Below, in pieces: positions 1-64,000 of a stretch of DNA of 64,000 nucleotides (positions are counted from its first letter, which is position 1; each line of letters opens with the position of its first letter). Position numbers and translations under genes: made by a program. The notes under the pieces are model-generated. The model was not told the origin of the DNA and did not search any database. It saw only the letters and a program-made list of their open reading frames with translations. This stretch comes from Sipunculus nudus. Taxonomy: Eukaryota > Annelida > Sipuncula > Golfingiida > Sipunculidae. The stretch is from contig CM049320.1 of NCBI GenBank assembly GCA_026874595.1, forward strand, positions 23,075,714 to 23,139,713, read 5' to 3'.

Positions 1-54
1 AATCTGACCCCCCACAATGCACCGGGCTTGTAAATACGCCGTAGATATAAAAGT

Positions 55-192
55 AGTAAAGAGGACAATGTAGTCCGAGTAAAGAGGGCAATGTAGTCCG
101 AGTAAAGAGGGCAATGTAGTCCGAGTAAAGAGGGCAATGTAGTCCGAGTAAAGAGGGCAATGTAGTCCGAGTAAAGAGGGCAATGTAGTCCG
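55..192. repeat. 23-bp minisatellite, six copies
   Basis: Six head-to-tail copies of a 23-bp unit (AGTAAAGAGGGCAATGTAGT plus CCG) fill exactly 138 bp. The only difference I see is an A for G in the first unit (GAGGACAA instead of GAGGGCAA). Such homogeneity suggests a recent expansion. No gene is associated with it. Confidence 0.95.
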
Positions 193-2668
193 CTTAAGTG
201 TGTTGGATAAGAATGGTTTTCAAGGCAACTTACATAAACATGGCTGTTCTAGTGGTGAGGAGACTACAGATCAGTAATATTTTCAAAGCACGCGAATGCT
301 GAATGTAAACAGAGTATTTCTTTCAATGTTACAAATTTAGATTTTTTAATTTGACATTTGAGACTAGTAGTCCCTTTCCGTCCCACAGTGTCCAAACAGA
401 AGAGATTCGTTTCAGGTAGAAACCACTTCTGGCGGAAGGGTGCATGGTATTCTGGAGAAAAAAGATAAATAAACACACAAACAAATATTCAGTATACAAC
501 AATTTTATTACCAAAATGAATCGACAACTATTAATTAATAATCGACATGGAGAATTATCAGAGTTAAACTACAGTGCACTGCAAGCTACGTGACGTCACA
601 GCGTCAATTTGAAATAGCAGCCAGAACGCGCTAGCATAGCTTAAACTCCGTATATTAAGTTATATACACTATACATACAAGCAATCACCGCACTCCGGTT
701 AACCTCGTGAGCCAACGCAGTGAACTTTACATTTGCAATCAATATTCACAGCTGAACATTGCTATGGTCCCAAAAATAAATGCATCCAGTTCTTTGTAAT
801 GTGGAGGAATGGATCTTCCCGGTAGAAGAATATATCATCATTATATAATTATAATTTTTACACACAGATTCATACATATCTTATGCCATATCACTCATGG
901 AAAAGTCCGCGTTTCCAAAAGAGCGGACCCGAAAAATATCGGATTAAGCAAGAAAGATTAAAGCAGTAAGATTTCTCAAATGTATTTGCAAATATTAAGA
1001 TTCAACATAACTTATTATATATTCAGCTTAATTAATATTCAACGTACTATTTTAAATTTGTAAAAATACCTACTTGTAATTCTGAATTATTTGCGTAACT
1101 TTAAGAATAATATTATATATCATTACATAACAAGACTTTTCGACGAGAATGCGCACTGCGCTTAAAGTTTGTCGGCCGTGTTCGGGTCCAAAAAAGCTAG
1201 CATCGTAGGTTTGCCAATTGAAACAAACAATCCAACAAACACGACACCAACAAACCTTAAAGCCATAAGCATTGAAGATTATTACTTGAGATGTCATAAA
1301 ATGTGATCTTTCTTGTTGATATAGCGGACCCGAACACTTAGTGTCAGCCGTCACCGACAGGTGTCGCAAATGTAGTGGAACGGTCTATTATAAAACTAGG
1401 TGTGAATCGGACGTCCGGACCACCCAACCCTTTTATAGGCAAAGAACTGTCTACGCCACAGAAGCGGGTTTAAATAGAATTGATATAACTGCACACGTAT
1501 TCAACTGCACATATATAAATACAATATTTTTTGTACTCGAGTCTTCTATACAGGATGGCAAACTTCTGCATACCGGTTTCGGTTTGAGCTAATTTCTGTA
1601 TCAGCACCATGAGATAGACAAATTAAGCCATGAATTAAATAGAATATTAGTTCTCTTGCACTAACAAGTCCAGTACACCATTCTAACGACGAAGAGAAGC
1701 TAAATAAAGTAAGTTCTCATGTATAACCCGATAACTCCAGGCCGTTCATCGACTTGGGTCGGGCAGACACTCTGCATGTATGTTATGGGAAAATGTATAA
1801 AATCTTACGAGAAAAAGTATTATAGTGTCAGATAAAAAGTAGAAATCAATGTCAAATTGCGCAATTATTGTACAATTCTTCAGCATGTAATACTTCTAAA
1901 CAAGCATCAGTTATGTATTTTTGCAATTATGCGGCGAGTTTTAGCATGACTCCTCCTCATTCCGTATATCCCTGGATTCTGTTTAAAATTGTCAAAATCG
2001 GGAAAAATAAGCGCAAATAAAATGCCACTTTCATGAAATATTTTACTTAATGTTAAATGAGAAAATAAAGAAATTAGGCGACACTTAACCCATAATGCTC
2101 TCATTGCTGACAGGAATACAATTCGTACAGTTATTTACGATAGGTGTGCTTGAAGTGTTGCACACAAACTGGAAAGGTGACGAAATAAGCAGCCCATTGA
2201 AGGAATGGGCCTAAAAATGAGATGGAGTGATTGTTATAATACAATATGAACTCAACATTATATAAATACAAGTCTGTTTACTAAGGGCTGAATACCCAAT
2301 GACTCTTGATTAAACAAATAATCCATATCCCATCTAACCTTATTTTTATTCCTATGCTGGCAAATAAACTGGCTAAAAAATAAGGTTTGTTAGAGATGAT
2401 GTTCATGTTCCCATTAAATTACACATACATAAAATCATACATTTGCTCAAATTTACAACAACAAAAAAATATCCAAGAAACTGTGCTTACAAACATAGCA
2501 AAAACTAGAGAAAATCATTTCTCCAAATGTCCTTTTTTTTCAATTAAAGGATAGGCCAACTTCCTGTAGACGGCACAGTCTATTGAATATGAAAATAAGT
2601 AACTACTAATAATTTATTTCTTTTAGAAGTCAAACTCTTAAGGTAACATAGCATATAATATTAAACAT
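193..2668. other. Non-coding stretch, no gene recognised
   Basis: AT-rich DNA with short open frames only and no protein family recognised. A motif at about 1326-1365 (GGACCCGAACACTTAGTGTC, followed by a tGTCGC-type stretch) recurs imperfectly at about 4291-4340, so part of this region is a dispersed repeat. I see no RNA gene or clear transposon ends. Confidence 0.6.
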
Positions 2669-2682
2669 GTGGTCTGCTCTTT

Positions 2683-3365
2683 TGCACGAGTCTTTTCTTT
2701 TGTACGAGTCTACTCTTTTGTAAGAGTCTATTCTTTTACACGCGTCTACTCTTTTGTACGAGTCTACTCTTGTATACGAATCTACTTTTGTACGAGTCTA
2801 CTCTTCTGTACGAGTCTACTCTTTTGTACGAGTCTACTCTTCTGTACGAGTCTATTCTTTTGTACGAGCCTACTTTTGTATGAGTCTATTCTTTTGTACG
2901 AGTCTACTCTTTTGTACGAGTCTACTCTTTTGTACGAGTCTACTTTTGTATGAGTCTATTCTTTTGTACGAGTCTACTCTTTTGTACGAGTCTACTCTTT
3001 TGTACGAGTCTACTCTTTTGTACGAGTCTACTCTTCTGTACGAGTCTACTCTTTTGTACGAGTCTACTCTTCTGTACGAGTCTATTCTTTTGTACGAGTC
3101 TACTCTTCTGTACGAGTCTATTCTTTTGTACGAGTCTACTCTTTTGTACGAGCCTACTTTTGTACAAGTCTACTCTTGTGTACGAAACTACTTTTGTAGG
3201 AGTCTACTCTTTTGTACGAGCCTACTTTTGTACGAGTCTATTCTTTTGTACGAGTCTACTCTTTTGTTAGTCTATTCTTTTGTACGAGTCTACTCTTTTG
3301 TATGAGTCTACTCTTCTGTACGAGTCTACTCTTCTGTACGAGTCTATTCTTTTGTACGAGTCTAC
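2683..3365. repeat. 18-bp minisatellite (about 680 bp)
   Basis: Roughly 37 copies of an 18-bp unit, TCTACTCTTTTGTACGAG, with point variants (TTCT for CTCT, AGCC for AGTC) and shorter 16-bp variants lacking two pyrimidines. Because 18 is a multiple of three and the unit holds no stop in several frames, it yields long artificial frames on both strands (YESTLL-, TSLLFC- and LVQKSR-type repeats). I treat these as repeat shadows. The 16-bp units shift frame, which argues against coding constraint. Confidence 0.95.
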
Positions 3366-3807
3366 TGATATTTCAGCGTTGAAAGGTATTCTCCGTATAA
3401 ACAGTGGCGTCAAGGGTGTGTATCGGGGCGGGGGATGACTCGCAGGGGCCAAAGGGTAATCAGGGTTAGGAGTATAAGTAATTATAAGGTTTTAAAAAAT
3501 TAATTTATTACGTTTCCAGTAAAAGTTAGTTCTAAACCAGGTTTAGACATATAATATTTCATAGTGTGAACTAAGAAACGGATCAAAGTCTTTAATTCTA
3601 ATTATTAATATATTTCGTTTCCAATATATAAATATTCTCTGAATATCAAGAGGGTTGGTGATTACATTGAACCCCCCCCCCCCCAGCAAAATGTTGGAGG
3701 GAAGGAGGGGTATATACCCCTATCCCTCCTATAGTGACGCCCCTGTGTATAAATACAGAAGGCGTGTCCGACGAGCCTATTTGATCCATGTACAGACCAA
3801 GGACTCC
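3366..3807. other. AT-rich spacer with poly-C tract
   Basis: No gene is visible. A C homopolymer lies at about 3670-3684 inside a short repeat ('AAAATGTTGGAGGG...TATATACCCC') that recurs imperfectly around 4080-4125, so the SINE-like unit at 3808 may be embedded in a larger composite repeat. Confidence 0.5.
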
Positions 3808-4034
3808 GACCGGTTGTTGTGTAATGGCAAAGGTGCCGGACTTTTGATAAAGCGGGCATGGGTTCGAATCCCGTTGCCTGTCACTTCTTCGCTATGACCC
3901 TTCAGCTAGGTCTCAGCCTCAAGTGTGCTTATGTCCACCAAGCTTTACAAATGGGTACCGGATAATTTGCCAACTGCGTATGGCGGGTCCTAGCGACCTG
4001 AAAACCGCATGTAGGCTCTGTAGCGTCCCCAGTA
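3808..4034 (+). mobile_element. tRNA-derived SINE-like element
   Basis: 3808-3882 resembles a tRNA: an A-box-like TGTAATGGCAAAGG, a B box GGTTCGAATCC (3861-3871), and 5' GACCGGT pairing with 3' GCCTGTC at six of seven positions. It is not a clean tRNA, since the anticodon arm is poor. It is followed by about 150 bp of unrelated body containing CCACCAAGCTTTACAAATGG and GGTCCTAGCGACCTG. This head-plus-body arrangement is that of a tRNA-derived SINE. There is no clear poly-A or target duplication. Confidence 0.6.
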
Positions 4035-7000
4035 AGTGAACATCCGGGGGGGGGGGGGGGGCAGGTATTACATTGATCTGCACCCCCTTGCTAAAATGTG
4101 GGTGGTGGTGGGATATATACCCCCCTATCCCCCTAACTGTAAAGTCTTCTGATCAAGATACTGGGAAGGGGATTAAAACCTGCGATGATTTTTAACTTTA
4201 TCCAGGAATCTCGCCTTTATTAATATATTTGATTTTTTAAAATTATTTTTATATTTTCTAATATGACAAATACAATCTTTCTTGATCGGTCTGACGGACC
4301 GGAACACTCAAGTGTTGGTCGTCGCCAATAGATGTCGCTAGTGGCGGAAAGGTCTGGTGCGAGGTTAAATATTTAACTGGTGCAGCACAGAGATGTTCAA
4401 TTAACTTAAAGCTACATCTCTACATTACTCCTCTGCAAACCAAGTTTTTTTTCAAGGTTTTTGAACAAAACCATTGCCAGTTAAAGGACAAGCACAAAAA
4501 GCCAGTATTTCCCACAAATTAATCAGGACTGTTTCGATAAAAGGCGGCTCAACTGATTTTAAGCGTCATAAGACATTCCACTTGGAAAAGAATATCTATA
4601 CATGGGTAGCCAATGGATATATGAAACGGCCTGTGCTTAATTGTTATGATATTTGCGACTGACAAGACTGTTAGATGCAATAAACTATGTATAAAAAATT
4701 AAAAAAGGCGGCTTCTTTTGGAAAGCTATATATATTAATAAAGGACGTAGCCTGAGCAAAGTCTGCAAGGGGGGGGGGGGGAGCAGTAAATGCTTCGTCG
4801 GAGCGAATTGGTAATAAAAATACATGCTATAAATTTGCAGTTGTCGGTACTTTTCTTATAATATAAGCTCTAATCACAGAAACTTCATTTACATGGCTCA
4901 AGGGTAACTGAGTGATAGTCACCAATCCAACAACTTTCTTGCAAATACTGCCAACAATTTTTTTTGGTGCCTAAGAATGCTCAGATCTCAGAGGAGAAGC
5001 TGACCCCCATGCCCCCTGTGGCTACGGTACTGTTAATGTAAACGTCTCTTAATGTAAAAATATAAACTTCAGCCAGATAAAGAGAAATAACTGAGCTGGA
5101 CCGGAAAGGGAGCGGCCTCTGGCGGAGACAAGTGAAAGCATTGTCGCATTGAAGAATATATACCGGTAACGATTGATACATTCAGAATATGAAATACAGT
5201 CGGCTCAGATCTGAATATAGTTCTGTTACAGTGACTCGAAAATGAAATTAGCAAGAACTATTAAGCTGCATATAGTGCTGTTTATGAAGTGCACATGAAT
5301 ATTAATAAATATCTTACAAAATACATATACTTATGAAGTATGAATTATTGATATTTCAACATTATACATAAATACCTTGTATAAAATGGGTCTATAAACA
5401 AATGATTCAATAAAATGCATGTTTTTTTTTGTCTGGAGATCCACCGTGTTTTAAATACAACACCGGAACATTATATATGCAGCCTCATGGGATAAATCGT
5501 GACTGTTAAAACATTATTTAACTTCAATAAGAACATGTTCATCCGATATCTGATTACATATTAAATATATCCATGCATATTCATAAGTTCATATTTACCA
5601 GTTATGAATACACAAACCCCTTTTCAAGTTCCTAGATATATTTCAAAATTTAAATTTTATCCTATGGTTAAAAATAATTATAAAATATGTTGTCCAGATA
5701 GATCATGTAAAATTGCTTTCAGACTATGATAACGTGCTGCCTGTATATCACCAGTAGACTATCTGTGTACATGTTTGTGTGTGGACATGTGTACATTTGT
5801 GTGAAAGTGTGCTTGTGTGTATCTATAACTGCATACAATAGGCCCCCGACATAGAAATATAAGAAATACCCATATTTAACAGTAATATGTTTTTCATTGG
5901 GAGGTTCCACTGTGAACTTTTCCTAAATTTACTTCATTTGATATCATTTAATATACTGATTATGGTAAAAAAAACTCATATCAAATGATTCAATGAGGGT
6001 CCAAACTAACATTTTGTGACACCAAGCAGGGGCTCCAGTATTTCTACTGTAATCTGAAGATTTGGGGTGTGGTCCAAATGTGTGTTATTCCGTTTCTAAC
6101 TTTGCCAATACAGCTTCCATCTCAACAAAACTCTCTCATCAGAGAGATTCTCAACTGGATGCTGTCCTGGGGTACTTTTAAAGTTGCATCCCCACGCCCT
6201 TATCCCTGTCAGGCTGATTTCTCCCAGTTTCTCAAAACTGCTCATGGGGGCTGCCATTTTGCATACATACTAAAACCTAGATGTCACAGGTTGCATGTCG
6301 AAATTATGGATATAACAACAGTTCCAATAATGCCTTATTTATACAAAAATTAGTTAAGAATTTCTAAAAGTAAGTGGCAGATCAGACACTTCAATTTAAA
6401 TATCCTGGTGTCCTTGTGACATGTATAATTAACAATACTTTTTTAAATAATTCTTTGTTTGCCTACTTTTTCTTGCTGGGATCCAATACCTGGTGTTCAT
6501 TTCACAAAACAGCTGGGATGGACCTTCTCTGAACAGATACATATCTGTGCTAGGTGATTTATAACAACATGCTAAGTGATCTGTATGATGTAAGTAATAT
6601 ACTATTACAAACATACTGTTAATAATTAATACAATGTAAGATATACAAATAAAGCTCTGCTAGGAATGGTTGCGTGATTAAATAGCTGATATGACAATAA
6701 CTACCCAAACATGTCCATATTGTGACAAAGTGAATTAGGGAAAAACTAAGTTTTCATCTTAGATATCAAATTCAAACAAATAAATATAATACAGAAATAT
6801 GAAGCTGTGTCCGTGACTAAATATGTTGCCTTTCCATCCAAATTCTAAGAAACTAACGAAGGAAGAATTCTTTTCAATGAATAATTATTATAGTGACAAA
6901 TGAAGAAAACAATATGTTATACAATCTTGATGGAGCTCTTATCATGACCATCTGGGTTTACTCGACCTGTGTTGTTAGTGCAAGTAGGTCAAGGTGACCT

Positions 7001-7246
7001 AGTTTTAAGCCAGAGTGATTGGCTTTCAAATAGCAGAATTTGCAACATTCTCCTTCTATTGTAATGCAAATTGTGAACAAAATGAAACTCCTTTGTTGAC
7101 GTACCTGCTTTAGTTTACTGTGACCTTTGGGTTTTTGCTTATAAAGGTAGATTATGGGTCAAAGAAACTAAATACATAAAATTTCAGTCATGTATGACAT
7201 TCTGTGAGTGGACCAGCATTCAGACTTGCTGTAAAACCCAAATGGT
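4035..7246. other. Non-coding stretch, no gene recognised
   Basis: AT-rich, with G homopolymers at about 4047-4061 and 4770-4781 and short open frames only. A copy of the 'cggaccgGAACACT..AGTGTTGGTC' motif lies at 4297-4325. None of the short frames looks like a known protein. Confidence 0.55.
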
Positions 7247-7254
7247 CTAGTTAA

Positions 7255-7707
7255 GCGGTCCCCCTAAACACCCAAAACACTGGTGTTTTGGGTATCTGTG
7301 ACAAAACATCCACTTAAGTTCAAACCTGAACCCGAAACGTAACACCATTCGATAAATAATCATCTGATATATATACTGCAATATTGTGTCATAAATTTAT
7401 GAAATAAAGATAAAAAGGAGTGTTTCGTGTCGTGGTCCATTCAACGGCGGCCACGGCAGCCATTTATGCCAGATATGCCCCTAGTGGCACAAGTCACAAA
7501 CAAGCAGAGCACTTGTCAGTTGTACAAAAAACTATTGCTTTCTTTTATTTTACAGAAGTGGCACAATTCTGCATTGACATATGCAACAGATGATAATTTA
7601 TTAACCTATGCCAGTGTTTTGCTTCAAATTTGAATTTAAAAGGGTGTTTCGTGGTGTTTCATCACACGTACCAAAAACACCAGTGTTTTGGGTGTTTAGG
7701 CGGACCC
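7255..7707. mobile_element. hAT-like MITE, 453 bp, 8-bp target duplication
   Basis: Terminal inverted repeats of about 35 bp: the left end starts GCGGTCCCCCTAAACACCCA and the right end, read on the other strand, starts GGGTCCGCCTAAACACCCAA; both continue AACACTGGTGTTTT. CTAGTTAA flanks both sides (7247-7254 and 7708-7715), an 8-bp target duplication typical of the hAT superfamily. There is no transposase inside, so it is non-autonomous. The 68-residue internal frame is not recognised. Confidence 0.8.
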
Positions 7708-7715
7708 CTAGTTAA

Positions 7716-8958
7716 GTTGACTTGTGACTGTGATTCACTATCTAAGTAGGTATTCAAACTTGACTGAATCCGCCTTATGTCAATAATTAATATATTTTTG
7801 TGACATGTAAAAGCAAGCTTTTTCTAAAAATTACATACTAGTAATCTTTGATGGGTCTTTCTTCAAATCAGAAAAAAGTTGTACATGCACACGCTACATA
7901 ATTTAAGCCATATAAAATTATTCAAATTGTGTGATCGAATATATACATATAACGCACAGATGGAATATATAACAAGCTGTTGAAGCTGTAATTCACAAAA
8001 AAAATATATGGAAAATAAAATTTTAATAGATAAAAAGAAACTTAAGATTTCTTGGTTGGGAGGTTGGCACAAGCTGAGAGATCTATGAAAAAATATATGT
8101 CAACAAAGACATGTTTCAAGATTTCCAGATCTTTGATCTATCCCCACTTTCATAGCACCAAATTCTGTAGAATGTTCACCGACCACACGGACAATACAAG
8201 GTAAAATAGTACATGGGGACCAGTCTATTATGACATATATTCTCTGTTAACATAAATGCACAGAATTCATAGACTGGCACCTGTTCATTTCATGTCATAC
8301 TGACATCTTACTGACTTGCCATGTACACACAGCATTTCAGTAAATATGTTCAACATTTTCTTCAAGTAAATCCCCAATTGAATAACTATTAATTATCCAA
8401 GTAATATTACAGGTAATAACACTCCAGCATATACCAAGTTCTGAATATTGTTAGCCATATAATCAATTTAATAATTATTTCATATATACTGTAGGCATTT
8501 CATGAACCAAAACAGAATAAACATGTTCTTTGGAATGATGCAGATATATTTCATAAGCTTTTCTGTGATAATACCATTTCATGCTTGTAGGGTTCTTCTT
8601 TTAAAAATATTCAGCAAATATAAACCTGAGAAGCTACCAATTGTAATACCATGATGGTACCATAAATAGTACAGACTTTTACCCTGTCAGTGAAAGTATT
8701 CCTCTGAGACTTGTGAGTAATATTCCTTGTATATAGTTACTAGGGCTGTAACAATGCATCTAACCTTGGAACAGATAAACAGCATGCATGATGAACTAAA
8801 ACATAGTATTTTAACAAAGAAAGTCACCTTATATCCTTCAACAGATGTTTGCACAATAATGGATGAGCTAATTTAAATATTACTTAGTCTGCACGGGCAG
8901 CCCTCACAGAGAACGGACTCCAGGAGTTGCAGTGTTTCAGTGTAAAATACAGACACTA
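7716..8958. other. Non-coding stretch, nothing recognised
   Basis: AT-rich sequence with no convincing exon, RNA gene or transposon end. Open frames are short and low-complexity. Confidence 0.5.
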
Positions 8959-9496
8959 TAGTCCATTTCACCACCTGCTGTCCACCTGTTTTTTGTAGAT
9001 AATTTACTTTAAAAGTTTGTATTTTTCAATATTTTCCAAGTAAACAACATATGGAAGTGACAACCTAATATGGCAGTTCAGAATTTTACAATAAATCCCC
9101 CGTTCATGTTTCACAACAATTTAGTCTCTTTACTATGATCTGGCAGATAATGTGTGTCCCTCCATAAGTAGCCATCTTTGTTTTAGCTGGTTATTTTTTT
9201 AGAGTGTTTACATGAGATCATCCAATCAGCAGCTGTCACTTGAGGCTGTTTTTGCATGTGACCAATGACCTTGACCGCCATAAGTGGGTCTGATATGTTG
9301 TAAAATGTAGACTGATTTCTCATATTTTCAGAAAACTCTGTTACTCAAATATGGCATCAGGTAGGAATTTAGTTACCTAGTTGAAAATTAGGTTCTGTAT
9401 TCCTCTCCTCTACACTATAATTGTTTCCCTTGAAATGTACCTAATAAAAATTTTCATAGCAAAAAACAGGTGGACATGAGGGGATGAAATGGACTA
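8959..9496. mobile_element. TA-target MITE, 538 bp
   Basis: Inverted ends of about 40 bp: TAGTCCATTTCACCACCTGC on the left against TAGTCCATTTCATCCCCTCA on the right (read on the other strand). Both continue TGTCCACCTGTTTTTTG with few mismatches. TA flanks each side (8957-8958, 9497-9498). A TA target suits a Tc1/mariner-type non-autonomous element. The interior is AT-rich with no transposase. Confidence 0.7.
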
Positions 9497-10608
9497 TAGT
9501 AACAACCAAGGGTGATGTTATCTGAGATAGCTGGGTGGCAATATGGGTCCATTACAACATCAGTGACAGTAGAAAATGGCTTGCCTAGTGTGCTAGACAT
9601 ATTTATTAACACCTGTGACATCAAGGCTGGACATTACATGCTCTTTCTGTTTATTTTTCATGATACATGTATATATATATTATTATTTTTTTTTGCTCCT
9701 TTCTCATTCAGGATTCACCAGAAACGCCCTTCACAGGTTTAAGTTGGCAGAACACACCAGACTCTTTTTTATTTTTTTTTTGTTTATCAAAACATTGCAT
9801 TGAACCAACAAAAATTATGATACCTCAGCTTTGTAGGTTTTCTGAAGAACTGAAACTCTGTCAAAGCGTGTCCTAGTTTTTGTTATCAATAAACTGTATC
9901 ATGTTGTCCTGTACAAAACAAAACAAAAAAAAAAAAACTCTGTGTAGCAAGTTACTAAAAATAAGACGTATTTTGAAAATTGTGGAGGGAAACCTTGATT
10001 GATGCCTGTTTAAAGCTTGAAAATTGCATTTATTGGGAGCTACATGGTATTTTATCACAATTATTCAAAATGTATGTTTTGTGTGTTTCCGGGGAAATAA
10101 TTAACAGGAGTAAACTGCATCATGACCACTTACCTGTGATTGTGTAAACAAAACCTCATTTGGTTAAATACATTTTTACATGTCTGTAATAGTCTAAACT
10201 ATAAGTCATTAGAAAGATCAGGAAAGATTCAACAAACAGCATCTTTAAAAATAACAGGAAAACTTCATTGTTAGGAGATTATATTTATGGATGCGTGTGT
10301 GTGTGTGTGTATGTGTGTGTGTGTGTACCTCTTGATTTGCTCTGACAGATCTCTGGTGCTATCTGAAGGTGTGTGGTTAAGTGACCCATAATACATATAA
10401 AAACTTTCTTGTTTATTGTACTGCAGAAATCAGATGCACCTGGTTGACCCAATGTTATTAAAGCTCCTGTTTCTGTGGTTACATTGCCTTCATCCTTTTT
10501 ATCCTAATCTTCCTTTTTAATCCTGGAAGGAATCAGAAACAGTCAATTAAATAATGCACATGCAAAATTAAATCTCAACTTAATTTGGTACATATATTTA
10601 CACATTAC
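9497..10608. other. AT-rich stretch with (GT)n microsatellite
   Basis: There is a GT dinucleotide run at about 10294-10326, and T- and A-homopolymers around 9686-9782 and 9910-9938. The open frames here are low-complexity. No gene is recognised. Confidence 0.6.
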
Positions 10609-10612
10609 TTAA

Positions 10613-11063
10613 AGGTGCCTATTCACCTACCTTTTGAAAAAGAATTTATGTAATTTCTGGCTTTCTGTGTACATATTAATGATCTAAGGGTAATTCTGCT
10701 GTTCTTAAAACTCCTTCCTAAAGGGTGTTTGAATTTATTTATCAACAACTTGTTTGTGAACACAGCAATGTTGACTAACAGGAAAAAAACATGTAACCTA
10801 AGGTGGTAGCTTGCATGCATGCAGAGGTAGGAAGGTCACTTATTGCAAAACACCTTTTGCAAAGCTTTGGTTGTCCGACTTGCTGCCAGATGCCCCTGTT
10901 GATTTTTTCAGATTATTTTGGTGGGCCCATATATTGTAAACACGTTGATATAAACAAAAGGAGCTTCCTGTGTGGGGTGATATCATCATTTTCTGGCCTA
11001 TTTTATAAAGGCTCCAAGTTATTAGCTTTAGGTTTTAAAGGTCAGATAGGTGACTGGGCCCCT
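10613..11063. mobile_element. TTAA-target MITE (Kolobok- or piggyBac-like), 451 bp
   Basis: Flanked by TTAA on both sides (10609-10612, 11064-11067). The inverted ends are AGGTGCCTATTCACCTACC on the left and AGGGGCCCAGTCACCTATC on the right (read on the other strand), about 19 bp with four mismatches. The TTAA target plus AGG termini best fits Kolobok; piggyBac is the alternative. The internal 104-codon frame is not recognised. Confidence 0.7.
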
Positions 11064-11067
11064 TTAA

Positions 11068-12109
11068 GCAATCATAATAAATATGGCCAAAACCTGAACA
11101 AGACTAACATGGTCTGACACACAAAGACAACAAAATATGGTGTCAATTCTCTCTGAACGCTCCATGAAAGCTTTCTGAACCTGAGGACCATTGTTTTAGG
11201 TATTGTCTTTAGTCCTCCTGGGTTGGAACTCTTGTATTTCTAAAACCCTTGATCAGTCCCCGAGTTCAGGTGACCATGTACTTGTCTGATGTGCACAAAA
11301 TCACGGAGAGTGTCTCTGTGAGATCCACCCTGACCTGATCTTGTCAGTGTTGGCATTTAAAAACAACATAGTTAAGAGAAAGAATATTGCACTGTCAAAG
11401 AAAAATGGTGGCTTTTGTCAGGCAATATGTGAAATAATCCAGTGTGCATGGTAGCGGCAGAATCGGTACCCAAAGATAAAAAGAGGCCACTTAGATTTTT
11501 TAAAATTGGCATCTGTCCTACATCGCCGTGGTTATTTAACAAAATGCTTCAAGCTTATTATCTTGGCCCATAATGCCTCAGCGGGAGTGCACTTGTCACT
11601 TAGTCTGAAGTTTTAAATTGGCCTAAAAAAAACGAGAAGATTTTGTAGATTCTACTTAACAAAATATTGCAACAAGGTTGCTAAACAAAATCAGGTGGTG
11701 AGAAGTCAGATAAACAAAGCAACCTACTAGCTGGCAACTATAGAACTAGACCATGTTTGGTTGATTAAACATTGACTAATTAAAATATCTGTAAAATTAC
11801 TTAATAGCAGTAATGCACTTCTTGATTTCAGAATGGGGATCAACAGAAATTAATCAATTAATGTATACAGATTATTTGTAGATTTATGTTAATCAGCATA
11901 CAGTATGTTTAATTTACTTCACATAAAGCACACCAAAAAAATCTAGAAAATTAGGTAAAAGAAAACTATGATTAAGAATATTTTTTAGACCATTAGCAAA
12001 CTTTCACACAATATAAAAATATTAAAGTCCTAAAAACGTCTAGAACTAACAATAAGACTATTAGCCAGTTTATGCTTCATGGGAACTATGTAGTAAAATT
12101 AAGTAAGAC
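11068..12109. other. Non-coding stretch, nothing recognised
   Basis: No exon, RNA gene or clear element ends seen. 11170-11350 is somewhat richer in GC and reads like old repeat sequence. Confidence 0.45.
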
Positions 12110-12262
12110 AAGCAAATTCAAGGAATTTATGTCCCACACCTTCAAATCTGGGATGATTTTAAAGTCTGTGAAGAATAAGTACAAGTAGTTTTACCACACT
12201 CAAAAGATGGCAGCACCTGGCAGTTACTGCTAGCGACACCTGTTGGTGATTAGCCAAACTAA
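12110..12262. repeat. Dispersed repeat, paralogous to 20650-20816
   Basis: Both copies share 'TTCAAGGAATTTATGTCC', 'CTCAA.AGATGGCAGCACCTGG' and 'GACACCTGTT.GTGATTAG' in the same order and orientation, with indels between them. They are diverged copies of one dispersed element, and I see no terminal structure. Confidence 0.65.
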
Positions 12263-12279
12263 ATATGAAAAATAAAATA

Positions 12280-12820
12280 TCTATATATTAATAGCGTAAG
12301 GCGATTTTTGTGATTTTCCGTATCTCCTCTGATACCGCCGTACGGATTGCCGTGATTTTCGACATACATATGCTCTGGGTTTGTCTGAAGAGATTCTGCC
12401 CCCTTTTATTTGCAATATTTGTGTATTACATGCATAATTAATAATTTTAATATTTGCTCCCCCGCGGGCGCCTCTTTTCTTTGTGTCTTCGGGCCTGGTA
12501 ACACAATGGCCACAGAGTGTTTGATGGTGGGACAGAGTTTTTCTCCGGGGGCCCTATCTGGGCTTTTCTTAAATTTGTGGTGACCGGCCCGAAAAAAATC
12601 CCCACTGGTGATCCCTTCTCAAAAGGCAACCTCCGCGCAGCGAAAAGGTCTATTGTGCACAAGGAGATCTTGCGTGAGGAAAATGCTCAAAAGGGGGATC
12701 TTTCAAAGAATGAAAATTTTCCGAGCAGTAGTGAATGCAGGGCAGTGTGTAAAACCCGAACCCCACGGTCCCCGGACCCCATTAACCTATTTCCTCATTT
12801 TCCATTATTTATACCGATAA
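12280..12820 (+). mobile_element. Helitron 5' end followed by GC-richer segment
   Basis: The first ~130 bp start A|TCTATATATTAATAGCG and match the start of the complete Helitron at 13943 (shared CTCCTCTGA, TTGCCGTGATTTT, GACATACATATGCTC). The remainder differs: 12450-12790 is clearly richer in GC than its surroundings and keeps open frames of 71, 108 and 70 codons on both strands. It may be cargo captured by a Helitron. I cannot find a matching 3' hairpin with CTAG, so the right border is uncertain. Confidence 0.55.
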
Positions 12821-13942
12821 AAACACCACTATTGTTGATGTAAGGACAGAGCAAAGTCCCTAAATGTTGCACATTTGTAAATGACCCATTCACTGAAAGA
12901 TTTATAATTACAAAAATATTTCGATGAAGACGGACCTCATTTACTTGAATTTGCCGACTGTTCAATTTTGATGGACCCCAGTAACCACCGCTCATATTTT
13001 TATTTATGACTAAAAGAGGACAAAAATAGCACTCATGTCACACACTAAAAAGTAAAATATTATATTTGTTATTTTAAATGAAAATATATTAGTGCGGACA
13101 CAGTGGGGGAGATTTAATTTGAAGTGCACTAACAGTTGAGCGGACCTGAGACTGATATATCAGAGCACTTCCACATAACAACAGGTTTTGTGCTCCGTTC
13201 ATAACAACCATGCAATTTTAAAGTTGGCAATAATATAAAGGAAAGGAATACCTAAAGGAATTGTTGATTACTTGCATTTCAAGCAACTACAGGTTCCAAA
13301 ATAATGATTTTGTAAATGTTTTAAATTATAATACTTTTTAAAACGCTACACAAATGAAATTAATAGAAAATATAAAATTATGAATAAAAACTGAGACAGA
13401 AATGTAAAAATACAGATACTAACACAATAATAAATCACAAATGTGTCATGGCTAAACGTGATGTCAAATACATGTATGTACTAAAGAAATGGTAAAACAA
13501 CGAGAAAACGGGGTCCGTGTAATCCGTGAGGTCCGTAAGTGTTTTTTTTATCAAATTTTGTTGCAAAACAGACTATTTTTTTATGTTTTAACCAAACATA
13601 ATATAAAAAATGTCTTTAGATACGATCGTGCTAAAATATCTGGACAAATTACCATGAGAGTTTAAGAATTACAAATTTTTCTTGGGTTCCGGGATCCGGA
13701 GTGGGATCCGGGTTTAACACACTGACTGAACGCAGTGACTGTCTCACTGGAAAACATTATAACAGGTTCCTTTACTTGCGGATTCATGGGCGCGGAGGGC
13801 AACTTTAAATGGCGATGTTCAGCATAATATATATTTTCATATAAAAATGATTTTATTTAACATATCAAATTCTTCGAAAATTCTCTGGTCAACCTCTCGG
13901 CTTCAATTAGAGTTTTATCCATAACACCATGCATATAATGGA
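12821..13942. other. Non-coding stretch, nothing recognised
   Basis: AT-rich with short open frames. Phrases such as GGGATCCGG around 13690-13710 are not diagnostic. No 3' exon of the acyltransferase could be identified here with confidence. Confidence 0.45.
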
Positions 13943-14253
13943 TCTATATATTAATAGCGTAACGTGATTTGTGTGAATTTACATGTCTCCTCTGACACTA
14001 CAGTTTGCCGTGATTTTTGACATACATATGCTCCGGGTTTGTCCAAAGACATTCCACCATTCGGACAAGAACGTATTCGTCGTGGTCATTCAGACTCCGA
14101 CACAAGAATAACTCGGAGACAGAACACTTATACCAAATGTCGGATTCAAAGAGACAGTAACATTGTACACCCAAGACATGAAACTATGACAGACTATTTG
14201 ACATCAGAACTAAATGCTCGCCCAAAACCGTGCGTAGCACGGGTAATTGCTAG
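13943..14253 (+). mobile_element. Complete non-autonomous Helitron, 311 bp
   Basis: It begins TCTATATATTAATAGCG after an A and ends CTAG before a T, matching Helitron insertion between A and T with no target duplication. Twelve bases before the end is a hairpin with stem CCGTGC / GCACGG (14228-14233 and 14237-14242) and a GTA loop. These are canonical Helitron termini. It carries no Rep/helicase and lies just downstream of the acyltransferase coding end. Confidence 0.88.
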
Positions 14254-14261
14254 TTCTATTG

Positions 14262-14466
14262 TATTATAATATTGTAAGACAGACACTCCAAAACCTATCC
14301 CAACCAAGATAAGCATGAGAGCAATAACTGACCCAAATTTCACTGAAATTTGATAATATTTTGGAAAGTTATTGAATGGAAACAAAAATCCTGATAGACG
14401 GACAGAAAGACAGACAGACAGACAAACCCCCATCAATATCCCTTGTTCTTGGGAAGCGGGGGACAA
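14262..14466 (+). mobile_element. Helentron-like fragment (family F5), copy 1
   Basis: It shares with 20873-21035 the blocks CCAAAACC, ATGAGAGCAAT.ACTGA.C, GATAATATTT.GGAAA.TTATTG and GGAAACAAAAA.CCTGA, then runs into a GACAGACAGACAGAC tract. Copy 1 continues into CCCCCATCAATATCCC, which can fold against GGGAAGCGGGGG. A tandem-core tail plus terminal hairpin resembles the other Helentron-like families in this window. Confidence 0.5.
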
Positions 14467-14539
14467 AAATTTAAACACAAGACTAAAATCAACATTATCT
14501 AATAACAATTGAAAATTCTTACACAAAAACCCAGTTTAC

Positions 14540-14659
14540 TCACCCACTGTTGCCGTTGATCTCAGCTTTGTGCCTTTGGAGAACAGTTTTGAGGATCGTG
14601 CGCCAGAGTGGCCATGTAAGAAAAACAACAGGCACCACAAAGTAAGTCTGTAAATATAC
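14540..14659 (-). CDS. LPCAT3: LPCAT3-like exon 12, candidate last coding exon
   Basis: 120 nt including a TGA at 14542-14540, with acceptor ATTTTCTTTGCAG. It encodes VYLQTYFVVPVVFLTWPLWR and TILKTVLQRHKAEINGNSG. The final hydrophobic helix and basic tail fit the family. The end is ambiguous: GG|GTGAGT (GT at 14543-14542) is a good donor overlapping the stop, so the transcript may continue to a further 3' exon and a slightly longer tail. I see no AATAAA signal on the minus strand between 14540 and 14254, which mildly favours another exon. Confidence 0.8.
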   Translation of the reverse strand, partial: VYLQTYFVVPVVFLTWPLWRTILKTVLQRHKAEINGNSG

Positions 14660-17600
14660 CTGCAAAGAAAATCAATGTTGTAAATACATAACCAACCTGA
14701 CTTTAAAGTGATAGATAGATTATTATAGCAATTTTTCATTCTTTCTGATGAACAGGTTGTGATTTAGGTTTTGAGTCCAGACTTGAGTCAGACTAAGTCC
14801 TACTCGGTAAAATAGAATAAACATACTATAAACTTATAAAGACTACCTCACTAACATACAGTATGTGCAAACTACTAGCAGAATGTCACATAGTATTAAC
14901 TGTATACACCAAGCTGTTACTATAGATTGGGAGCTTAATGTAATTTACTATGCGACCATACAGAAACCATAGTATCCCTGACTTCTTAGTCTTGGGAATG
15001 TAAATTATGGTGAAAGGATGTTTCTGACAGCAACTTATCAGACTAGAACATTCCAGACTAGTATTTTTCCGGCAGACCTTTTTCCATGAGAGGATGCTGT
15101 AGCCCATGATATAAAGTTCCATATACATGGATTAATAATTGTCAAGTCATCTTAATAAAGTAACCATTTTAAATATACTTCTTGAAAATGAAAATGCATC
15201 AACTTACAACAATTCTAAGCTCAATATTAAGGCCACTGACAATAAGCTAGATACAGCTTGAAAGCGATCAAGAGTTGAAATAATGCATATAATGAACCAG
15301 TAAATTAAATATTAAAATATTCAAAATATTAACTTAAAATATTATTGTTGTGTCCTTTTCAGTCTCCAGTCATAGTAACATGAACATATAATAAATGTTA
15401 AAAAGAAATTGAAAATGTGCATATTTAGGCATACAGATTTCACATAAAATTATTATTTTAAGATGATTATTCTATATTTAATCCCTTTAATCCCTTTTCA
15501 GGAGCACTTTGATACTGACCAGGCTTACATGTGCCCAGTGAAAAAGGCCTTGTCCAAGTCTGATAGGTCCCAGGATGAAATCTTGTCTATAAAGTCCTAC
15601 ATTTGTTAATTATACTTATGCTACAGCACCAGATAAACTAGATGTGGTCGGACAATGGTCCTCAGAGGGCCCCTCATTTCTGCAAGTGCTGGACCAGTTT
15701 ACATACGGGTGAAAAATTAAGTTAAACTTATAAAAATATGACAAACAGAAACAGGTTTAATCCATATGCATGAGGGAAAAAATCCTACTGGAACAAATGA
15801 TATTAAAGAAGATATGTCTGAAATAATGTGTGCAATAGAAAATCACCGAATGTAATCTGTTGGCCATATTTGATTTTGAGCCAGTCTGTAATTCAATAAG
15901 TCTGGAGCTCTCACAGGCTCCAATGATCCCTGTGAAATTGGGAAAGCTGCAGTGGGTTGTTGTTAAGTTATTGTGTGCGAAAGAAAATCGGCCATCAGGC
16001 TGTGGCAGCCATGTTGGAATTTCAACAGGTGTGTAATTCAAAAGGTGCGGATCCCTTATAGGTACTGTGAATTTGGGAAAGCTGCAGTAGGTTGTTGTTG
16101 AGTAATCATGCGCGAAAGAGAATCAGCAATTGGGCTTGGGTGGGTGGGGGGGGGGGGGGCATATAAGAATTCCGACCAGTCTGTAATTCGATAGGTCTGG
16201 AGCCCTCATAGGTACCAACCATCCCTGTGCATTTGGGAAAGCTGCAGTATGTTGTTGTTGAGTTATCACGCGCGAAAAAAAATCAGCCATTGGGCTGTGG
16301 CAGCCATATTGGAATTCTGACAAGTCTGTAATTCGATAGGTCTGGAGCCCTCATAGGAACCAATCATCCCTGTGAATTTGGGAAAGCCACAGCATGTTGT
16401 TGTTGAGTTATCGAGCGCGAAAGAAAATCAGTGATTGGACTGTTGCGGCCATATTGGAATTCCAACAAGTCTGTAATTTGATAGGTCTGGAGCCCTCATA
16501 GGTACCAATCAACCCTGTTAATTTGGGAAAGCTGCAGTATGTTGTTGATGAGTTATCACGTGCAAAAGAAAATCAGCGAATGGGCTGTGGCGGCCATACT
16601 GGAATTCCAACAAGTCTGTAATTCGATAGGTCTGGAGCTGTCATAGGTGCCAATCATTTCTGTGAATTTGGGAAAGCTGCAGTATGTTGTTGTTGAGTAT
16701 GTGCGCGAAAGAAAATCAGCGTTTGGGCTGTGGCGGCCATATTGGAATTCCGACAAGTCTGTAATTTGATAGGTCTGGAGCCCTCATAGGTACCAATCAA
16801 CCCTGTTAATTTGGGAGAGCTGCAGTATGTTGTTGATGAGTTATCGCGTGCGAAAGAAAATCAGCGAATGGGCTGTGGCGGCCATATTGGAATTCCAACA
16901 AGTCTGTAATTCGATAGGTCTGGAGCCGTCATAGGTGCCAATCATTTCTGTGAATTTGGGAAAGCTGCAGTATGTTATTGTTGAGTATGTGCGCCAAAAA
17001 AAATCAGCGTTTTGGCTGTGGCGGCCATTTTGGAATTCCAACAAGTCTATAATTCGATAGGTCTGGAGCCGTCATAGGTGCCAATCATTTCTGTGAATTT
17101 GGGAAAGCTGCAGTATGTTATTGTTGAGTATGTGCGCCAAAAAAAATCAGCGTTTTGGCTGTGGCGGCCATTTTGGAATTCCAACAAGTCTATAATTCGA
17201 TAGGTCTGGAGCCCTCATAGGTACCAATCAACCCTGTTAATTTGTGAAAGCTGCAGTATGTTGTTGTTGAGTTATCGTGCGCGAAAGAAAGTGTCACTGA
17301 CGAAGGATGGACTGACACGGTGATCACTATAGGGCACCCGCTTGTCAAGCGGGGCCCTCACTAAACAATATGTGTAAATATGTGACTTACTTGTCCATAT
17401 TTATCATAGAAAAATAAGGCGAAGGAAACCAGTGCATATCCCAGTACAAATAAGGCATATAACTTCAGAAGAACCCAACACAGCAGTCGTAACGGTGGTG
17501 AAAAGTCTCTGTACTTCACTCCAGCACGCAAAAATAAATTCATCATCTGAAATTAAATAGAACAACCTTGGTATTACATCTTTGATGATCACTGATTTTA

Positions 17601-20600
17601 CAGAACATTAAAAATACAACACGAGACCAATTTTTAATTTAATATTGTGGTTGGCTTCAAATTCACAGGTTTAAATTATTGCAATTTTCATTTTTATTTT
17701 TCATTGTTTCATGACAGTTCCATTTTAACAATGTCACCACAAATATTTCTTGTGGCATGGTCTTTCTGTAATTGATCCTTGCTACAACACTGCACATTAT
17801 TAATGGATTACCTAATAAGTGTGCAAAACTAGAATACAGGTAGTCAACAAGCGATTACGTGTATCCGCCATATCCCAGAGGCATGGGTAAAGTAAGGCAT
17901 GGAATGTTCATGACATGACATAGACTCCAAAATTGTGGCATCAGTGATGCCAATGAAACTCCTGGTATTTGTGCAATTTTCTCTAAAAACCAATCTACAG
18001 ATGGATACACCATACAAGATTTCAGGCCAATACATAGATGCACTACTGAGAAGAAGTGCATCAATGTATCAAAACCAGAACATCGGGTGGCGCCACCTGT
18101 CTGCCCTACAACAAAGCTATCCAAGATTGATAAACATGCCAAAATTTCAGGCTGATATATTCATCCACACTTCAGATATGAGCAATTTTTACCCATAGCA
18201 AACAAGAGTGGAGGTATCCAAGATATATGGACATGCACTATATCAGGCCAATACAGCAAATTGCTCCTAAGAAAAGGGCATTATTTGAATTCTATGAAAA
18301 TTGAAAGGTAGGAGACCACCTGTCTAGTCTTTAAGAAAACAATCCAAAATGGATAGACATACCAAATTTCAGACCAATACATTGTACAACTCTGAGATAT
18401 GAGCAATTTTCACCTAAAGCAAATGTACGGATGGACGCAATGCAAAAATGACTGCAGATGGCACCACCAGTATTAAGAATGAGATGGAAGTATCCAAGAT
18501 TTATGGACATGCACAATTTCAGGCCAATACAGCAATTCAATCCTGAGAGAAGGGGGTTTATGTATTCTATAAAAAAGGTAGGTGTTACCATTTGTCTGGT
18601 CTACAAGAAAACTCTCCATGATGGATAAACATGCAACTTTCCAGACCAATACATTGAACCACTCCTGAGATATGCGCAATTTTCACCTAAAGAAAACATA
18701 CATACCACATACCACATGGTAACAATTGCAAATGGCACCACCAGTCTTTGATACAAGATGGCGCTATCCAAGATCTATGGACATGCATAATTTCTGGCCA
18801 ATACGGCAAATCACTTCTAAGAAAAGGGCATTTATTTTTATTAAGAAAACAATAAGGTTGGTGACACCACCTGTCTGGTCTACCAGAAAACTCTTCAAGA
18901 TGGATGTACATGCCAAATTTCAGACAAATACATTGATTCATTCGCGAGATATGAGCAATTTTGACAAAAAGCAAATGTATGGATGGACGCCACACAAAAA
19001 CAATTGCAAATGGCACCACCAGTCTTTGATACAAGATGCAGGCTTCCAAGATCTATGGACATGAACAATTTCAGCCCAATAGAACCAATCACTAAGACGA
19101 ATTGCAAACACATGGATGGACACCACAAAAATCATTTTAGGTGGCGCCACCAGTCTCAAGTAAGAGATGGAGAGATCCAAGATCTATGGACATGCATTAT
19201 TTCAGCTCAATACATTAAACCACTCCTGAGGTATGGGCTGTTATCAAAAAGACACCCGATTCACACTGCACAATAAGGACTACAGGTGGCACCACCAGTA
19301 TTTGTTAGGCAAAACTACATAGGTTAGGGAATAACCAGGCCGGGTTTCAGAAAAACTGGTCCCAGGGTCTCCAAGGAGATCTCTGGAAACTAATGCGGCA
19401 TAGGAACCTGGTCAAACACATAGTATCTGCAATACTTTGTTTTGGTGGATAAAATAATATAACAATTTCATTAAAGGCCCACGAGAACATCAAACTTTTG
19501 AAGTTTTTATTCATTATAGGCAAATAATATATAAGATTTGACATTATTAATATTACCAATCTTTGGTTTACATGTAACTTAAAACATTTATTATCATATT
19601 TTTTATCAATCTTTTCCCTCTTCACTCTCAATGGTATAGCAATGGGTAAAGTACACAACATGTAGTTTGCAGAATATAAGTCAATATGACCTTGTTTAAG
19701 GTTTCCAAGGAAAATTGCCCAGGATCTCCCTGAATATAATGTTAGAAGATTCCAGATCTAAAGGTTACAATTTGTAGCCTTCTGACCTCATGGTGCTCAA
19801 ATCATGTTTTTTCCCCCTGTAGTTTGGAGAATAAAGGTCACAGTGACCTAATTTTTGGTTTCTAAGGAGATTTAACCAGGATTAACCTGGATGTAGGTGA
19901 GACGGTTCTATATCAAACTGTAACGATTAGTTCCCTGTCTGACTGTCTGGGTTCTCAAAATCATGTGTTTGGCCAATAGTTAGCAGAATATATGCTACCA
20001 TGAAATTTCAGGTTTTTCAAGAGATTAGACACAAGACCTCTGGAATATCAAATTAGATGTTTCTAGGTATAACGAGTACAATCTGTGCCCTGTTGATGAA
20101 TGCATGGCCAGTTGAACAACAGACAAAGCATGATGGCTAAAGCTCAGATGACTTACAGTCAGCCAAGCAAAAAAACAAAAATGAGTCTAGGTGATTACCT
20201 CTTTCTCACAAGTGATGATAAGAAATTCTAAGGCAAAGTTGACAATGTATCCAGACACCAAGCCATGCCACAGGGCCAGATACAACATGGTTACAGCATG
20301 AGAGATCTGCTTGTTTCCCAGGAACTTCAACCTCTTAAAAACATACCTGAAATAAAAATATGATCAAAATTTAATTATGGGCAAAGAGCTAGGCACATTT
20401 TTCTTCCTAAGAACCACATGGGATATCAATACAATCTTCAGTGTTCTGGTGTACTCAAGAAATAGCAAAATTTGATATATTACAATTCATTTCCACTCAA
20501 AAATACTAAGTTCATATTTCAACATTTGTTAATTTATATATTTATCTCTTCCTGTTTAAATCTAGTTTATATTTTCAAAAAATATCTGAAACTCTTTACA

Positions 20601-23600
20601 TTTTCAACAAAGGTAATATCTTGCTCAGTTTGTTGTATCTGAAAATTAACAAGTCTGTTCAAGGAATTTATGTCCTCTGCTTCTGCCTTCAAGTCTATGG
20701 TGACTTAGTGCAAATAGTTTATACCAAACTCAACAGATGGCAGCACCTGGCTGTTACTGTAAAAAATTCAACTAATTTATGTTCCCCCTAGTGACACCTG
20801 TTTGTGATTAGTCATACTTAATGTGCTTATTCATCATATTGGTAATAAGAGATCCTACTGTATTATTATCTAATCAGACAGACACACCAAAACCAAACCC
20901 ATCCAAGGTAAGTATGAGAGCAATCACTGACCATGATTTGAATGAAATCAGATAATATTTAGGAAAATTATTGCACGGAAACAAAAACCTGACAGAAGGA
21001 CAGACAGACAGAGGGACAGATATACAGAAAAAACAAATTGACTGGTTAAATATTCTAGAATGCAATAGGTTAACTGCAATGTCATATGGTTGATGGTTTA
21101 CACCAGTTTATATACAGAATAGGGAACAAAAATTGGCAGACTAGGGTGGGTGTGCAGAGAAACTGGTAACTGGGCTTTAAGGGGTTGTACCAAACACCAA
21201 ATCTTTACGCTCCATAAGCAGCAGTTAAGCGATGCTCAACTATTTGCTCCACTGACCACTGCACGAAACTGCGATTGCCCATCTGATTTTACCACCAGGT
21301 GGTGCTGTCTCTGTGGTATTCTCTCCTGCGTAATACTAACCACCCCCTGTCGGATGCAATAGTAACCTTTCAGGACAGTATCTATACTAACTTGCTGGTG
21401 TGGTTTGGGTTCAGTTAATTGCCACCACTGTTTGCATATTTCCCCTATTGCAGTGTAGTACTAGCTATGCATTGACGCAGCCATTGTTGTTTACACGCTG
21501 AGCCTATCAGGTATTACCTTCCCTTCCCAGCACAAACTGGCTGGGTGTTTGGCAGCTTGCCAAACCTGAAGAATCCTTCCATTTCTCACAGCATGAGACT
21601 GAAAGGTCTCTGGGAGGTCACAGACTGTGTTCAGAGGGCAGCAAATCTTATGCATGAAATACTATATACTTGAAATACACAATATCTTGCGAGCTTCTTA
21701 CCCAGAAGATGGACATAGCTATATTGACTTGTAAATGTGAGGATAGGTTTGTGTGTTGTGTTCGGTAAAACCACACAGTTCATAGGCCAGACGTGACAGC
21801 GCAGTGAGTGATGAAGCTGTGTGTACATGTCATCTTTAATTAATACAGGACCAGAAGAAAACAGAATTCTTAGCTCACTGTATGGAAAGATACATTACTG
21901 TGTTTAAGGATTGAGTTCAAGGACTGCCATGATATACATAGCAGACTAAGTGTAAGGACTCATTTTGCTGACTGTATTACACTGGCTTGAAATGTGTGAT
22001 TATGGGTAGATGTGCAAATACATTTTTATGTTTTTAGATAATTACATTTGATTATTTTTGGCTTTTTGACTTGGTGGTTTTTGTACATATATGTCAGAGC
22101 CAAGTAGTCTTTCAGTACACCTTAGCTTAATTCTCCTAAGAACCTGGAAGTCAACACAACACTGGAATTGGCTCAAATTTGTTTGGCCCCTTTGCCTTAT
22201 ATAGATAATCATGAATATGTAGTAATATTGGAAGACAAGAGCACAGGTTCAAATAATCATAAAAAGCCAGGTGGTCAAAGGAGGTACACTGAACAATAGG
22301 AAATGTCTGACTGGTATGTCATTATAGATCCACTCACTTTCCCATCCATCTATTTGTGTTGATGTTGAATGAACCAATCAGCTCCTCGCCGGAACACGCC
22401 AGTTCATAGTCTATGATGTGGATGTTAGCACAGGCGTTCCATAACGCTTTACCCGATTTGTCTTTACCATTATATGTTAAACCTGTTATAATACAGGCAC
22501 CTTCCTACAATGAAATACAATATCATTGTTACATCACTGATCTTAAAGACTTTTAAGATGAAAATCTAACACATCAGTTAAAATAATTATCATATAATTA
22601 TTACATAATTATAAAAGTCATTTTTATGTATTTTTATGTAATTTATTACATTTATCTTGACTATTTATAAGGCAAAAAAAAAATAAAAGGTATGGTTCTC
22701 AGGCACCGCAACAATTTTACACCCCCGCATCAAAAATTTTTATTTTGATTTTCAATAGAAACTTACCAATTTCGAGCTGCAGCTGCTCGGACATTTCTTT
22801 CAAGAAGATAAAATCATAAAATTTCCTTTGTTATGTAGGGCTTTTACTTGTTTAGCAAAATAAATCTGTTATTATCATACTTTTCCCTTATCATTTGACA
22901 TTTTTTTCGAAACATAAAAAAAAAAATAAATAAAAAACCGCCCGCCCACATTGCTTTCTGAAAAAAAGTGCCTGAGAACCATACCTTTTTTTTATTTTGG
23001 CCTAATAATAACTTTTTATTCAGTAAAGCATAAGTGCCACGATGTACCCTAAAACACTATTTACAACTAAGAAAAATGGTTAAAATAGGCTTGCTTCACA
23101 AAATTTAAGATAAAGGTATTCTAATATAATTTCATTTCTTCAAAAAAAATAAAATGGCTAACTTGAGATTAGTTAGAGTCAGGCCTTTGAGCTAAAGGTT
23201 TGTTTTACCCACTTGCGCAGTCAGGCAAGTAGGAGCCCACATTTGGTTGCCCTACCAACATACTTCTGGAATTTTTTCTTGAGCTGGGCAAGTGGTCCAC
23301 CATTAATGGCGAGCCCTGCAGTAGTTCTCTAAATGTTTCTTCATTTTAAATCTTGTCCCCAGAGAGGTATCAGTTAAACAGTGTACTACTGTAAGGGTAT
23401 TGTTTTATACTTACTGTTATAAGCCAGCACCCAACATATTTGTATAACATCAGCTTGCCCCAAACTAAAATAAACAGGCACTTTCCTAAAAACGGAAGAT
23501 CCTACAATCAGAGAAAAAAACATGCGTTACAAAAATCACTCAACAAACATAACATAAATTTTTGGTAACTTTTTGCACTTACTTTTTACTGTATATGTCT

Positions 23601-26600
23601 TGTAAATAACATTTTTAGGGGACCCGTATTTTTCTTTCAAGTTCTAACTCAGGAGAAAATCTCAATGGTCAATGGACATAAATATTCAGAATAATCCATG
23701 AAACTATTTATGAGGAGTCTGATCTTTCATAAAATTTAACTCAAAAGCAACATACCGTCAAATGATCTTGTAAATTAAGTCCTGTTAAAACTGCAGGTAC
23801 TAAAAGTAAATCCATAATATCTTGACCTAATGTTTTTTAGCATGACTTCTAACTTGACTGATAGGGCCTACTTTCAATTGTGGGACTAATTATGTTGGAA
23901 GCTGCACTGCAATGGCCAGCCATACTATCACAATGATATCACTTTACACAACCAGTACCTTATTTGTTAGGCTGTACAAAAGGAATTATCACAAAAGAAC
24001 ATACATTAATGCAGGAAAACATAAATCACATCTCTATGAAATACACTGTCTCCATTTCCTGTCCCTTATACAAATCAGCTGTCAATCACAAATCTAATGA
24101 CAGACAAGCTTGTATGTGGTCAGAAATTCAATGAGCATGTAGACATATTACCAAGAATATTATTATAGATAATATTATAGATCATTAAATATGACAAGAT
24201 TATTAAAAGAATACTGTGGTGAGCTTTACGTTTGCCAGAGATTCAAGTTTGCAATATTCATGAAAGGGAAACAATAACAAATACAAAACCTTCGTGAATG
24301 AGACAACCTCATCAGCATGAAGTCATTTATGCTCCATCTTCGTTGGCATTCTATGTATATTATTAAGTAGTGGTAGGAATTGCTTTTAAAAGCATAATTG
24401 TTGAATGAAAAATAAAAATGACCAATGATCGATCATAAATCGATTATTTTATTTACTTTCTATATTATCTTGAAATCTGATGTATACCAGTACCTAAAAT
24501 ATTGACCCCAGTAAATAGTATGACATGTTCATCAGTATTCATTACGAAACCATCAATCCACCCGCATCCAAGGCTGACTTGCCGCTGGATGATTGTTGGC
24601 TATGGAAAGTTCCATTATGATGCTGTTCATGACTCTGTGTTTATTTATCTCAGACAGTAAGAGATTCTTTGCATGTGCACATATAATAACTAGAATACGG
24701 GTAGTCGACAAGCAACTATGTGTATCTGCCTAAATCAGAGTGGAACGGGTGAAGTGAGGCATGGATTAAGTGGCAAGGGGAAATAGAGTGAAGTGTTGCA
24801 TATTAGCATGAGTGATTTTAGCCCGTGGCAGACAATCAGATGGACGCTGAGCAAAAATGGTTGCAGGTGACGGCACCAGTTTTGCGTATGATAAAGAGCT
24901 ATGTGAGAACTATACACATGCAAAACCTTGGCCCAATCGGTCAAACGGTTCCCAAGATATGAGCTTGGATGTCTGCTGCATAAACTAGAATGCAGGTGGC
25001 GCCACCTGTCATAAAATCAAGAGAGCTGTCGGGGATGTATAAACCTGCAAAATTTTAGCCAGATATGTCAAACCACTGCCGAGATACGAGTGATTTTATC
25101 CCACGGCAGACAAACAGACAGGAGCTGTGCAAAAATGGCTGCAGGTGGCGCCACCAGTTTTGCGTATGTTATAAAGCTCTCCAAGGGCTACATTTGTGCA
25201 AAAAAATTTTCCTGATCGGTCAAACGGTTCCCGAGATATGAGCTTGGATGTCTGCAGCGTAAACGTGAATGTAGGTCATAAAATCATAAAAGCTATCCAG
25301 GATGTATACGCATGCCAAATTTCAGGTGAATTAGTCAAGTCACTGCAGAGATATGAGTGATTTTAACCCAAGGCAGACAAACAGATGGACACTGTGCAAA
25401 CATGGTTGCAGGTGGCGCCACCATTTTTTGTGTACGTTATAAAGCTCTCCAAGGGCTACATTTGTGCAAAAAAATTTTCCTGATCGGTCAAACGGTTCCC
25501 GATATATGAGCTTGGAGGTCTGCAGCGTAAACGTGAATGTAGGTGGCGCCACCTGTCACAAAATCAGAAAAGCTATCCAGGATGTATACGCATGCCAAAT
25601 TTCAGGTGAATTAGTCAAGTCACTGCAGAGATATGAGTGATTTTAACCCAAGGCAGACAAACAGATGGACACTGTGCAAACATGGTTTCAGGTGGCACCA
25701 CCATTTTTTGTGTATGTTATAAAGCTCTCCAAGGGCTACATTTGTGCAAAAAAATTTTCCTGATCGGTCAAACGGTTCCCGAGATATGAGCTTGAATGTC
25801 TGCAGCGTAAACGTGAATGTAGGTGGCGCCACCTGTCACTAAATCAGTAAAGCTATCCAGGATGTATACGCATGCCAAATTTCAGGTGAATTAGTCAAGT
25901 CACTGCAGAGATATGAGTGAATTTAACCTAAGGCAGACGAACAGATGGACACTGTGCAAACATGGTTGCAGGTGGCGCCACCATTTTTTGTGTATGTTAT
26001 AAAGCTCTCCAAGGGCTACATTTGTGCAAAAAAATTTTCCTGATCCGTCAAACGGTTCCCAAGATATGTGGGTTTATGTGTGGAAACAGACGCACAAACG
26101 GACGCAGAGCGCAGAGGAAAGGTCAGAGGTTAAAACAAAATCGAGGTGCAGCAGTTCACATGTGACCTGAACATAATCCCGGGTTTCATAAAATTCCGCC
26201 CAGCGGTTACGGAGGAGTTCTCCGGAAACCTAAGCGGCGGCGGTGGCGGCGTGCAGCTGAAAACCATAGTATCCGCAAAACTCTGTTTTGGCGGATACAA
26301 TTATAAATCGATTAAGTGCTATCAATTTAATCATTTAACATAAAAAACAACCAATCATCTATTTAACTGATTAATTGGCACACCACTATTATTCAGTGAT
26401 CAATGCATTAAGTGAAGAAGGTTAAGTAACAAAAGGTGGATTTAATCAATAATAGCATATCTTTTATCTCCCCTGTAAATCAAACACAGATATTATAAAT
26501 GTAATAGATGTTTCATAATATCTGTCAATAAGAAATCTCTCATCCTTGTCCAGTTTGTAACTAAACGATTTGTGTTATAATATCCTTTATATAGTTTTTT

Positions 26601-29600
26601 TTTTTTTTTAAATTGTGAGATTTTGAAAAATGGAACTCTTGAGAAATATAGAAAATGGAACAATCGAGAAAATTAAACCACGCAAATACCAAGCCGACCA
26701 TAGTATTTCTTGCACATTCTATGCACATTGTAGGTGTTGTTAGAAAGTAACACACATATCTAAAGATAAGTCATGTTTATTTTAAGTGACATGATAGGCA
26801 GCAGCAGGTAAGTGGACTTGGGACTCCAGCTGGTCAAGTAGCTCTAACAGGGTAGCCCTAACAGGGCCCGCACCAGCTCCCTCACCAACAACAAATGTGG
26901 AGAGTAGAGTTTGATTCCAGTATTTTGGTTTCCAATTAATTGTAAGGAGATGAATAGAAGGGACATATGTACAGATTGTTGAGGAAGCCATACCAAGCCA
27001 AGAGCAAAAGGATCCAAGATGCCATCCCAGGTCAGCTCCAGAACACCATGCACCAGGTAAAAAAAAAAACAAAATTGGAGGAAAGAGCAGAGTAGCAGCA
27101 AAAAAATCCACTCCAGACCAAATGCCTGTGTCAGCAGCAATTTACATCCTCACCATGATGTTCTGCACCGTTTTTGACATCCCACTAGACTCTCTTATTT
27201 AAGAGGAGAAAAAGTGCTGGTAATTTTTCTGGGAATACAATTAGCCCTGAATAGGCTGCAAAGCAAGTAAATTAATGGTCCTGTGATTGTGTGAAAATGC
27301 TGGCAATCTACACCTGTTCCATAAACATGTGACCTATGGGTCATGACGCTCAGCTGACTGACATGTTGACAATTTATGTCCTTGCACAGGCAACTAATAA
27401 TATAATTTAGGTGGCATCACAGTTCATATTAGTTCAAGTTCATCAAGACCCATTGGAAAACCAAATTTGATGACAATCCATCCAACTGTTCCTGAGGAAT
27501 CTGGCAAATTTGTGTGTATTTTTCATTTTTTTCTGGGGTGCTCAAACATGGACTGTAACACAGAGAATATAGGTCACAGTGATCAAATTTCAGGTTTCTG
27601 AGGAGAACCTTTGAGGAACTCTCAGGATGTCAAGTAAGAAGATTCTGGCTCCAATGGTTATGATTTGTGCCTTGCTTTGGTATCAAATTTTCAATTATTC
27701 TGGGGATGCTTATTAGCCCCATAGCTCGTTGAATATGGGTAACAGAGACCTAATTTCAGGTTCAAAGAAGACTTTCATGGACCTCCCTGGAAATCAAGTT
27801 AGAAGATTATTGGTGCAGTGGTTATTATTTGTGCCCTGTAAACAGAAGACCGCATCTTTAAAGGTTTCAAAAATGTAGAAAATGCTAAAAATTCGAAAAA
27901 AAATCCAGGTGGTACTACCAGTCTGCAGGAACTGATGAAACACTCCATGATCAATATGCATACAAAGAATCATTGTGATCAATGCATTTGTTGTTCAGAC
28001 ACTGGAGTTTTTTATCAAATTTTTAATTATTCTGGGGGCTACATTCGAGCCTATTAGCTCAGAGGATATAGGTAACAGAGACCTAATTTTCTGAAGAGAA
28101 CTTTGAGGAACTCTCAGGATGTCAAGTTAGAAGATTCTAGGTCCAATGGTTATGATTTGTGCCCTGTTTACGGACAACTGTATCTTTAAAGGTCTAAAAA
28201 TTGGAAAAACAATATGTACAAATTTGAAATCCAGGTGGCGCCACCAGTCTGTGGGAACTAATCTATCACTCCATTATCAATATGCATGCGAAGAATCATG
28301 ATGATCAATGCATTAGTTGTTCAGATACTCAAATTTTTGTTCAAATTTTTTATTATTCTTGGGGGTATTCTTGTGCCCCATAGCTTGGAGAATATGGGTA
28401 ACACAGACCTAATTTCAGGTTTCCTAGGAGACTTTTCATGGACCTCATAGGATTTCAAGTTAGAAGATTCTAGATCCAGTGATTACCATTTATGCCCTTG
28501 TAACAGACAACCACATCTTTAGAGGTCTCAAAAAATGTGTAAAGATTTTTAGAAAATCCTGGAAAATACCAGTCTGCAGGAAGTGACAAAACACTCCAAG
28601 ATGAATATGAATGCAACGAATCATGGTGATCAATGTATTAGTTGTTCAAATACTTGAGCATTCGTATTAAATTTTTAATTATTTTGGGGGGTACTTCTGA
28701 GCCCCATAGCTTGGAGGATATGAGTAACAGAGACATAATTTCAGGTATCAAGGAGATTTTTAATGGGCCTCCCTGGATGTCAAGTTAAAAGATTCTAGGT
28801 CCAGTGGGTAACGATGTGTGCCCTGTTAACAGACGGACGGACAGAAAGACAGACAAAGGCCAAAGAGTGATCGCTATAGCTCAGATGACTTTCAGTCAGC
28901 TGAGCTAAAAATGTCTGAGAACAAATGCCCTGGATCGCTAGAAATGTTTATCCCTGTATATGATACAGAGAAAACTTACTGTAAACCACTGTGAGGTGAG
29001 GTCGCTCTCACCAAGAAAAAGGGTAGATATCTGGAACAGCCCTGTATACAAAGCCCCCGCCAACAACCGCATAAATCCTGCTCGAACACTGAAATAGTTG
29101 TTCATGTTACAAACAAGTGTCAAGAGTTAAACCCGCTAAGGTTAAATACATAAATGCAACAGTAAGAACTGTTTAAGTTACATGCATGAGTTCTACAGTT
29201 TTAATTTTTCAGTAAAACAATATTACTTTTCAGCAGTGTTTAGATTCCCTTCCCCGATAGCATGTCAGCAACTGATGATCGATTAATAGTCACATTTGAG
29301 AAGTGCTGGGAAACACAGATTGTTCTAAAGTATGTTCATATAATGTTATGAAGGTGTACCTTCTGTCATTATGAAGCCTACCTTTTGTGAAAAATTCTGT
29401 AATTAATTATGGCAATGCATGATCATTGGTACGTTTGCATCAGCTGACTGATCATCAGTTATAATCGATCATCCGTCCCAACACTACTTTTCAGGTTATA
29501 CACAAGAAGTGTTCATGTTACATACCGTAAAAGTCGTTGCAGAAGTCTTATCCTTATTACAAGTCGCACCCTGACTTTTAGGATCCTTCTGGGGAAAAGC

Positions 29601-32600
29601 CATTCAAGTTTTGTTTCAGGAAAGTCCATAATACAGGTCACACCCAGACTTCAGAGGCGTCCAAACCACCTGATACTTATGGGATTTGAGTATCATTCCT
29701 TGTGGTGTCCCCGTAGTACTAATGTGGTTTATTAACTAGATAAACCATTTAACCATAAAATTAATTGGACAGCTTTAATACAATGCTTATATTTCAGGAA
29801 TTACAACAGAATCATTACATATTAAGTCGGTGTGCGATTGTCAGATAAGATTTGTACAGTGCCAGAGCAGCTGTGTCGGATAACATTTTGTGCTGTGAAA
29901 CGATGTCATTATTGCCATTTCTTACTAGTAACATCAGAATGCAAATATCAAATTAAATTACTGTATTAACAAACTAAAAGAGTCTGAAGCAAAATACTAT
30001 CACAATCAAGCAGCTCTGTAAATTGTTAAAGATTGTCAAAATCAGGAGGATTCATTAGACTATGAATACTTTGCGCACGCGTGACGAGTCCTGAACCGTC
30101 GCATTGGGCATATTTTAACTAAAGACTATTGAAGGATGGAAAGAATAATTAAGTTTGAATTTATTCACCTAATTTCTTAAATGGGCTTTAAAACTGAATT
30201 AAGTAAAGCTTTAATTAATTGTTACAACTTACCATCAACGCGCGGTACATGCACGGTATTATTGAAATCACTGAAATATGTCAGGCAACAAGGGGATAAT
30301 GAACTCTTTATTGACCAGTCAGTTAAATGTAAAATAAACATAATTGAATTTACTGGTATTATATTTACTGAGACTAATGATTTTATTCTGTGATAATATC
30401 TGGAAAGTCGAATTTTCATTGTTATCAGTGATTATATTCAAATGGCTTAGATGTAGGCCCATGGCAAACTCAGCCGTACTGAACCAGATCCGTCATGACA
30501 CCAAACAATGCTGGTTCCCGTAGAATTTAGGTATGATTGTGGCAATTTCAGAAAATAAAATATATACTTGTATGGTGTTTGTTATTTCATTGTATTTTTT
30601 CATGTCTTCATTTAAAAAAATTACGAATACGTCAACGCACGATTGACCGTAATGCACGTGTGCCGCTTTATTGTTGACCGGGCATACGATCGTCATGAAT
30701 AAGACACGGGTAAAACATGAAGCAAATCGTATATTTGCAGCTCACGTGAAAAGTTATAACAAACATTGTAATCCAATACGCTTGAAAACCAAGAGATGGT
30801 GACGGTGACCTGATGGTTCTTAAAATGGGGAGTTATAACTGTGGATATCAGTCACGGAAGGCTTAGTTGACCTGGGGATGTAAAGGTTATTGCACGGGTG
30901 ACCTGGGGCTTGAACTTCTGCTACATGGCTTCAAAGGTCAGCTGGTACTCAGCGATCAACCGGGCAGGCAACAGAATTCAATTGTCTGTAATGGATCAAG
31001 CCTGAATGTGACGCAACTTTACATTTGTAAACGGTTATGGAACCACAAGTTTTTCATAATGACACAGATACCCATAAAGATTAAATGGAGAGAAAATATA
31101 CATCAAAGAGCGGCAGACTGGCATATGCGACAAACTGACTCGTGATATAACACTAATGCATATAAGGAAGTGTCACTTGAATTGCGACTTGTCAGAACAG
31201 GTAGGTCTTGAACTGGGCAAATTGTATGTTAATAAAATGAAACTTCCATCAGTTCACAAAATATAAGGCAGGTTTTCATAAGGGATGGTTAAAGGTGTAA
31301 ATTATTGGGGAGAGCCATGTAACTAAGCGCTTGTTAAAGGTATCGCCGAATATCACTCAACTGACGTCGTTCCATATACCGGGAAAGCTGACTGAGACGG
31401 GATAAGTACATATTATAAGTCGCACCCTGACTTTGCTAGAAAATTCTTGTTTTTAGAATTCGATTTCCTAGTACAAGTTGCGACTTCTGCAACAACTTTT
31501 ACGGTACATATATTTATGCTATAGTTATACCCGTTTAGGCAACCTACATAAGTAATACAGAGTTACAACTGTTAACAGTTCACCCATACATGCTACAGAA
31601 ATAGATTTTCTGGTTACATGCTTAATTGCAACAGTTATAATTTTTCAGGTTATTACATACATGAATGCTACTATTAAAACTGTTCATGTTACATACATAT
31701 ATCCCACAGTTACAACTGTTCCAGTTGTAATTCCACAGTAATAATTGTTTAGAATACTTACTGAAGTGCTACAGTTATAACTGTTATTGTTACATACATA
31801 AATGCAACAGTATTGACTGTTCATGTTACATACATATATCATTCATTTATAACTGTTCAGGGTACAAAACAAAATGTTACAGTTATAAATGTTTAGGTTT
31901 ACCGTGACCCACCTATAAATACTAATTTACCCACCTGTCAGGAAGTTCTCCTGTACTGGGGTCAGAGTAAGCACCTTTTACCAGATTCTGGTACCTGGTC
32001 AATGGAAACTGCAACAAAAGATGAAACAATAATGTGTGAAACTTTTATTAAAACATAAAATACTGACATGTTACCAAAATCAGGCGCACTTCTAAGTTAA
32101 CTTGTACTATCTCTGTTGTCCTGACAAATGGCTTGTCTACTTATGTTTGTAACAACATCACAGTGTTTAATACTGGTGGGTATAGCTATTTTCAACCTTA
32201 TTCTTTGAAGTCTGTTTATGTTACACAGGGAATTGACCTATACACGAACTCTATGCGACCTTAATCGCATACTCATTCAATGAATAAACATAAGCATGGG
32301 ACTAAGAGCAACCAATCAGGTGACCTTAAAGATTGTAAAGCGACAATCATCTGACAAAAATAAAATTTTGCATAATTTGACAGAGCTCTGTCAAACAGAA
32401 CACGTGTAGTCTGTAAATACTACAAGTATACCCATGTCGGCTTGTTTTCCGGGATATTTTATTATACAAAGGAGACAGTATATAAAGTTTTCAGGCTATA
32501 GGTTGCAGAAGCTATTCCTACGACTACGGAGTGAATAATGTCTTATCTGGCATGTAATTCGTATGGGACAAATTATCCAATATATATTGCAACATAGTTC

Positions 32601-35600
32601 ATATATGACTGCGATATAGTAAACAATGATCAGGTGATACCAGTTGATGACGTCAGTCAATAAGACATCATGAGCCATCGCCCTTTGTGACTTCATTATT
32701 ATGTTATAATCAGCTCTCGCTACCATGGGCATGGAAGTCCATATGTGTAGGAGCGTTTTGGGAGCTCATTATAATAATACGTTAAAAGGGCGGAGCATTT
32801 GGGCTGAGGTGGATAGGTCAGTTACTATGTCTGACACATCTAATATGGGAGTTCATGAACAAGGACAAGACATTTTCTGCCACTTATCCTTGGTCAAGTA
32901 GAAAAAGACAAAAATATAATATTCATTGAAAAATATGTAAAGAATATGTGAGTGAGAATGTATATTTAATTTAAAACATCGATTCTTAAACGAATGAATG
33001 GGCAATTGTAATGGGCAATTTTAACTTTTATTGCAATCAAATTTATTCTTCAGCAAAAATAAAGCGCTCTGGCAATTGTCAGCAAAACTCAAGGTTTGCT
33101 ATTCATTAGAACCTGTGTGTGGTCTATTCCACAAAGAGGTGCCCAAAGATGACCGTCTGCATGTAACGCGGCGTAGGTATCCAGACATGGCCTAATGTTA
33201 AACAGAGTGCAGGAACTATGGCTAGCATGATTATAGGATGCTAATAATAAAGAAATATTTCTGATCAGTATGTTACATTGTAAGCACTCTGGCAGAAGAA
33301 AATGGATTACATCTGATTCAGATTATTAACTGTTTATACTTTGCAACTTGTGTAATACTTCAATAACCTTAAGCAATGATGTTAATGTGGTCTCAAAGCT
33401 GATGATATACTCACTTACTCACCATATTAAACATAATAAGGGTAAAATGAAACAGGCATATTGATTTTGGTTATTGTCATTAATAACCTTGAATTAAAAG
33501 TTGTTTTATTTTGACAAGTTGGAAATGGCTGCTGACAAACAAATTTTTCATTACACTTGTCTGTGGGCAAGCAAAGAAATTTCATATTTCCATACCCTTA
33601 TTAAACATGATGCAATATTCATGTTTTCACAATAAACATTTTAAGAATAATTCTTACAAATAAATAGGTCTCAAGCGTATTGGACAATAAAGACAACAGA
33701 CAGAAAGTGACTGCTATGACTGTAAGAAAAGCTTAAACAAGAGCACCTCAAATGGTGCATTATACGCCCTTTGCATATTTTTTTACCACTGACCTCATTA
33801 AACATGCGCATATTGGCTGAAATGTAAATCAGGTGAGAAAGTATTGGTAAATATGTAAAATGAGTTTCATGAAAATCCAAAGGATCTTGGTAAGTCACCA
33901 GGGTGCCTCCAAAGTGTGGTGACCTCTGACCTCATTTTATATGCGTGGATTTTGCTGGAAATCTAACTCAGGCAGGATATTTTATTGCTGAACATTTCTA
34001 TTGAGTTTTATTAAAATCCATCATGTTCCTCAGAAATTATCACAGCCACACCAAAAATTAGCCTATTGACCTCTGACCTTATTAAATATACGTGGATTCT
34101 GCCCATAATCAAACTCAGGTGAGATAATTGGTAAGTGGTTACGGTGAGTTTCCTGAAAATCAATCACGGCCCCGGTAAGTTATCACGGCAACACTAAACG
34201 TTAACAGACAAACAGATGGTGGGTATACCATAATACGTCCCTTTATAGACGGGCGTATAAAAAACATGCTGACACATGTACTAACACAAACTTTGTTGTC
34301 ATTTTTTTCACTCCTGTTCACTTTACCTACCTGAGGCCCAACCAAGAAGCCTCCAAAGAAGTAGGTATGTGCTGCCATCTCTAATAAACTGGGTACTTTT
34401 GGTAGAGCTGTTTCTTTTTGTTCTGATGATAAGGTCTCCTGTGGAAAAACAAAACAGTCTCATTTTGTTATTTGGTGTTTTTTTTTTGTGTTTTCCATAA
34501 AATATAGGACTTTCAATATGTACAGTAAAATGCAGAAAACAAACACCAGCAAATTCCCCCCTCCAGAAAAATATCTAAGAATAAAAAAATTAAGATTCTT
34601 GTTTACCCAATTGATCATGAGCTAAACTTTTCCTTGTTTGAATGGCAAAAACACAGACCATGACTTATTTACATTCTTATTTTCATTTGAGGAACATTTT
34701 CAAGCTGGATGTTTATGCTAGCTATAATACTTATATTATGTAAATAATATGTATTTTCTAAAAAGTGCACATAATATATTACCTACTCTTATACACAAGA
34801 TAGTCTAATACACAAGGTTTAACAGTAAGCAATACATACATATGATATACAGTCAACATATTGTTAACTTAGTTACACATAAATCTTTTACACTAATGTT
34901 TACTGTATAAAATGTACATAGATGAACTTGCCACTTTTTTATGGCCATCAAAGACGTCAAACACGAGTCCCGTGAGTCGTAAGGTCAGCACACACTGGGC
35001 TGTCGTCCACCTTATCTGGTAAGTCCCATCCATGTGTGACAAATAACCTGCACATAGGTAGACCTGTAAAAACAACAAAGAACATATCACACACCTGTTA
35101 AAGGGACATAACATAATCAAGATCAATATTATGCCTATTCTTTCACACAATCAGTTCAGTTTTGCTTTATACAAAGGTTTCCCAGCAGAACCATCCCAGC
35201 ACACAGTCTCATATCCTCGCATACGACTGTTTAACACCTTGTTATGACTGTGTGTATTTGTAATTACAGTCCACGTGTGTCTGTTTACCATATCTAGGCA
35301 CGCATGAAAGGAGGTCCAATAAATAGGGGCAACACAGGGTGTTTCAGCCTGTGGTAACATGTATTATACTTTTTTTGGTTTCTTGAACATGACAACCCTA
35401 TCCATGATCTTCCATCAACTTGATTTTGGGATCAATCCATGCAAGATTTCATGAGATATTTAAGAATTTGTGTGATTTTCCCCAAAATTTGACATATTCA
35501 AGGTCAAGGACACTCTCCTAGTCAAGGTCATGACCTCATTTTTAATAACTAGGCAGCATGACCGGAGGTATGATAAATAGGGGCAACATGTGGTGTTTCA

Positions 35601-38600
35601 GCCTGTGGGAACATGTATTATATTTTTTTGGTCAAGTCAGTCAGGGCTTCTCCTGATTGACATGTGTTGAGGCTCCGCACTGCACACGGCCCCAAGTGCT
35701 GTGTTATGTTGATACCTGCAATCACGCCCGGTCCACTGTTTTCAACACTCGTTTACAGGAGTAAGCAAACAGTTTCAAGGCAATGTTTTGGCAGAAACAG
35801 ATTTATTTTAAAGGGAAGAAACTATTTTTCGTGTTAACTCAACATGCTTTGTAAGTGATTGGGGCCCCTTTAAATTGTAGATGATCTACAAATTTCAGCT
35901 ACAGAGGCAAGACAATTAAAAAGAGTAATGGATGTGCCTCTACAATTAAGGATACCTACTTGACATAAAACTTATCTGTACAAACTTTTATTTCATTATT
36001 CTTTGGTGGAGGAAACTGCCTCCATTTTTCAATGCTGACTTGTCTAATTCATATCCTAAATATGTTCATCAGAAGAGTTCCATTTCGTTTTGGAACTGCA
36101 TGACAGGGTGGTAGCACTTGCTTCCTGTCATTTTTATTTTATATTCTGGTGTCAACCAGGCCCGGTGTCTATTGCACCTGCATGTCTTGGGTGTGTATAA
36201 TCCTCCCCATTGCTGGGTCATTACACCAAGAAGCCTCCTAAAGACACACTAGTTTGTGAGTGATACATGGCTATGGGGCCCAGCCTTCCCATTAAGCCTG
36301 CAGAGCGCTCACCCTGGGTTGGAATCGACTGTGAAAATCTCATGGCTCCTTGAGGCTTGTACCCTATGCACTACCCCATAACCACAGAAGCTGTGGTTTA
36401 CCTGTACTAACTTTGTTTTTTGGTGATGTTGTATAGAACAATGAATACAAAACTAAACTATTTGGACGTGTTTTTTATTGATGAAACAAATCACTTCATA
36501 ATATTATAAATTAGTATCCATGAAAAAAAACGCTATTGATAACTGTCTGCCATACTTGCTACAAGACTTCATCTGCACATACCTTTTCTCTTTCCACTGA
36601 CCCCACATTCTTGCTACCACATTTAATCTCCTCCTCTGTATCAGTCCCCCACATCACTACTATCATTTACATTTTATCTAATCCTCTGAAAAATACTTCA
36701 ACCATTACCATCTGTTAATAAATGTTACATATATATAATATGTGCTATATTTACATTTCTAGACCTGTTGCCAAAACAGGCCTAGAGGCACAAATAGTCC
36801 CCTGCCATATGCTTAATTGGGAGACTGTGGCATCAGTGATGGGTTGGGATGGAAGGACAGACAGGAACAACTTAAGTAGTCCTCCCTTCTTACGGCATGG
36901 GGACTTGAGATTATTCTTCTGTACTTGGTGGTAACAGGCAGATCTGTGATCACTGAATGTGATTATTAACCACACGAGGCCAGCATCTGAGCACTGTGAT
37001 TAATAGAATCAGATCATAAGTAGACAGTGGTCACAGACCACAACCTCCACCCGTGTCCTGATCAAACTACACAGCAACAAAGGATATTAGTCACAGTGCA
37101 ACATCCCCTTTCAATGGTTAGCTCTTTAATAATGGAAAATGAAATAGCCATATGTCACAATGAAAAGAATACCTTTGAACAAATAAACATACTGTGGTGA
37201 TCCCTGATTATCTCCAAAATTTAATGAATTGTCTTTCCCCTCCACAATAATTAACTAGAATACAGGAAGTCGACAAGCGACTACGTGTATCCGCCTAAAT
37301 CAGAGTGGAACGGGTGAAGTGAGGCATGGATTTAGTGGCAAGGGGAAATAGAGTGTTGCATATTAGCATGGATGTCTGCAGCCAAATTGTGTATGTAGGT
37401 TGCCCCCCCCCCCACCACAAAATCCAGAAAGACGTCCAAGTTGTATACATATGCAAAATTTAAGGCAGATAAGCAAACCACTACATGTATATATGCGTGA
37501 TTTTTGCCCGTGGCAGACAAACAGATGGACGCTGAGCAAAAATGGTTGCAGATGACGCCACCAGTTTTGCGTATGATAAAGAGCTATGTGAGAACTATAC
37601 ACATGCAAAACTTTGGCCCAATCGGTCAAACGGTTCCCAAGATATGAGCTTGGATGTCTGCTGCATAAACTAGAATGCAGGTGGCGTCACCTGTCATAAA
37701 ATCAAGAGAGCTGTCGGGGATGTATAAACCTGCAAAATTTTAGGCAGATATGTCAAACCACTGCCAAGATATGAGTGATTTTATCCCATGGCAGACAAAC
37801 AGACAGGAGCTGTGCAAAAATGGCTGCAGGTGGCGCCACCAGTTTTGCATATGATAAAGAGCTATGTGAGATCTATACACATGCAAAATTTTGGCCCAAT
37901 CAGTCAAACGGTTCCCGAGATATGAGCTTGGATGTCTGCAGCGTAAACGTGAATGTAGGAGGCGCCACCTGTCATAAAATCAGAAAAGCTTTCCAGGATG
38001 TATACGCATGCCGAATTTCAGGTGAATTAGTCCAAGTCACTGCAGAGATATGAGTGATTTTAACCCAAGGCAAACGAACAGATGGACACTGTGCAAACAT
38101 GGTTGCAGGTGGGGCCACCATTTTTTGTGTATGTTATAAAGCTCTCCAAGGGCTACATTTGTGCAAAAAAAATTTCCTGATCGGTCAAACGGTTCCCGAG
38201 ATATGTAGGTTTATGTGTGAAAACAGACGCACAAACGGACGCAGAGCGCAGAGGAAAGGTCAGAGGTCAAAACAAAATCGGGGCGCAGCAGTTCACATGT
38301 GACCCGAACATAATCCCGGGTTTCGTAAAATTCCGCCCAGCGGTTACGGAGGAGTTCTCCGGACACCTACGCGGCGGCCGCGGCGGCCGCGGCGGCGTGC
38401 AGCTGAAAACATAGGATCCACAAAACTCTGTTTTGGCGGATACAATTAGATCTATTCAGAACATTTTGTGAGAAAAACTGCATCAAGACAAATCAAATAA
38501 GAAAGAGTAAAACATAATATCCCTTGCTGCTTGGCAAAGGTATAATAAATTTCATACAAATTGTTGCATTGTGAAACTGTAAGTATTTTATTTGTTGTGT

Positions 38601-41600
38601 GAGTGATGTTGCATAATCTCAGGAAGTAAAATTACAAAGTGCAGCCAAAGGTAATTTCTCTTACTTTTGCCTTCATCTGATTATGTAATGCAGTTTATTG
38701 GGCAAAGGTTAAAGAAAACTATGTCATCAGATAACAATGTCCACTCATAAAGAAATTTCCTCATTCACAGGCATACAAGCTCAAGGGTTATGACTGCTAA
38801 AATTTAACATACACAAATGTTTTATCTTTTGTGCAGAATTCAAAATTAAGTTTCCAGCATACTGTTTTGGACTGTGGCCAATGCTGAATCATCTGTCAAA
38901 GTTTGTGATAATAATATCAACACTATCTTGTGCATGAGTTAAATCTTGCAACTAAGATGAAGGATAAAAGGACCCAAATGGTTAAAGAATTCTCAATAAA
39001 TGTTTAAATTTTATCAAATTTATTTATTGCAAAATGAAAAATGGAAGCAGTGAATCGATAGAACAGTAATTTTTTTTTGGTATGGCCTATCTGCTTTTAT
39101 TCCTAAAAAATTAGGACCTCCTAATATATGATTTCAGTATAGGAACAGCCATATTTAAGAATCTAGTGATCATGTTTTCTTTTATCATTTTATGCACCAC
39201 TGCCTGAAGACTACATGACACTTATTACGTACTCAGTGTGTCATCAAATGCTAGTAATTACCAGTACTGCATTTTTTTCATTAATGCTCTGCGCAAAGCA
39301 GGAGATTGGCAAACTTGACAAATTGACAAACTTGCAATTTCAACTTGATTGTCAGACTCAAAATGAATTTGACTGGGGAAATATAGTTGGGCACCCTATG
39401 AGCACTAAGTGCATCTCAGAACTTCGGCAAATATCTCTCATTCAGGTGATAGATAAAGAAAAGAGGACTCACATTCTTTGACTACTTGTACAAAATGAGT
39501 ACTAGGGTGACTGTTGAGAGCTGCACACATTCCCAGCCCTCCAAAAAAATTATTGTTCTGGTTGAAAGATTTGATGATATTTATTTCTTTAAATGAACCA
39601 CCAGAATCCAAATCCCCCCCCCCCCCCCATGCCTGGCCATTAGTCTGCCTGTCTATTTCATGATCTTTGCCTGTCTGACTGTCATAAAGAATGCAATCTA
39701 TTTTACAGTCTGTTCCACAATAGCACCATTTCAGCCCTCTGACATAAATTAGAGTCAACCACCAGCACACTGGCTGTCAGAGAGCCTTTACACCCTTCAA
39801 CAAGTAACAAACTTTCAGGCAAAATAAGGCTGCAAATATTTTCATCATTTTCTCATGGTCAACTAGTATGCTGTCACTTGACATAAACCAGAACAATCAT
39901 TACCGGTATATTTAGGTACACTTTCTAACAACACCTAACATGAGCCAGAATAATTTTATTTTATCTCAGCATTTTGGGAAATCCCTCCACATGTTTACTG
40001 AACTTCATACCAAATGAATAAAAGCATAGCTTGCAAGGTTACTGGACGCAGATAACTTTTACGTGATACAGAAAATGACTCTTTATTACAGAGAAAGCCT
40101 AATGTTAAGATTATGGGCTGTATACCAAGATAAGAATGCAACATAATGGAAGACCACTGCAAAGCATTCCTTGGTATACCTTGTATTACAACTCAAGTTG
40201 AGTTTTCCAGTGCTATATATGAGCCTACTGAGTTGCCCTAAAGATAGTCTCACCACCCATGTCCACACGTTTTATATTTATTATATATTTTGGCAAGTCA
40301 AAGAACAGCTAATTAATTTGCACCCAAGGCAAAAAGAGGAAACTGTGAAATTAACTGTTTTGGAAATAATAATCTACAGCATGTCTTTTACCTATAAACA
40401 ATTTAAAAGCAGTTTGAGAAACTAGTCCATTCTTAACACCGGACTATGAAACTGACATGGCAGAGATTAGTGATGACAGCATAATAGATGTGACACACAA
40501 AAGACCAGTGATGGGTGGATGATCGATTATAATTGATGACAGGTCGATGGGTGCAAAACAATGTGATCATCGATCATGCAGTGTCATAATCAATAAGATG
40601 CAAATAACACAAGCTTTGTGATGAGGAAATGTATGCTTTCATTTAATCCATGTGCGCGAACTCAAGAAAAGCCTATGTTTACTAATAACTTAATACAGAA
40701 GGTTATAACATACATTTATGTTATAGAATTATTGTATATACTGACAAACATGTGGGCATGTATATCAGGTGAGAAAATGTACACGTCTTTACATAGTAAA
40801 AAATTTCATACTGCTTTACAACATAATTCCAATTATCGACAGTAGAGGTCAACTGATTTTTACAGAAGATCAATCATGAAATTACAACTGCTTCCAAACA
40901 CTACAAAAGACATACCTAAGGGACCAATGATAAAGAGCTGCCAACCATTGTTTACAGTGAATTTTGTTTTCTCCTTGTGTACAATGTTGCTTATTCAATG
41001 GTCACAAAGTGATTTACCTTCTGTCATCACATTACTCTGATTACAAAAGTTTCCTAACAAAAATCAACACAGCTTACAGGCAAAATGCCTCTTTATCACC
41101 TGTTTAATATATTGTTTCAATGGTTCTGTGTATAGATAAATACATTCCAATTGAGTTTATTTACCATTATAAGACCTCAGAGCTCTAAAAGCAGAGGTCG
41201 TAATAACGCCTTTCCGCCTGTCTCAGACAGGCAAACACATGCATGTAAAAGGTGAACTCCCAGATGCTCCAGACATTACAAATAATGAAAAGTACCCAAA
41301 AATGAAATATTTCATTGCATAATGGCAACTTTGAACCCCCAGCTACCCTGGTCCCCATGCTTTTATGGCTTCCCAGCACTGATGAAATCATACAGCTCTG
41401 TGATCTGCAGAGCAGCAGAACCATAACAGAGCCAAGAATCAGTTGAAAGCCCAGCCCCATTTTTACGTTGTAAGGAAATACATTATTGGCCGATAGTCAT
41501 GTTACTCTGGGCTATATACAATCACAAAAAGATTGACTGGTAACCACTGGCGTCATAACTACACATTAACCATTGTGAAGAAATGTCAAAAACGGAGTGA

Positions 41601-44600
41601 GTGATTGAAAGTTTAACATATGGTGATAGGATTTCGGCACCATCTTGTGTACATTTAGTGAAACACATAACGTTTGAGCAAGGCATTAAAACTGGCTAAT
41701 TCATCTGTATATTCTTTTACAACTGAGTGGATCGCCAACTGGAATATATAAGATTCACTAAGTTGAGTTGAAATATGATTAAAGTTAACATTTTATGGAA
41801 AGATATCTTAAACTTCTAAATCGTTCAAAGTTTGAATACCAGATAGTGCTGTTAAGCAAATGAGGGAGTTACCATAAATAACAATAATCTTGTTCAAACC
41901 CCATTAAATAATCACTCCAATTTAATTTTGTTAAGCAGAAGCATACACAGTTGGAGAATTTACTGACTTTTGAGCAGATTGCTTTATTATTTGCCCAGTA
42001 ATGAGCAGATCTAACATGTCTACACAAAACGCTGAGGCCTCCCAAAAATGTCTGTTCCCAAAATATCTACACTTCATTCTCCCAAAACGTCTTCTATAGA
42101 AAATGAGTGAAATCCCAAAATGTCTAAAGGCTTCTACTACTAATCTATTACTTGTCATTTTTTATTCTTGAAGATCAAATTTAAGGATCAAAGGCTATTC
42201 ACACTTCTTTAACAAATATTTGTTCTATTATTCAGAATTGTGAACACGTGGGAAACCATTCAGCTATGAATGATGATTACACTTTAAGGCTGCAAGTAAC
42301 ATCACTTAATTAATTATTGATACTATCTGGCTAACTGTTAAGTATATGTTTATCATATATTCCTAGGAACTTTAGGAATGTGGGAAACAACTGAAAATCT
42401 CTCTATTACTAGAAGATCATATCCATCAGACATTTGGGCATGAAGCCAAAACACTGATGGAACTGATCTGTCTCAGTCCTTGGCATAGTGTTAGTGATAC
42501 TGTTCTCATACCGTCAGTTCTATTAATTTAATTAATTAAATTCAATAAAATTTTAGTCTGATTCAGTTTATAAATAATGAATAACAATGTAAAAATGATG
42601 AATGATTGTTATACATTAAATAAAATTTTGTGGAAATGTCCATAATTTCTTCCCCAACTTCCTTTTCTTCCCAGAAACTTCCTTTTCTTCCTAGAAATTT
42701 CCCTAACTTCCCTGGGAAATGAAGAAATGCCTATTTTCCCGGAAGAATGCAAACCCAGGTATAGAAGAAGGGGAATCCCCTATCTCATCAGCCACACATC
42801 CCCCCCCCCCCCTTTTCCCAATTTGATGCGCTAATGCAACATAAACAACTCTTGGCTCATGCATACAATGCAATTTTTTCACTACAAGAGCACCATTTTG
42901 CCGAAAATTTAATTAAGGAGAAAAAGTCTACTGGTTAATATTTATACAGAGTTTCATGAAAATCATCACATTTTTAGTAAGCCATCACGATGCTGAACAA
43001 ACCATACAAGTCCTGTTTTTGAAGGGCTTAAAATAAAAATGTATCAGACTCACTTTTTTAATGTTGGAGGGAACCCCCTATATTTTTTTTTTGCTAGCTT
43101 AACTTTAGTATGCATATCTGTGTAATGCCATTCCATTTTTGAAACCACATAACAGGGCAGTGGCACACAAATCCTCTCTTTTTATTTTTATATCCTGTTG
43201 TTAACCAGGCCCAGTGGCTACTGCACCTGTGGGCCCTGGGTGTGCCCCTTATAAAGCCAAAAAGGGAATGAGAACGACATGATTTCTCAAATATGGTATT
43301 TCACAATCAATGTCCATGAAGAGAATTAACAAGTGCATGGCAAATATGCATAATATGCCGATCTTTTATGTCTTGTGACCTCTAACCTCATTAAATATGC
43401 ATGAATTTTGGTGAGAATTGAAATCATGTGAGAAACTGTATTGATTAATATTTATACTTGGTTTCATGTATATCCATAAGAATTTTGTTGAGTCATCACA
43501 GCTGCCACAGCACCAACAAATTTGGTGACCTCTGACCGCATTAAATAAGCATTTATATGCCAGGAATTGAACTTAAGCGAGATATTATATTGGTTTATAT
43601 TTCTGTATATTTTCATCGAAATCCATCATATTCCTGTTAAGTTATCCCGGCCATACCACAAAGAAGCCTTGTGACCTCTGACCTCATTAAATATTCACAG
43701 ATTTTGTCTATTATCAAGTTCGAGTGAGATAATCTATTGGTAAGTAGTTATGGCAAGTTTCGTGAAAATCCATCAAAGCCCTGGTAAGTTATTGCAGCAA
43801 CACTAAAAGTTAACGGATGGACAGACATCAGGTTTACCATAATATTTATAGGCTGGCCTGTAACCAAGCCAAAAAGAGAATGACTAAGACACTTCTTAAA
43901 GATTTCTTAAATCTGGTATTTCATAATCAATGTCCGTGAAGAGGGTCAAAAAGGTAATCGTCAACTCACCATGTTTCCAAAAAATGCAAGAAAAACTGAC
44001 AGGGATGTTCCCCCGGCAACCAACAGGATCACATAGTTGAGCAAAATATTTAACACGGAATGTATTGTGCTTGTACCTGAAAAAAAAATATAGAAAATTA
44101 ACCATTGCATCAAAATAATGAAAAAGATCAGAAATTTTTACAACTTGTTGGTGATGGACTATAAAGAGACCGGTGATTCAATTAATTTTTTTAAAACTAT
44201 TTTTCAAAATAATATGACTTTTTAAGTACCTATAAATCACATTAAAATGCCATGCTTTATCTACTTGAAAACACTAGGTATTTTTAAGTAGGTATTTATT
44301 TTATGTATATGATGCATAGACAATTTATCACTTATAAATAGCAAACATGTAAAATCACATTTTGTAAATCTGCAAGTGATCACATGATATTCATATTTGA
44401 TTTCAATGATTAAAATTAACTGCCTATACAAATAGCAGATTTTATTCAAAACCACAGATGTTTATTTCAATGGAAATCTGTTTTTACTTCACAGAAGGAG
44501 ACTCACCAAAATTGAAATAGCTGAGACTGAGTCCACAGATGACAAAAAATGCATGCTGGATCGATGGTGCCCGGCCGTACACGTACGACCGATACAGGAA

Positions 44601-47600
44601 TGCAAGGGGATATCCTGAAAAAGATATAACAGTATCAGAAGCTGTGAAAAGAAGAAAAGAAAACACATTCACTTATATCATTTTCACAAGCTAACATTCA
44701 TGAAATTTTAGGTTAAGAAACATTTACTAGGGCCACAACTCATGCATTTAAGACATGTAAGATCAATATGAATAAAACTGAAATTCAAAGGTGCATGCCA
44801 AAGGTAAATAACTGAAAATAGGAGTAAGTGCTCTAGAAAAAATGGAAGCCTTCCAAAGTTCTAAAGTTAGAAACATGTGGTGCAACATGTCCCTGCCTGA
44901 AGATAAGGGCATTTTCAACATGTCGTGAAACATGCTGGGCATTTGCAAACAAAACTTGTAAGTTGTAAAGTGAACTAACTGGACTGTTAAAGCACATGAA
45001 AAATAGCATATCACCGATCCTGTGGTTCTTAAGTCACCATGATGCCTTCAAAGTGCAGTGACCTCTGAGGCTCAGACCTCATTGAATATGTGTGGATTTT
45101 TCTGGAAGTCAAACTTAGGCAAGATATTTTATAGAATAACATTTCTGATAAGCTTTATCAAAATCCTCCATATTCTTTGTAAGTTATTGTGGCGACACCG
45201 CAAAGTACCCCAGAGAACCATGATCTTATTAAATATGTGTGGATTTTGCCCATTATTGAACTCAGGCAAGGTAATCTGTTGGTAAGTACCTAGGTTCTTT
45301 ATCTAAAGCCGCATGTCTATTATAAGCCGCACCCAGACTTTCCCATTCCCTGTCTGTGATGTGCTAATAAAAGCAAATTCTGGATAAATCCCCATTAAAG
45401 CCGCACCTGGCCCATGTCCCGATCCCAACTTGAGCCATTAAAGTAAATCCTGCAAGTTTGCTAGTCCGTGACATTTTGAACACAAAAGATGATAAATTAT
45501 ATAAATTAAATGAAGTAGTTAATGTAGTGATGGTGAGTATGGTGAAAATCCATCAAAGCCCCAGTAAATTATTGCGGTGAGGCTAAAAGTTAGTGGACAG
45601 ACAGACAGACAGTGGGTATACCATAATACTCCCACAAAAAGTGCTGGTGAAAAAAGGAGGAAAAAAGGTTAATTAATGACTCATCTTCTTCAAATCTTTA
45701 ATAAAAAGCAGAGGCTTGCAGGAATTGAGGGAGGGGAGGGGGTTGGAATATTTGGCAAAGGCAATGGGAGCAAATATCATAATTGCAGGATTGAACCTAA
45801 CGGAATGTAGAATTATCAATAAACAATACATTAACTAGATGTGGTCGGACAATGGTCCTCAGAGGGCCCCTCGTTTCTGCAAGTGCCGAGCTAGTTTACA
45901 TATGGGTGAAAAATTAAGTAAAATTTGAAAATATGACAAACAGAAACAGGTTTTTATCCATATGCATGAGGGAAAAAATCCTACTTGATCAAATGTTATT
46001 AAAGAAGATATGTCTGAAATAATGTGTGCAATAGAAAATCACCTAATGTAATCTGTTAGCCATATTTGATTTTGAGCCAGTCTGGAGCCCTCATACGCAC
46101 CAATGATCCCTGTGAAATTGGGAAAGCTGCTGTAGGTTGTTGTTAAGTTATTGTGTGCGAAAGAATATCAGCCATCGGGCTGAGTCGGCCATATTGGAAT
46201 TCCAACAGGTCTGTTATTCAACAGGTCTGGATCCCTTATAGGTACCAATCATCACTGTGAATTTGGGAAAGCTGCAGGAGGTTGTTGTTGAGTTATCGTG
46301 CGCGAAAGAAAATGAGCGTTTGGGCTGTGGCAGCCATGTTCGAATTCCGACAAGTCTGTAAATTGATAGGTATGGAGCCCTTATAGGTACCCATCATTCC
46401 TGTGAATTTCGGAAAGCTGCAGTATGTTGTTGTTGAGTTATCCGGCGCAAAAGAAAATCAGCGATTGGGCTGTGGTGGCCATATTGGAATTCTGACAAGT
46501 CTGTTATTCGATAGGTCTTGAGCCCTCATAAGTACCAATCAACCCTGTGAATTTGGGAAAGCTGCAGTATGTTGTTGTTGAGTCATTGCGCGCGAAAGAA
46601 AGTGTCACTGACAGAAGGACGGATGGACGGAAGGACAGACTGACACAGTGATCACTATAGGGCACCTGCTTGTCAAGCGGGGCCCTAATTACTTCATGTG
46701 CAATGGCTTACATCGAAATTAGTCTAAATAAAATTTTGTTGTTGTAAATTTAACAGTTTAAATAGGAAGCTTATGTATAAGGAATAACAACAGTATCACA
46801 ATCATTACATAAAGTCAGGCTTCAGTTGTCAGTAAGATTTGTGCAGTGCACTGGAATCCCAGAGTCAGCTGGGTTGGATAACATTTTGTGCTGTGAAAAA
46901 ATATTATTGCTACTTCTTACTAGAATAAGTAACATTAGAAATACTTATATCAAGTTAAATGACTTCATGACTATATAAAACAGTCTTGAAGAAAGATAAT
47001 ATAACACTAGAGCAATTTTTTTTTAAATGGTTAAAGACTGACAAAATTAGGCTGGATTCATTAGTTTGTGCATGTGTGACGAGTCCCAATCTGGGGCACT
47101 GGACATATTTTGAACTGACTAAAGACCAATGAAGGATGGAAAGAATAATTTAGTTAGAATGTATTCACTTAATTTCTCTCACAAAAATACTGAAAAAGGC
47201 TCTAAACTGAATTATGTTACCCTTGAATCAATTATTACAACTGATCATCAAGGTGAGGCACATATATCAGGTACCGTAAAAAACCGCATATACGTCGAGA
47301 AATTTGTTCCCAAAAAATTAATTCATGAAAGGGGAGTCGACTTATGTGCGGGTCTAAGCCTGAGAGGCAAAATTTTGCACGAACTTAGTCAAACTGCCGG
47401 CCTGAATGTCTTAACTGATCGACAACTAGATATCCGTTTCCGGTGAAGTCAGGTACACAAGTCCCCCTTTCGGTCCAAAAATACAGTCTAATAAGGTTTC
47501 CGAATCTTTTTTTTTTCAAATTTTGACCATTTACGCAGTTCTTTCATTTGATAATGCATAATATTAAAATGTTTGCAATTTACATGGTTGATGACGACCA

Positions 47601-50600
47601 GGAAATGACCTGCGTATAGCTATAATGAGCTTCATTCACGGCGATTAAGTACGAGTGCAAGAGGCACGGGAGGGGAATCAGTTGGGATTTTATCCAGGGC
47701 ATCGGCCCCTGTGTATTTGACAGCCAATTATGTTACAGTATTTCCCCACAAAAACATTTGGTGCTTGCGTAAGTTTGCAAACATGTAAACGGTAAAAGCC
47801 TGTGGGCCGTGGTATCTGAACTACAGACAGGTGACAGATGGCTGATTACAGCACCGATTAGCACTCACTCGGTACGGGGATGGCTGCCTGTCCCAAGAAG
47901 CCCAAAACTAGGTCACGCTGTTCACCTGTGTACTTACACGTGGGGGAAATTATCACTCCGTTCAAGAGTTCCTACTTAAAAATCACCCCAAACTGTAGTG
48001 AATGACTGCGGCACTGAGCAAAGCTCGGGGAAAAAAATAGACCGAAGTTCAACCTGACATCAATATCGCTATGAACAAACGAACACAAAACCTGCAAGAC
48101 TTAGTCAAAATTAGTACTCCACAGAATGTGAAATATATGATTCATTCACGAAAACTCTCATAAAAAAGATAGGAAAACGGAGTTTGATCAAAGAACGACT
48201 GACGTGTTGTCCACATGTTGCCCTGGCTTCCGTGCTCTCAATCTGCGGTTTGCTATGCTGGATACCTACGCTGCATATATGCAGTTATATCGTATGTAAT
48301 CGTTCATTAGTGCCTCAGTCTGTGGAGGCAAGGAAGACCGGAGTTAATTAAAACTTGAATAAAACTGTCGTTTACAGCCTTGTGTTTTCTCAGAATGTAT
48401 AATAAAAATCATAAAATTCCTGCCCTTGATCCACGGATATGACCAAGCTGAGGACAGCTTACACTGTCACGCGGCCTTATCAGGCGACTCGCTTGGTCGC
48501 GCGTTCTTTTCAATTTAGATTATATAAAATGTAGAGAAGTCCGCGACAATCCTGTTTTAATAACACGCTTAAATAATCATATTTTTATTGATATCTGACA
48601 CAAACAATCATTAGAAGTTTAAAATAAATGAGCAATGATGGAAGGTGTGAGAAATCCTTGGCTGTTCTATTATCGCACACCTGCCGATTCTGGGTGTCAG
48701 ACGATCTTCATTTCTGCAAAATACCTAAAGTATCGACCTGTTATATTTATTATTCTTAGAGTCTTTATGATGCCCAATAACATTTAAATAGATTGCACAA
48801 CAAAACAAATGACATTTTTACAGTTTAAAAATATTGGAGTGGTATGAATGTCAAAAACGAGTGGCCAGCCATACAATTCACCTTTCCCCAGTGGCCTGTC
48901 ACACTACTCTCGATGGTCATGTATGCTGCTTTAGACCGGTTTTAACCTCCAGAATGGCTTGAAAAAATTTTAAAAAAAATACTCGACTTATATGCGAGTT
49001 TTTACGGTATTACTATTACTGAAAGGATTGAAAGTGAAACATGTCAATCAACATGGGGATAATGAATGCTTTATTGACCAGTCCGTTAAAAAAAAATCAC
49101 ACCATTAAATTTACTGGTATTATATTTACAGACTAACAATTTTTATTCTGTGATTATATCTAGAAAGTCCAATTCTCATGAAGTCTGGTTCAACAATCAA
49201 ACGGACTTGTTAAGAGAATCTTGTTTAGATAATCATAAGTGCAAGGGATGTATACATGATTATCAAAATATTACATCTTCAGCTGACACGGGCCCCTAAT
49301 ATATAATGAGGTGTCTCAGACATACCTAAAATGTTAACCATTTTTTTTTCTGTCATTAACCACATATAGGGTGTAAATGAGACTGTTAATTAAGACAAAT
49401 TCAGAAAACAGACAGGAGTCGCCTGCATAGTAATAATAATATTCAGACAATCTATGAAATATACTTGGGGAGATGTGGAGGGGTGTGACCGTTAATTAAT
49501 AAATTATACAATTTATAGTTGCACAGGTCTTTCTGTAGTTTTTTTTGGATATTTTTCATAGATTAGTAGGATTCCGAGGAAATCCTGAGAATTCCCACTG
49601 CCTGGGAAATATGCTTATTTTTCCAGGAAATCAACAACCCTGTTTCATAGTACTTAAATGTGTCTTCATTAAAAAAAATAACGCATATATAAACACACAA
49701 CTGACCACAATACATGTGTGCCACCATATTGTTGACAGGAAATTTGATTGTCATGAAAGAGAAATGGGTAAAACAAGAATCAGATCTGTGTATTTGCAGC
49801 TCATGTGTAACGTTAGAAACATTGTTATCCACAAGACTTGAGGGGGACCTGAAGGTTCTTTTAAGGAAGTTTACAACAGTGGAAATCATCACGGAAGACT
49901 TAGTAAACCTGGGGTTGTAAATTTTATTACACCAGTGACCCAGGGATTTAACTTCTGCTACACAGCTACAAAGGTCAGCTGATACCAGGTTATTCACCAC
50001 GCAGGCAACAGAATTCACTTGACTTTAGTTCAGCAAATTTGAATGTAACATATTTTACATGTATTTAAACAGCTTGTTTTTGGAACCGTAAGTTTTTCAT
50101 AATGACACACATCCCCATAATGATTCCTCAAAGAGTGGCAGACTGGCATTTGGGTCAAATTGATTCATGATATGTAAGGCGGAATAGGACTTGAATTGTG
50201 ACTTGTCGGATTAGGTACTAGGCCTTGAACTGGGCAAGTTTAAAATTTGCATTTCATGTTGATAAAATGAAAATCCCATCACTTTGCAAACATAAGGCAC
50301 ATTTTCATGAATAAGAGATGGCAAAAGGTGTAAATTGCTTGGAAAAGATGTTTTACAGAGCACTTGTTAAAGGAATCGCCAATTATCTGTCAACTAACAT
50401 AGTTCTTATACCAGGGATGCTGACTTTGACGGGATAAGTACAAATTACAAGTCACATTCACCTTGACTTTGACAGAAAATTCTGGTTTTTAGAATTTGAT
50501 TTCCTAGTACAATTAGTGACTTCTGCAAGGAATTTTACTGTATATTATAACAAGTTATCACCAGCAGCTGCCAGCCCTCAATTTGTTTGATGATGAAAAA

Positions 50601-53169
50601 AAAGCCTTTTCTTTAATTTTTATCATCAAGTGGAATGTCTCAAGTTTCCTCAAAGGATCTAGGATTCCCACACAGCATAGTGTAGCCCAACACGTACGGA
50701 CTCCATTTATCTGTGATATATGGTCCAACCATCTGGAGGTGAGAGTTCACCCTGCGGTTCAAGGAGGGACCTGTAACATGAAATACCACTGCTTGTTGTG
50801 CGATACAGAAGCAATTTTGTATTCATATATAAAAATAAACTTAATATGTATCAAATTATATAGATATATAACCTTTATGTGCGCCTGTAGATGTTTTCTA
50901 TCCTTTGAACTCCTGGGGTTCAGTTGTTGCCAGCACAACAGAAAACCGCCGGAAAAGGAATCCCATGTAAATTAGGTGGGCAATCTATGCAAAAGAGGAA
51001 CTCAGGGGGGCTTTTCTTTGGAATGCCAGTGCCGTGCACTAGGATAGACCCTCATTTCATAAAATTCCTTCCCATCATACATCGCGGTGATGTCAATGAT
51101 GCAACATTCCTATTGGCTGTTCCAACCGGAGGGCTCCAGAGGCCTGACGGGGACGAAACTCTATCTGACTTCATTCAGAGTAAGTGTCCATACTTTATTA
51201 CATACTGATCATTCAGCAAAAGTTTTGGTCCCAACGGAGTCTAAGCATCTGTATTAACGAAAGCAGCGGTTAAAGAAACCTCTGCACATGGAGTGTACTC
51301 CAACCCTGGACCTAGCAGGGTTTAGACAGCCCCTCAACCTCTTTTGGAATTTCAAATGTTGCCAAGTCATAGTGAATTACTTAACATATAGGAGCCACTA
51401 TAGAACGCGGGCTTCGCTTCTATTGAGGAACATATAAATAAAATTGTCTCCTCTCATTCCCTATTTTAACTCCTACTTTTCCCTGTAGATGTCCCTACAC
51501 TCAACTCTTCTAACAAACAACTACTAAGCATCAGAAGTCGCCTGAACCAGGAATCGAACCTATGATCTCTAGACCAGGAGCCCTACAGGCTACTAAGTGA
51601 GCCGTGAAGACAAGATACCTGCTGGAGCAAGTTTTGTTCATTTATATCTGCGATTGAAGAGGCATCTATCGCGAAAATGGGAAACCATTTACTATTTTAA
51701 CAGGAAAATTAAGCTTTAAATGGGGGCTCCGCCCCCACAGCCCCGTTCAGACGGGGAACCCAGGTTCCCCGGACCCCTCCTCCTCTAATATAATAAACTC
51801 CAGCTATGAGCAAAATTAAATACGGGAATTCTGAGGAAAATGATATGTATCGGCCTTTTCCAGGAAACAATTTATTATGCGACACCCGTTGTACCGGCGG
51901 TAGGCTGAAGCCCGGTTTCTATAGTTCTGCAAACATATGTACTGTAAATTGTAATACAAATTACACTGTTCGAACAAATATATTTCTAGGTACGACTTTA
52001 CAATCAGTACCTACCGGTCAGGGCTCGGCCCCGAGTGTAGAAATGAGTAAAGAAGTAATAGTTATACAACCAAATAGCCCTATATTGCCTATTATAGGTT
52101 TAGATATACATAATAGGATTCATTTTACAAATATATTTCCTCTGGAGTACATATTAAATACCGCTAGTAGCATGTTGTTGATATCCAAATCCAGACGGGC
52201 AGCCATGATTTATTTTAAACAGATAATTACGGTATGGTAAACAATCTCCGTTCAGACTACCGTAAAGTATACCGGTCTGACCATGGGGGGGTTTGGGGGG
52301 TCTCCCCCCACATTAAAAGCAGTTAATAATGTTTCTTTTTTTGTTGTAGGAAATCTAAGGGGGGTATGGGGGGTTTCCCCCCATCTTTTAAGTAGTTAAT
52401 AATATTTCTCAATAAATATTTTCATGATATTTACAACCATCGTTAGGTGGCGCTATTTATTACTCCACACCCAGATTTAAAAGCCCTCTTTTTCCTGTGA
52501 CCTTCACATTGTCTTGCATGGTGTAATGGCATTAGTGTTCGAGTACTGAGCCGTGCTGCACAGGATCGATTCCAGCGAGGACCAACTTCTGCTCTTTCAT
52601 GTGATATTCATGATTTATAATGTATACATGTACATACACATTTCTGAATAATAATAAAATGTCTTTCATCAACAGATAATGCCGCGGTAGGAAATAGAAG
52701 AGAAGACAATAGTGGTAGCAATATTTTATTCAGCTGTCCCAAATGTAGGTACTGATTGTAAATTCGCTCCTATTTCTATATAACAAGTGCTATACCTGTA
52801 ACAAGTTACAACTATATCAGTTGAATCATGTATATTTAAAGGTGAACACAAGTAAAATAAATAAACATTTCTCCCCTAGATAATACAAAGTTAAAATTAA
52901 CTGTGTTTGACAGTTGGGAACACGTGTTTCACTACCCATAACAACAACGATCACTGCTATTGGTTAGATCTTGTAAACAGATTGACGTTAAACAACACGG
53001 GTCCCAACCGTCCTGTGAGGTGACCTGTGTGTTAAGATGGTACTTTATGGTAGATTTATCCTATATTTGTGTTTTTACCTGCCAGTAGGGACAGTAGGAG
53101 ACGCAGGGCGTTTTCTGAAGCGCCTATGCTCGAGGCCAAGTTGGCGATCAAACCTGAACCCTCCTCCAT
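14540..53169 (-). CDS. LPCAT3: LPCAT3/MBOAT5-like lysophospholipid acyltransferase, 12 coding exons (whole gene)
   Basis: The spliced model is 1404 nt (467 residues plus stop); human LPCAT3 is 487 residues. It joins 53169-53079, 44614-44507, 44076-43970, 35063-34935, 34438-34331, 32008-31935, 29088-28980, 23501-23415, 22504-22338, 20346-20199, 17546-17391 and 14659-14540. Every junction is GT-AG and every phase agrees. The protein is hydrophobic and multi-pass. It shows family segments in order: GYPLAFLYRSYV (31-42), PSLLEMAAHTYFFGGFLVGP (161-180), LVWGKLMLYKYVGCWLITEG, SFNINTN with the likely catalytic Asn318, and LALWHGL with His354. The 36-residue Asn-His spacing fits the family. Known family role: MBOAT enzymes of this branch re-acylate lysophosphatidylcholine and related lysophospholipids with acyl-CoA in the ER membrane (Lands cycle), favouring polyunsaturated chains. 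Introns span 0.4-8.9 kb and are filled with repeats. The product and exon order are secure; the last few residues are not. Confidence 0.93.
14660..15635. other. Intron 11, part without recognised element
   Basis: AT-rich intron sequence with no exon, RNA gene or clear transposon border. Confidence 0.6.
15636..17358 (+). mobile_element. Pearl-like Helentron-type element (family F1), ten core repeats
   Basis: It starts AACTAGATGTGGTCGGACAA, then carries ten tandem copies of a ~145-bp core, marked by 'GGGAAAGCTGCAGTATGTTG' at 15956, 16081, 16241, 16387, 16531, 16676, 16819, 16964, 17107 and 17250 (spacings mostly 143-146). It ends GTGATCACTATAGGGCAC, then a perfect hairpin CCCGCTT / AAGCGGG (17337-17343, 17347-17353; loop GTC) and GCCCT. 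A unique 5' part, tandem core, unique 3' part and terminal hairpin match the molluscan 'pearl' elements, regarded as Helitron/Helentron relatives. Sixty-odd-codon minus-strand frames in the array are repeat shadows. It lies in intron 11, ending 32 bp from the exon 11 donor. Confidence 0.8.
17391..17546 (-). CDS. LPCAT3: LPCAT3-like exon 11
   Basis: 156 nt, phase 0 at both ends, acceptor TTTAATTTCAG, donor GGACAA|GTAAGT. It encodes MMNLFLRAGVKYRDFSPPLR, then LLCWVLLKLYALFVLGYALV and SFALFFYDKYGQ. Two late membrane helices and the 'F..(Y/W)DK(Y/W)' ending fit the C-terminal third of LPCAT3. The opening Met-Met is internal, because the exon has a clean acceptor. A pearl-like mobile element ends 32 bp beyond its donor. 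Confidence 0.92.
17827..19457 (+). mobile_element. Helentron-type element (family F2), older copy c
   Basis: It starts AACTAGAATACAGGTAGTC and TACGTGTATCCGCC, as in the copies at 24688 and 37253, and ends with a decayed form of their terminus (TTTGTTTTGGTGGATA). The core repeats about every 275-280 bp with recurring 'ATGGACATGCA', 'CCAATACA' and 'CCACCAGT' phrases. Exact GGTGGCGCCACC palindromes sit at 18086 and 19140. Divergence is higher than in copies a and b, so it is an older insertion. It lies in intron 10. Open frames inside on both strands are repeat shadows. Confidence 0.75.
19670..20168 (+). mobile_element. Helentron-type element (family F3), copy d, degenerate
   Basis: It contains the F3 core phrases 'GTCACAGTGACCTAATTTT', 'TTAGAAGATTC' and 'GTGCCCTGTT', and ends ACAGACAAAGC... 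then AGCTCAGATGACT / AGTCAG (20141-20162), the terminal hairpin of this family with its last arm decayed. It lies in intron 10, 30 bp from exon 10. The 5' end is not defined. Confidence 0.6.
20199..20346 (-). CDS. LPCAT3: LPCAT3-like exon 10 (catalytic His)
   Basis: 148 nt, acceptor TTTTATTTCAG, donor AAAGAG|GTAATC. It encodes (K)YVFKRLKFLGNKQISHAVT, then MLYLALWHGLVSGYIVNFAL and EFLIITCEKE. The LALWHGL histidine (predicted residue 354) is the defining MBOAT residue, 36 residues after Asn318. It ends in phase 0. Confidence 0.96.
20347..22337. other. Intron 9: dispersed repeats, no exon
   Basis: Contains a second copy of the 12110 repeat (about 20650-20816) and of family F5 (20873-21035, ending CAGACAGACAGAGGGACAGA). 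The remainder (21036-22337) has a relatively GC-rich patch at 21140-21620 with no recognised coding or element structure. Confidence 0.55.
22338..22504 (-). CDS. LPCAT3: LPCAT3-like exon 9 (catalytic Asn)
   Basis: 167 nt, acceptor TTGTAG, donor GGGAAA|GTGAGT, ending in phase 2. It encodes EGACIITGLTYNGKDKSGKA, LWNACANIHIIDYELACSGE, then ELIGSFNINTNRWMG. The SFNINTN.W motif holds the Asn (predicted residue 318) that pairs with the exon 10 histidine in MBOAT active sites. This is the largest exon in the model. Confidence 0.95.
22671..23002. mobile_element. PIF/Harbinger-like MITE, 332 bp, copy 1
   Basis: TAA flanks both ends (22668-22670, 23003-23005), the 3-bp target typical of PIF/Harbinger. 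Inverted ends of roughly 35 bp include GGTATGGTTCTCAGGCAC against GTGCCTGAGAACCATACC. A second copy at 57309-57593 has the same ends and target but opposite internal orientation. There is no transposase. It lies in intron 8. Confidence 0.85.
23003..23414. other. Intron 8 remainder
   Basis: AT-rich intron sequence between the MITE and the exon 8 donor; nothing recognised. Confidence 0.6.
23415..23501 (-). CDS. LPCAT3: LPCAT3-like exon 8
   Basis: 87 nt, phase 0 at both ends, acceptor GATTGTAG, donor ATAACA|GTAAGT. It encodes DLPFLGKCLFILVWGKLMLY and KYVGCWLIT. The 'WGK..LYKYV.CWL.TEG' block is strongly conserved in LPCAT3; its EG comes from the next exon. Confidence 0.93.
24688..26302 (+). mobile_element. 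Helentron-type element (family F2), copy a
   Basis: It starts AACTAGAATACGGGTAGTCG and TGTATCTGCC, then carries tandem ~280-bp units. Each unit holds two copies of the perfect palindrome GGTGGCGCCACC (24995, 25144, 25411, 25542, 25822, 25971, plus a one-base variant at 25691), alternately 131 and 149 bp apart. The 3' part carries ACGGAGGAGTTCTCCGGA, a GGC-rich tract, then a terminal hairpin GTATCCGCAAAAC / GTTTTGGCGGATAC (26269-26298) and AATT. No Rep/helicase is encoded. It lies in intron 7. Confidence 0.8.
26303..27404. other. Intron 7 segment, unexplained GC-richer patch
   Basis: 26303-26760 is AT-rich. 26790-27180 is less AT-rich and gives overlapping minus-strand frames of 109 and 98 codons with hydrophobic stretches, but no family is recognised and no in-phase exon of the acyltransferase is missing here. 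A phrase TAGGTGTTGTTAGAAAGT at 26731 recurs inverted near 39919-39936, suggesting a dispersed repeat. Confidence 0.45.
27405..28909 (+). mobile_element. Helentron-type element (family F3), copy a
   Basis: Tandem units of about 335 bp share 'AGACCTAATTTCAGGTTTC', 'TTAGAAGATTCTAGGTCCA', 'GTGCCCTGTTAACAGAC' and 'ACCAGTCTGCAGGAA'. One unit keeps GGTGGCGCCACC (28234). It ends ACGGACGGACAGAAAGACAG, then GTGATCGCTATAGCTC with a long hairpin: AGCTCAG / CTGAGCT and TGACT / AGTCA around a TTC loop (28878-28906). It lies in intron 7 and ends about 70 bp before the exon 7 donor. The left border is approximate. Confidence 0.75.
28980..29088 (-). CDS. LPCAT3: LPCAT3-like exon 7
   Basis: 109 nt, acceptor ACTATTTCAG, donor TTTACA|GTAAGT. 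It encodes (S)VRAGFMRLLAGALYTGLFQI and STLFLGESDLTSQWFT. This is a membrane helix followed by a polar luminal-type loop, as expected after the exon 6 loop. It ends in phase 0. Confidence 0.9.
29395..29490 (-). repeat. Dispersed repeat, inverted relative to 40505-40590
   Basis: Read on the minus strand it gives AGTGTTGGGACGGATGATCG, ATTATAACTGATGATCAG and a later ATGATCATGCATTG. The plus strand at 40505-40590 gives AGTGATGGGTGGATGATCGA and GATCATCGATCATGCAGTG. The GATCGATTATAA... style resembles hAT-type repeat ends. No complete element borders could be set. Confidence 0.5.
29525..31504. mobile_element. TA-target transposon TE1, copy 1, 1980 bp
   Basis: TA flanks both ends (29523-29524, 31505-31506). 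The terminal inverted repeat is CCGTAAAAGTCGTTGCAGAA on the left and CCGTAAAAGTTGTTGCAGAA on the right (read on the other strand), continuing GTC. A second inverted block, AAGTCGCACCCTGACTTT, lies just inside each end. Open frames do not exceed about 92 codons and no DDE transposase is recognised, so it appears non-autonomous or decayed. It makes up most of intron 6. A rearranged paralogue occupies 46780-50535. Confidence 0.82.
31505..33737. other. Introns 6 (end) and 5 (start), no element recognised
   Basis: Apart from exon 6 (31935-32008), this is AT-rich intron. 31540-31880 contains a loose periodic pattern of 'ACAGTTATAACTGTTCA.GTTACATACAT' phrases, a degenerate ~60-bp tandem repeat. Nothing coding is recognised in 32230-33737. 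Confidence 0.5.
31935..32008 (-). CDS. LPCAT3: LPCAT3-like exon 6
   Basis: 74 nt, acceptor TTTTTGTTGCAG, donor GACAG|GTGGGT, ending in phase 2. It encodes FPLTRYQNLVKGAYSDPSTG followed by ELPD. In the family this short loop follows the VGPQ signature and carries the conserved '(Y/H)xxLVxG' pattern. The serine at the junction is completed by exon 7. Confidence 0.9.
33738..34262 (+). mobile_element. Helentron-type element (family F4), copy 1
   Basis: It starts ACAAGAGCACCTCAAATGGTGC (inner hairpin GCACC / GGTGC) followed by ATTATACGCCC, then repeats a ~140-150-bp core with 'GTGACCTCTGACCTCATTA', 'AAATCCATCA' and 'TAAGT.ATCAC'. It ends 'GTTAACAGACAAACAGATGG', 'GGGTATACCATAATACGTCC' and a complementary GACGGGCGTAT. 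Other copies are at 43377-43850 and 45055-45625. It lies in intron 5, with exon 5 only 68 bp away. Confidence 0.65.
34331..34438 (-). CDS. LPCAT3: LPCAT3-like exon 5 (MBOAT signature)
   Basis: 108 nt, phase 0 at both ends, acceptor TTTTCCACAG, donor CAG|GTAGGT. It encodes ETLSSEQKETALPKVP, then SLLEMAAHTYFFGGFLVGPQ. The block 'PSLLE......FFGGFLVGPQ' is the most recognisable LPCAT3-family stretch in the window and was the entry point for the whole model. Confidence 0.96.
34935..35063 (-). CDS. LPCAT3: LPCAT3-like exon 4
   Basis: 129 nt. It encodes VYLCAGYLSHMDGTYQIRWT, then TTAQCVLTLRLTGLVFDVFD and GHKK. The 'IRWT..QCVLTLRL.GL..D.FDG' pattern is typical of LPCAT3. The acceptor is TTTTTACAG. 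The donor is AAAAAA|GTGGCA, a weak consensus, but phase and family alignment both require it: GHKK then joins ETLSSEQK of exon 5 without a gap. Confidence 0.9.
35064..37252. other. Intron 3 segment with a ~258-bp local duplication
   Basis: 35297-35382 and 35554-35638 repeat 'AATAAATAGGGGCAACA', 'GGTGTTTCAGCCTGTGG' and 'AACATGTATTATA', so a unit of about 258 bp is duplicated. 36100-36200 shares 'TTTTTATTTTATATTCTGGTGTCAACCAGGCCCGGTG'-type phrases with 43132-43260. A 29-bp imperfect hairpin lies at 36758-36786. No exon is recognised. Confidence 0.5.
37253..38447 (+). mobile_element. Helentron-type element (family F2), copy b
   Basis: It is near-identical to copy a over its start (AACTAGAATACAGGAAGTCG) and its last ~370 bp, but with fewer core units. 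It carries one exact GGTGGCGCCACC (37829) and several one-base variants. The GGC tract before the end is expanded into two overlapping GCGGCCGC sites at about 38372-38397. It ends with AAAACTC / TGTTTT and GGCGGATACAATTA. It lies in intron 3. Confidence 0.8.
38448..42884. other. Intron 3 segment, no gene recognised
   Basis: Long AT-rich intron portion. Visible items are a C homopolymer (about 39617-39629), the hAT-like repeat at 40505-40590, and pyrimidine-rich 'CTTCC' runs near 42650-42720. Open frames up to 110 codons are not recognised and lack splice support. Confidence 0.5.
42885..43850 (+). mobile_element. Helentron-type element (family F4), copy 2, broken
   Basis: An F4-like start (CAAGAGCACCATTTTG) lies at 42885 but is interrupted. 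43377-43850 carries three core units marked by TGACCTCT at about 43377, 43528 and 43671, then 'GTTAACGGATGGACAGAC' and 'GGTTTACCATAATATT'. Between them, 43132-43260 is a different dispersed repeat shared with intron 3 (36100-36200). It lies in intron 3, close to exon 3. Confidence 0.55.
43970..44076 (-). CDS. LPCAT3: LPCAT3-like exon 3
   Basis: 107 nt, with acceptor TTTTTTTTCAG and donor AACATG|GTGAGT. In the frame fixed by exon 2 it encodes a hydrophobic membrane segment, GTSTIHSVLNILLNYVILLV and onward to AFFGNM. The longer open frame here (YKHNTFRVKYF...) is out of phase and is a shadow. It ends in phase 0. Confidence 0.9.
44507..44614 (-). CDS. LPCAT3: LPCAT3-like exon 2
   Basis: 108 nt. 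The acceptor follows a T-rich tract ending in TTTTTCAG, and the donor is TTTTG|GTGAGT. Read in the phase set by exon 1, it encodes GYPLAFLYRSYVYGRAPSIQ followed by a hydrophobic helix ending SYFNF. The GYP start, arginine-tyrosine pair and YFNFG end are family features of LPCAT3. It ends in phase 1 and the split Gly codon is completed by exon 3. Confidence 0.92.
45055..45625 (+). mobile_element. Helentron-type element (family F4), copy 3, interrupted
   Basis: Core units with 'TGACCTCTGA', 'AAATATGTGTGGATTTT.CC' and 'AAATCCATCA' run from about 45055 and end 'GGACAGACAGACAGACAGTG', 'GGGTATACCATAATAC'. About 230 bp (45295-45525) of foreign sequence interrupt it, starting with TAAAGCCGCATGTCTATTAT and GCCGCACCCAGACTTTCCC. 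The latter resembles the subterminal block of TE1 (AAGTCGCACCCTGACTTT), so the insert may be a relative of the CCGTAAAA-ended transposons. It lies in intron 1. Confidence 0.55.
45833..46686 (+). mobile_element. Pearl-like Helentron-type element (family F1), four core repeats
   Basis: It has the same 5' part as the copy at 15636 (AACTAGATGTGGTCGGACAA) and the same 3' part, with only four core units (markers at 46126, 46271, 46416 and 46561, spaced exactly 145). A GGACGGAAGGACAGACTGAC tract precedes the end. The terminal hairpin is CCTGCTT / AAGCGGG (46665-46671, 46675-46681), where the T-G change keeps the pairing as a wobble. It lies in intron 1. Confidence 0.8.
46780..50535. mobile_element. 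TE1 copy 2, left-truncated and carrying an insertion
   Basis: Colinear with TE1 copy 1: 'GATAACATTTTGTGCTGTGAAA' (29880 and 46880), 'GAAGGATGGAAAGAATAATT' (30132 and 47133), 'TTTACTGGTATTATATTTAC' (30349 and 49109) and 'TTTAGAATTTGATTTCCTAGTAC' near the end. The right end is a decayed inverted repeat (TTTTACTGTA near 50525-50534). The left end is missing, replaced by the F1 element ending at 46686 and spacer. A separate transposon (47275-49007) is inserted inside. A 151-codon minus-strand frame at 49563-50018 is not recognised. Confidence 0.75.
47275..49007. mobile_element. TA-target transposon TE2, 1733 bp, nested in TE1 copy 2
   Basis: Inverted ends CCGTAAAAAACCGCATATAC (left) and CCGTAAAAACTCGCATATAA (right, read on the other strand), both followed by GTCGAG, with TA at each side (47273-47274, 49008-49009). 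In TE1 copy 1 the homologous position (about 30255-30262, CGGTATTATTG) holds a single TA. This is direct evidence of the uninterrupted target and of TA duplication. No transposase is recognised inside. Confidence 0.85.
50583..51205 (+). other. Unrecognised coding-like stretch in intron 1
   Basis: Two overlapping plus-strand frames. The second (50924-51208) reads GLFFGMPVPCTRIDPHFIKF and LLAVPTGGLQRPDGDETLSD, has mixed, protein-like composition and stops just after a GTAAGT (51180-51185). A possible acceptor CAGTTGTTGCCAG lies at about 50920-50932. It could be an exon of an unknown gene nested in intron 1 on the opposite strand, or a transposon gene remnant. No family is recognised and no partner exon was found. 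Confidence 0.25.
51535..51611 (-). repeat. tRNA-like sequence (SINE head or pseudo-tRNA)
   Basis: On the minus strand an A-box-like GGCTCACTTAGTAG (51603-51590) and a B box GGTTCGATTCC (51560-51550) are spaced as in a tRNA. Acceptor-arm pairing is poor, so I do not call a functional tRNA. Confidence 0.5.
51806..52240 (+). other. Unrecognised 144-codon open frame
   Basis: The longest non-repetitive plus-strand frame. It begins MSKIKYGNSEENDMYRPFPG and has a Cys-containing stretch, LLCDTRCTGGRLKPGFYSSA. The early part faintly recalls the start of DHHC palmitoyltransferases (FPGxN..C..R...GR), but the DHHC cysteine-rich domain is absent, so I do not assign a function. It lies between GC-rich 'GGGGCTCCGCCCCCACAGCC' and 'GGGGGTTTGGGGGGTCTCCC' repeats, which suggests mobile DNA. 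Confidence 0.25.
52511..52584 (+). repeat. tRNA-like sequence (pseudo-tRNA or SINE head)
   Basis: A-box-like TGGTGTAATGGCATTAG (52519-52535) and B box GGATCGATTCC (52563-52573). The ends GTCTT / AGGAC pair only partly and the anticodon arm is weak. It is probably a tRNA-derived repeat, not a working tRNA. Confidence 0.45.
53079..53169 (-). CDS. LPCAT3: LPCAT3-like exon 1 (start codon)
   Basis: Encodes residues 1-30 plus one base of codon 31, containing LASSIGASENALRLLLSLLA, a close match in style to the N-terminus of LPCAT3 proteins. The ATG has G at -3 and G at +4. An in-frame TAG lies three codons upstream, so this is very probably the true start. The donor is CAG|GTAAAA and the intron phase is 1. 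Intron 1 is about 8.5 kb and holds several nested transposons. Confidence 0.9.
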
Positions 53170-54092
53170 GTCTGACTAAACTGACCTTCAGACAATCATA
53201 ACACAACTGCGCTTGCCTAAAACTCGTGTGTCCATTAAATAAACGCAACTTCTATGGTTGTGTAGCCCTACGCGTAGTTCTGCCGAAACATGCATAAATG
53301 CTTGGTTGGCTCTGAAAAGGTGGTTTGAGCTTACTTGCATTTTGAACAATGTGGTCATTAGATATATTTGATTGTTTTCATATTTACTCTACTCTATTAA
53401 GCTTAAGTAATCTTGAGGAAATACTCCCTGGCCTGTCAATTAAATATATCACCTTCCCACAAGTTATACTCGTGCTGTTATTTCATTTGAATTTTTACCT
53501 TTTTCTTTGTTTTTAAATTGTAGCAGGCTTTTATTGAAAAACAACACTTGCTGAATGAGCTATCCTGTTGAAATATATGAAATGAATAATGAGAAATCAA
53601 AATTAATAACTAAACATCGCTTTTGCAGAAAAAAAAGTCTAAAAAATAGGCCCGGTTATATATTGATACATTATACACAATGTAGATTTGAAGAAATAAT
53701 TAAACACCTTAATTGATGTCAATATTTAAAACAAATACATGTAATCCTTTTCTTGTCATTTTAGCAATTGTGCCACTTTTTAATTATTCTTTCTGTACGT
53801 TTTTTATATAATGTACCATTCTGATGATATATATACACATTCATGAAACCACTTTCGTGTAACAACGCAATATTAATTCGTGTCCATTATATGGAAGGAA
53901 ATCATTTTTAAATCAGAGTGTTTCATAGAGCACATAACCTACTTTGCTTATTCAGTTACTCATAAAGAATTCTCCTAACAGTCCTTCATGCCTGTAACAG
54001 AATTGTGAAATATGATTTCCAGTTTTTTAGTTACCCATATAATATTTAATGCAAATCCAGACGGAATGTAGCTACTCCGCTTAACATAAAAT
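53170..54092. other. 5' flank of the LPCAT3-like gene
   Basis: 53170-53290 contains several CpGs and an in-frame stop just upstream of the ATG, so it includes 5' UTR and probably the promoter. No convincing TATA box or initiator could be fixed by eye. 53340-54092 is AT-rich with nothing recognised. Confidence 0.45.
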
Positions 54093-54214
54093 ACACACAC
54101 GCACAGAGAGAGAGACAGAAAGGCAGACAGAGAGAGAGTGAGAGAGAGAGAAGGAGAGAGACAGACAGACAGGCAGACAGAAAGAGAGAGAGACAGACAG
54201 ACAGGCATACAGAA

Positions 54215-54249
<35 letters not shown>

Positions 54250-54280
54250 AAGAGAGAGACAGACAGACAGACAGACAAGC

Positions 54281-54310
<30 letters not shown>
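54093..54310. repeat. GA/GACA compound microsatellite
   Basis: About 218 bp of interleaved (GA)n and (GACA)n runs. It gives spurious LSLSLS- and SVCLSV-type frames on one strand and REREGE / DRQTDR frames on the other. Confidence 0.95.
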
Positions 54311-54312
<2 letters not shown>

Positions 54313-54369
54313 GAACCATCCACTTTAAAAGTCCTTTAAGTTGTTTATTGTAAGAGTTATGATCTAAAG

Positions 54370-54372
<3 letters not shown>

Positions 54373-54458
<86 letters not shown>
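54373..54458. repeat. (AT)n microsatellite, 86 bp
   Basis: An uninterrupted AT dinucleotide run of 43 units. It produces the artificial YIYIYI frame on the minus strand. Confidence 0.97.
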
Positions 54459-54461
<3 letters not shown>

Positions 54462-56940
54462 TGTTTCTGCATTAAAAACAGCGTAGTATTATATAATAAT
54501 ATTTATTGTATATCATATCATATGATACAATCAAACATATCAGGGGGTCAAGGGAATGTATACCGGTACTTTGCAGGTCGTTATATATAGACTTAAGGCT
54601 ATTAATTGTATTTAAATTTTCCAGATGAGATTGTGTCATCAAGGATTTTATCTCCTCCTAGGGTGTTTATCACCTTCTCTGCCACCATGATCATAACCAT
54701 TGAGTGATAAATAAATTAACGCGCATATAGGGCCTATATCTAATCTCAACTGCATGCACTGAGAGAGCACAACGTTTAGCGTACTGACATACGGGGCATG
54801 TGTACTGTATCGGTAAGTTTTCAATAACATGGGTACACACAACACGTGCACTGATCCATATGACTGTTATATATTATTAGTCTACTGTAAGCTATGGGCG
54901 TATCAATATTATTAGCCAGATTTTGTAATACACATGTAACATAGCTGACTTAGGCTGCGTGTGGTACATGGGAACTTTTCTTCTTGACTATCGGGGAGGG
55001 TACAAATTGCGTTGGGTGGGTATAAGTAGGTGTGTGTGTGCCGGGGGGGGGGGGGGGGGGGGTGAGAGAGTAATGCCTCACAGCGTGAACTGTGATTACT
55101 TTTTTGGCAGAGATTATTTTAGAGTGCATTTGATCGGTATATATATATTCCCATATATATAATAGTCATATTTCCACTCATAATATTTTACTTTATGAAT
55201 ACGGTCTATATACATATACAAATGCGAGATCAACCGATAATAGTTCAACCTTGAAACTAAAAGGCCTCTCTCTGTATGATGACCCTGGGTTTGTAGCCTT
55301 CAGCGTCTTTATATTTATACTGATACTGATATGGATGCCTTGATAATAAGTGAGTGCAGTTCCATATAGGTTTCCTCTGGGGTGGTTTAAGATATTTTGT
55401 GATTTGGTATTGGACAGTATAATGATACCTTAAAATATCACGTCAGTGGTGGATTCGGGGGGGGGGGGGCGGGGACTTAAGCTCCCCCCCCCCCCCATAT
55501 ATATTATATACTAATAATACCTCATTGTATTTAGAAAGACTGAACAGGAAGGCAGTCCGTCATTTGAACACATTTCTGTGTAATGCTATGTTCTTATTCC
55601 TTTGAAGACAGAAATGCTTACATTAAACATTTTGATGATTATGGATTGAATGTCTGAGCTGTTTAGCGCATCTATTTCCTTTAACGGGGGTGGGGGGGGG
55701 GGGGGGGGCGCAGGAACTTAGACCCTGTCTCTCGCGACTGTCAAGGGTGTGTTTAACCGATAAGAAGGGGGGGGGGGGGGGAGGTGCTCTCACTACTTAT
55801 ACGTTGTGGACATTTTTATAATTTTCATTCTTATTTTAAGTTATTTTTTTATAAAGGGTGGGGGGTATAATCTGCTATATGTCACCTGGTTGAGAAGGTT
55901 CGACATATTCATGTGTCCCCCACCTAACTATACGCTCCATCTCTGAGTTAAAATATATATAAATATAAAATAATTACTATTAGTTATTTTAGTTCCGCAT
56001 ATACACACTCAAAAGACCTGTATTCCGGTGGGTATATTAACAGTGCTTGTATATATAACAGACCACCAGACCGCGTATGATATATGTAAGTTATCTGTAT
56101 GCATATAATTGGTATATGCATTGTTTATCTGAGCTTTTAATGTATACAAACATGGATTTGATGGGCGAGTGAATTTCTGCGTAGTAAACCGACCGTTACG
56201 TCTCTATCTGGCTAAATTAACCTGGAAAAAGGACTATAGCCAGCTGGAAAGCAACCAGTGAGCACACATCTTTGCTGGATGCAAAACGGTTTATTATTTG
56301 ACTTCATCAAGTTTTCACTCTTCGAGGTTGTTTGATTCCACACAATGTTTTTTTTGTAGGTAGGGCTGTGGTTAAGCGGCATCATTCTGAATACGTGAAG
56401 ACCTCGGACTACCGGGTAGTAAATGTTAACCTTCTCTTTAAAGTTTCCTTCTTGTTCATTCTGTGTATTTTTATAGTGTTTCTTTAAATAAATTATTGAC
56501 CTATACCAGGCTGATAAAATGCGATAATCTTCATTCATTAGTCATTTTTTAGTTCATATAGACATTTTACATACATCAATACTTATAGCTGTAAATGTTC
56601 ATGACTTTGTTAATAAATAAATGATAACCAGTATATTCTATAGAAAATAAATGTAGATTCACTGCCATGGCTGAAACCAGGAAATAGTTATAGAGTTATA
56701 CCTCCATTAACTCTTTAATTTTCAATCCATGTATAAGCTCATCCAGTATACATTTCTATTCATATGAAGGGCTTGATGTGTTTTCACGAATCAGTAAAGT
56801 TTTGTCTACCCCCTTGAGATCAGGGTATATATATATATGAATGTTGTGAATTAACAGTGTTGTTTTTCTTCAGAGTTATACCGCTCTGGCCTAGTCTGTA
56901 GGCCATAGAGCACTTTACATCGGAGGGTAACACTACCTTC
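54459..56940. other. Non-coding stretch with G/C homopolymers
   Basis: Contains a 20-bp poly-G (55043-55062), a poly-G/poly-C pair at about 55459-55497 able to pair with itself, and further G runs at about 55686-55710 and 55768-55781. Open frames up to 108 codons are not recognised. Confidence 0.6.
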
Positions 56941-56956
56941 TATATATATATATATA

Positions 56957-57000
<44 letters not shown>
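56941..57000. repeat. (TA)n microsatellite
   Basis: A TA dinucleotide run with one interruption (TCTATA at about 56957-56962), abutting the MITE-like sequence at 56999. Confidence 0.93.
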
Positions 57001-57004
<4 letters not shown>

Positions 57005-57165
57005 AACCTCGTTGTGTCGAAGTCGAAGGGACCCTCAGAAAACTTCGACACATCCGAGGTTCGACACAAGCGGGTTTTATCTGGCTATAATTAAACTAGA
57101 GTTGTCCGGAATATCGAGTCTGTAACTTCGACATAAGCAGGGTATTCGACTTAAGCGAGTTCGAA
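56999..57165. mobile_element. Pogo/Tigger-like MITE fragment
   Basis: It starts AGTGAAACCTCGTTGTGTCG with internal TTCGACACA and CGACATAAGC phrases, and ends TCGACTTAAGCGAGTTCGAA. 'GT.AAACCTCG...TCGAA' ends are a familiar pattern of Tigger/pogo-type MITEs. (TA)n flanks on both sides hide any TA target duplication. Confidence 0.5.
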
Positions 57166-57308
57166 TATATATATATATTGGGGGGATGGCTGTGTTTGCA
57201 AGAAAGTTCAATTTGACTATTACTCATAAGTACCCTATGAATAAAAATAAGTTTCTTTGAATAGGGCATATATTATTAGAAAAATACCCACAAAAATGCC
57301 AGTTTTAA

Positions 57309-57593
57309 GGCCAAAAAAATAAAGGTATAGTTCTCAGGCACTTTTTTTTAGAAATCAGTGCTCGCGGGCGGTATTTTATTTTTGACCTTTTTTTTATGTT
57401 TCGATTTAAATGTAATATGACAAAGGAAAAAGCATGAAAAAAAACAAATTTTTTTGCTGAACAGGTAAAAGCTATACATCAATTGTATTATTTATCTTCT
57501 TGAAAGATAAAAATCGATATAAAAATTGTTGATGCGGGGGGTTAAAATTGTCGCGGGCGGTGCCTGAGAACCATACCTTTTATTTTTTTGGCC
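57309..57593. mobile_element. PIF/Harbinger-like MITE, 285 bp, copy 2
   Basis: The ends (GGCCAAAAAAATAAAGGTAT ... mirrored) match 22671-23002, with TAA at each side (57306-57308, 57594-57596). The internal 'GATGCGGGGG' and 'GCGGGCGG' blocks are inverted relative to copy 1. Confidence 0.85.
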
Positions 57594-58180
57594 TAAAGCA
57601 TGTATTTTAAACAGATTTTCACAATCTTTTATAGGGGGTTTCCGGGCCGGGCCCATTGAGTTATATATATTGCATTACTATCCTGTAAATATCAAATTTT
57701 GATAAAAAAATATTTAAACTGAAATTGCATCAATTATATAACCCTAGTGCATATGCCTGTTTATAGAATATATACATCTTAATATTCTTTTAACATATAG
57801 ATATCATGCATAAATATACACTATACTCTTTAACATATATGTTTAATATAAATGGTGTAGATGTGTTTTTCTCGACGTGTTATTCTCTTCTAGCTAAAAG
57901 AACGTATTAAATGTAATTAATATTGATATAACAAAATAATATTATATAATTATAATTATAAAATAATTACATTATAATAAAAAACATTAATTAAAGGTTA
58001 TTTAAAAAGTAAATACTTTGGATTCTTTGTCAAAGTGATAAGCATTTGAAGCTTATTTAAACAGGTATGGTATTCAAGCGGATTTATCTCATAAACAGTT
58101 TTTCATGATTAATACATCAATAAAATTCGCATTTCTCGAGAATATTAACGAGAAATAAAAGTCACAACGATATTAAAAAC
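57594..58180. other. AT-rich spacer
   Basis: Very AT-rich sequence with no feature recognised. Confidence 0.5.
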
Positions 58181-58468
58181 GTGGTTTTTAAGAAGCGCTA
58201 TATTTTACCGTCCTTTCTCTGTGTTATCGGGCGTTATATTTCAAGTGTATGGCCCCACTTGGACGGAAAAGTCACACGTTTCTGTGATCATAAATTATCT
58301 CGAAGCTTAGATAATGTGAGATATGGCAACATGGTTTTGGGAAACTTCTGTAGACCTGAATTCCACTTTATTACGTGGATGCAGTCAGATCAAGCTGTCA
58401 CTGATGATATTGAGCAAAATTTTAACTTAAATCGAGATGTAGTGCTTTGTGATCAGAATCATCAGTAG
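58181..58468 (+). other. Unrecognised 95-codon frame cut by a MITE
   Basis: Coding-like composition with stretches such as VWPHLDGKVTRFCDHKLSRS and FITWMQSDQAVTDDIEQNFN, less AT-rich than its surroundings. It belongs to no family I recognise. Its TAG stop lies in the first bases of the element inserted at 58466. The original frame would have run only about six codons further before another stop. It could be an exon or a remnant of an older element. Confidence 0.3.
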
Positions 58469-59027
58469 CCCGATTGAATCAGACTCAATATTATTAGGCC
58501 CGCAATATATTGAGTCCGATAGCCATACAGTGAGAGTTTCTACAATATAAGCTTCAGACTACACGCCACCCAATGCCCTTGTAACCAGTGTCAACAGGGG
58601 TTTATTACCCCGTGCCTGCGGTCATTCTTCAGAGCCGGGCCCGTTGAAACAAAATGTAACAACATTTTAGATGTCAATCACTCGAGTCAGCGAGGCTATC
58701 AGTGAGGTCATCAAGTGCGCCTGTACAACCGTTCTTCTCTGTCCCTACTAAACTCGCTGACGCCTTTGGTTAAAACGTCGGTAAATGTTTAAAAATGATG
58801 ATCCAAGTTTAATTGTAGTTGCTATCGATACCATGAAACACATACTTATTGGTTTTAAAATGGTATAGTCCTGTGTCTTTTTGTTTGGCAATTAACAGGC
58901 AGTCAAAGAAGATGCAACGGATCCGTTGCATCTTCCGTGGCTTATATTGTAAAAACTCTCACTGAATGGCTATCGGACTCAATATATGGCAGGGCCTAAT
59001 AATATTGAGTCCGATTCAATCGGGCTA
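58466..59027. mobile_element. Mutator-like MITE, 562 bp, 9-bp target duplication
   Basis: AATCATCAG occurs directly on both sides (58457-58465, 59028-59036). Long inverted ends of roughly 85-90 bp start TAGCCCGATTGAATCAGACT on the left and TAGCCCGATTGAATCGGACT on the right (read on the other strand). A 9-bp target duplication plus long inverted ends fits Mutator-like elements. There is no transposase inside. The high similarity of the two ends suggests a fairly recent insertion. Confidence 0.85.
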
Positions 59028-59055
59028 AATCATCAGTTACCAAGTCATCGTTTTG

Positions 59056-59300
59056 AACTCGGCTGACTATAGGTCATCTGAGCTATAGTCATGTTCCTTT
59101 GTCCGTCCGTTCGTTAACACGCACGTTTTGAAACCGTTAGACTTACAAATCCAAAATTTGGTATATAGTTGGATGTCTCTCCAAAAATTTGGTCACTATG
59201 ACTTCTTCCCTTTGAGATATTGAGGAAAAAAAATCAAATTTCCATTTAAAATTCGATGTTACACTTCAGTAATGTCTAATATCAAAACCACAGATATGTT
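59056..59300 (-). mobile_element. Helentron-type element (family F3), copy e, partial
   Basis: On the minus strand this is an F3 terminus: the hairpin around ACTCGGCTGACT / GGTCATCTGAGCT (59056-59084), preceded by the complement of 'TTTGTCCGTCCGTTCGTTAAC'. The core beyond 59150 is only weakly like other F3 copies, so the far border is a guess. Confidence 0.5.
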
Positions 59301-61759
59301 TTTGATCCTATTTATGATTTATACTCCCCTATATAATGCCTATGTACAAACTAAAAATTAGGACAGTATTGTGTATTTTCTTGAAGTTGTGAGCCCAAAC
59401 ATGATGCACTCTTTCTCTCCCCCTAACCCCCCCCCCCCCAACCTACCCACCCCATTCTGTTGACAGACTTGTACAATAAACAACATTAATTCACATGTTT
59501 TCAGCAACCAGCAGTATAACCACAGAAACTCCTCCCCCACCACCTCTTCAATACACAAGACTAATAAATAAGATGAATCTTATAATTTCAGTGTTAAATT
59601 AATTTTTAATTTAATTTATTAGGATCTTATCTAAGTACTCATTGAAAAGATTTAAGAAGATATAAGTACTTTGTAGGCTTGTAGCATTTCATTCCTATCT
59701 CTAAAAGACAAAGTAAAAGTTGGCCGGGCCTATATATGAAAATCACTGTTAAACTTAATTAATCAGGAATATTGGTCAAATTTTCGTGGGATTAATTTTT
59801 AGCTCATATGCCCATATATTTGACTATTGAAAACTCAATTAAATTCACACATTCTTTGTTTATGAAATATATCCTTTCATATAACACTTAGGCCCATGAA
59901 AAGCGAACCTGTGAGCTATAATGTGATGGTGTGGTGTTGTCCGTCATCTGTAAGTTAACCTATTCTATCTTGAAAATGACAGGTGCTAGCATCACAAAAT
60001 TTTATGCAAGAAATTAGCCATCTGAAAACACTATCCGATTTTGTAAATTTTTTGGCTAACTGCATTATCTTAGATTTTATAGAGAAAAAGCTAAAAAAAA
60101 CTTTTAAAATCTTCTGCAACAAAACAGTCCAGCCAAATTGTTCAATATTTCAAAGAAATAATCTCATATACTCTCTCTCAAGTTTGTTCAAATGGTTTCA
60201 GTTTGGTGATTTTTGGCCGAGTTACAGGAAGTTGAACTTGGTCATCTGTCAAAAAAAGCATACTGAAATTTCAGTCTCAGAAACGGCTGGAGCTATCATC
60301 ACCAAAGTATATGCCAATGTTGGTCACATGAGACACATCTGAAATTTAGGTATTGGTGGTGCCATTTGCATCATCAGTGCCCGTATCATACTGAGGGCTA
60401 CATCTCTGAAACCTTCCTTGGTTTAAACATATTTATTTCAACAGGATAACAAAGTAGCCAATAAGGCTAATGCAAATGCTCTCCTGCATAAAAATAAAAA
60501 TAAAGCGAAAAGTGATAAATTAACATGAATGGATATATGTATGTACAAATGATCAGATTGGAAAAGTGCACATATAATCACACATGGTGAGATCTATACA
60601 AATGCATAATATACATTAATACAGATTGACATTCTACATACACAGATACATATATATATATATATATTATGTTGGAAGGCGTAATACAATAAAACAATAA
60701 ACGTGAAATGTCCAAGTTCATATAGAGCTTATCAATCATTAGATTAAAACCATGGTTAAAGATATATGTATTTTTTTTGTTTACAACTAATATGTGTACC
60801 TCTAACCAAAGAATCATTTGAATAAGTGCAATTAACTGGTAGTAAAGCGCCGTGTATGGATAATGTAAACAGTAATATTTTTCAGAAAAAGATGATTGAG
60901 GTACATAGGTGTTCCCCATGTAGAAACATTTTCATGAGTTTTTCCTTGTATACGAGACATGTAGCCCTACTTGAAAAGTAATGGCCCAGCATTGAAGCAT
61001 TATACCTGGTGTATAAACCATTGCACAGGTTCGCATTAGGCCTGTAGGCCTTGTTTCCTTATAGCATCATTAAATGGTTTCAGGCCACAAGTTTCATTTA
61101 TTACACTGTACAAATGTGATTTATACCTAACTGGCTTGTTTTAACTGCTTATTAAATTTTGTTTATGTTCAGAATTTTTTTACAGCATTTCATTTCAGTT
61201 AATAAATTAATGTTTATTGTTATACTTTAGCTCTTGTCCATTATTATATAATTTACAGGGTTTCATTTTTGCAGGGCCATTTCCTCTTAGCTTTTCAAAT
61301 ACTAATCTAAATGAAAAACCAAAGGATATAAGTATATTTTGCATTTGCTAATATTTTCCAAAACTTAGCTGAGCCAAATGACCCATTGGTCCCTTGTTAC
61401 TTTTAGTCTTGTGCATTAGTTTCCATCCCAAGTTCATGGATATAATTAAACAGGATGAACCCTAAACCACATATTGAAAATTGTAGAAATGGAACTATTG
61501 ATATATGAGAGTTTGTTGTACACATTCCTACATGAAGCCACAGGGGCCTTGAAGAAAATATGTACATTTATACAGCCACACCGCAAGATCTTTATGATAG
61601 TTTCTGTAATGTTTTATGCTGTCTGTTTGTATTATCAAACTATGTATTAAAAATGATTAAACACAATTGTGTGAATGCTCTTTTTTTCTGATGTCCATGA
61701 TAACCTCCATCATGTTGCATATTAGTGTTAGTTGGGAGATGCTTTTTATAGTTTTTTTT
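59301..61759. other. Non-coding stretch, no gene recognised
   Basis: AT-rich, with C runs at 59426-59439 and a short (AT)n at about 60650-60668. The 119-codon frame at 59983 and 113-codon frame at 60578 (minus) are low-complexity or AT-driven and not recognised. Confidence 0.5.
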
Positions 61760-63067
61760 AGCTCGGCTGACTGTAAGTCATCTGAGCTATAGCGATCACT
61801 CTTTGTCCGTCTGGCCAGCTGTCTGTCCGTTAACAGGGCACAAACTGTAACTACTGGACCTAGAATCTTATAACTTGACATCCTGGGAGGTTCATAAAAA
61901 ATCTCCTTAGAAACCTGAAATTAGGTCTCTGTTACCCATATTCTTTGAGCTATAGGGCTCCGAAGTACCCCCCCCCCCCCCAGAATAATGGAAAATTTGA
62001 TACAAAAGCTCGAGTATCTGATCAACTATAGTATTAATCACCATGATTCTTTGCATGGATTTTGATTATGGAATGTTTCATCAGTTTCTGCAGTCTGGTG
62101 GCGCCACCTGTATTTTTTCTATTTTTACAAATGTTTTTCTCTATTTTTGAGACCTTGAGATGTGGTCATCTGTTAACAGTGCACAAATCATATTGACTGG
62201 ACCTAGAATCTTCTCTCTTGACATGCAGGGAGGCCCATAAAAAGTCTCTGAGGAAACTTGAAATTAGGTCTCTGTTACCCATAACCTCTGAGCTATGGGC
62301 CTCCGAAGTACCCCCAGAATTATGGAAAATTTGATACAAAAGCTCGAGTATCTGAACAACTATTGCATTGATCACCATGATTTTTTCCATGGATATTGAT
62401 CATGAAATGTTCCATCAGTTTCTGCAGTCTGGTGGCGCCACCTGTACTTTTTCGATTTTTACAAATGTTTTTCTCTATTTTTGAGACCTCTTAAGATGTG
62501 GTCATTTGTTAACAGGGCACAAATCATAATGACTGGACCTAGAATCTTCTCTCTTGACATGCAGGGAGGCCCATAAAAAGTCTCTGAGGAAACTTGAATT
62601 TAGGTGTCTGTTACCCAAAACCTCTGAGCTCTGGGCCTCCGAAGTACCCCCAGAATAATGGAAAATTTGATACAAAAGCTTGAGTATCTGAACAACTATT
62701 GCATTGATCACCATGATTTTTTCCATGGATATTGATCATGAAACGTTTCATCAGTTTCTGCAGTCTGGTGGCGCCACCTGTACTTTTTCGATTTTTACAA
62801 ATGTTTTTCTCTATTTTTGAGACCTCTTAAGATGTGGTCATCTGTTAACAGGGCACAAATCATAATGACTGGACCTAGAATCTTCTCTCTTGACATGCAG
62901 GGAGGCCCATAAAAAGTCTCCTTGGAAACCTGAAATTAGGTCTCTGTTACCCATAAACTCTGAGCTTAGGGGCTCAAAAGTACCCCCAGAATTATGGAAA
63001 ATTTGATCATGGAATGTTTCATCAGTTTCTGCAGTCTGGTGGCGCCACCTGTACTTTTTCGATTTTT
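61760..63067 (-). mobile_element. Helentron-type element (family F3), copy b
   Basis: The 3' hairpin lies at the low-coordinate end: AGCTCGG / CTGAGCT and TGACT / AGTCA with GTA loop (61760-61788). It is followed by tandem ~335-bp units, each with the palindrome GGTGGCGCCACC (62097, 62431, 62767, 63038; spacings 334, 336, 271). Units are highly similar, so amplification looks recent. Minus-strand frames of 74 codons (MEKIMVINAIVVQILELLYQ...) recur in neighbouring units and are repeat shadows. Confidence 0.75.
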
Positions 63068-63896
63068 GGCTCAGCAGACTCTAAGTCATCTGAGCTATAG
63101 TGATCACCCTTTGTCCGGCATCAGTCCGGCTGTTAACAGGGCACAAATCGTTACCGTTAGACCTTGAAACTTCTAACTGTACATCCAGGGAGTTCCTAGG
63201 CAAATTTCCTTGTAATCCTGAAATTAGGTCATGATGACATATATTTTGTGACCTACAGGCCGAAAACATGATTTTGAGCACCCTGAATGTCAGATGGGCA
63301 CAAATCATATCTGTTAGGCGTAGAATCTTCTAACACAATATCCTGGGAGGTTCTAGGCAAATATCCTTGTTTCAGACCTGCAATGTAACTCATCTGTTAA
63401 CAGGGCACAAATCGTAACCACTGGACCTGGAATCTTCAAACCTAATATCCAGGGAGGTCCATGAAAAATCTCCTTTAAAAAAATCTCCTTGAAAACCTGA
63501 AATTAGGTCTCTGTTACCCATATCCTTCGAGCTATGGGCCTCCGAAGTACCCCTCAAAATAAAGCAAAATTTGATACAAAAGCTCAAGTATCTGAATAAC
63601 TACTGCATTGATCACCATGATTTTTTTGCATGAATATTGATCACGGGATGTTCCATCACTTCCTACAGACTGGTGGCACCACTTGTATTTTTTCCAATTT
63701 TTACTAATTTTTTCCTCTTTTTTTCAGACCTGCAATAAATCTGTCATCTGTTAACAGGGCACAAATCGTAACCACTAGACCTGGAATCTTCAAATTAATA
63801 TCCAGGGAGGTCCATGAAAAATCTCCTTGAAAACCTGAAATTAGGTCTCTGTTACCCATATTCTCCGAGCTATAGGGCTTGTAAATACCCCCAAGA
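63068..63896 (-). mobile_element. Helentron-type element (family F3), copy c, abutting copy b
   Basis: A second F3 terminus (GGCTCAG / CTGAGCT with AGTC pairing, 63068-63096) begins directly where copy b's array stops, followed by further core units (markers 'AACAGGGCACAAATCGTAAC' near 63399 and 63754). Its arrays carry a GGTGGCACCAC variant of the palindrome near 63671. It runs into the F2 end at 63899. Confidence 0.65.
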
Positions 63897-63898
63897 AT

Positions 63899-64000
63899 AA
63901 TTGTATCCGCCAAAACAGCTGGACGCTGCCGCCGCCGCGTAGGTGTCCGGAGAACTCCTCCGTAACCGCTGGGCGGAATTTTACGAAACCAAGGATTATG
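63899..64000 (-). mobile_element. Helentron-type element (family F2), copy d, cut by window end
   Basis: The complement of the F2 3' end: AATTGTATCCGCCAAAACAG, a GCC-rich tract, then TGTCCGGAGAACTCCTCCGT and CGCTGGGCGGAATTTTACGA. It matches the last ~100 bp of copies a and b in reverse orientation. The rest lies beyond the window. Confidence 0.75.

Follow-up and report, generated by a model that had tools for sequence, protein, structure and literature searches.

A near-constant 12-bp palindrome in a core module shared by several repeat families of Sipunculus nudus

Why should one perfect 12-bp palindrome recur in the cores of repeated elements whose remaining sequence differs? The question is raised by a stretch of 64,000 nucleotides of the Sipunculus nudus genome, hereafter the window. 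A sequence-only reading of it had reported 14 exact copies of GGTGGCGCCACC in the tandem cores of two otherwise unrelated families, F2 and F3, and had proposed that the palindrome was either a functional site or had been copied between them. All 14 copies are present where they had been placed, nine in F2 units and five in F3 units; the chance expectation was indeed far below one, as no copy arose in 100 dinucleotide shuffles, and the units, put at about 280 and 335 bp, measure 278 to 280 bp (F2) and 326 to 336 bp (F3). The span that had been given, 24995-63049, leaves out the first two of the listed sites, 18086 and 19140. Each F2 unit holds two palindromes, and since most of the 14 copies belong to tandem arrays they cannot be counted as independent. 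Inexact places in the window number 5 with one, 6 with two and 15 with three mismatches. We propose here, with somewhat better than even confidence, that the near-constant palindrome of a shared, HINE-like core module is a selected, putative protein-binding site. The features concerned are as follows.

24689 to 26302, reverse strand: F2 element, oriented by analogy with the HINE left end, with a tandem array of a 280-bp unit at 24808-26068; its 3' end, ...GTATTCTAGT, is at the 24689 side, and its 5' end, AATTGTATCCGCC plus an inverted repeat, at the 26302 side.
24995 to 25006, no strand assigned: palindrome GGTGGCGCCACC in an F2 B half-unit; in the same element also at 25144, 25411, 25542, 25822 and 25971.
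25542 to 25650, forward strand: example of the shared module in F2 half B, comprising the palindrome and some 95-100 bp that contain the ...CCAAATTTCAGG...GAGATATG block.
17828 to 19460, reverse strand: older F2-like element, subfamily C; 5' boundary approximate, set by eye.
18086 to 18097, no strand assigned: palindrome of this diverged element (F2, subfamily C), which has another exact copy at 19140.
18457, 18731, 18860, 19009 and 19285: decayed palindromes of the subfamily C copy of F2.
37254 to 38447, reverse strand: F2 element copy, ends similar to those of the first F2 element; array at 37360-38219.
37829 to 37840, no strand assigned: palindrome in this third F2 copy; one-mismatch copies at 37680, 37958 and 38108.
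27406 to 28909, reverse strand: F3 element copy, 5' end at 28909 with a 14-bp inverted repeat (one mismatch); left boundary approximate.
28234 to 28245, no strand assigned: palindrome in this F3 copy; decayed copy at 27908.
61757 to 63060, forward strand: F3 element, an array of 336-bp units; 5' end TTTAGCTC(A/G)GCTGACT...AGTCATCTGAGCT plus a GTCC microsatellite; right boundary approximate.
62097 to 62108, no strand assigned: palindrome in the F3 array; further exact copies at 62431, 62767 and 63038, decayed copy at 63672.
62332 to 62442, reverse strand: F3 instance of the shared module, the palindrome with its homologous block, on the window strand opposite to the F2 example.
60275 to 60366, reverse strand: possible old module copy, from the block profile alone (E 0.029), with a decayed palindrome AATGGCACCACC at offset 0.

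The palindrome is a real and very abundant feature. Over the 1.43 Gb of the genome (153 contigs, 17 of them 61-111 Mb long), GGTGGCGCCACC occurs 111,729 times in exact form, against 14 occurrences of the same 12-mer read backwards, a rough control because it contains two CpGs and GGTGGCGCCACC one. To the window we added a comparison sample of 19 other 10-kb stretches, taken at round coordinates on C1-C17, which makes 20 sequences and 254 kb in all; 19 exact copies lie in 5 of these 19 stretches. When non-simple 12-mers with at least 6 copies were sorted by the number of these 20 sequences that contain them, the best eight rows all overlapped GGTGGCGCCACC or its CpG-decayed form: GGTGGCGCCACC itself is in 6 of the 20, its 1-bp shifts are in 7, and the CpG-decayed form is in 7 at best. 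A search of Rfam over 24600-28950 gave no match at gathering scores, a scan of viral contigs for CAGGTGGCGCCACCAGTYT found none, and GGTGGCGCCACC as a string turned up in one paper, on a chitinase, among 5.39 million open papers.

The sequence-only reading had suggested scanning for other families that carry the palindrome, and three were found in fetched DNA: F4, with a 302-bp unit (stretch L011), F5 (L027 and L002) and F6 (L002). In the parts seen, the F5 and F6 elements have a single palindrome, which makes array homogenisation an unlikely cause there; no array is listed for F5 in L027. A further 20 stretches, mostly with lone sites, were chosen through an exact palindrome and all come from the first megabase of a single contig. 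Of the 31 sites with no more than one mismatch that they contain, 28 are accompanied by a match to the profile described below, within 4 bp of the register and with E-values from 1e-18 to 2; the other 3 have no such match and are F5-like by eye, and no additional family was seen by eye in these palindrome-chosen stretches of that megabase. When 98 site flanks, masked, were clustered by single-linkage blastn, 81 fell into one cluster (F2, together with one or more F5 copies), 11 into a second (F3) and 2 into a third (F4), leaving four singles, namely one F6 site and three sites with two mismatches, possibly due to chance.

Are the cores that carry the palindrome related? We built a profile from F2 only (half-units A and B and the older C copies) over the 105 bp that adjoin the palindrome on its right; the palindrome itself was omitted from the profile and masked in the target. 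At E≤1, this profile matched F3 in the window at 63661-63574 (E 0.015) and 62417-62332 (E 0.18) and elsewhere (L018 7816, E 0.13; L016 496, E 0.69), F4 (L011 5445, E 0.095; L011 5753, E 0.29) and F5 (L027 9598, E 0.055; L002 2536, E 0.065, in a stretch fetched through a palindrome), and had 0 matches at the same cut-off on the reversed target. Each of these E-values (0.015-0.69) being weak taken singly, the case for homology rests on the common register: the F3, F4 and F5 matches have a consistent strand, and the profile starts at most 2 bp from the palindrome edge. Rebuilt with F3 to F6, the profile gave 122 matches against 1 decoy at E≤1. The rebuilt profile was trained on palindrome-bearing copies, and four palindrome-fetched loci were dropped before the matches at E≤0.01 were counted. 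Among the resulting 83 palindrome-blind matches (window and 19 stretches; most of them F2), 72 have the palindrome, with up to 3 mismatches, at one fixed place (29 exact, 22 with one, 14 with two and 7 with three mismatches), compared with 0-1 of 83 at six displaced control places; it is absent at the other 11. In a separate palindrome-blind count of 18 weak matches (at most 25 bits; same sequences), 12 show it at the predicted place with up to 3 mismatches, three of the 12 being F2 fragments, while random places do so in 0.7% of cases; the six that lack it are at window positions 17999 and 28582 and at L009 1680, L016 4093, L024 4810 and L027 9733.

Ungapped identity counted from the palindrome edge likewise exceeds that of shuffles in 14 of the 15 pairs of six consensuses (p≤0.031), the one pair without significant similarity being F2C-F5 (p 0.24); in 4 of these pairs, the observed identity is also reached by one or more of the 86 cyclic slides. 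Pairwise local alignment of single F2, F3 and F1 copies had been tried and did not separate homology from shuffles (203 of 500 shuffles did as well for A-F3, and 86 of 500 for B-F3), whereas the anchored profiles did. F1, the family with the TTGGAATTCCAA unit, has no match to the module in searches with either the F2-only or the rebuilt block profile.

The module is one-sided. An extent scan of ungapped, palindrome-anchored identity between families, in 10-bp windows with two to four copies per family, gave, on the right, 0.34-0.63 for the ten windows that cover +1 to +100 and 0.22-0.30 past them. On the left, identity is 0.41 in the last 10 bp, then 0.35 and 0.32, and 0.23-0.29 farther out; the background from displaced pairs has a mean of 0.28 and a maximum of 0.31. 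Similarity thus runs for about 100 bp to the right and fades within about 30 bp to the left, which puts the palindrome close to the margin, on one side, of a module some 110 bp long, with GAGATAT near +80. Outside it the families differ in their linkers, in their left flanks beyond about 30 bp and in their element ends, so that F2 and F3 are not simply one family, the alternative that the sequence-only reading had named as evidence against its proposal. Nor, judged by sequence similarity, are their cores unrelated, as it had held: a homologous module is common to both, in which a block of some 95-100 bp adjoins the palindrome at a fixed register. Since this neighbouring block is homologous too, copying of the 12-mer alone between families, the other origin that had been suggested, is not favoured.

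As part of the same reading, and with the same confidence, we take the carriers to be non-autonomous rolling-circle elements of the Helentron/HINE kind, by analogy of their ends. One terminus in F2, F3, F4 and F6 copies has a repeat with an inverted partner within about 40 bp. These 5' inverted repeats, each with one mismatch, measure 12 bp in the first F2 copy, 14 and 8 bp in two copies of F3, 9 bp in F4 and 12 bp in F6; the two best inverted repeats of the second F2 copy are GC-rich and lie elsewhere, and neither of two F5 copies has a 5' inverted repeat of this kind. The 5' and 3' ends match over 10 bp in one F2 copy, 11 bp in F4 and only 6 bp in the other F2 copy, and a weak 3' inverted repeat of 7 bp with one mismatch is seen in one F2 copy and in F4, with none in the other F2 copy; all these end comparisons were made without a shuffle control. 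The F2, F3 and F4 units are central tandem repeats within the 100-500 bp HINE range, and, by eye, GTCC-like runs adjoin the 5' end in F3, F4 and one of two F5 copies. In nine copies, the closest palindrome with no more than one mismatch lies 300-340 bp from this end in F2, F3, F4 and F6 and 462-472 bp from it in F5, and, as the ends were read, the module has the same orientation relative to the 5' end in F2, F3, F4 and F6.

The 5' ends agree with the description of HINEs in sections of PMC4067079. In the Pacific oyster, Cg_HINE elements are described in parts of PMC7492417 as having a 5' subterminal repeat with an inverted partner, a GTCY-like microsatellite in some cases, short arrays of central satellite-like repeats, and ends that differ among families; a 5' inverted-partner repeat, a microsatellite of this kind in some elements, central arrays and family-specific ends are common to both systems. 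The same account reports that the CL4 and group 1 monomers, otherwise dissimilar, share two relatively conserved segments. What differs here from that portion of the account (PMC7492417) is that one module with a near-invariant palindrome is found in at least five families. GGTGGCGCCACC is not in the main text of PMC7492417, whose consensuses are given in figures.

How constant is the palindrome compared with its surroundings? Conservation against the flanks was checked on genome stretches. Copies were placed by hand in 13 groups, with seven main consensuses (F2A, F2B, F2C, F3, F4, F5 and F6). The palindrome is intact, 12/12, in six of the seven and 10/12 in F2C, while identity in the adjacent block is 30-52% from family to family and 60-69% inside F2, with 9 of 90 gap-free columns invariant and a longest invariant run of 3 over seven consensuses of which three are F2 sub-units; this comparison between families is biased, because F4, F5 and F6 came to notice through exact palindrome copies. 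Over all groups it is 12/12 in 11 of 13, the exceptions being F2C (GATGGCACCACC, 8 copies) and F3x (GGTCGCGCCACC, 2 copies), and the A at -1 is identical in six consensuses. Within F2, changes were counted in 52 half-units from the window and four stretches, dropping palindrome-ascertained loci, and the number expected was derived from flank rates by site class (A/T, G/C, CpG). The palindrome has 44 changes against 78.6 expected, a ratio of 0.56 (bootstrap 0.49-0.66 over 5 loci). In a ranking that kept the palindrome-ascertained loci and was not base-adjusted, it stands 7th of 161 (A) and 15th of 160 (B) among 12-bp windows within F2, others being more conserved. Single copies do decay: 43 of the 72 in-register palindromes carry 1-3 changes, and transitions at the central CpG make up 19 of the 71 changes. 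The sequence-only reading had named a palindrome mutating like its flanks as the result that would speak against function; some of this is seen, in the decay and the ranks within F2, but the adjusted rate is only about 0.56 that of the flanks. Its case for a functional site from retention in two families thus keeps the constraint and loses the premise of unrelated cores. Decaying single copies together with near-constant consensuses argue for selection among propagating elements over an immutable site or recent copying.

The palindrome could instead be an inherited piece of the core monomer, devoid of present function and too young to have changed. The cores of F2, F3 and the others are homologous, and the palindrome does decay within F2, both as expected from shared ancestry; yet the adjacent block, presumably of equal age, has diverged to the extent just given, and the palindrome has stayed near-constant despite holding a CpG, the fastest-changing kind of site here (with the caveat that the choice of families was palindrome-biased). 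We regard this explanation as unlikely. We give a similarly low chance to the palindrome being the breakpoint at which modules are cut and joined, conserved through recombination or rolling-circle slippage. The one-sided similarity would suit such a junction, as would the 30-bp left flanks, which show no significant relation in any of 14 cross-family pairs (lowest p 0.051, F3-F4), and sections of PMC5139131 offer a precedent in a clam satellite, phBglII400, in which a 12-bp palindrome is the site of 13 of 16 breakpoints, and in DTC84, whose repeat junction has a conserved palindrome close by. However, while the phBglII400 palindrome marks array junctions (PMC5139131, in part), F2 arrays here start and stop at or beside ATATGAG/GATATG, on the other side of the module (three elements, by eye), and F3 arrays start at, or next to, all or part of a different palindrome, CTGTTAACAG.

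The symmetry itself, through a hairpin or cruciform, might matter rather than the sequence. GGTGGCGCCACC is perfectly symmetric, other perfect palindromes are seen at that register or within different arrays (GGTCATGACC in both L002 and L004, TTGGAATTCCAA in F1), and the F2 B context strand folds at -4.7 kcal/mol (z -1.5). Yet the 12-mer by itself makes a weak hairpin (-1.3 kcal/mol, z -0.3), the F2 A and F3 contexts have z of -0.6 and -0.3, compensatory pairs account for only 1 of 35 substitution pairs, and in 10 of the 13 group consensuses the A at -1 has A rather than T as its counterpart at +1, all of which makes a structural role very unlikely. Symmetry is also unremarkable alone, since few units beat the controls: among 14 tandem units, palindromicity exceeds shuffles in F2 (p 0.003), a 102-bp unit (0.023) and F1 (0.043), and genomic segments in the 102-bp unit only (0.033), and for units of roughly 300 bp the shuffle p of holding a 12-bp palindrome is 0.09 (F4) or 0.13 (F3). 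Finally, CAGGTGGCGC, on either strand, resembles by eye what we take to be the core of the animal CTCF motif, which might make the site a CTCF-like insulator; the CCA that we would expect upstream of that core is missing from the family flanks (consensuses read by eye), and we hold this idea to be highly improbable.

A selected site is the reading that we prefer, and the palindrome is probably a working site of these elements. The weak hairpin, the uncompensated substitutions and the fact that 12-bp palindromes are not rare favour recognition of its sequence by a protein, so that it is most likely a sequence-specific binding site, as predicted from sequence comparison; its dyad suggests a dimer. 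The module would be the common core of the central repeats of F2 to F6, at least five families that may have inherited it from a common core monomer and then diverged to their present level, with linkers and ends of their own. The palindrome would have stayed near-unchanged if the elements that keep it are those still multiplying. Its dyad would be recognised by a protein dimer, whether from the host or from the elements' helper, and the putative site may be used in replication, transcription or chromatin of the elements.

Short motifs conserved in otherwise divergent satellite-like repeats are reported from bivalves, where roles are proposed, in the parts of PMC5139131 that concern them; phBglII400, BIV160/Cg170 and DTC84/pearl have monomers with a 12-bp palindrome or two divergence-resistant motifs, a likeness drawn from their description there. 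The present motif is exact and very abundant, and the divergence of its module can be read from its neighbours, so that constraint is measurable and a bait of 12-13 bp usable. Mammalian satellites offer another likeness in the CENP-B box, a short CpG-bearing motif conserved in otherwise different repeats, as here, although the palindrome does not match the box sequence as we presume it to be. A bolder and rather doubtful extension is that a single dimeric protein binds GGTGGCGCCACC at over 100,000 sites and keeps several Helentron families multiplying, which would make this motif a second, independently arisen counterpart of the CENP-B box on rolling-circle elements. If a binder exists, it would reveal the way in which the central repeats of non-autonomous rolling-circle elements serve to recruit a factor.

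At two matches to the block profile, which describes the sequence beside the 12-mer palindrome and is blind to the palindrome itself, the exact site expected for the 12-mer is occupied by GGTCATGACC, another perfect palindrome. Both matches lie in other stretches of the genome:

L002, position 1663: E 0.4
L004, position 1800: E 0.007

The GC content of a further stretch, L012 (C4:25000001-25010000), is 0.585, as against 0.340-0.424 for the remaining 18 stretches.

Copies of F3, one of the HINE-like families that carry the module, have a second palindrome, CTGTTAACAG, and by eye this palindrome, or a portion of it, lies at or close by the start of the F3 arrays, adjoining the GTCC microsatellite. 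An F2-like element seems to have inserted into an F3 copy at the window edge.

28823, 62170, 62842, 63130, 63394, 63748: CTGTTAACAG in F3 copies
63899-64000, + strand: 5' end of the F2-like element, continuing past the window end

The separate tandem-array family F1 has its own 12-bp palindrome, TTGGAATTCCAA, which lies within the units (five exact copies in the window) and is adjoined by a GCGGCCATATT stretch. Block-profile searches detected no kinship between F1 and the module. Near 17330, a HINE-like end of another type was seen by eye. Another tandem repeat holds the 14-bp palindrome ACAGTTATAACTGT, whose length exceeds that found in most shuffles (p 0.023) and in most genomic segments (p 0.033).

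15828-17290 and 46080-46601: F1 arrays, 145-bp units
31545-31899: short tandem repeat with ACAGTTATAACTGT, ~36-bp units
55-192: minisatellite, 23-bp units, 6 copies
2672-3366: minisatellite, 18-bp units, ~39 copies

Within the module itself, the AAATTTCA...GAGATAT block (module positions ~+44 to +87 in F2-F6) may resemble sequences in repeats of other invertebrates.
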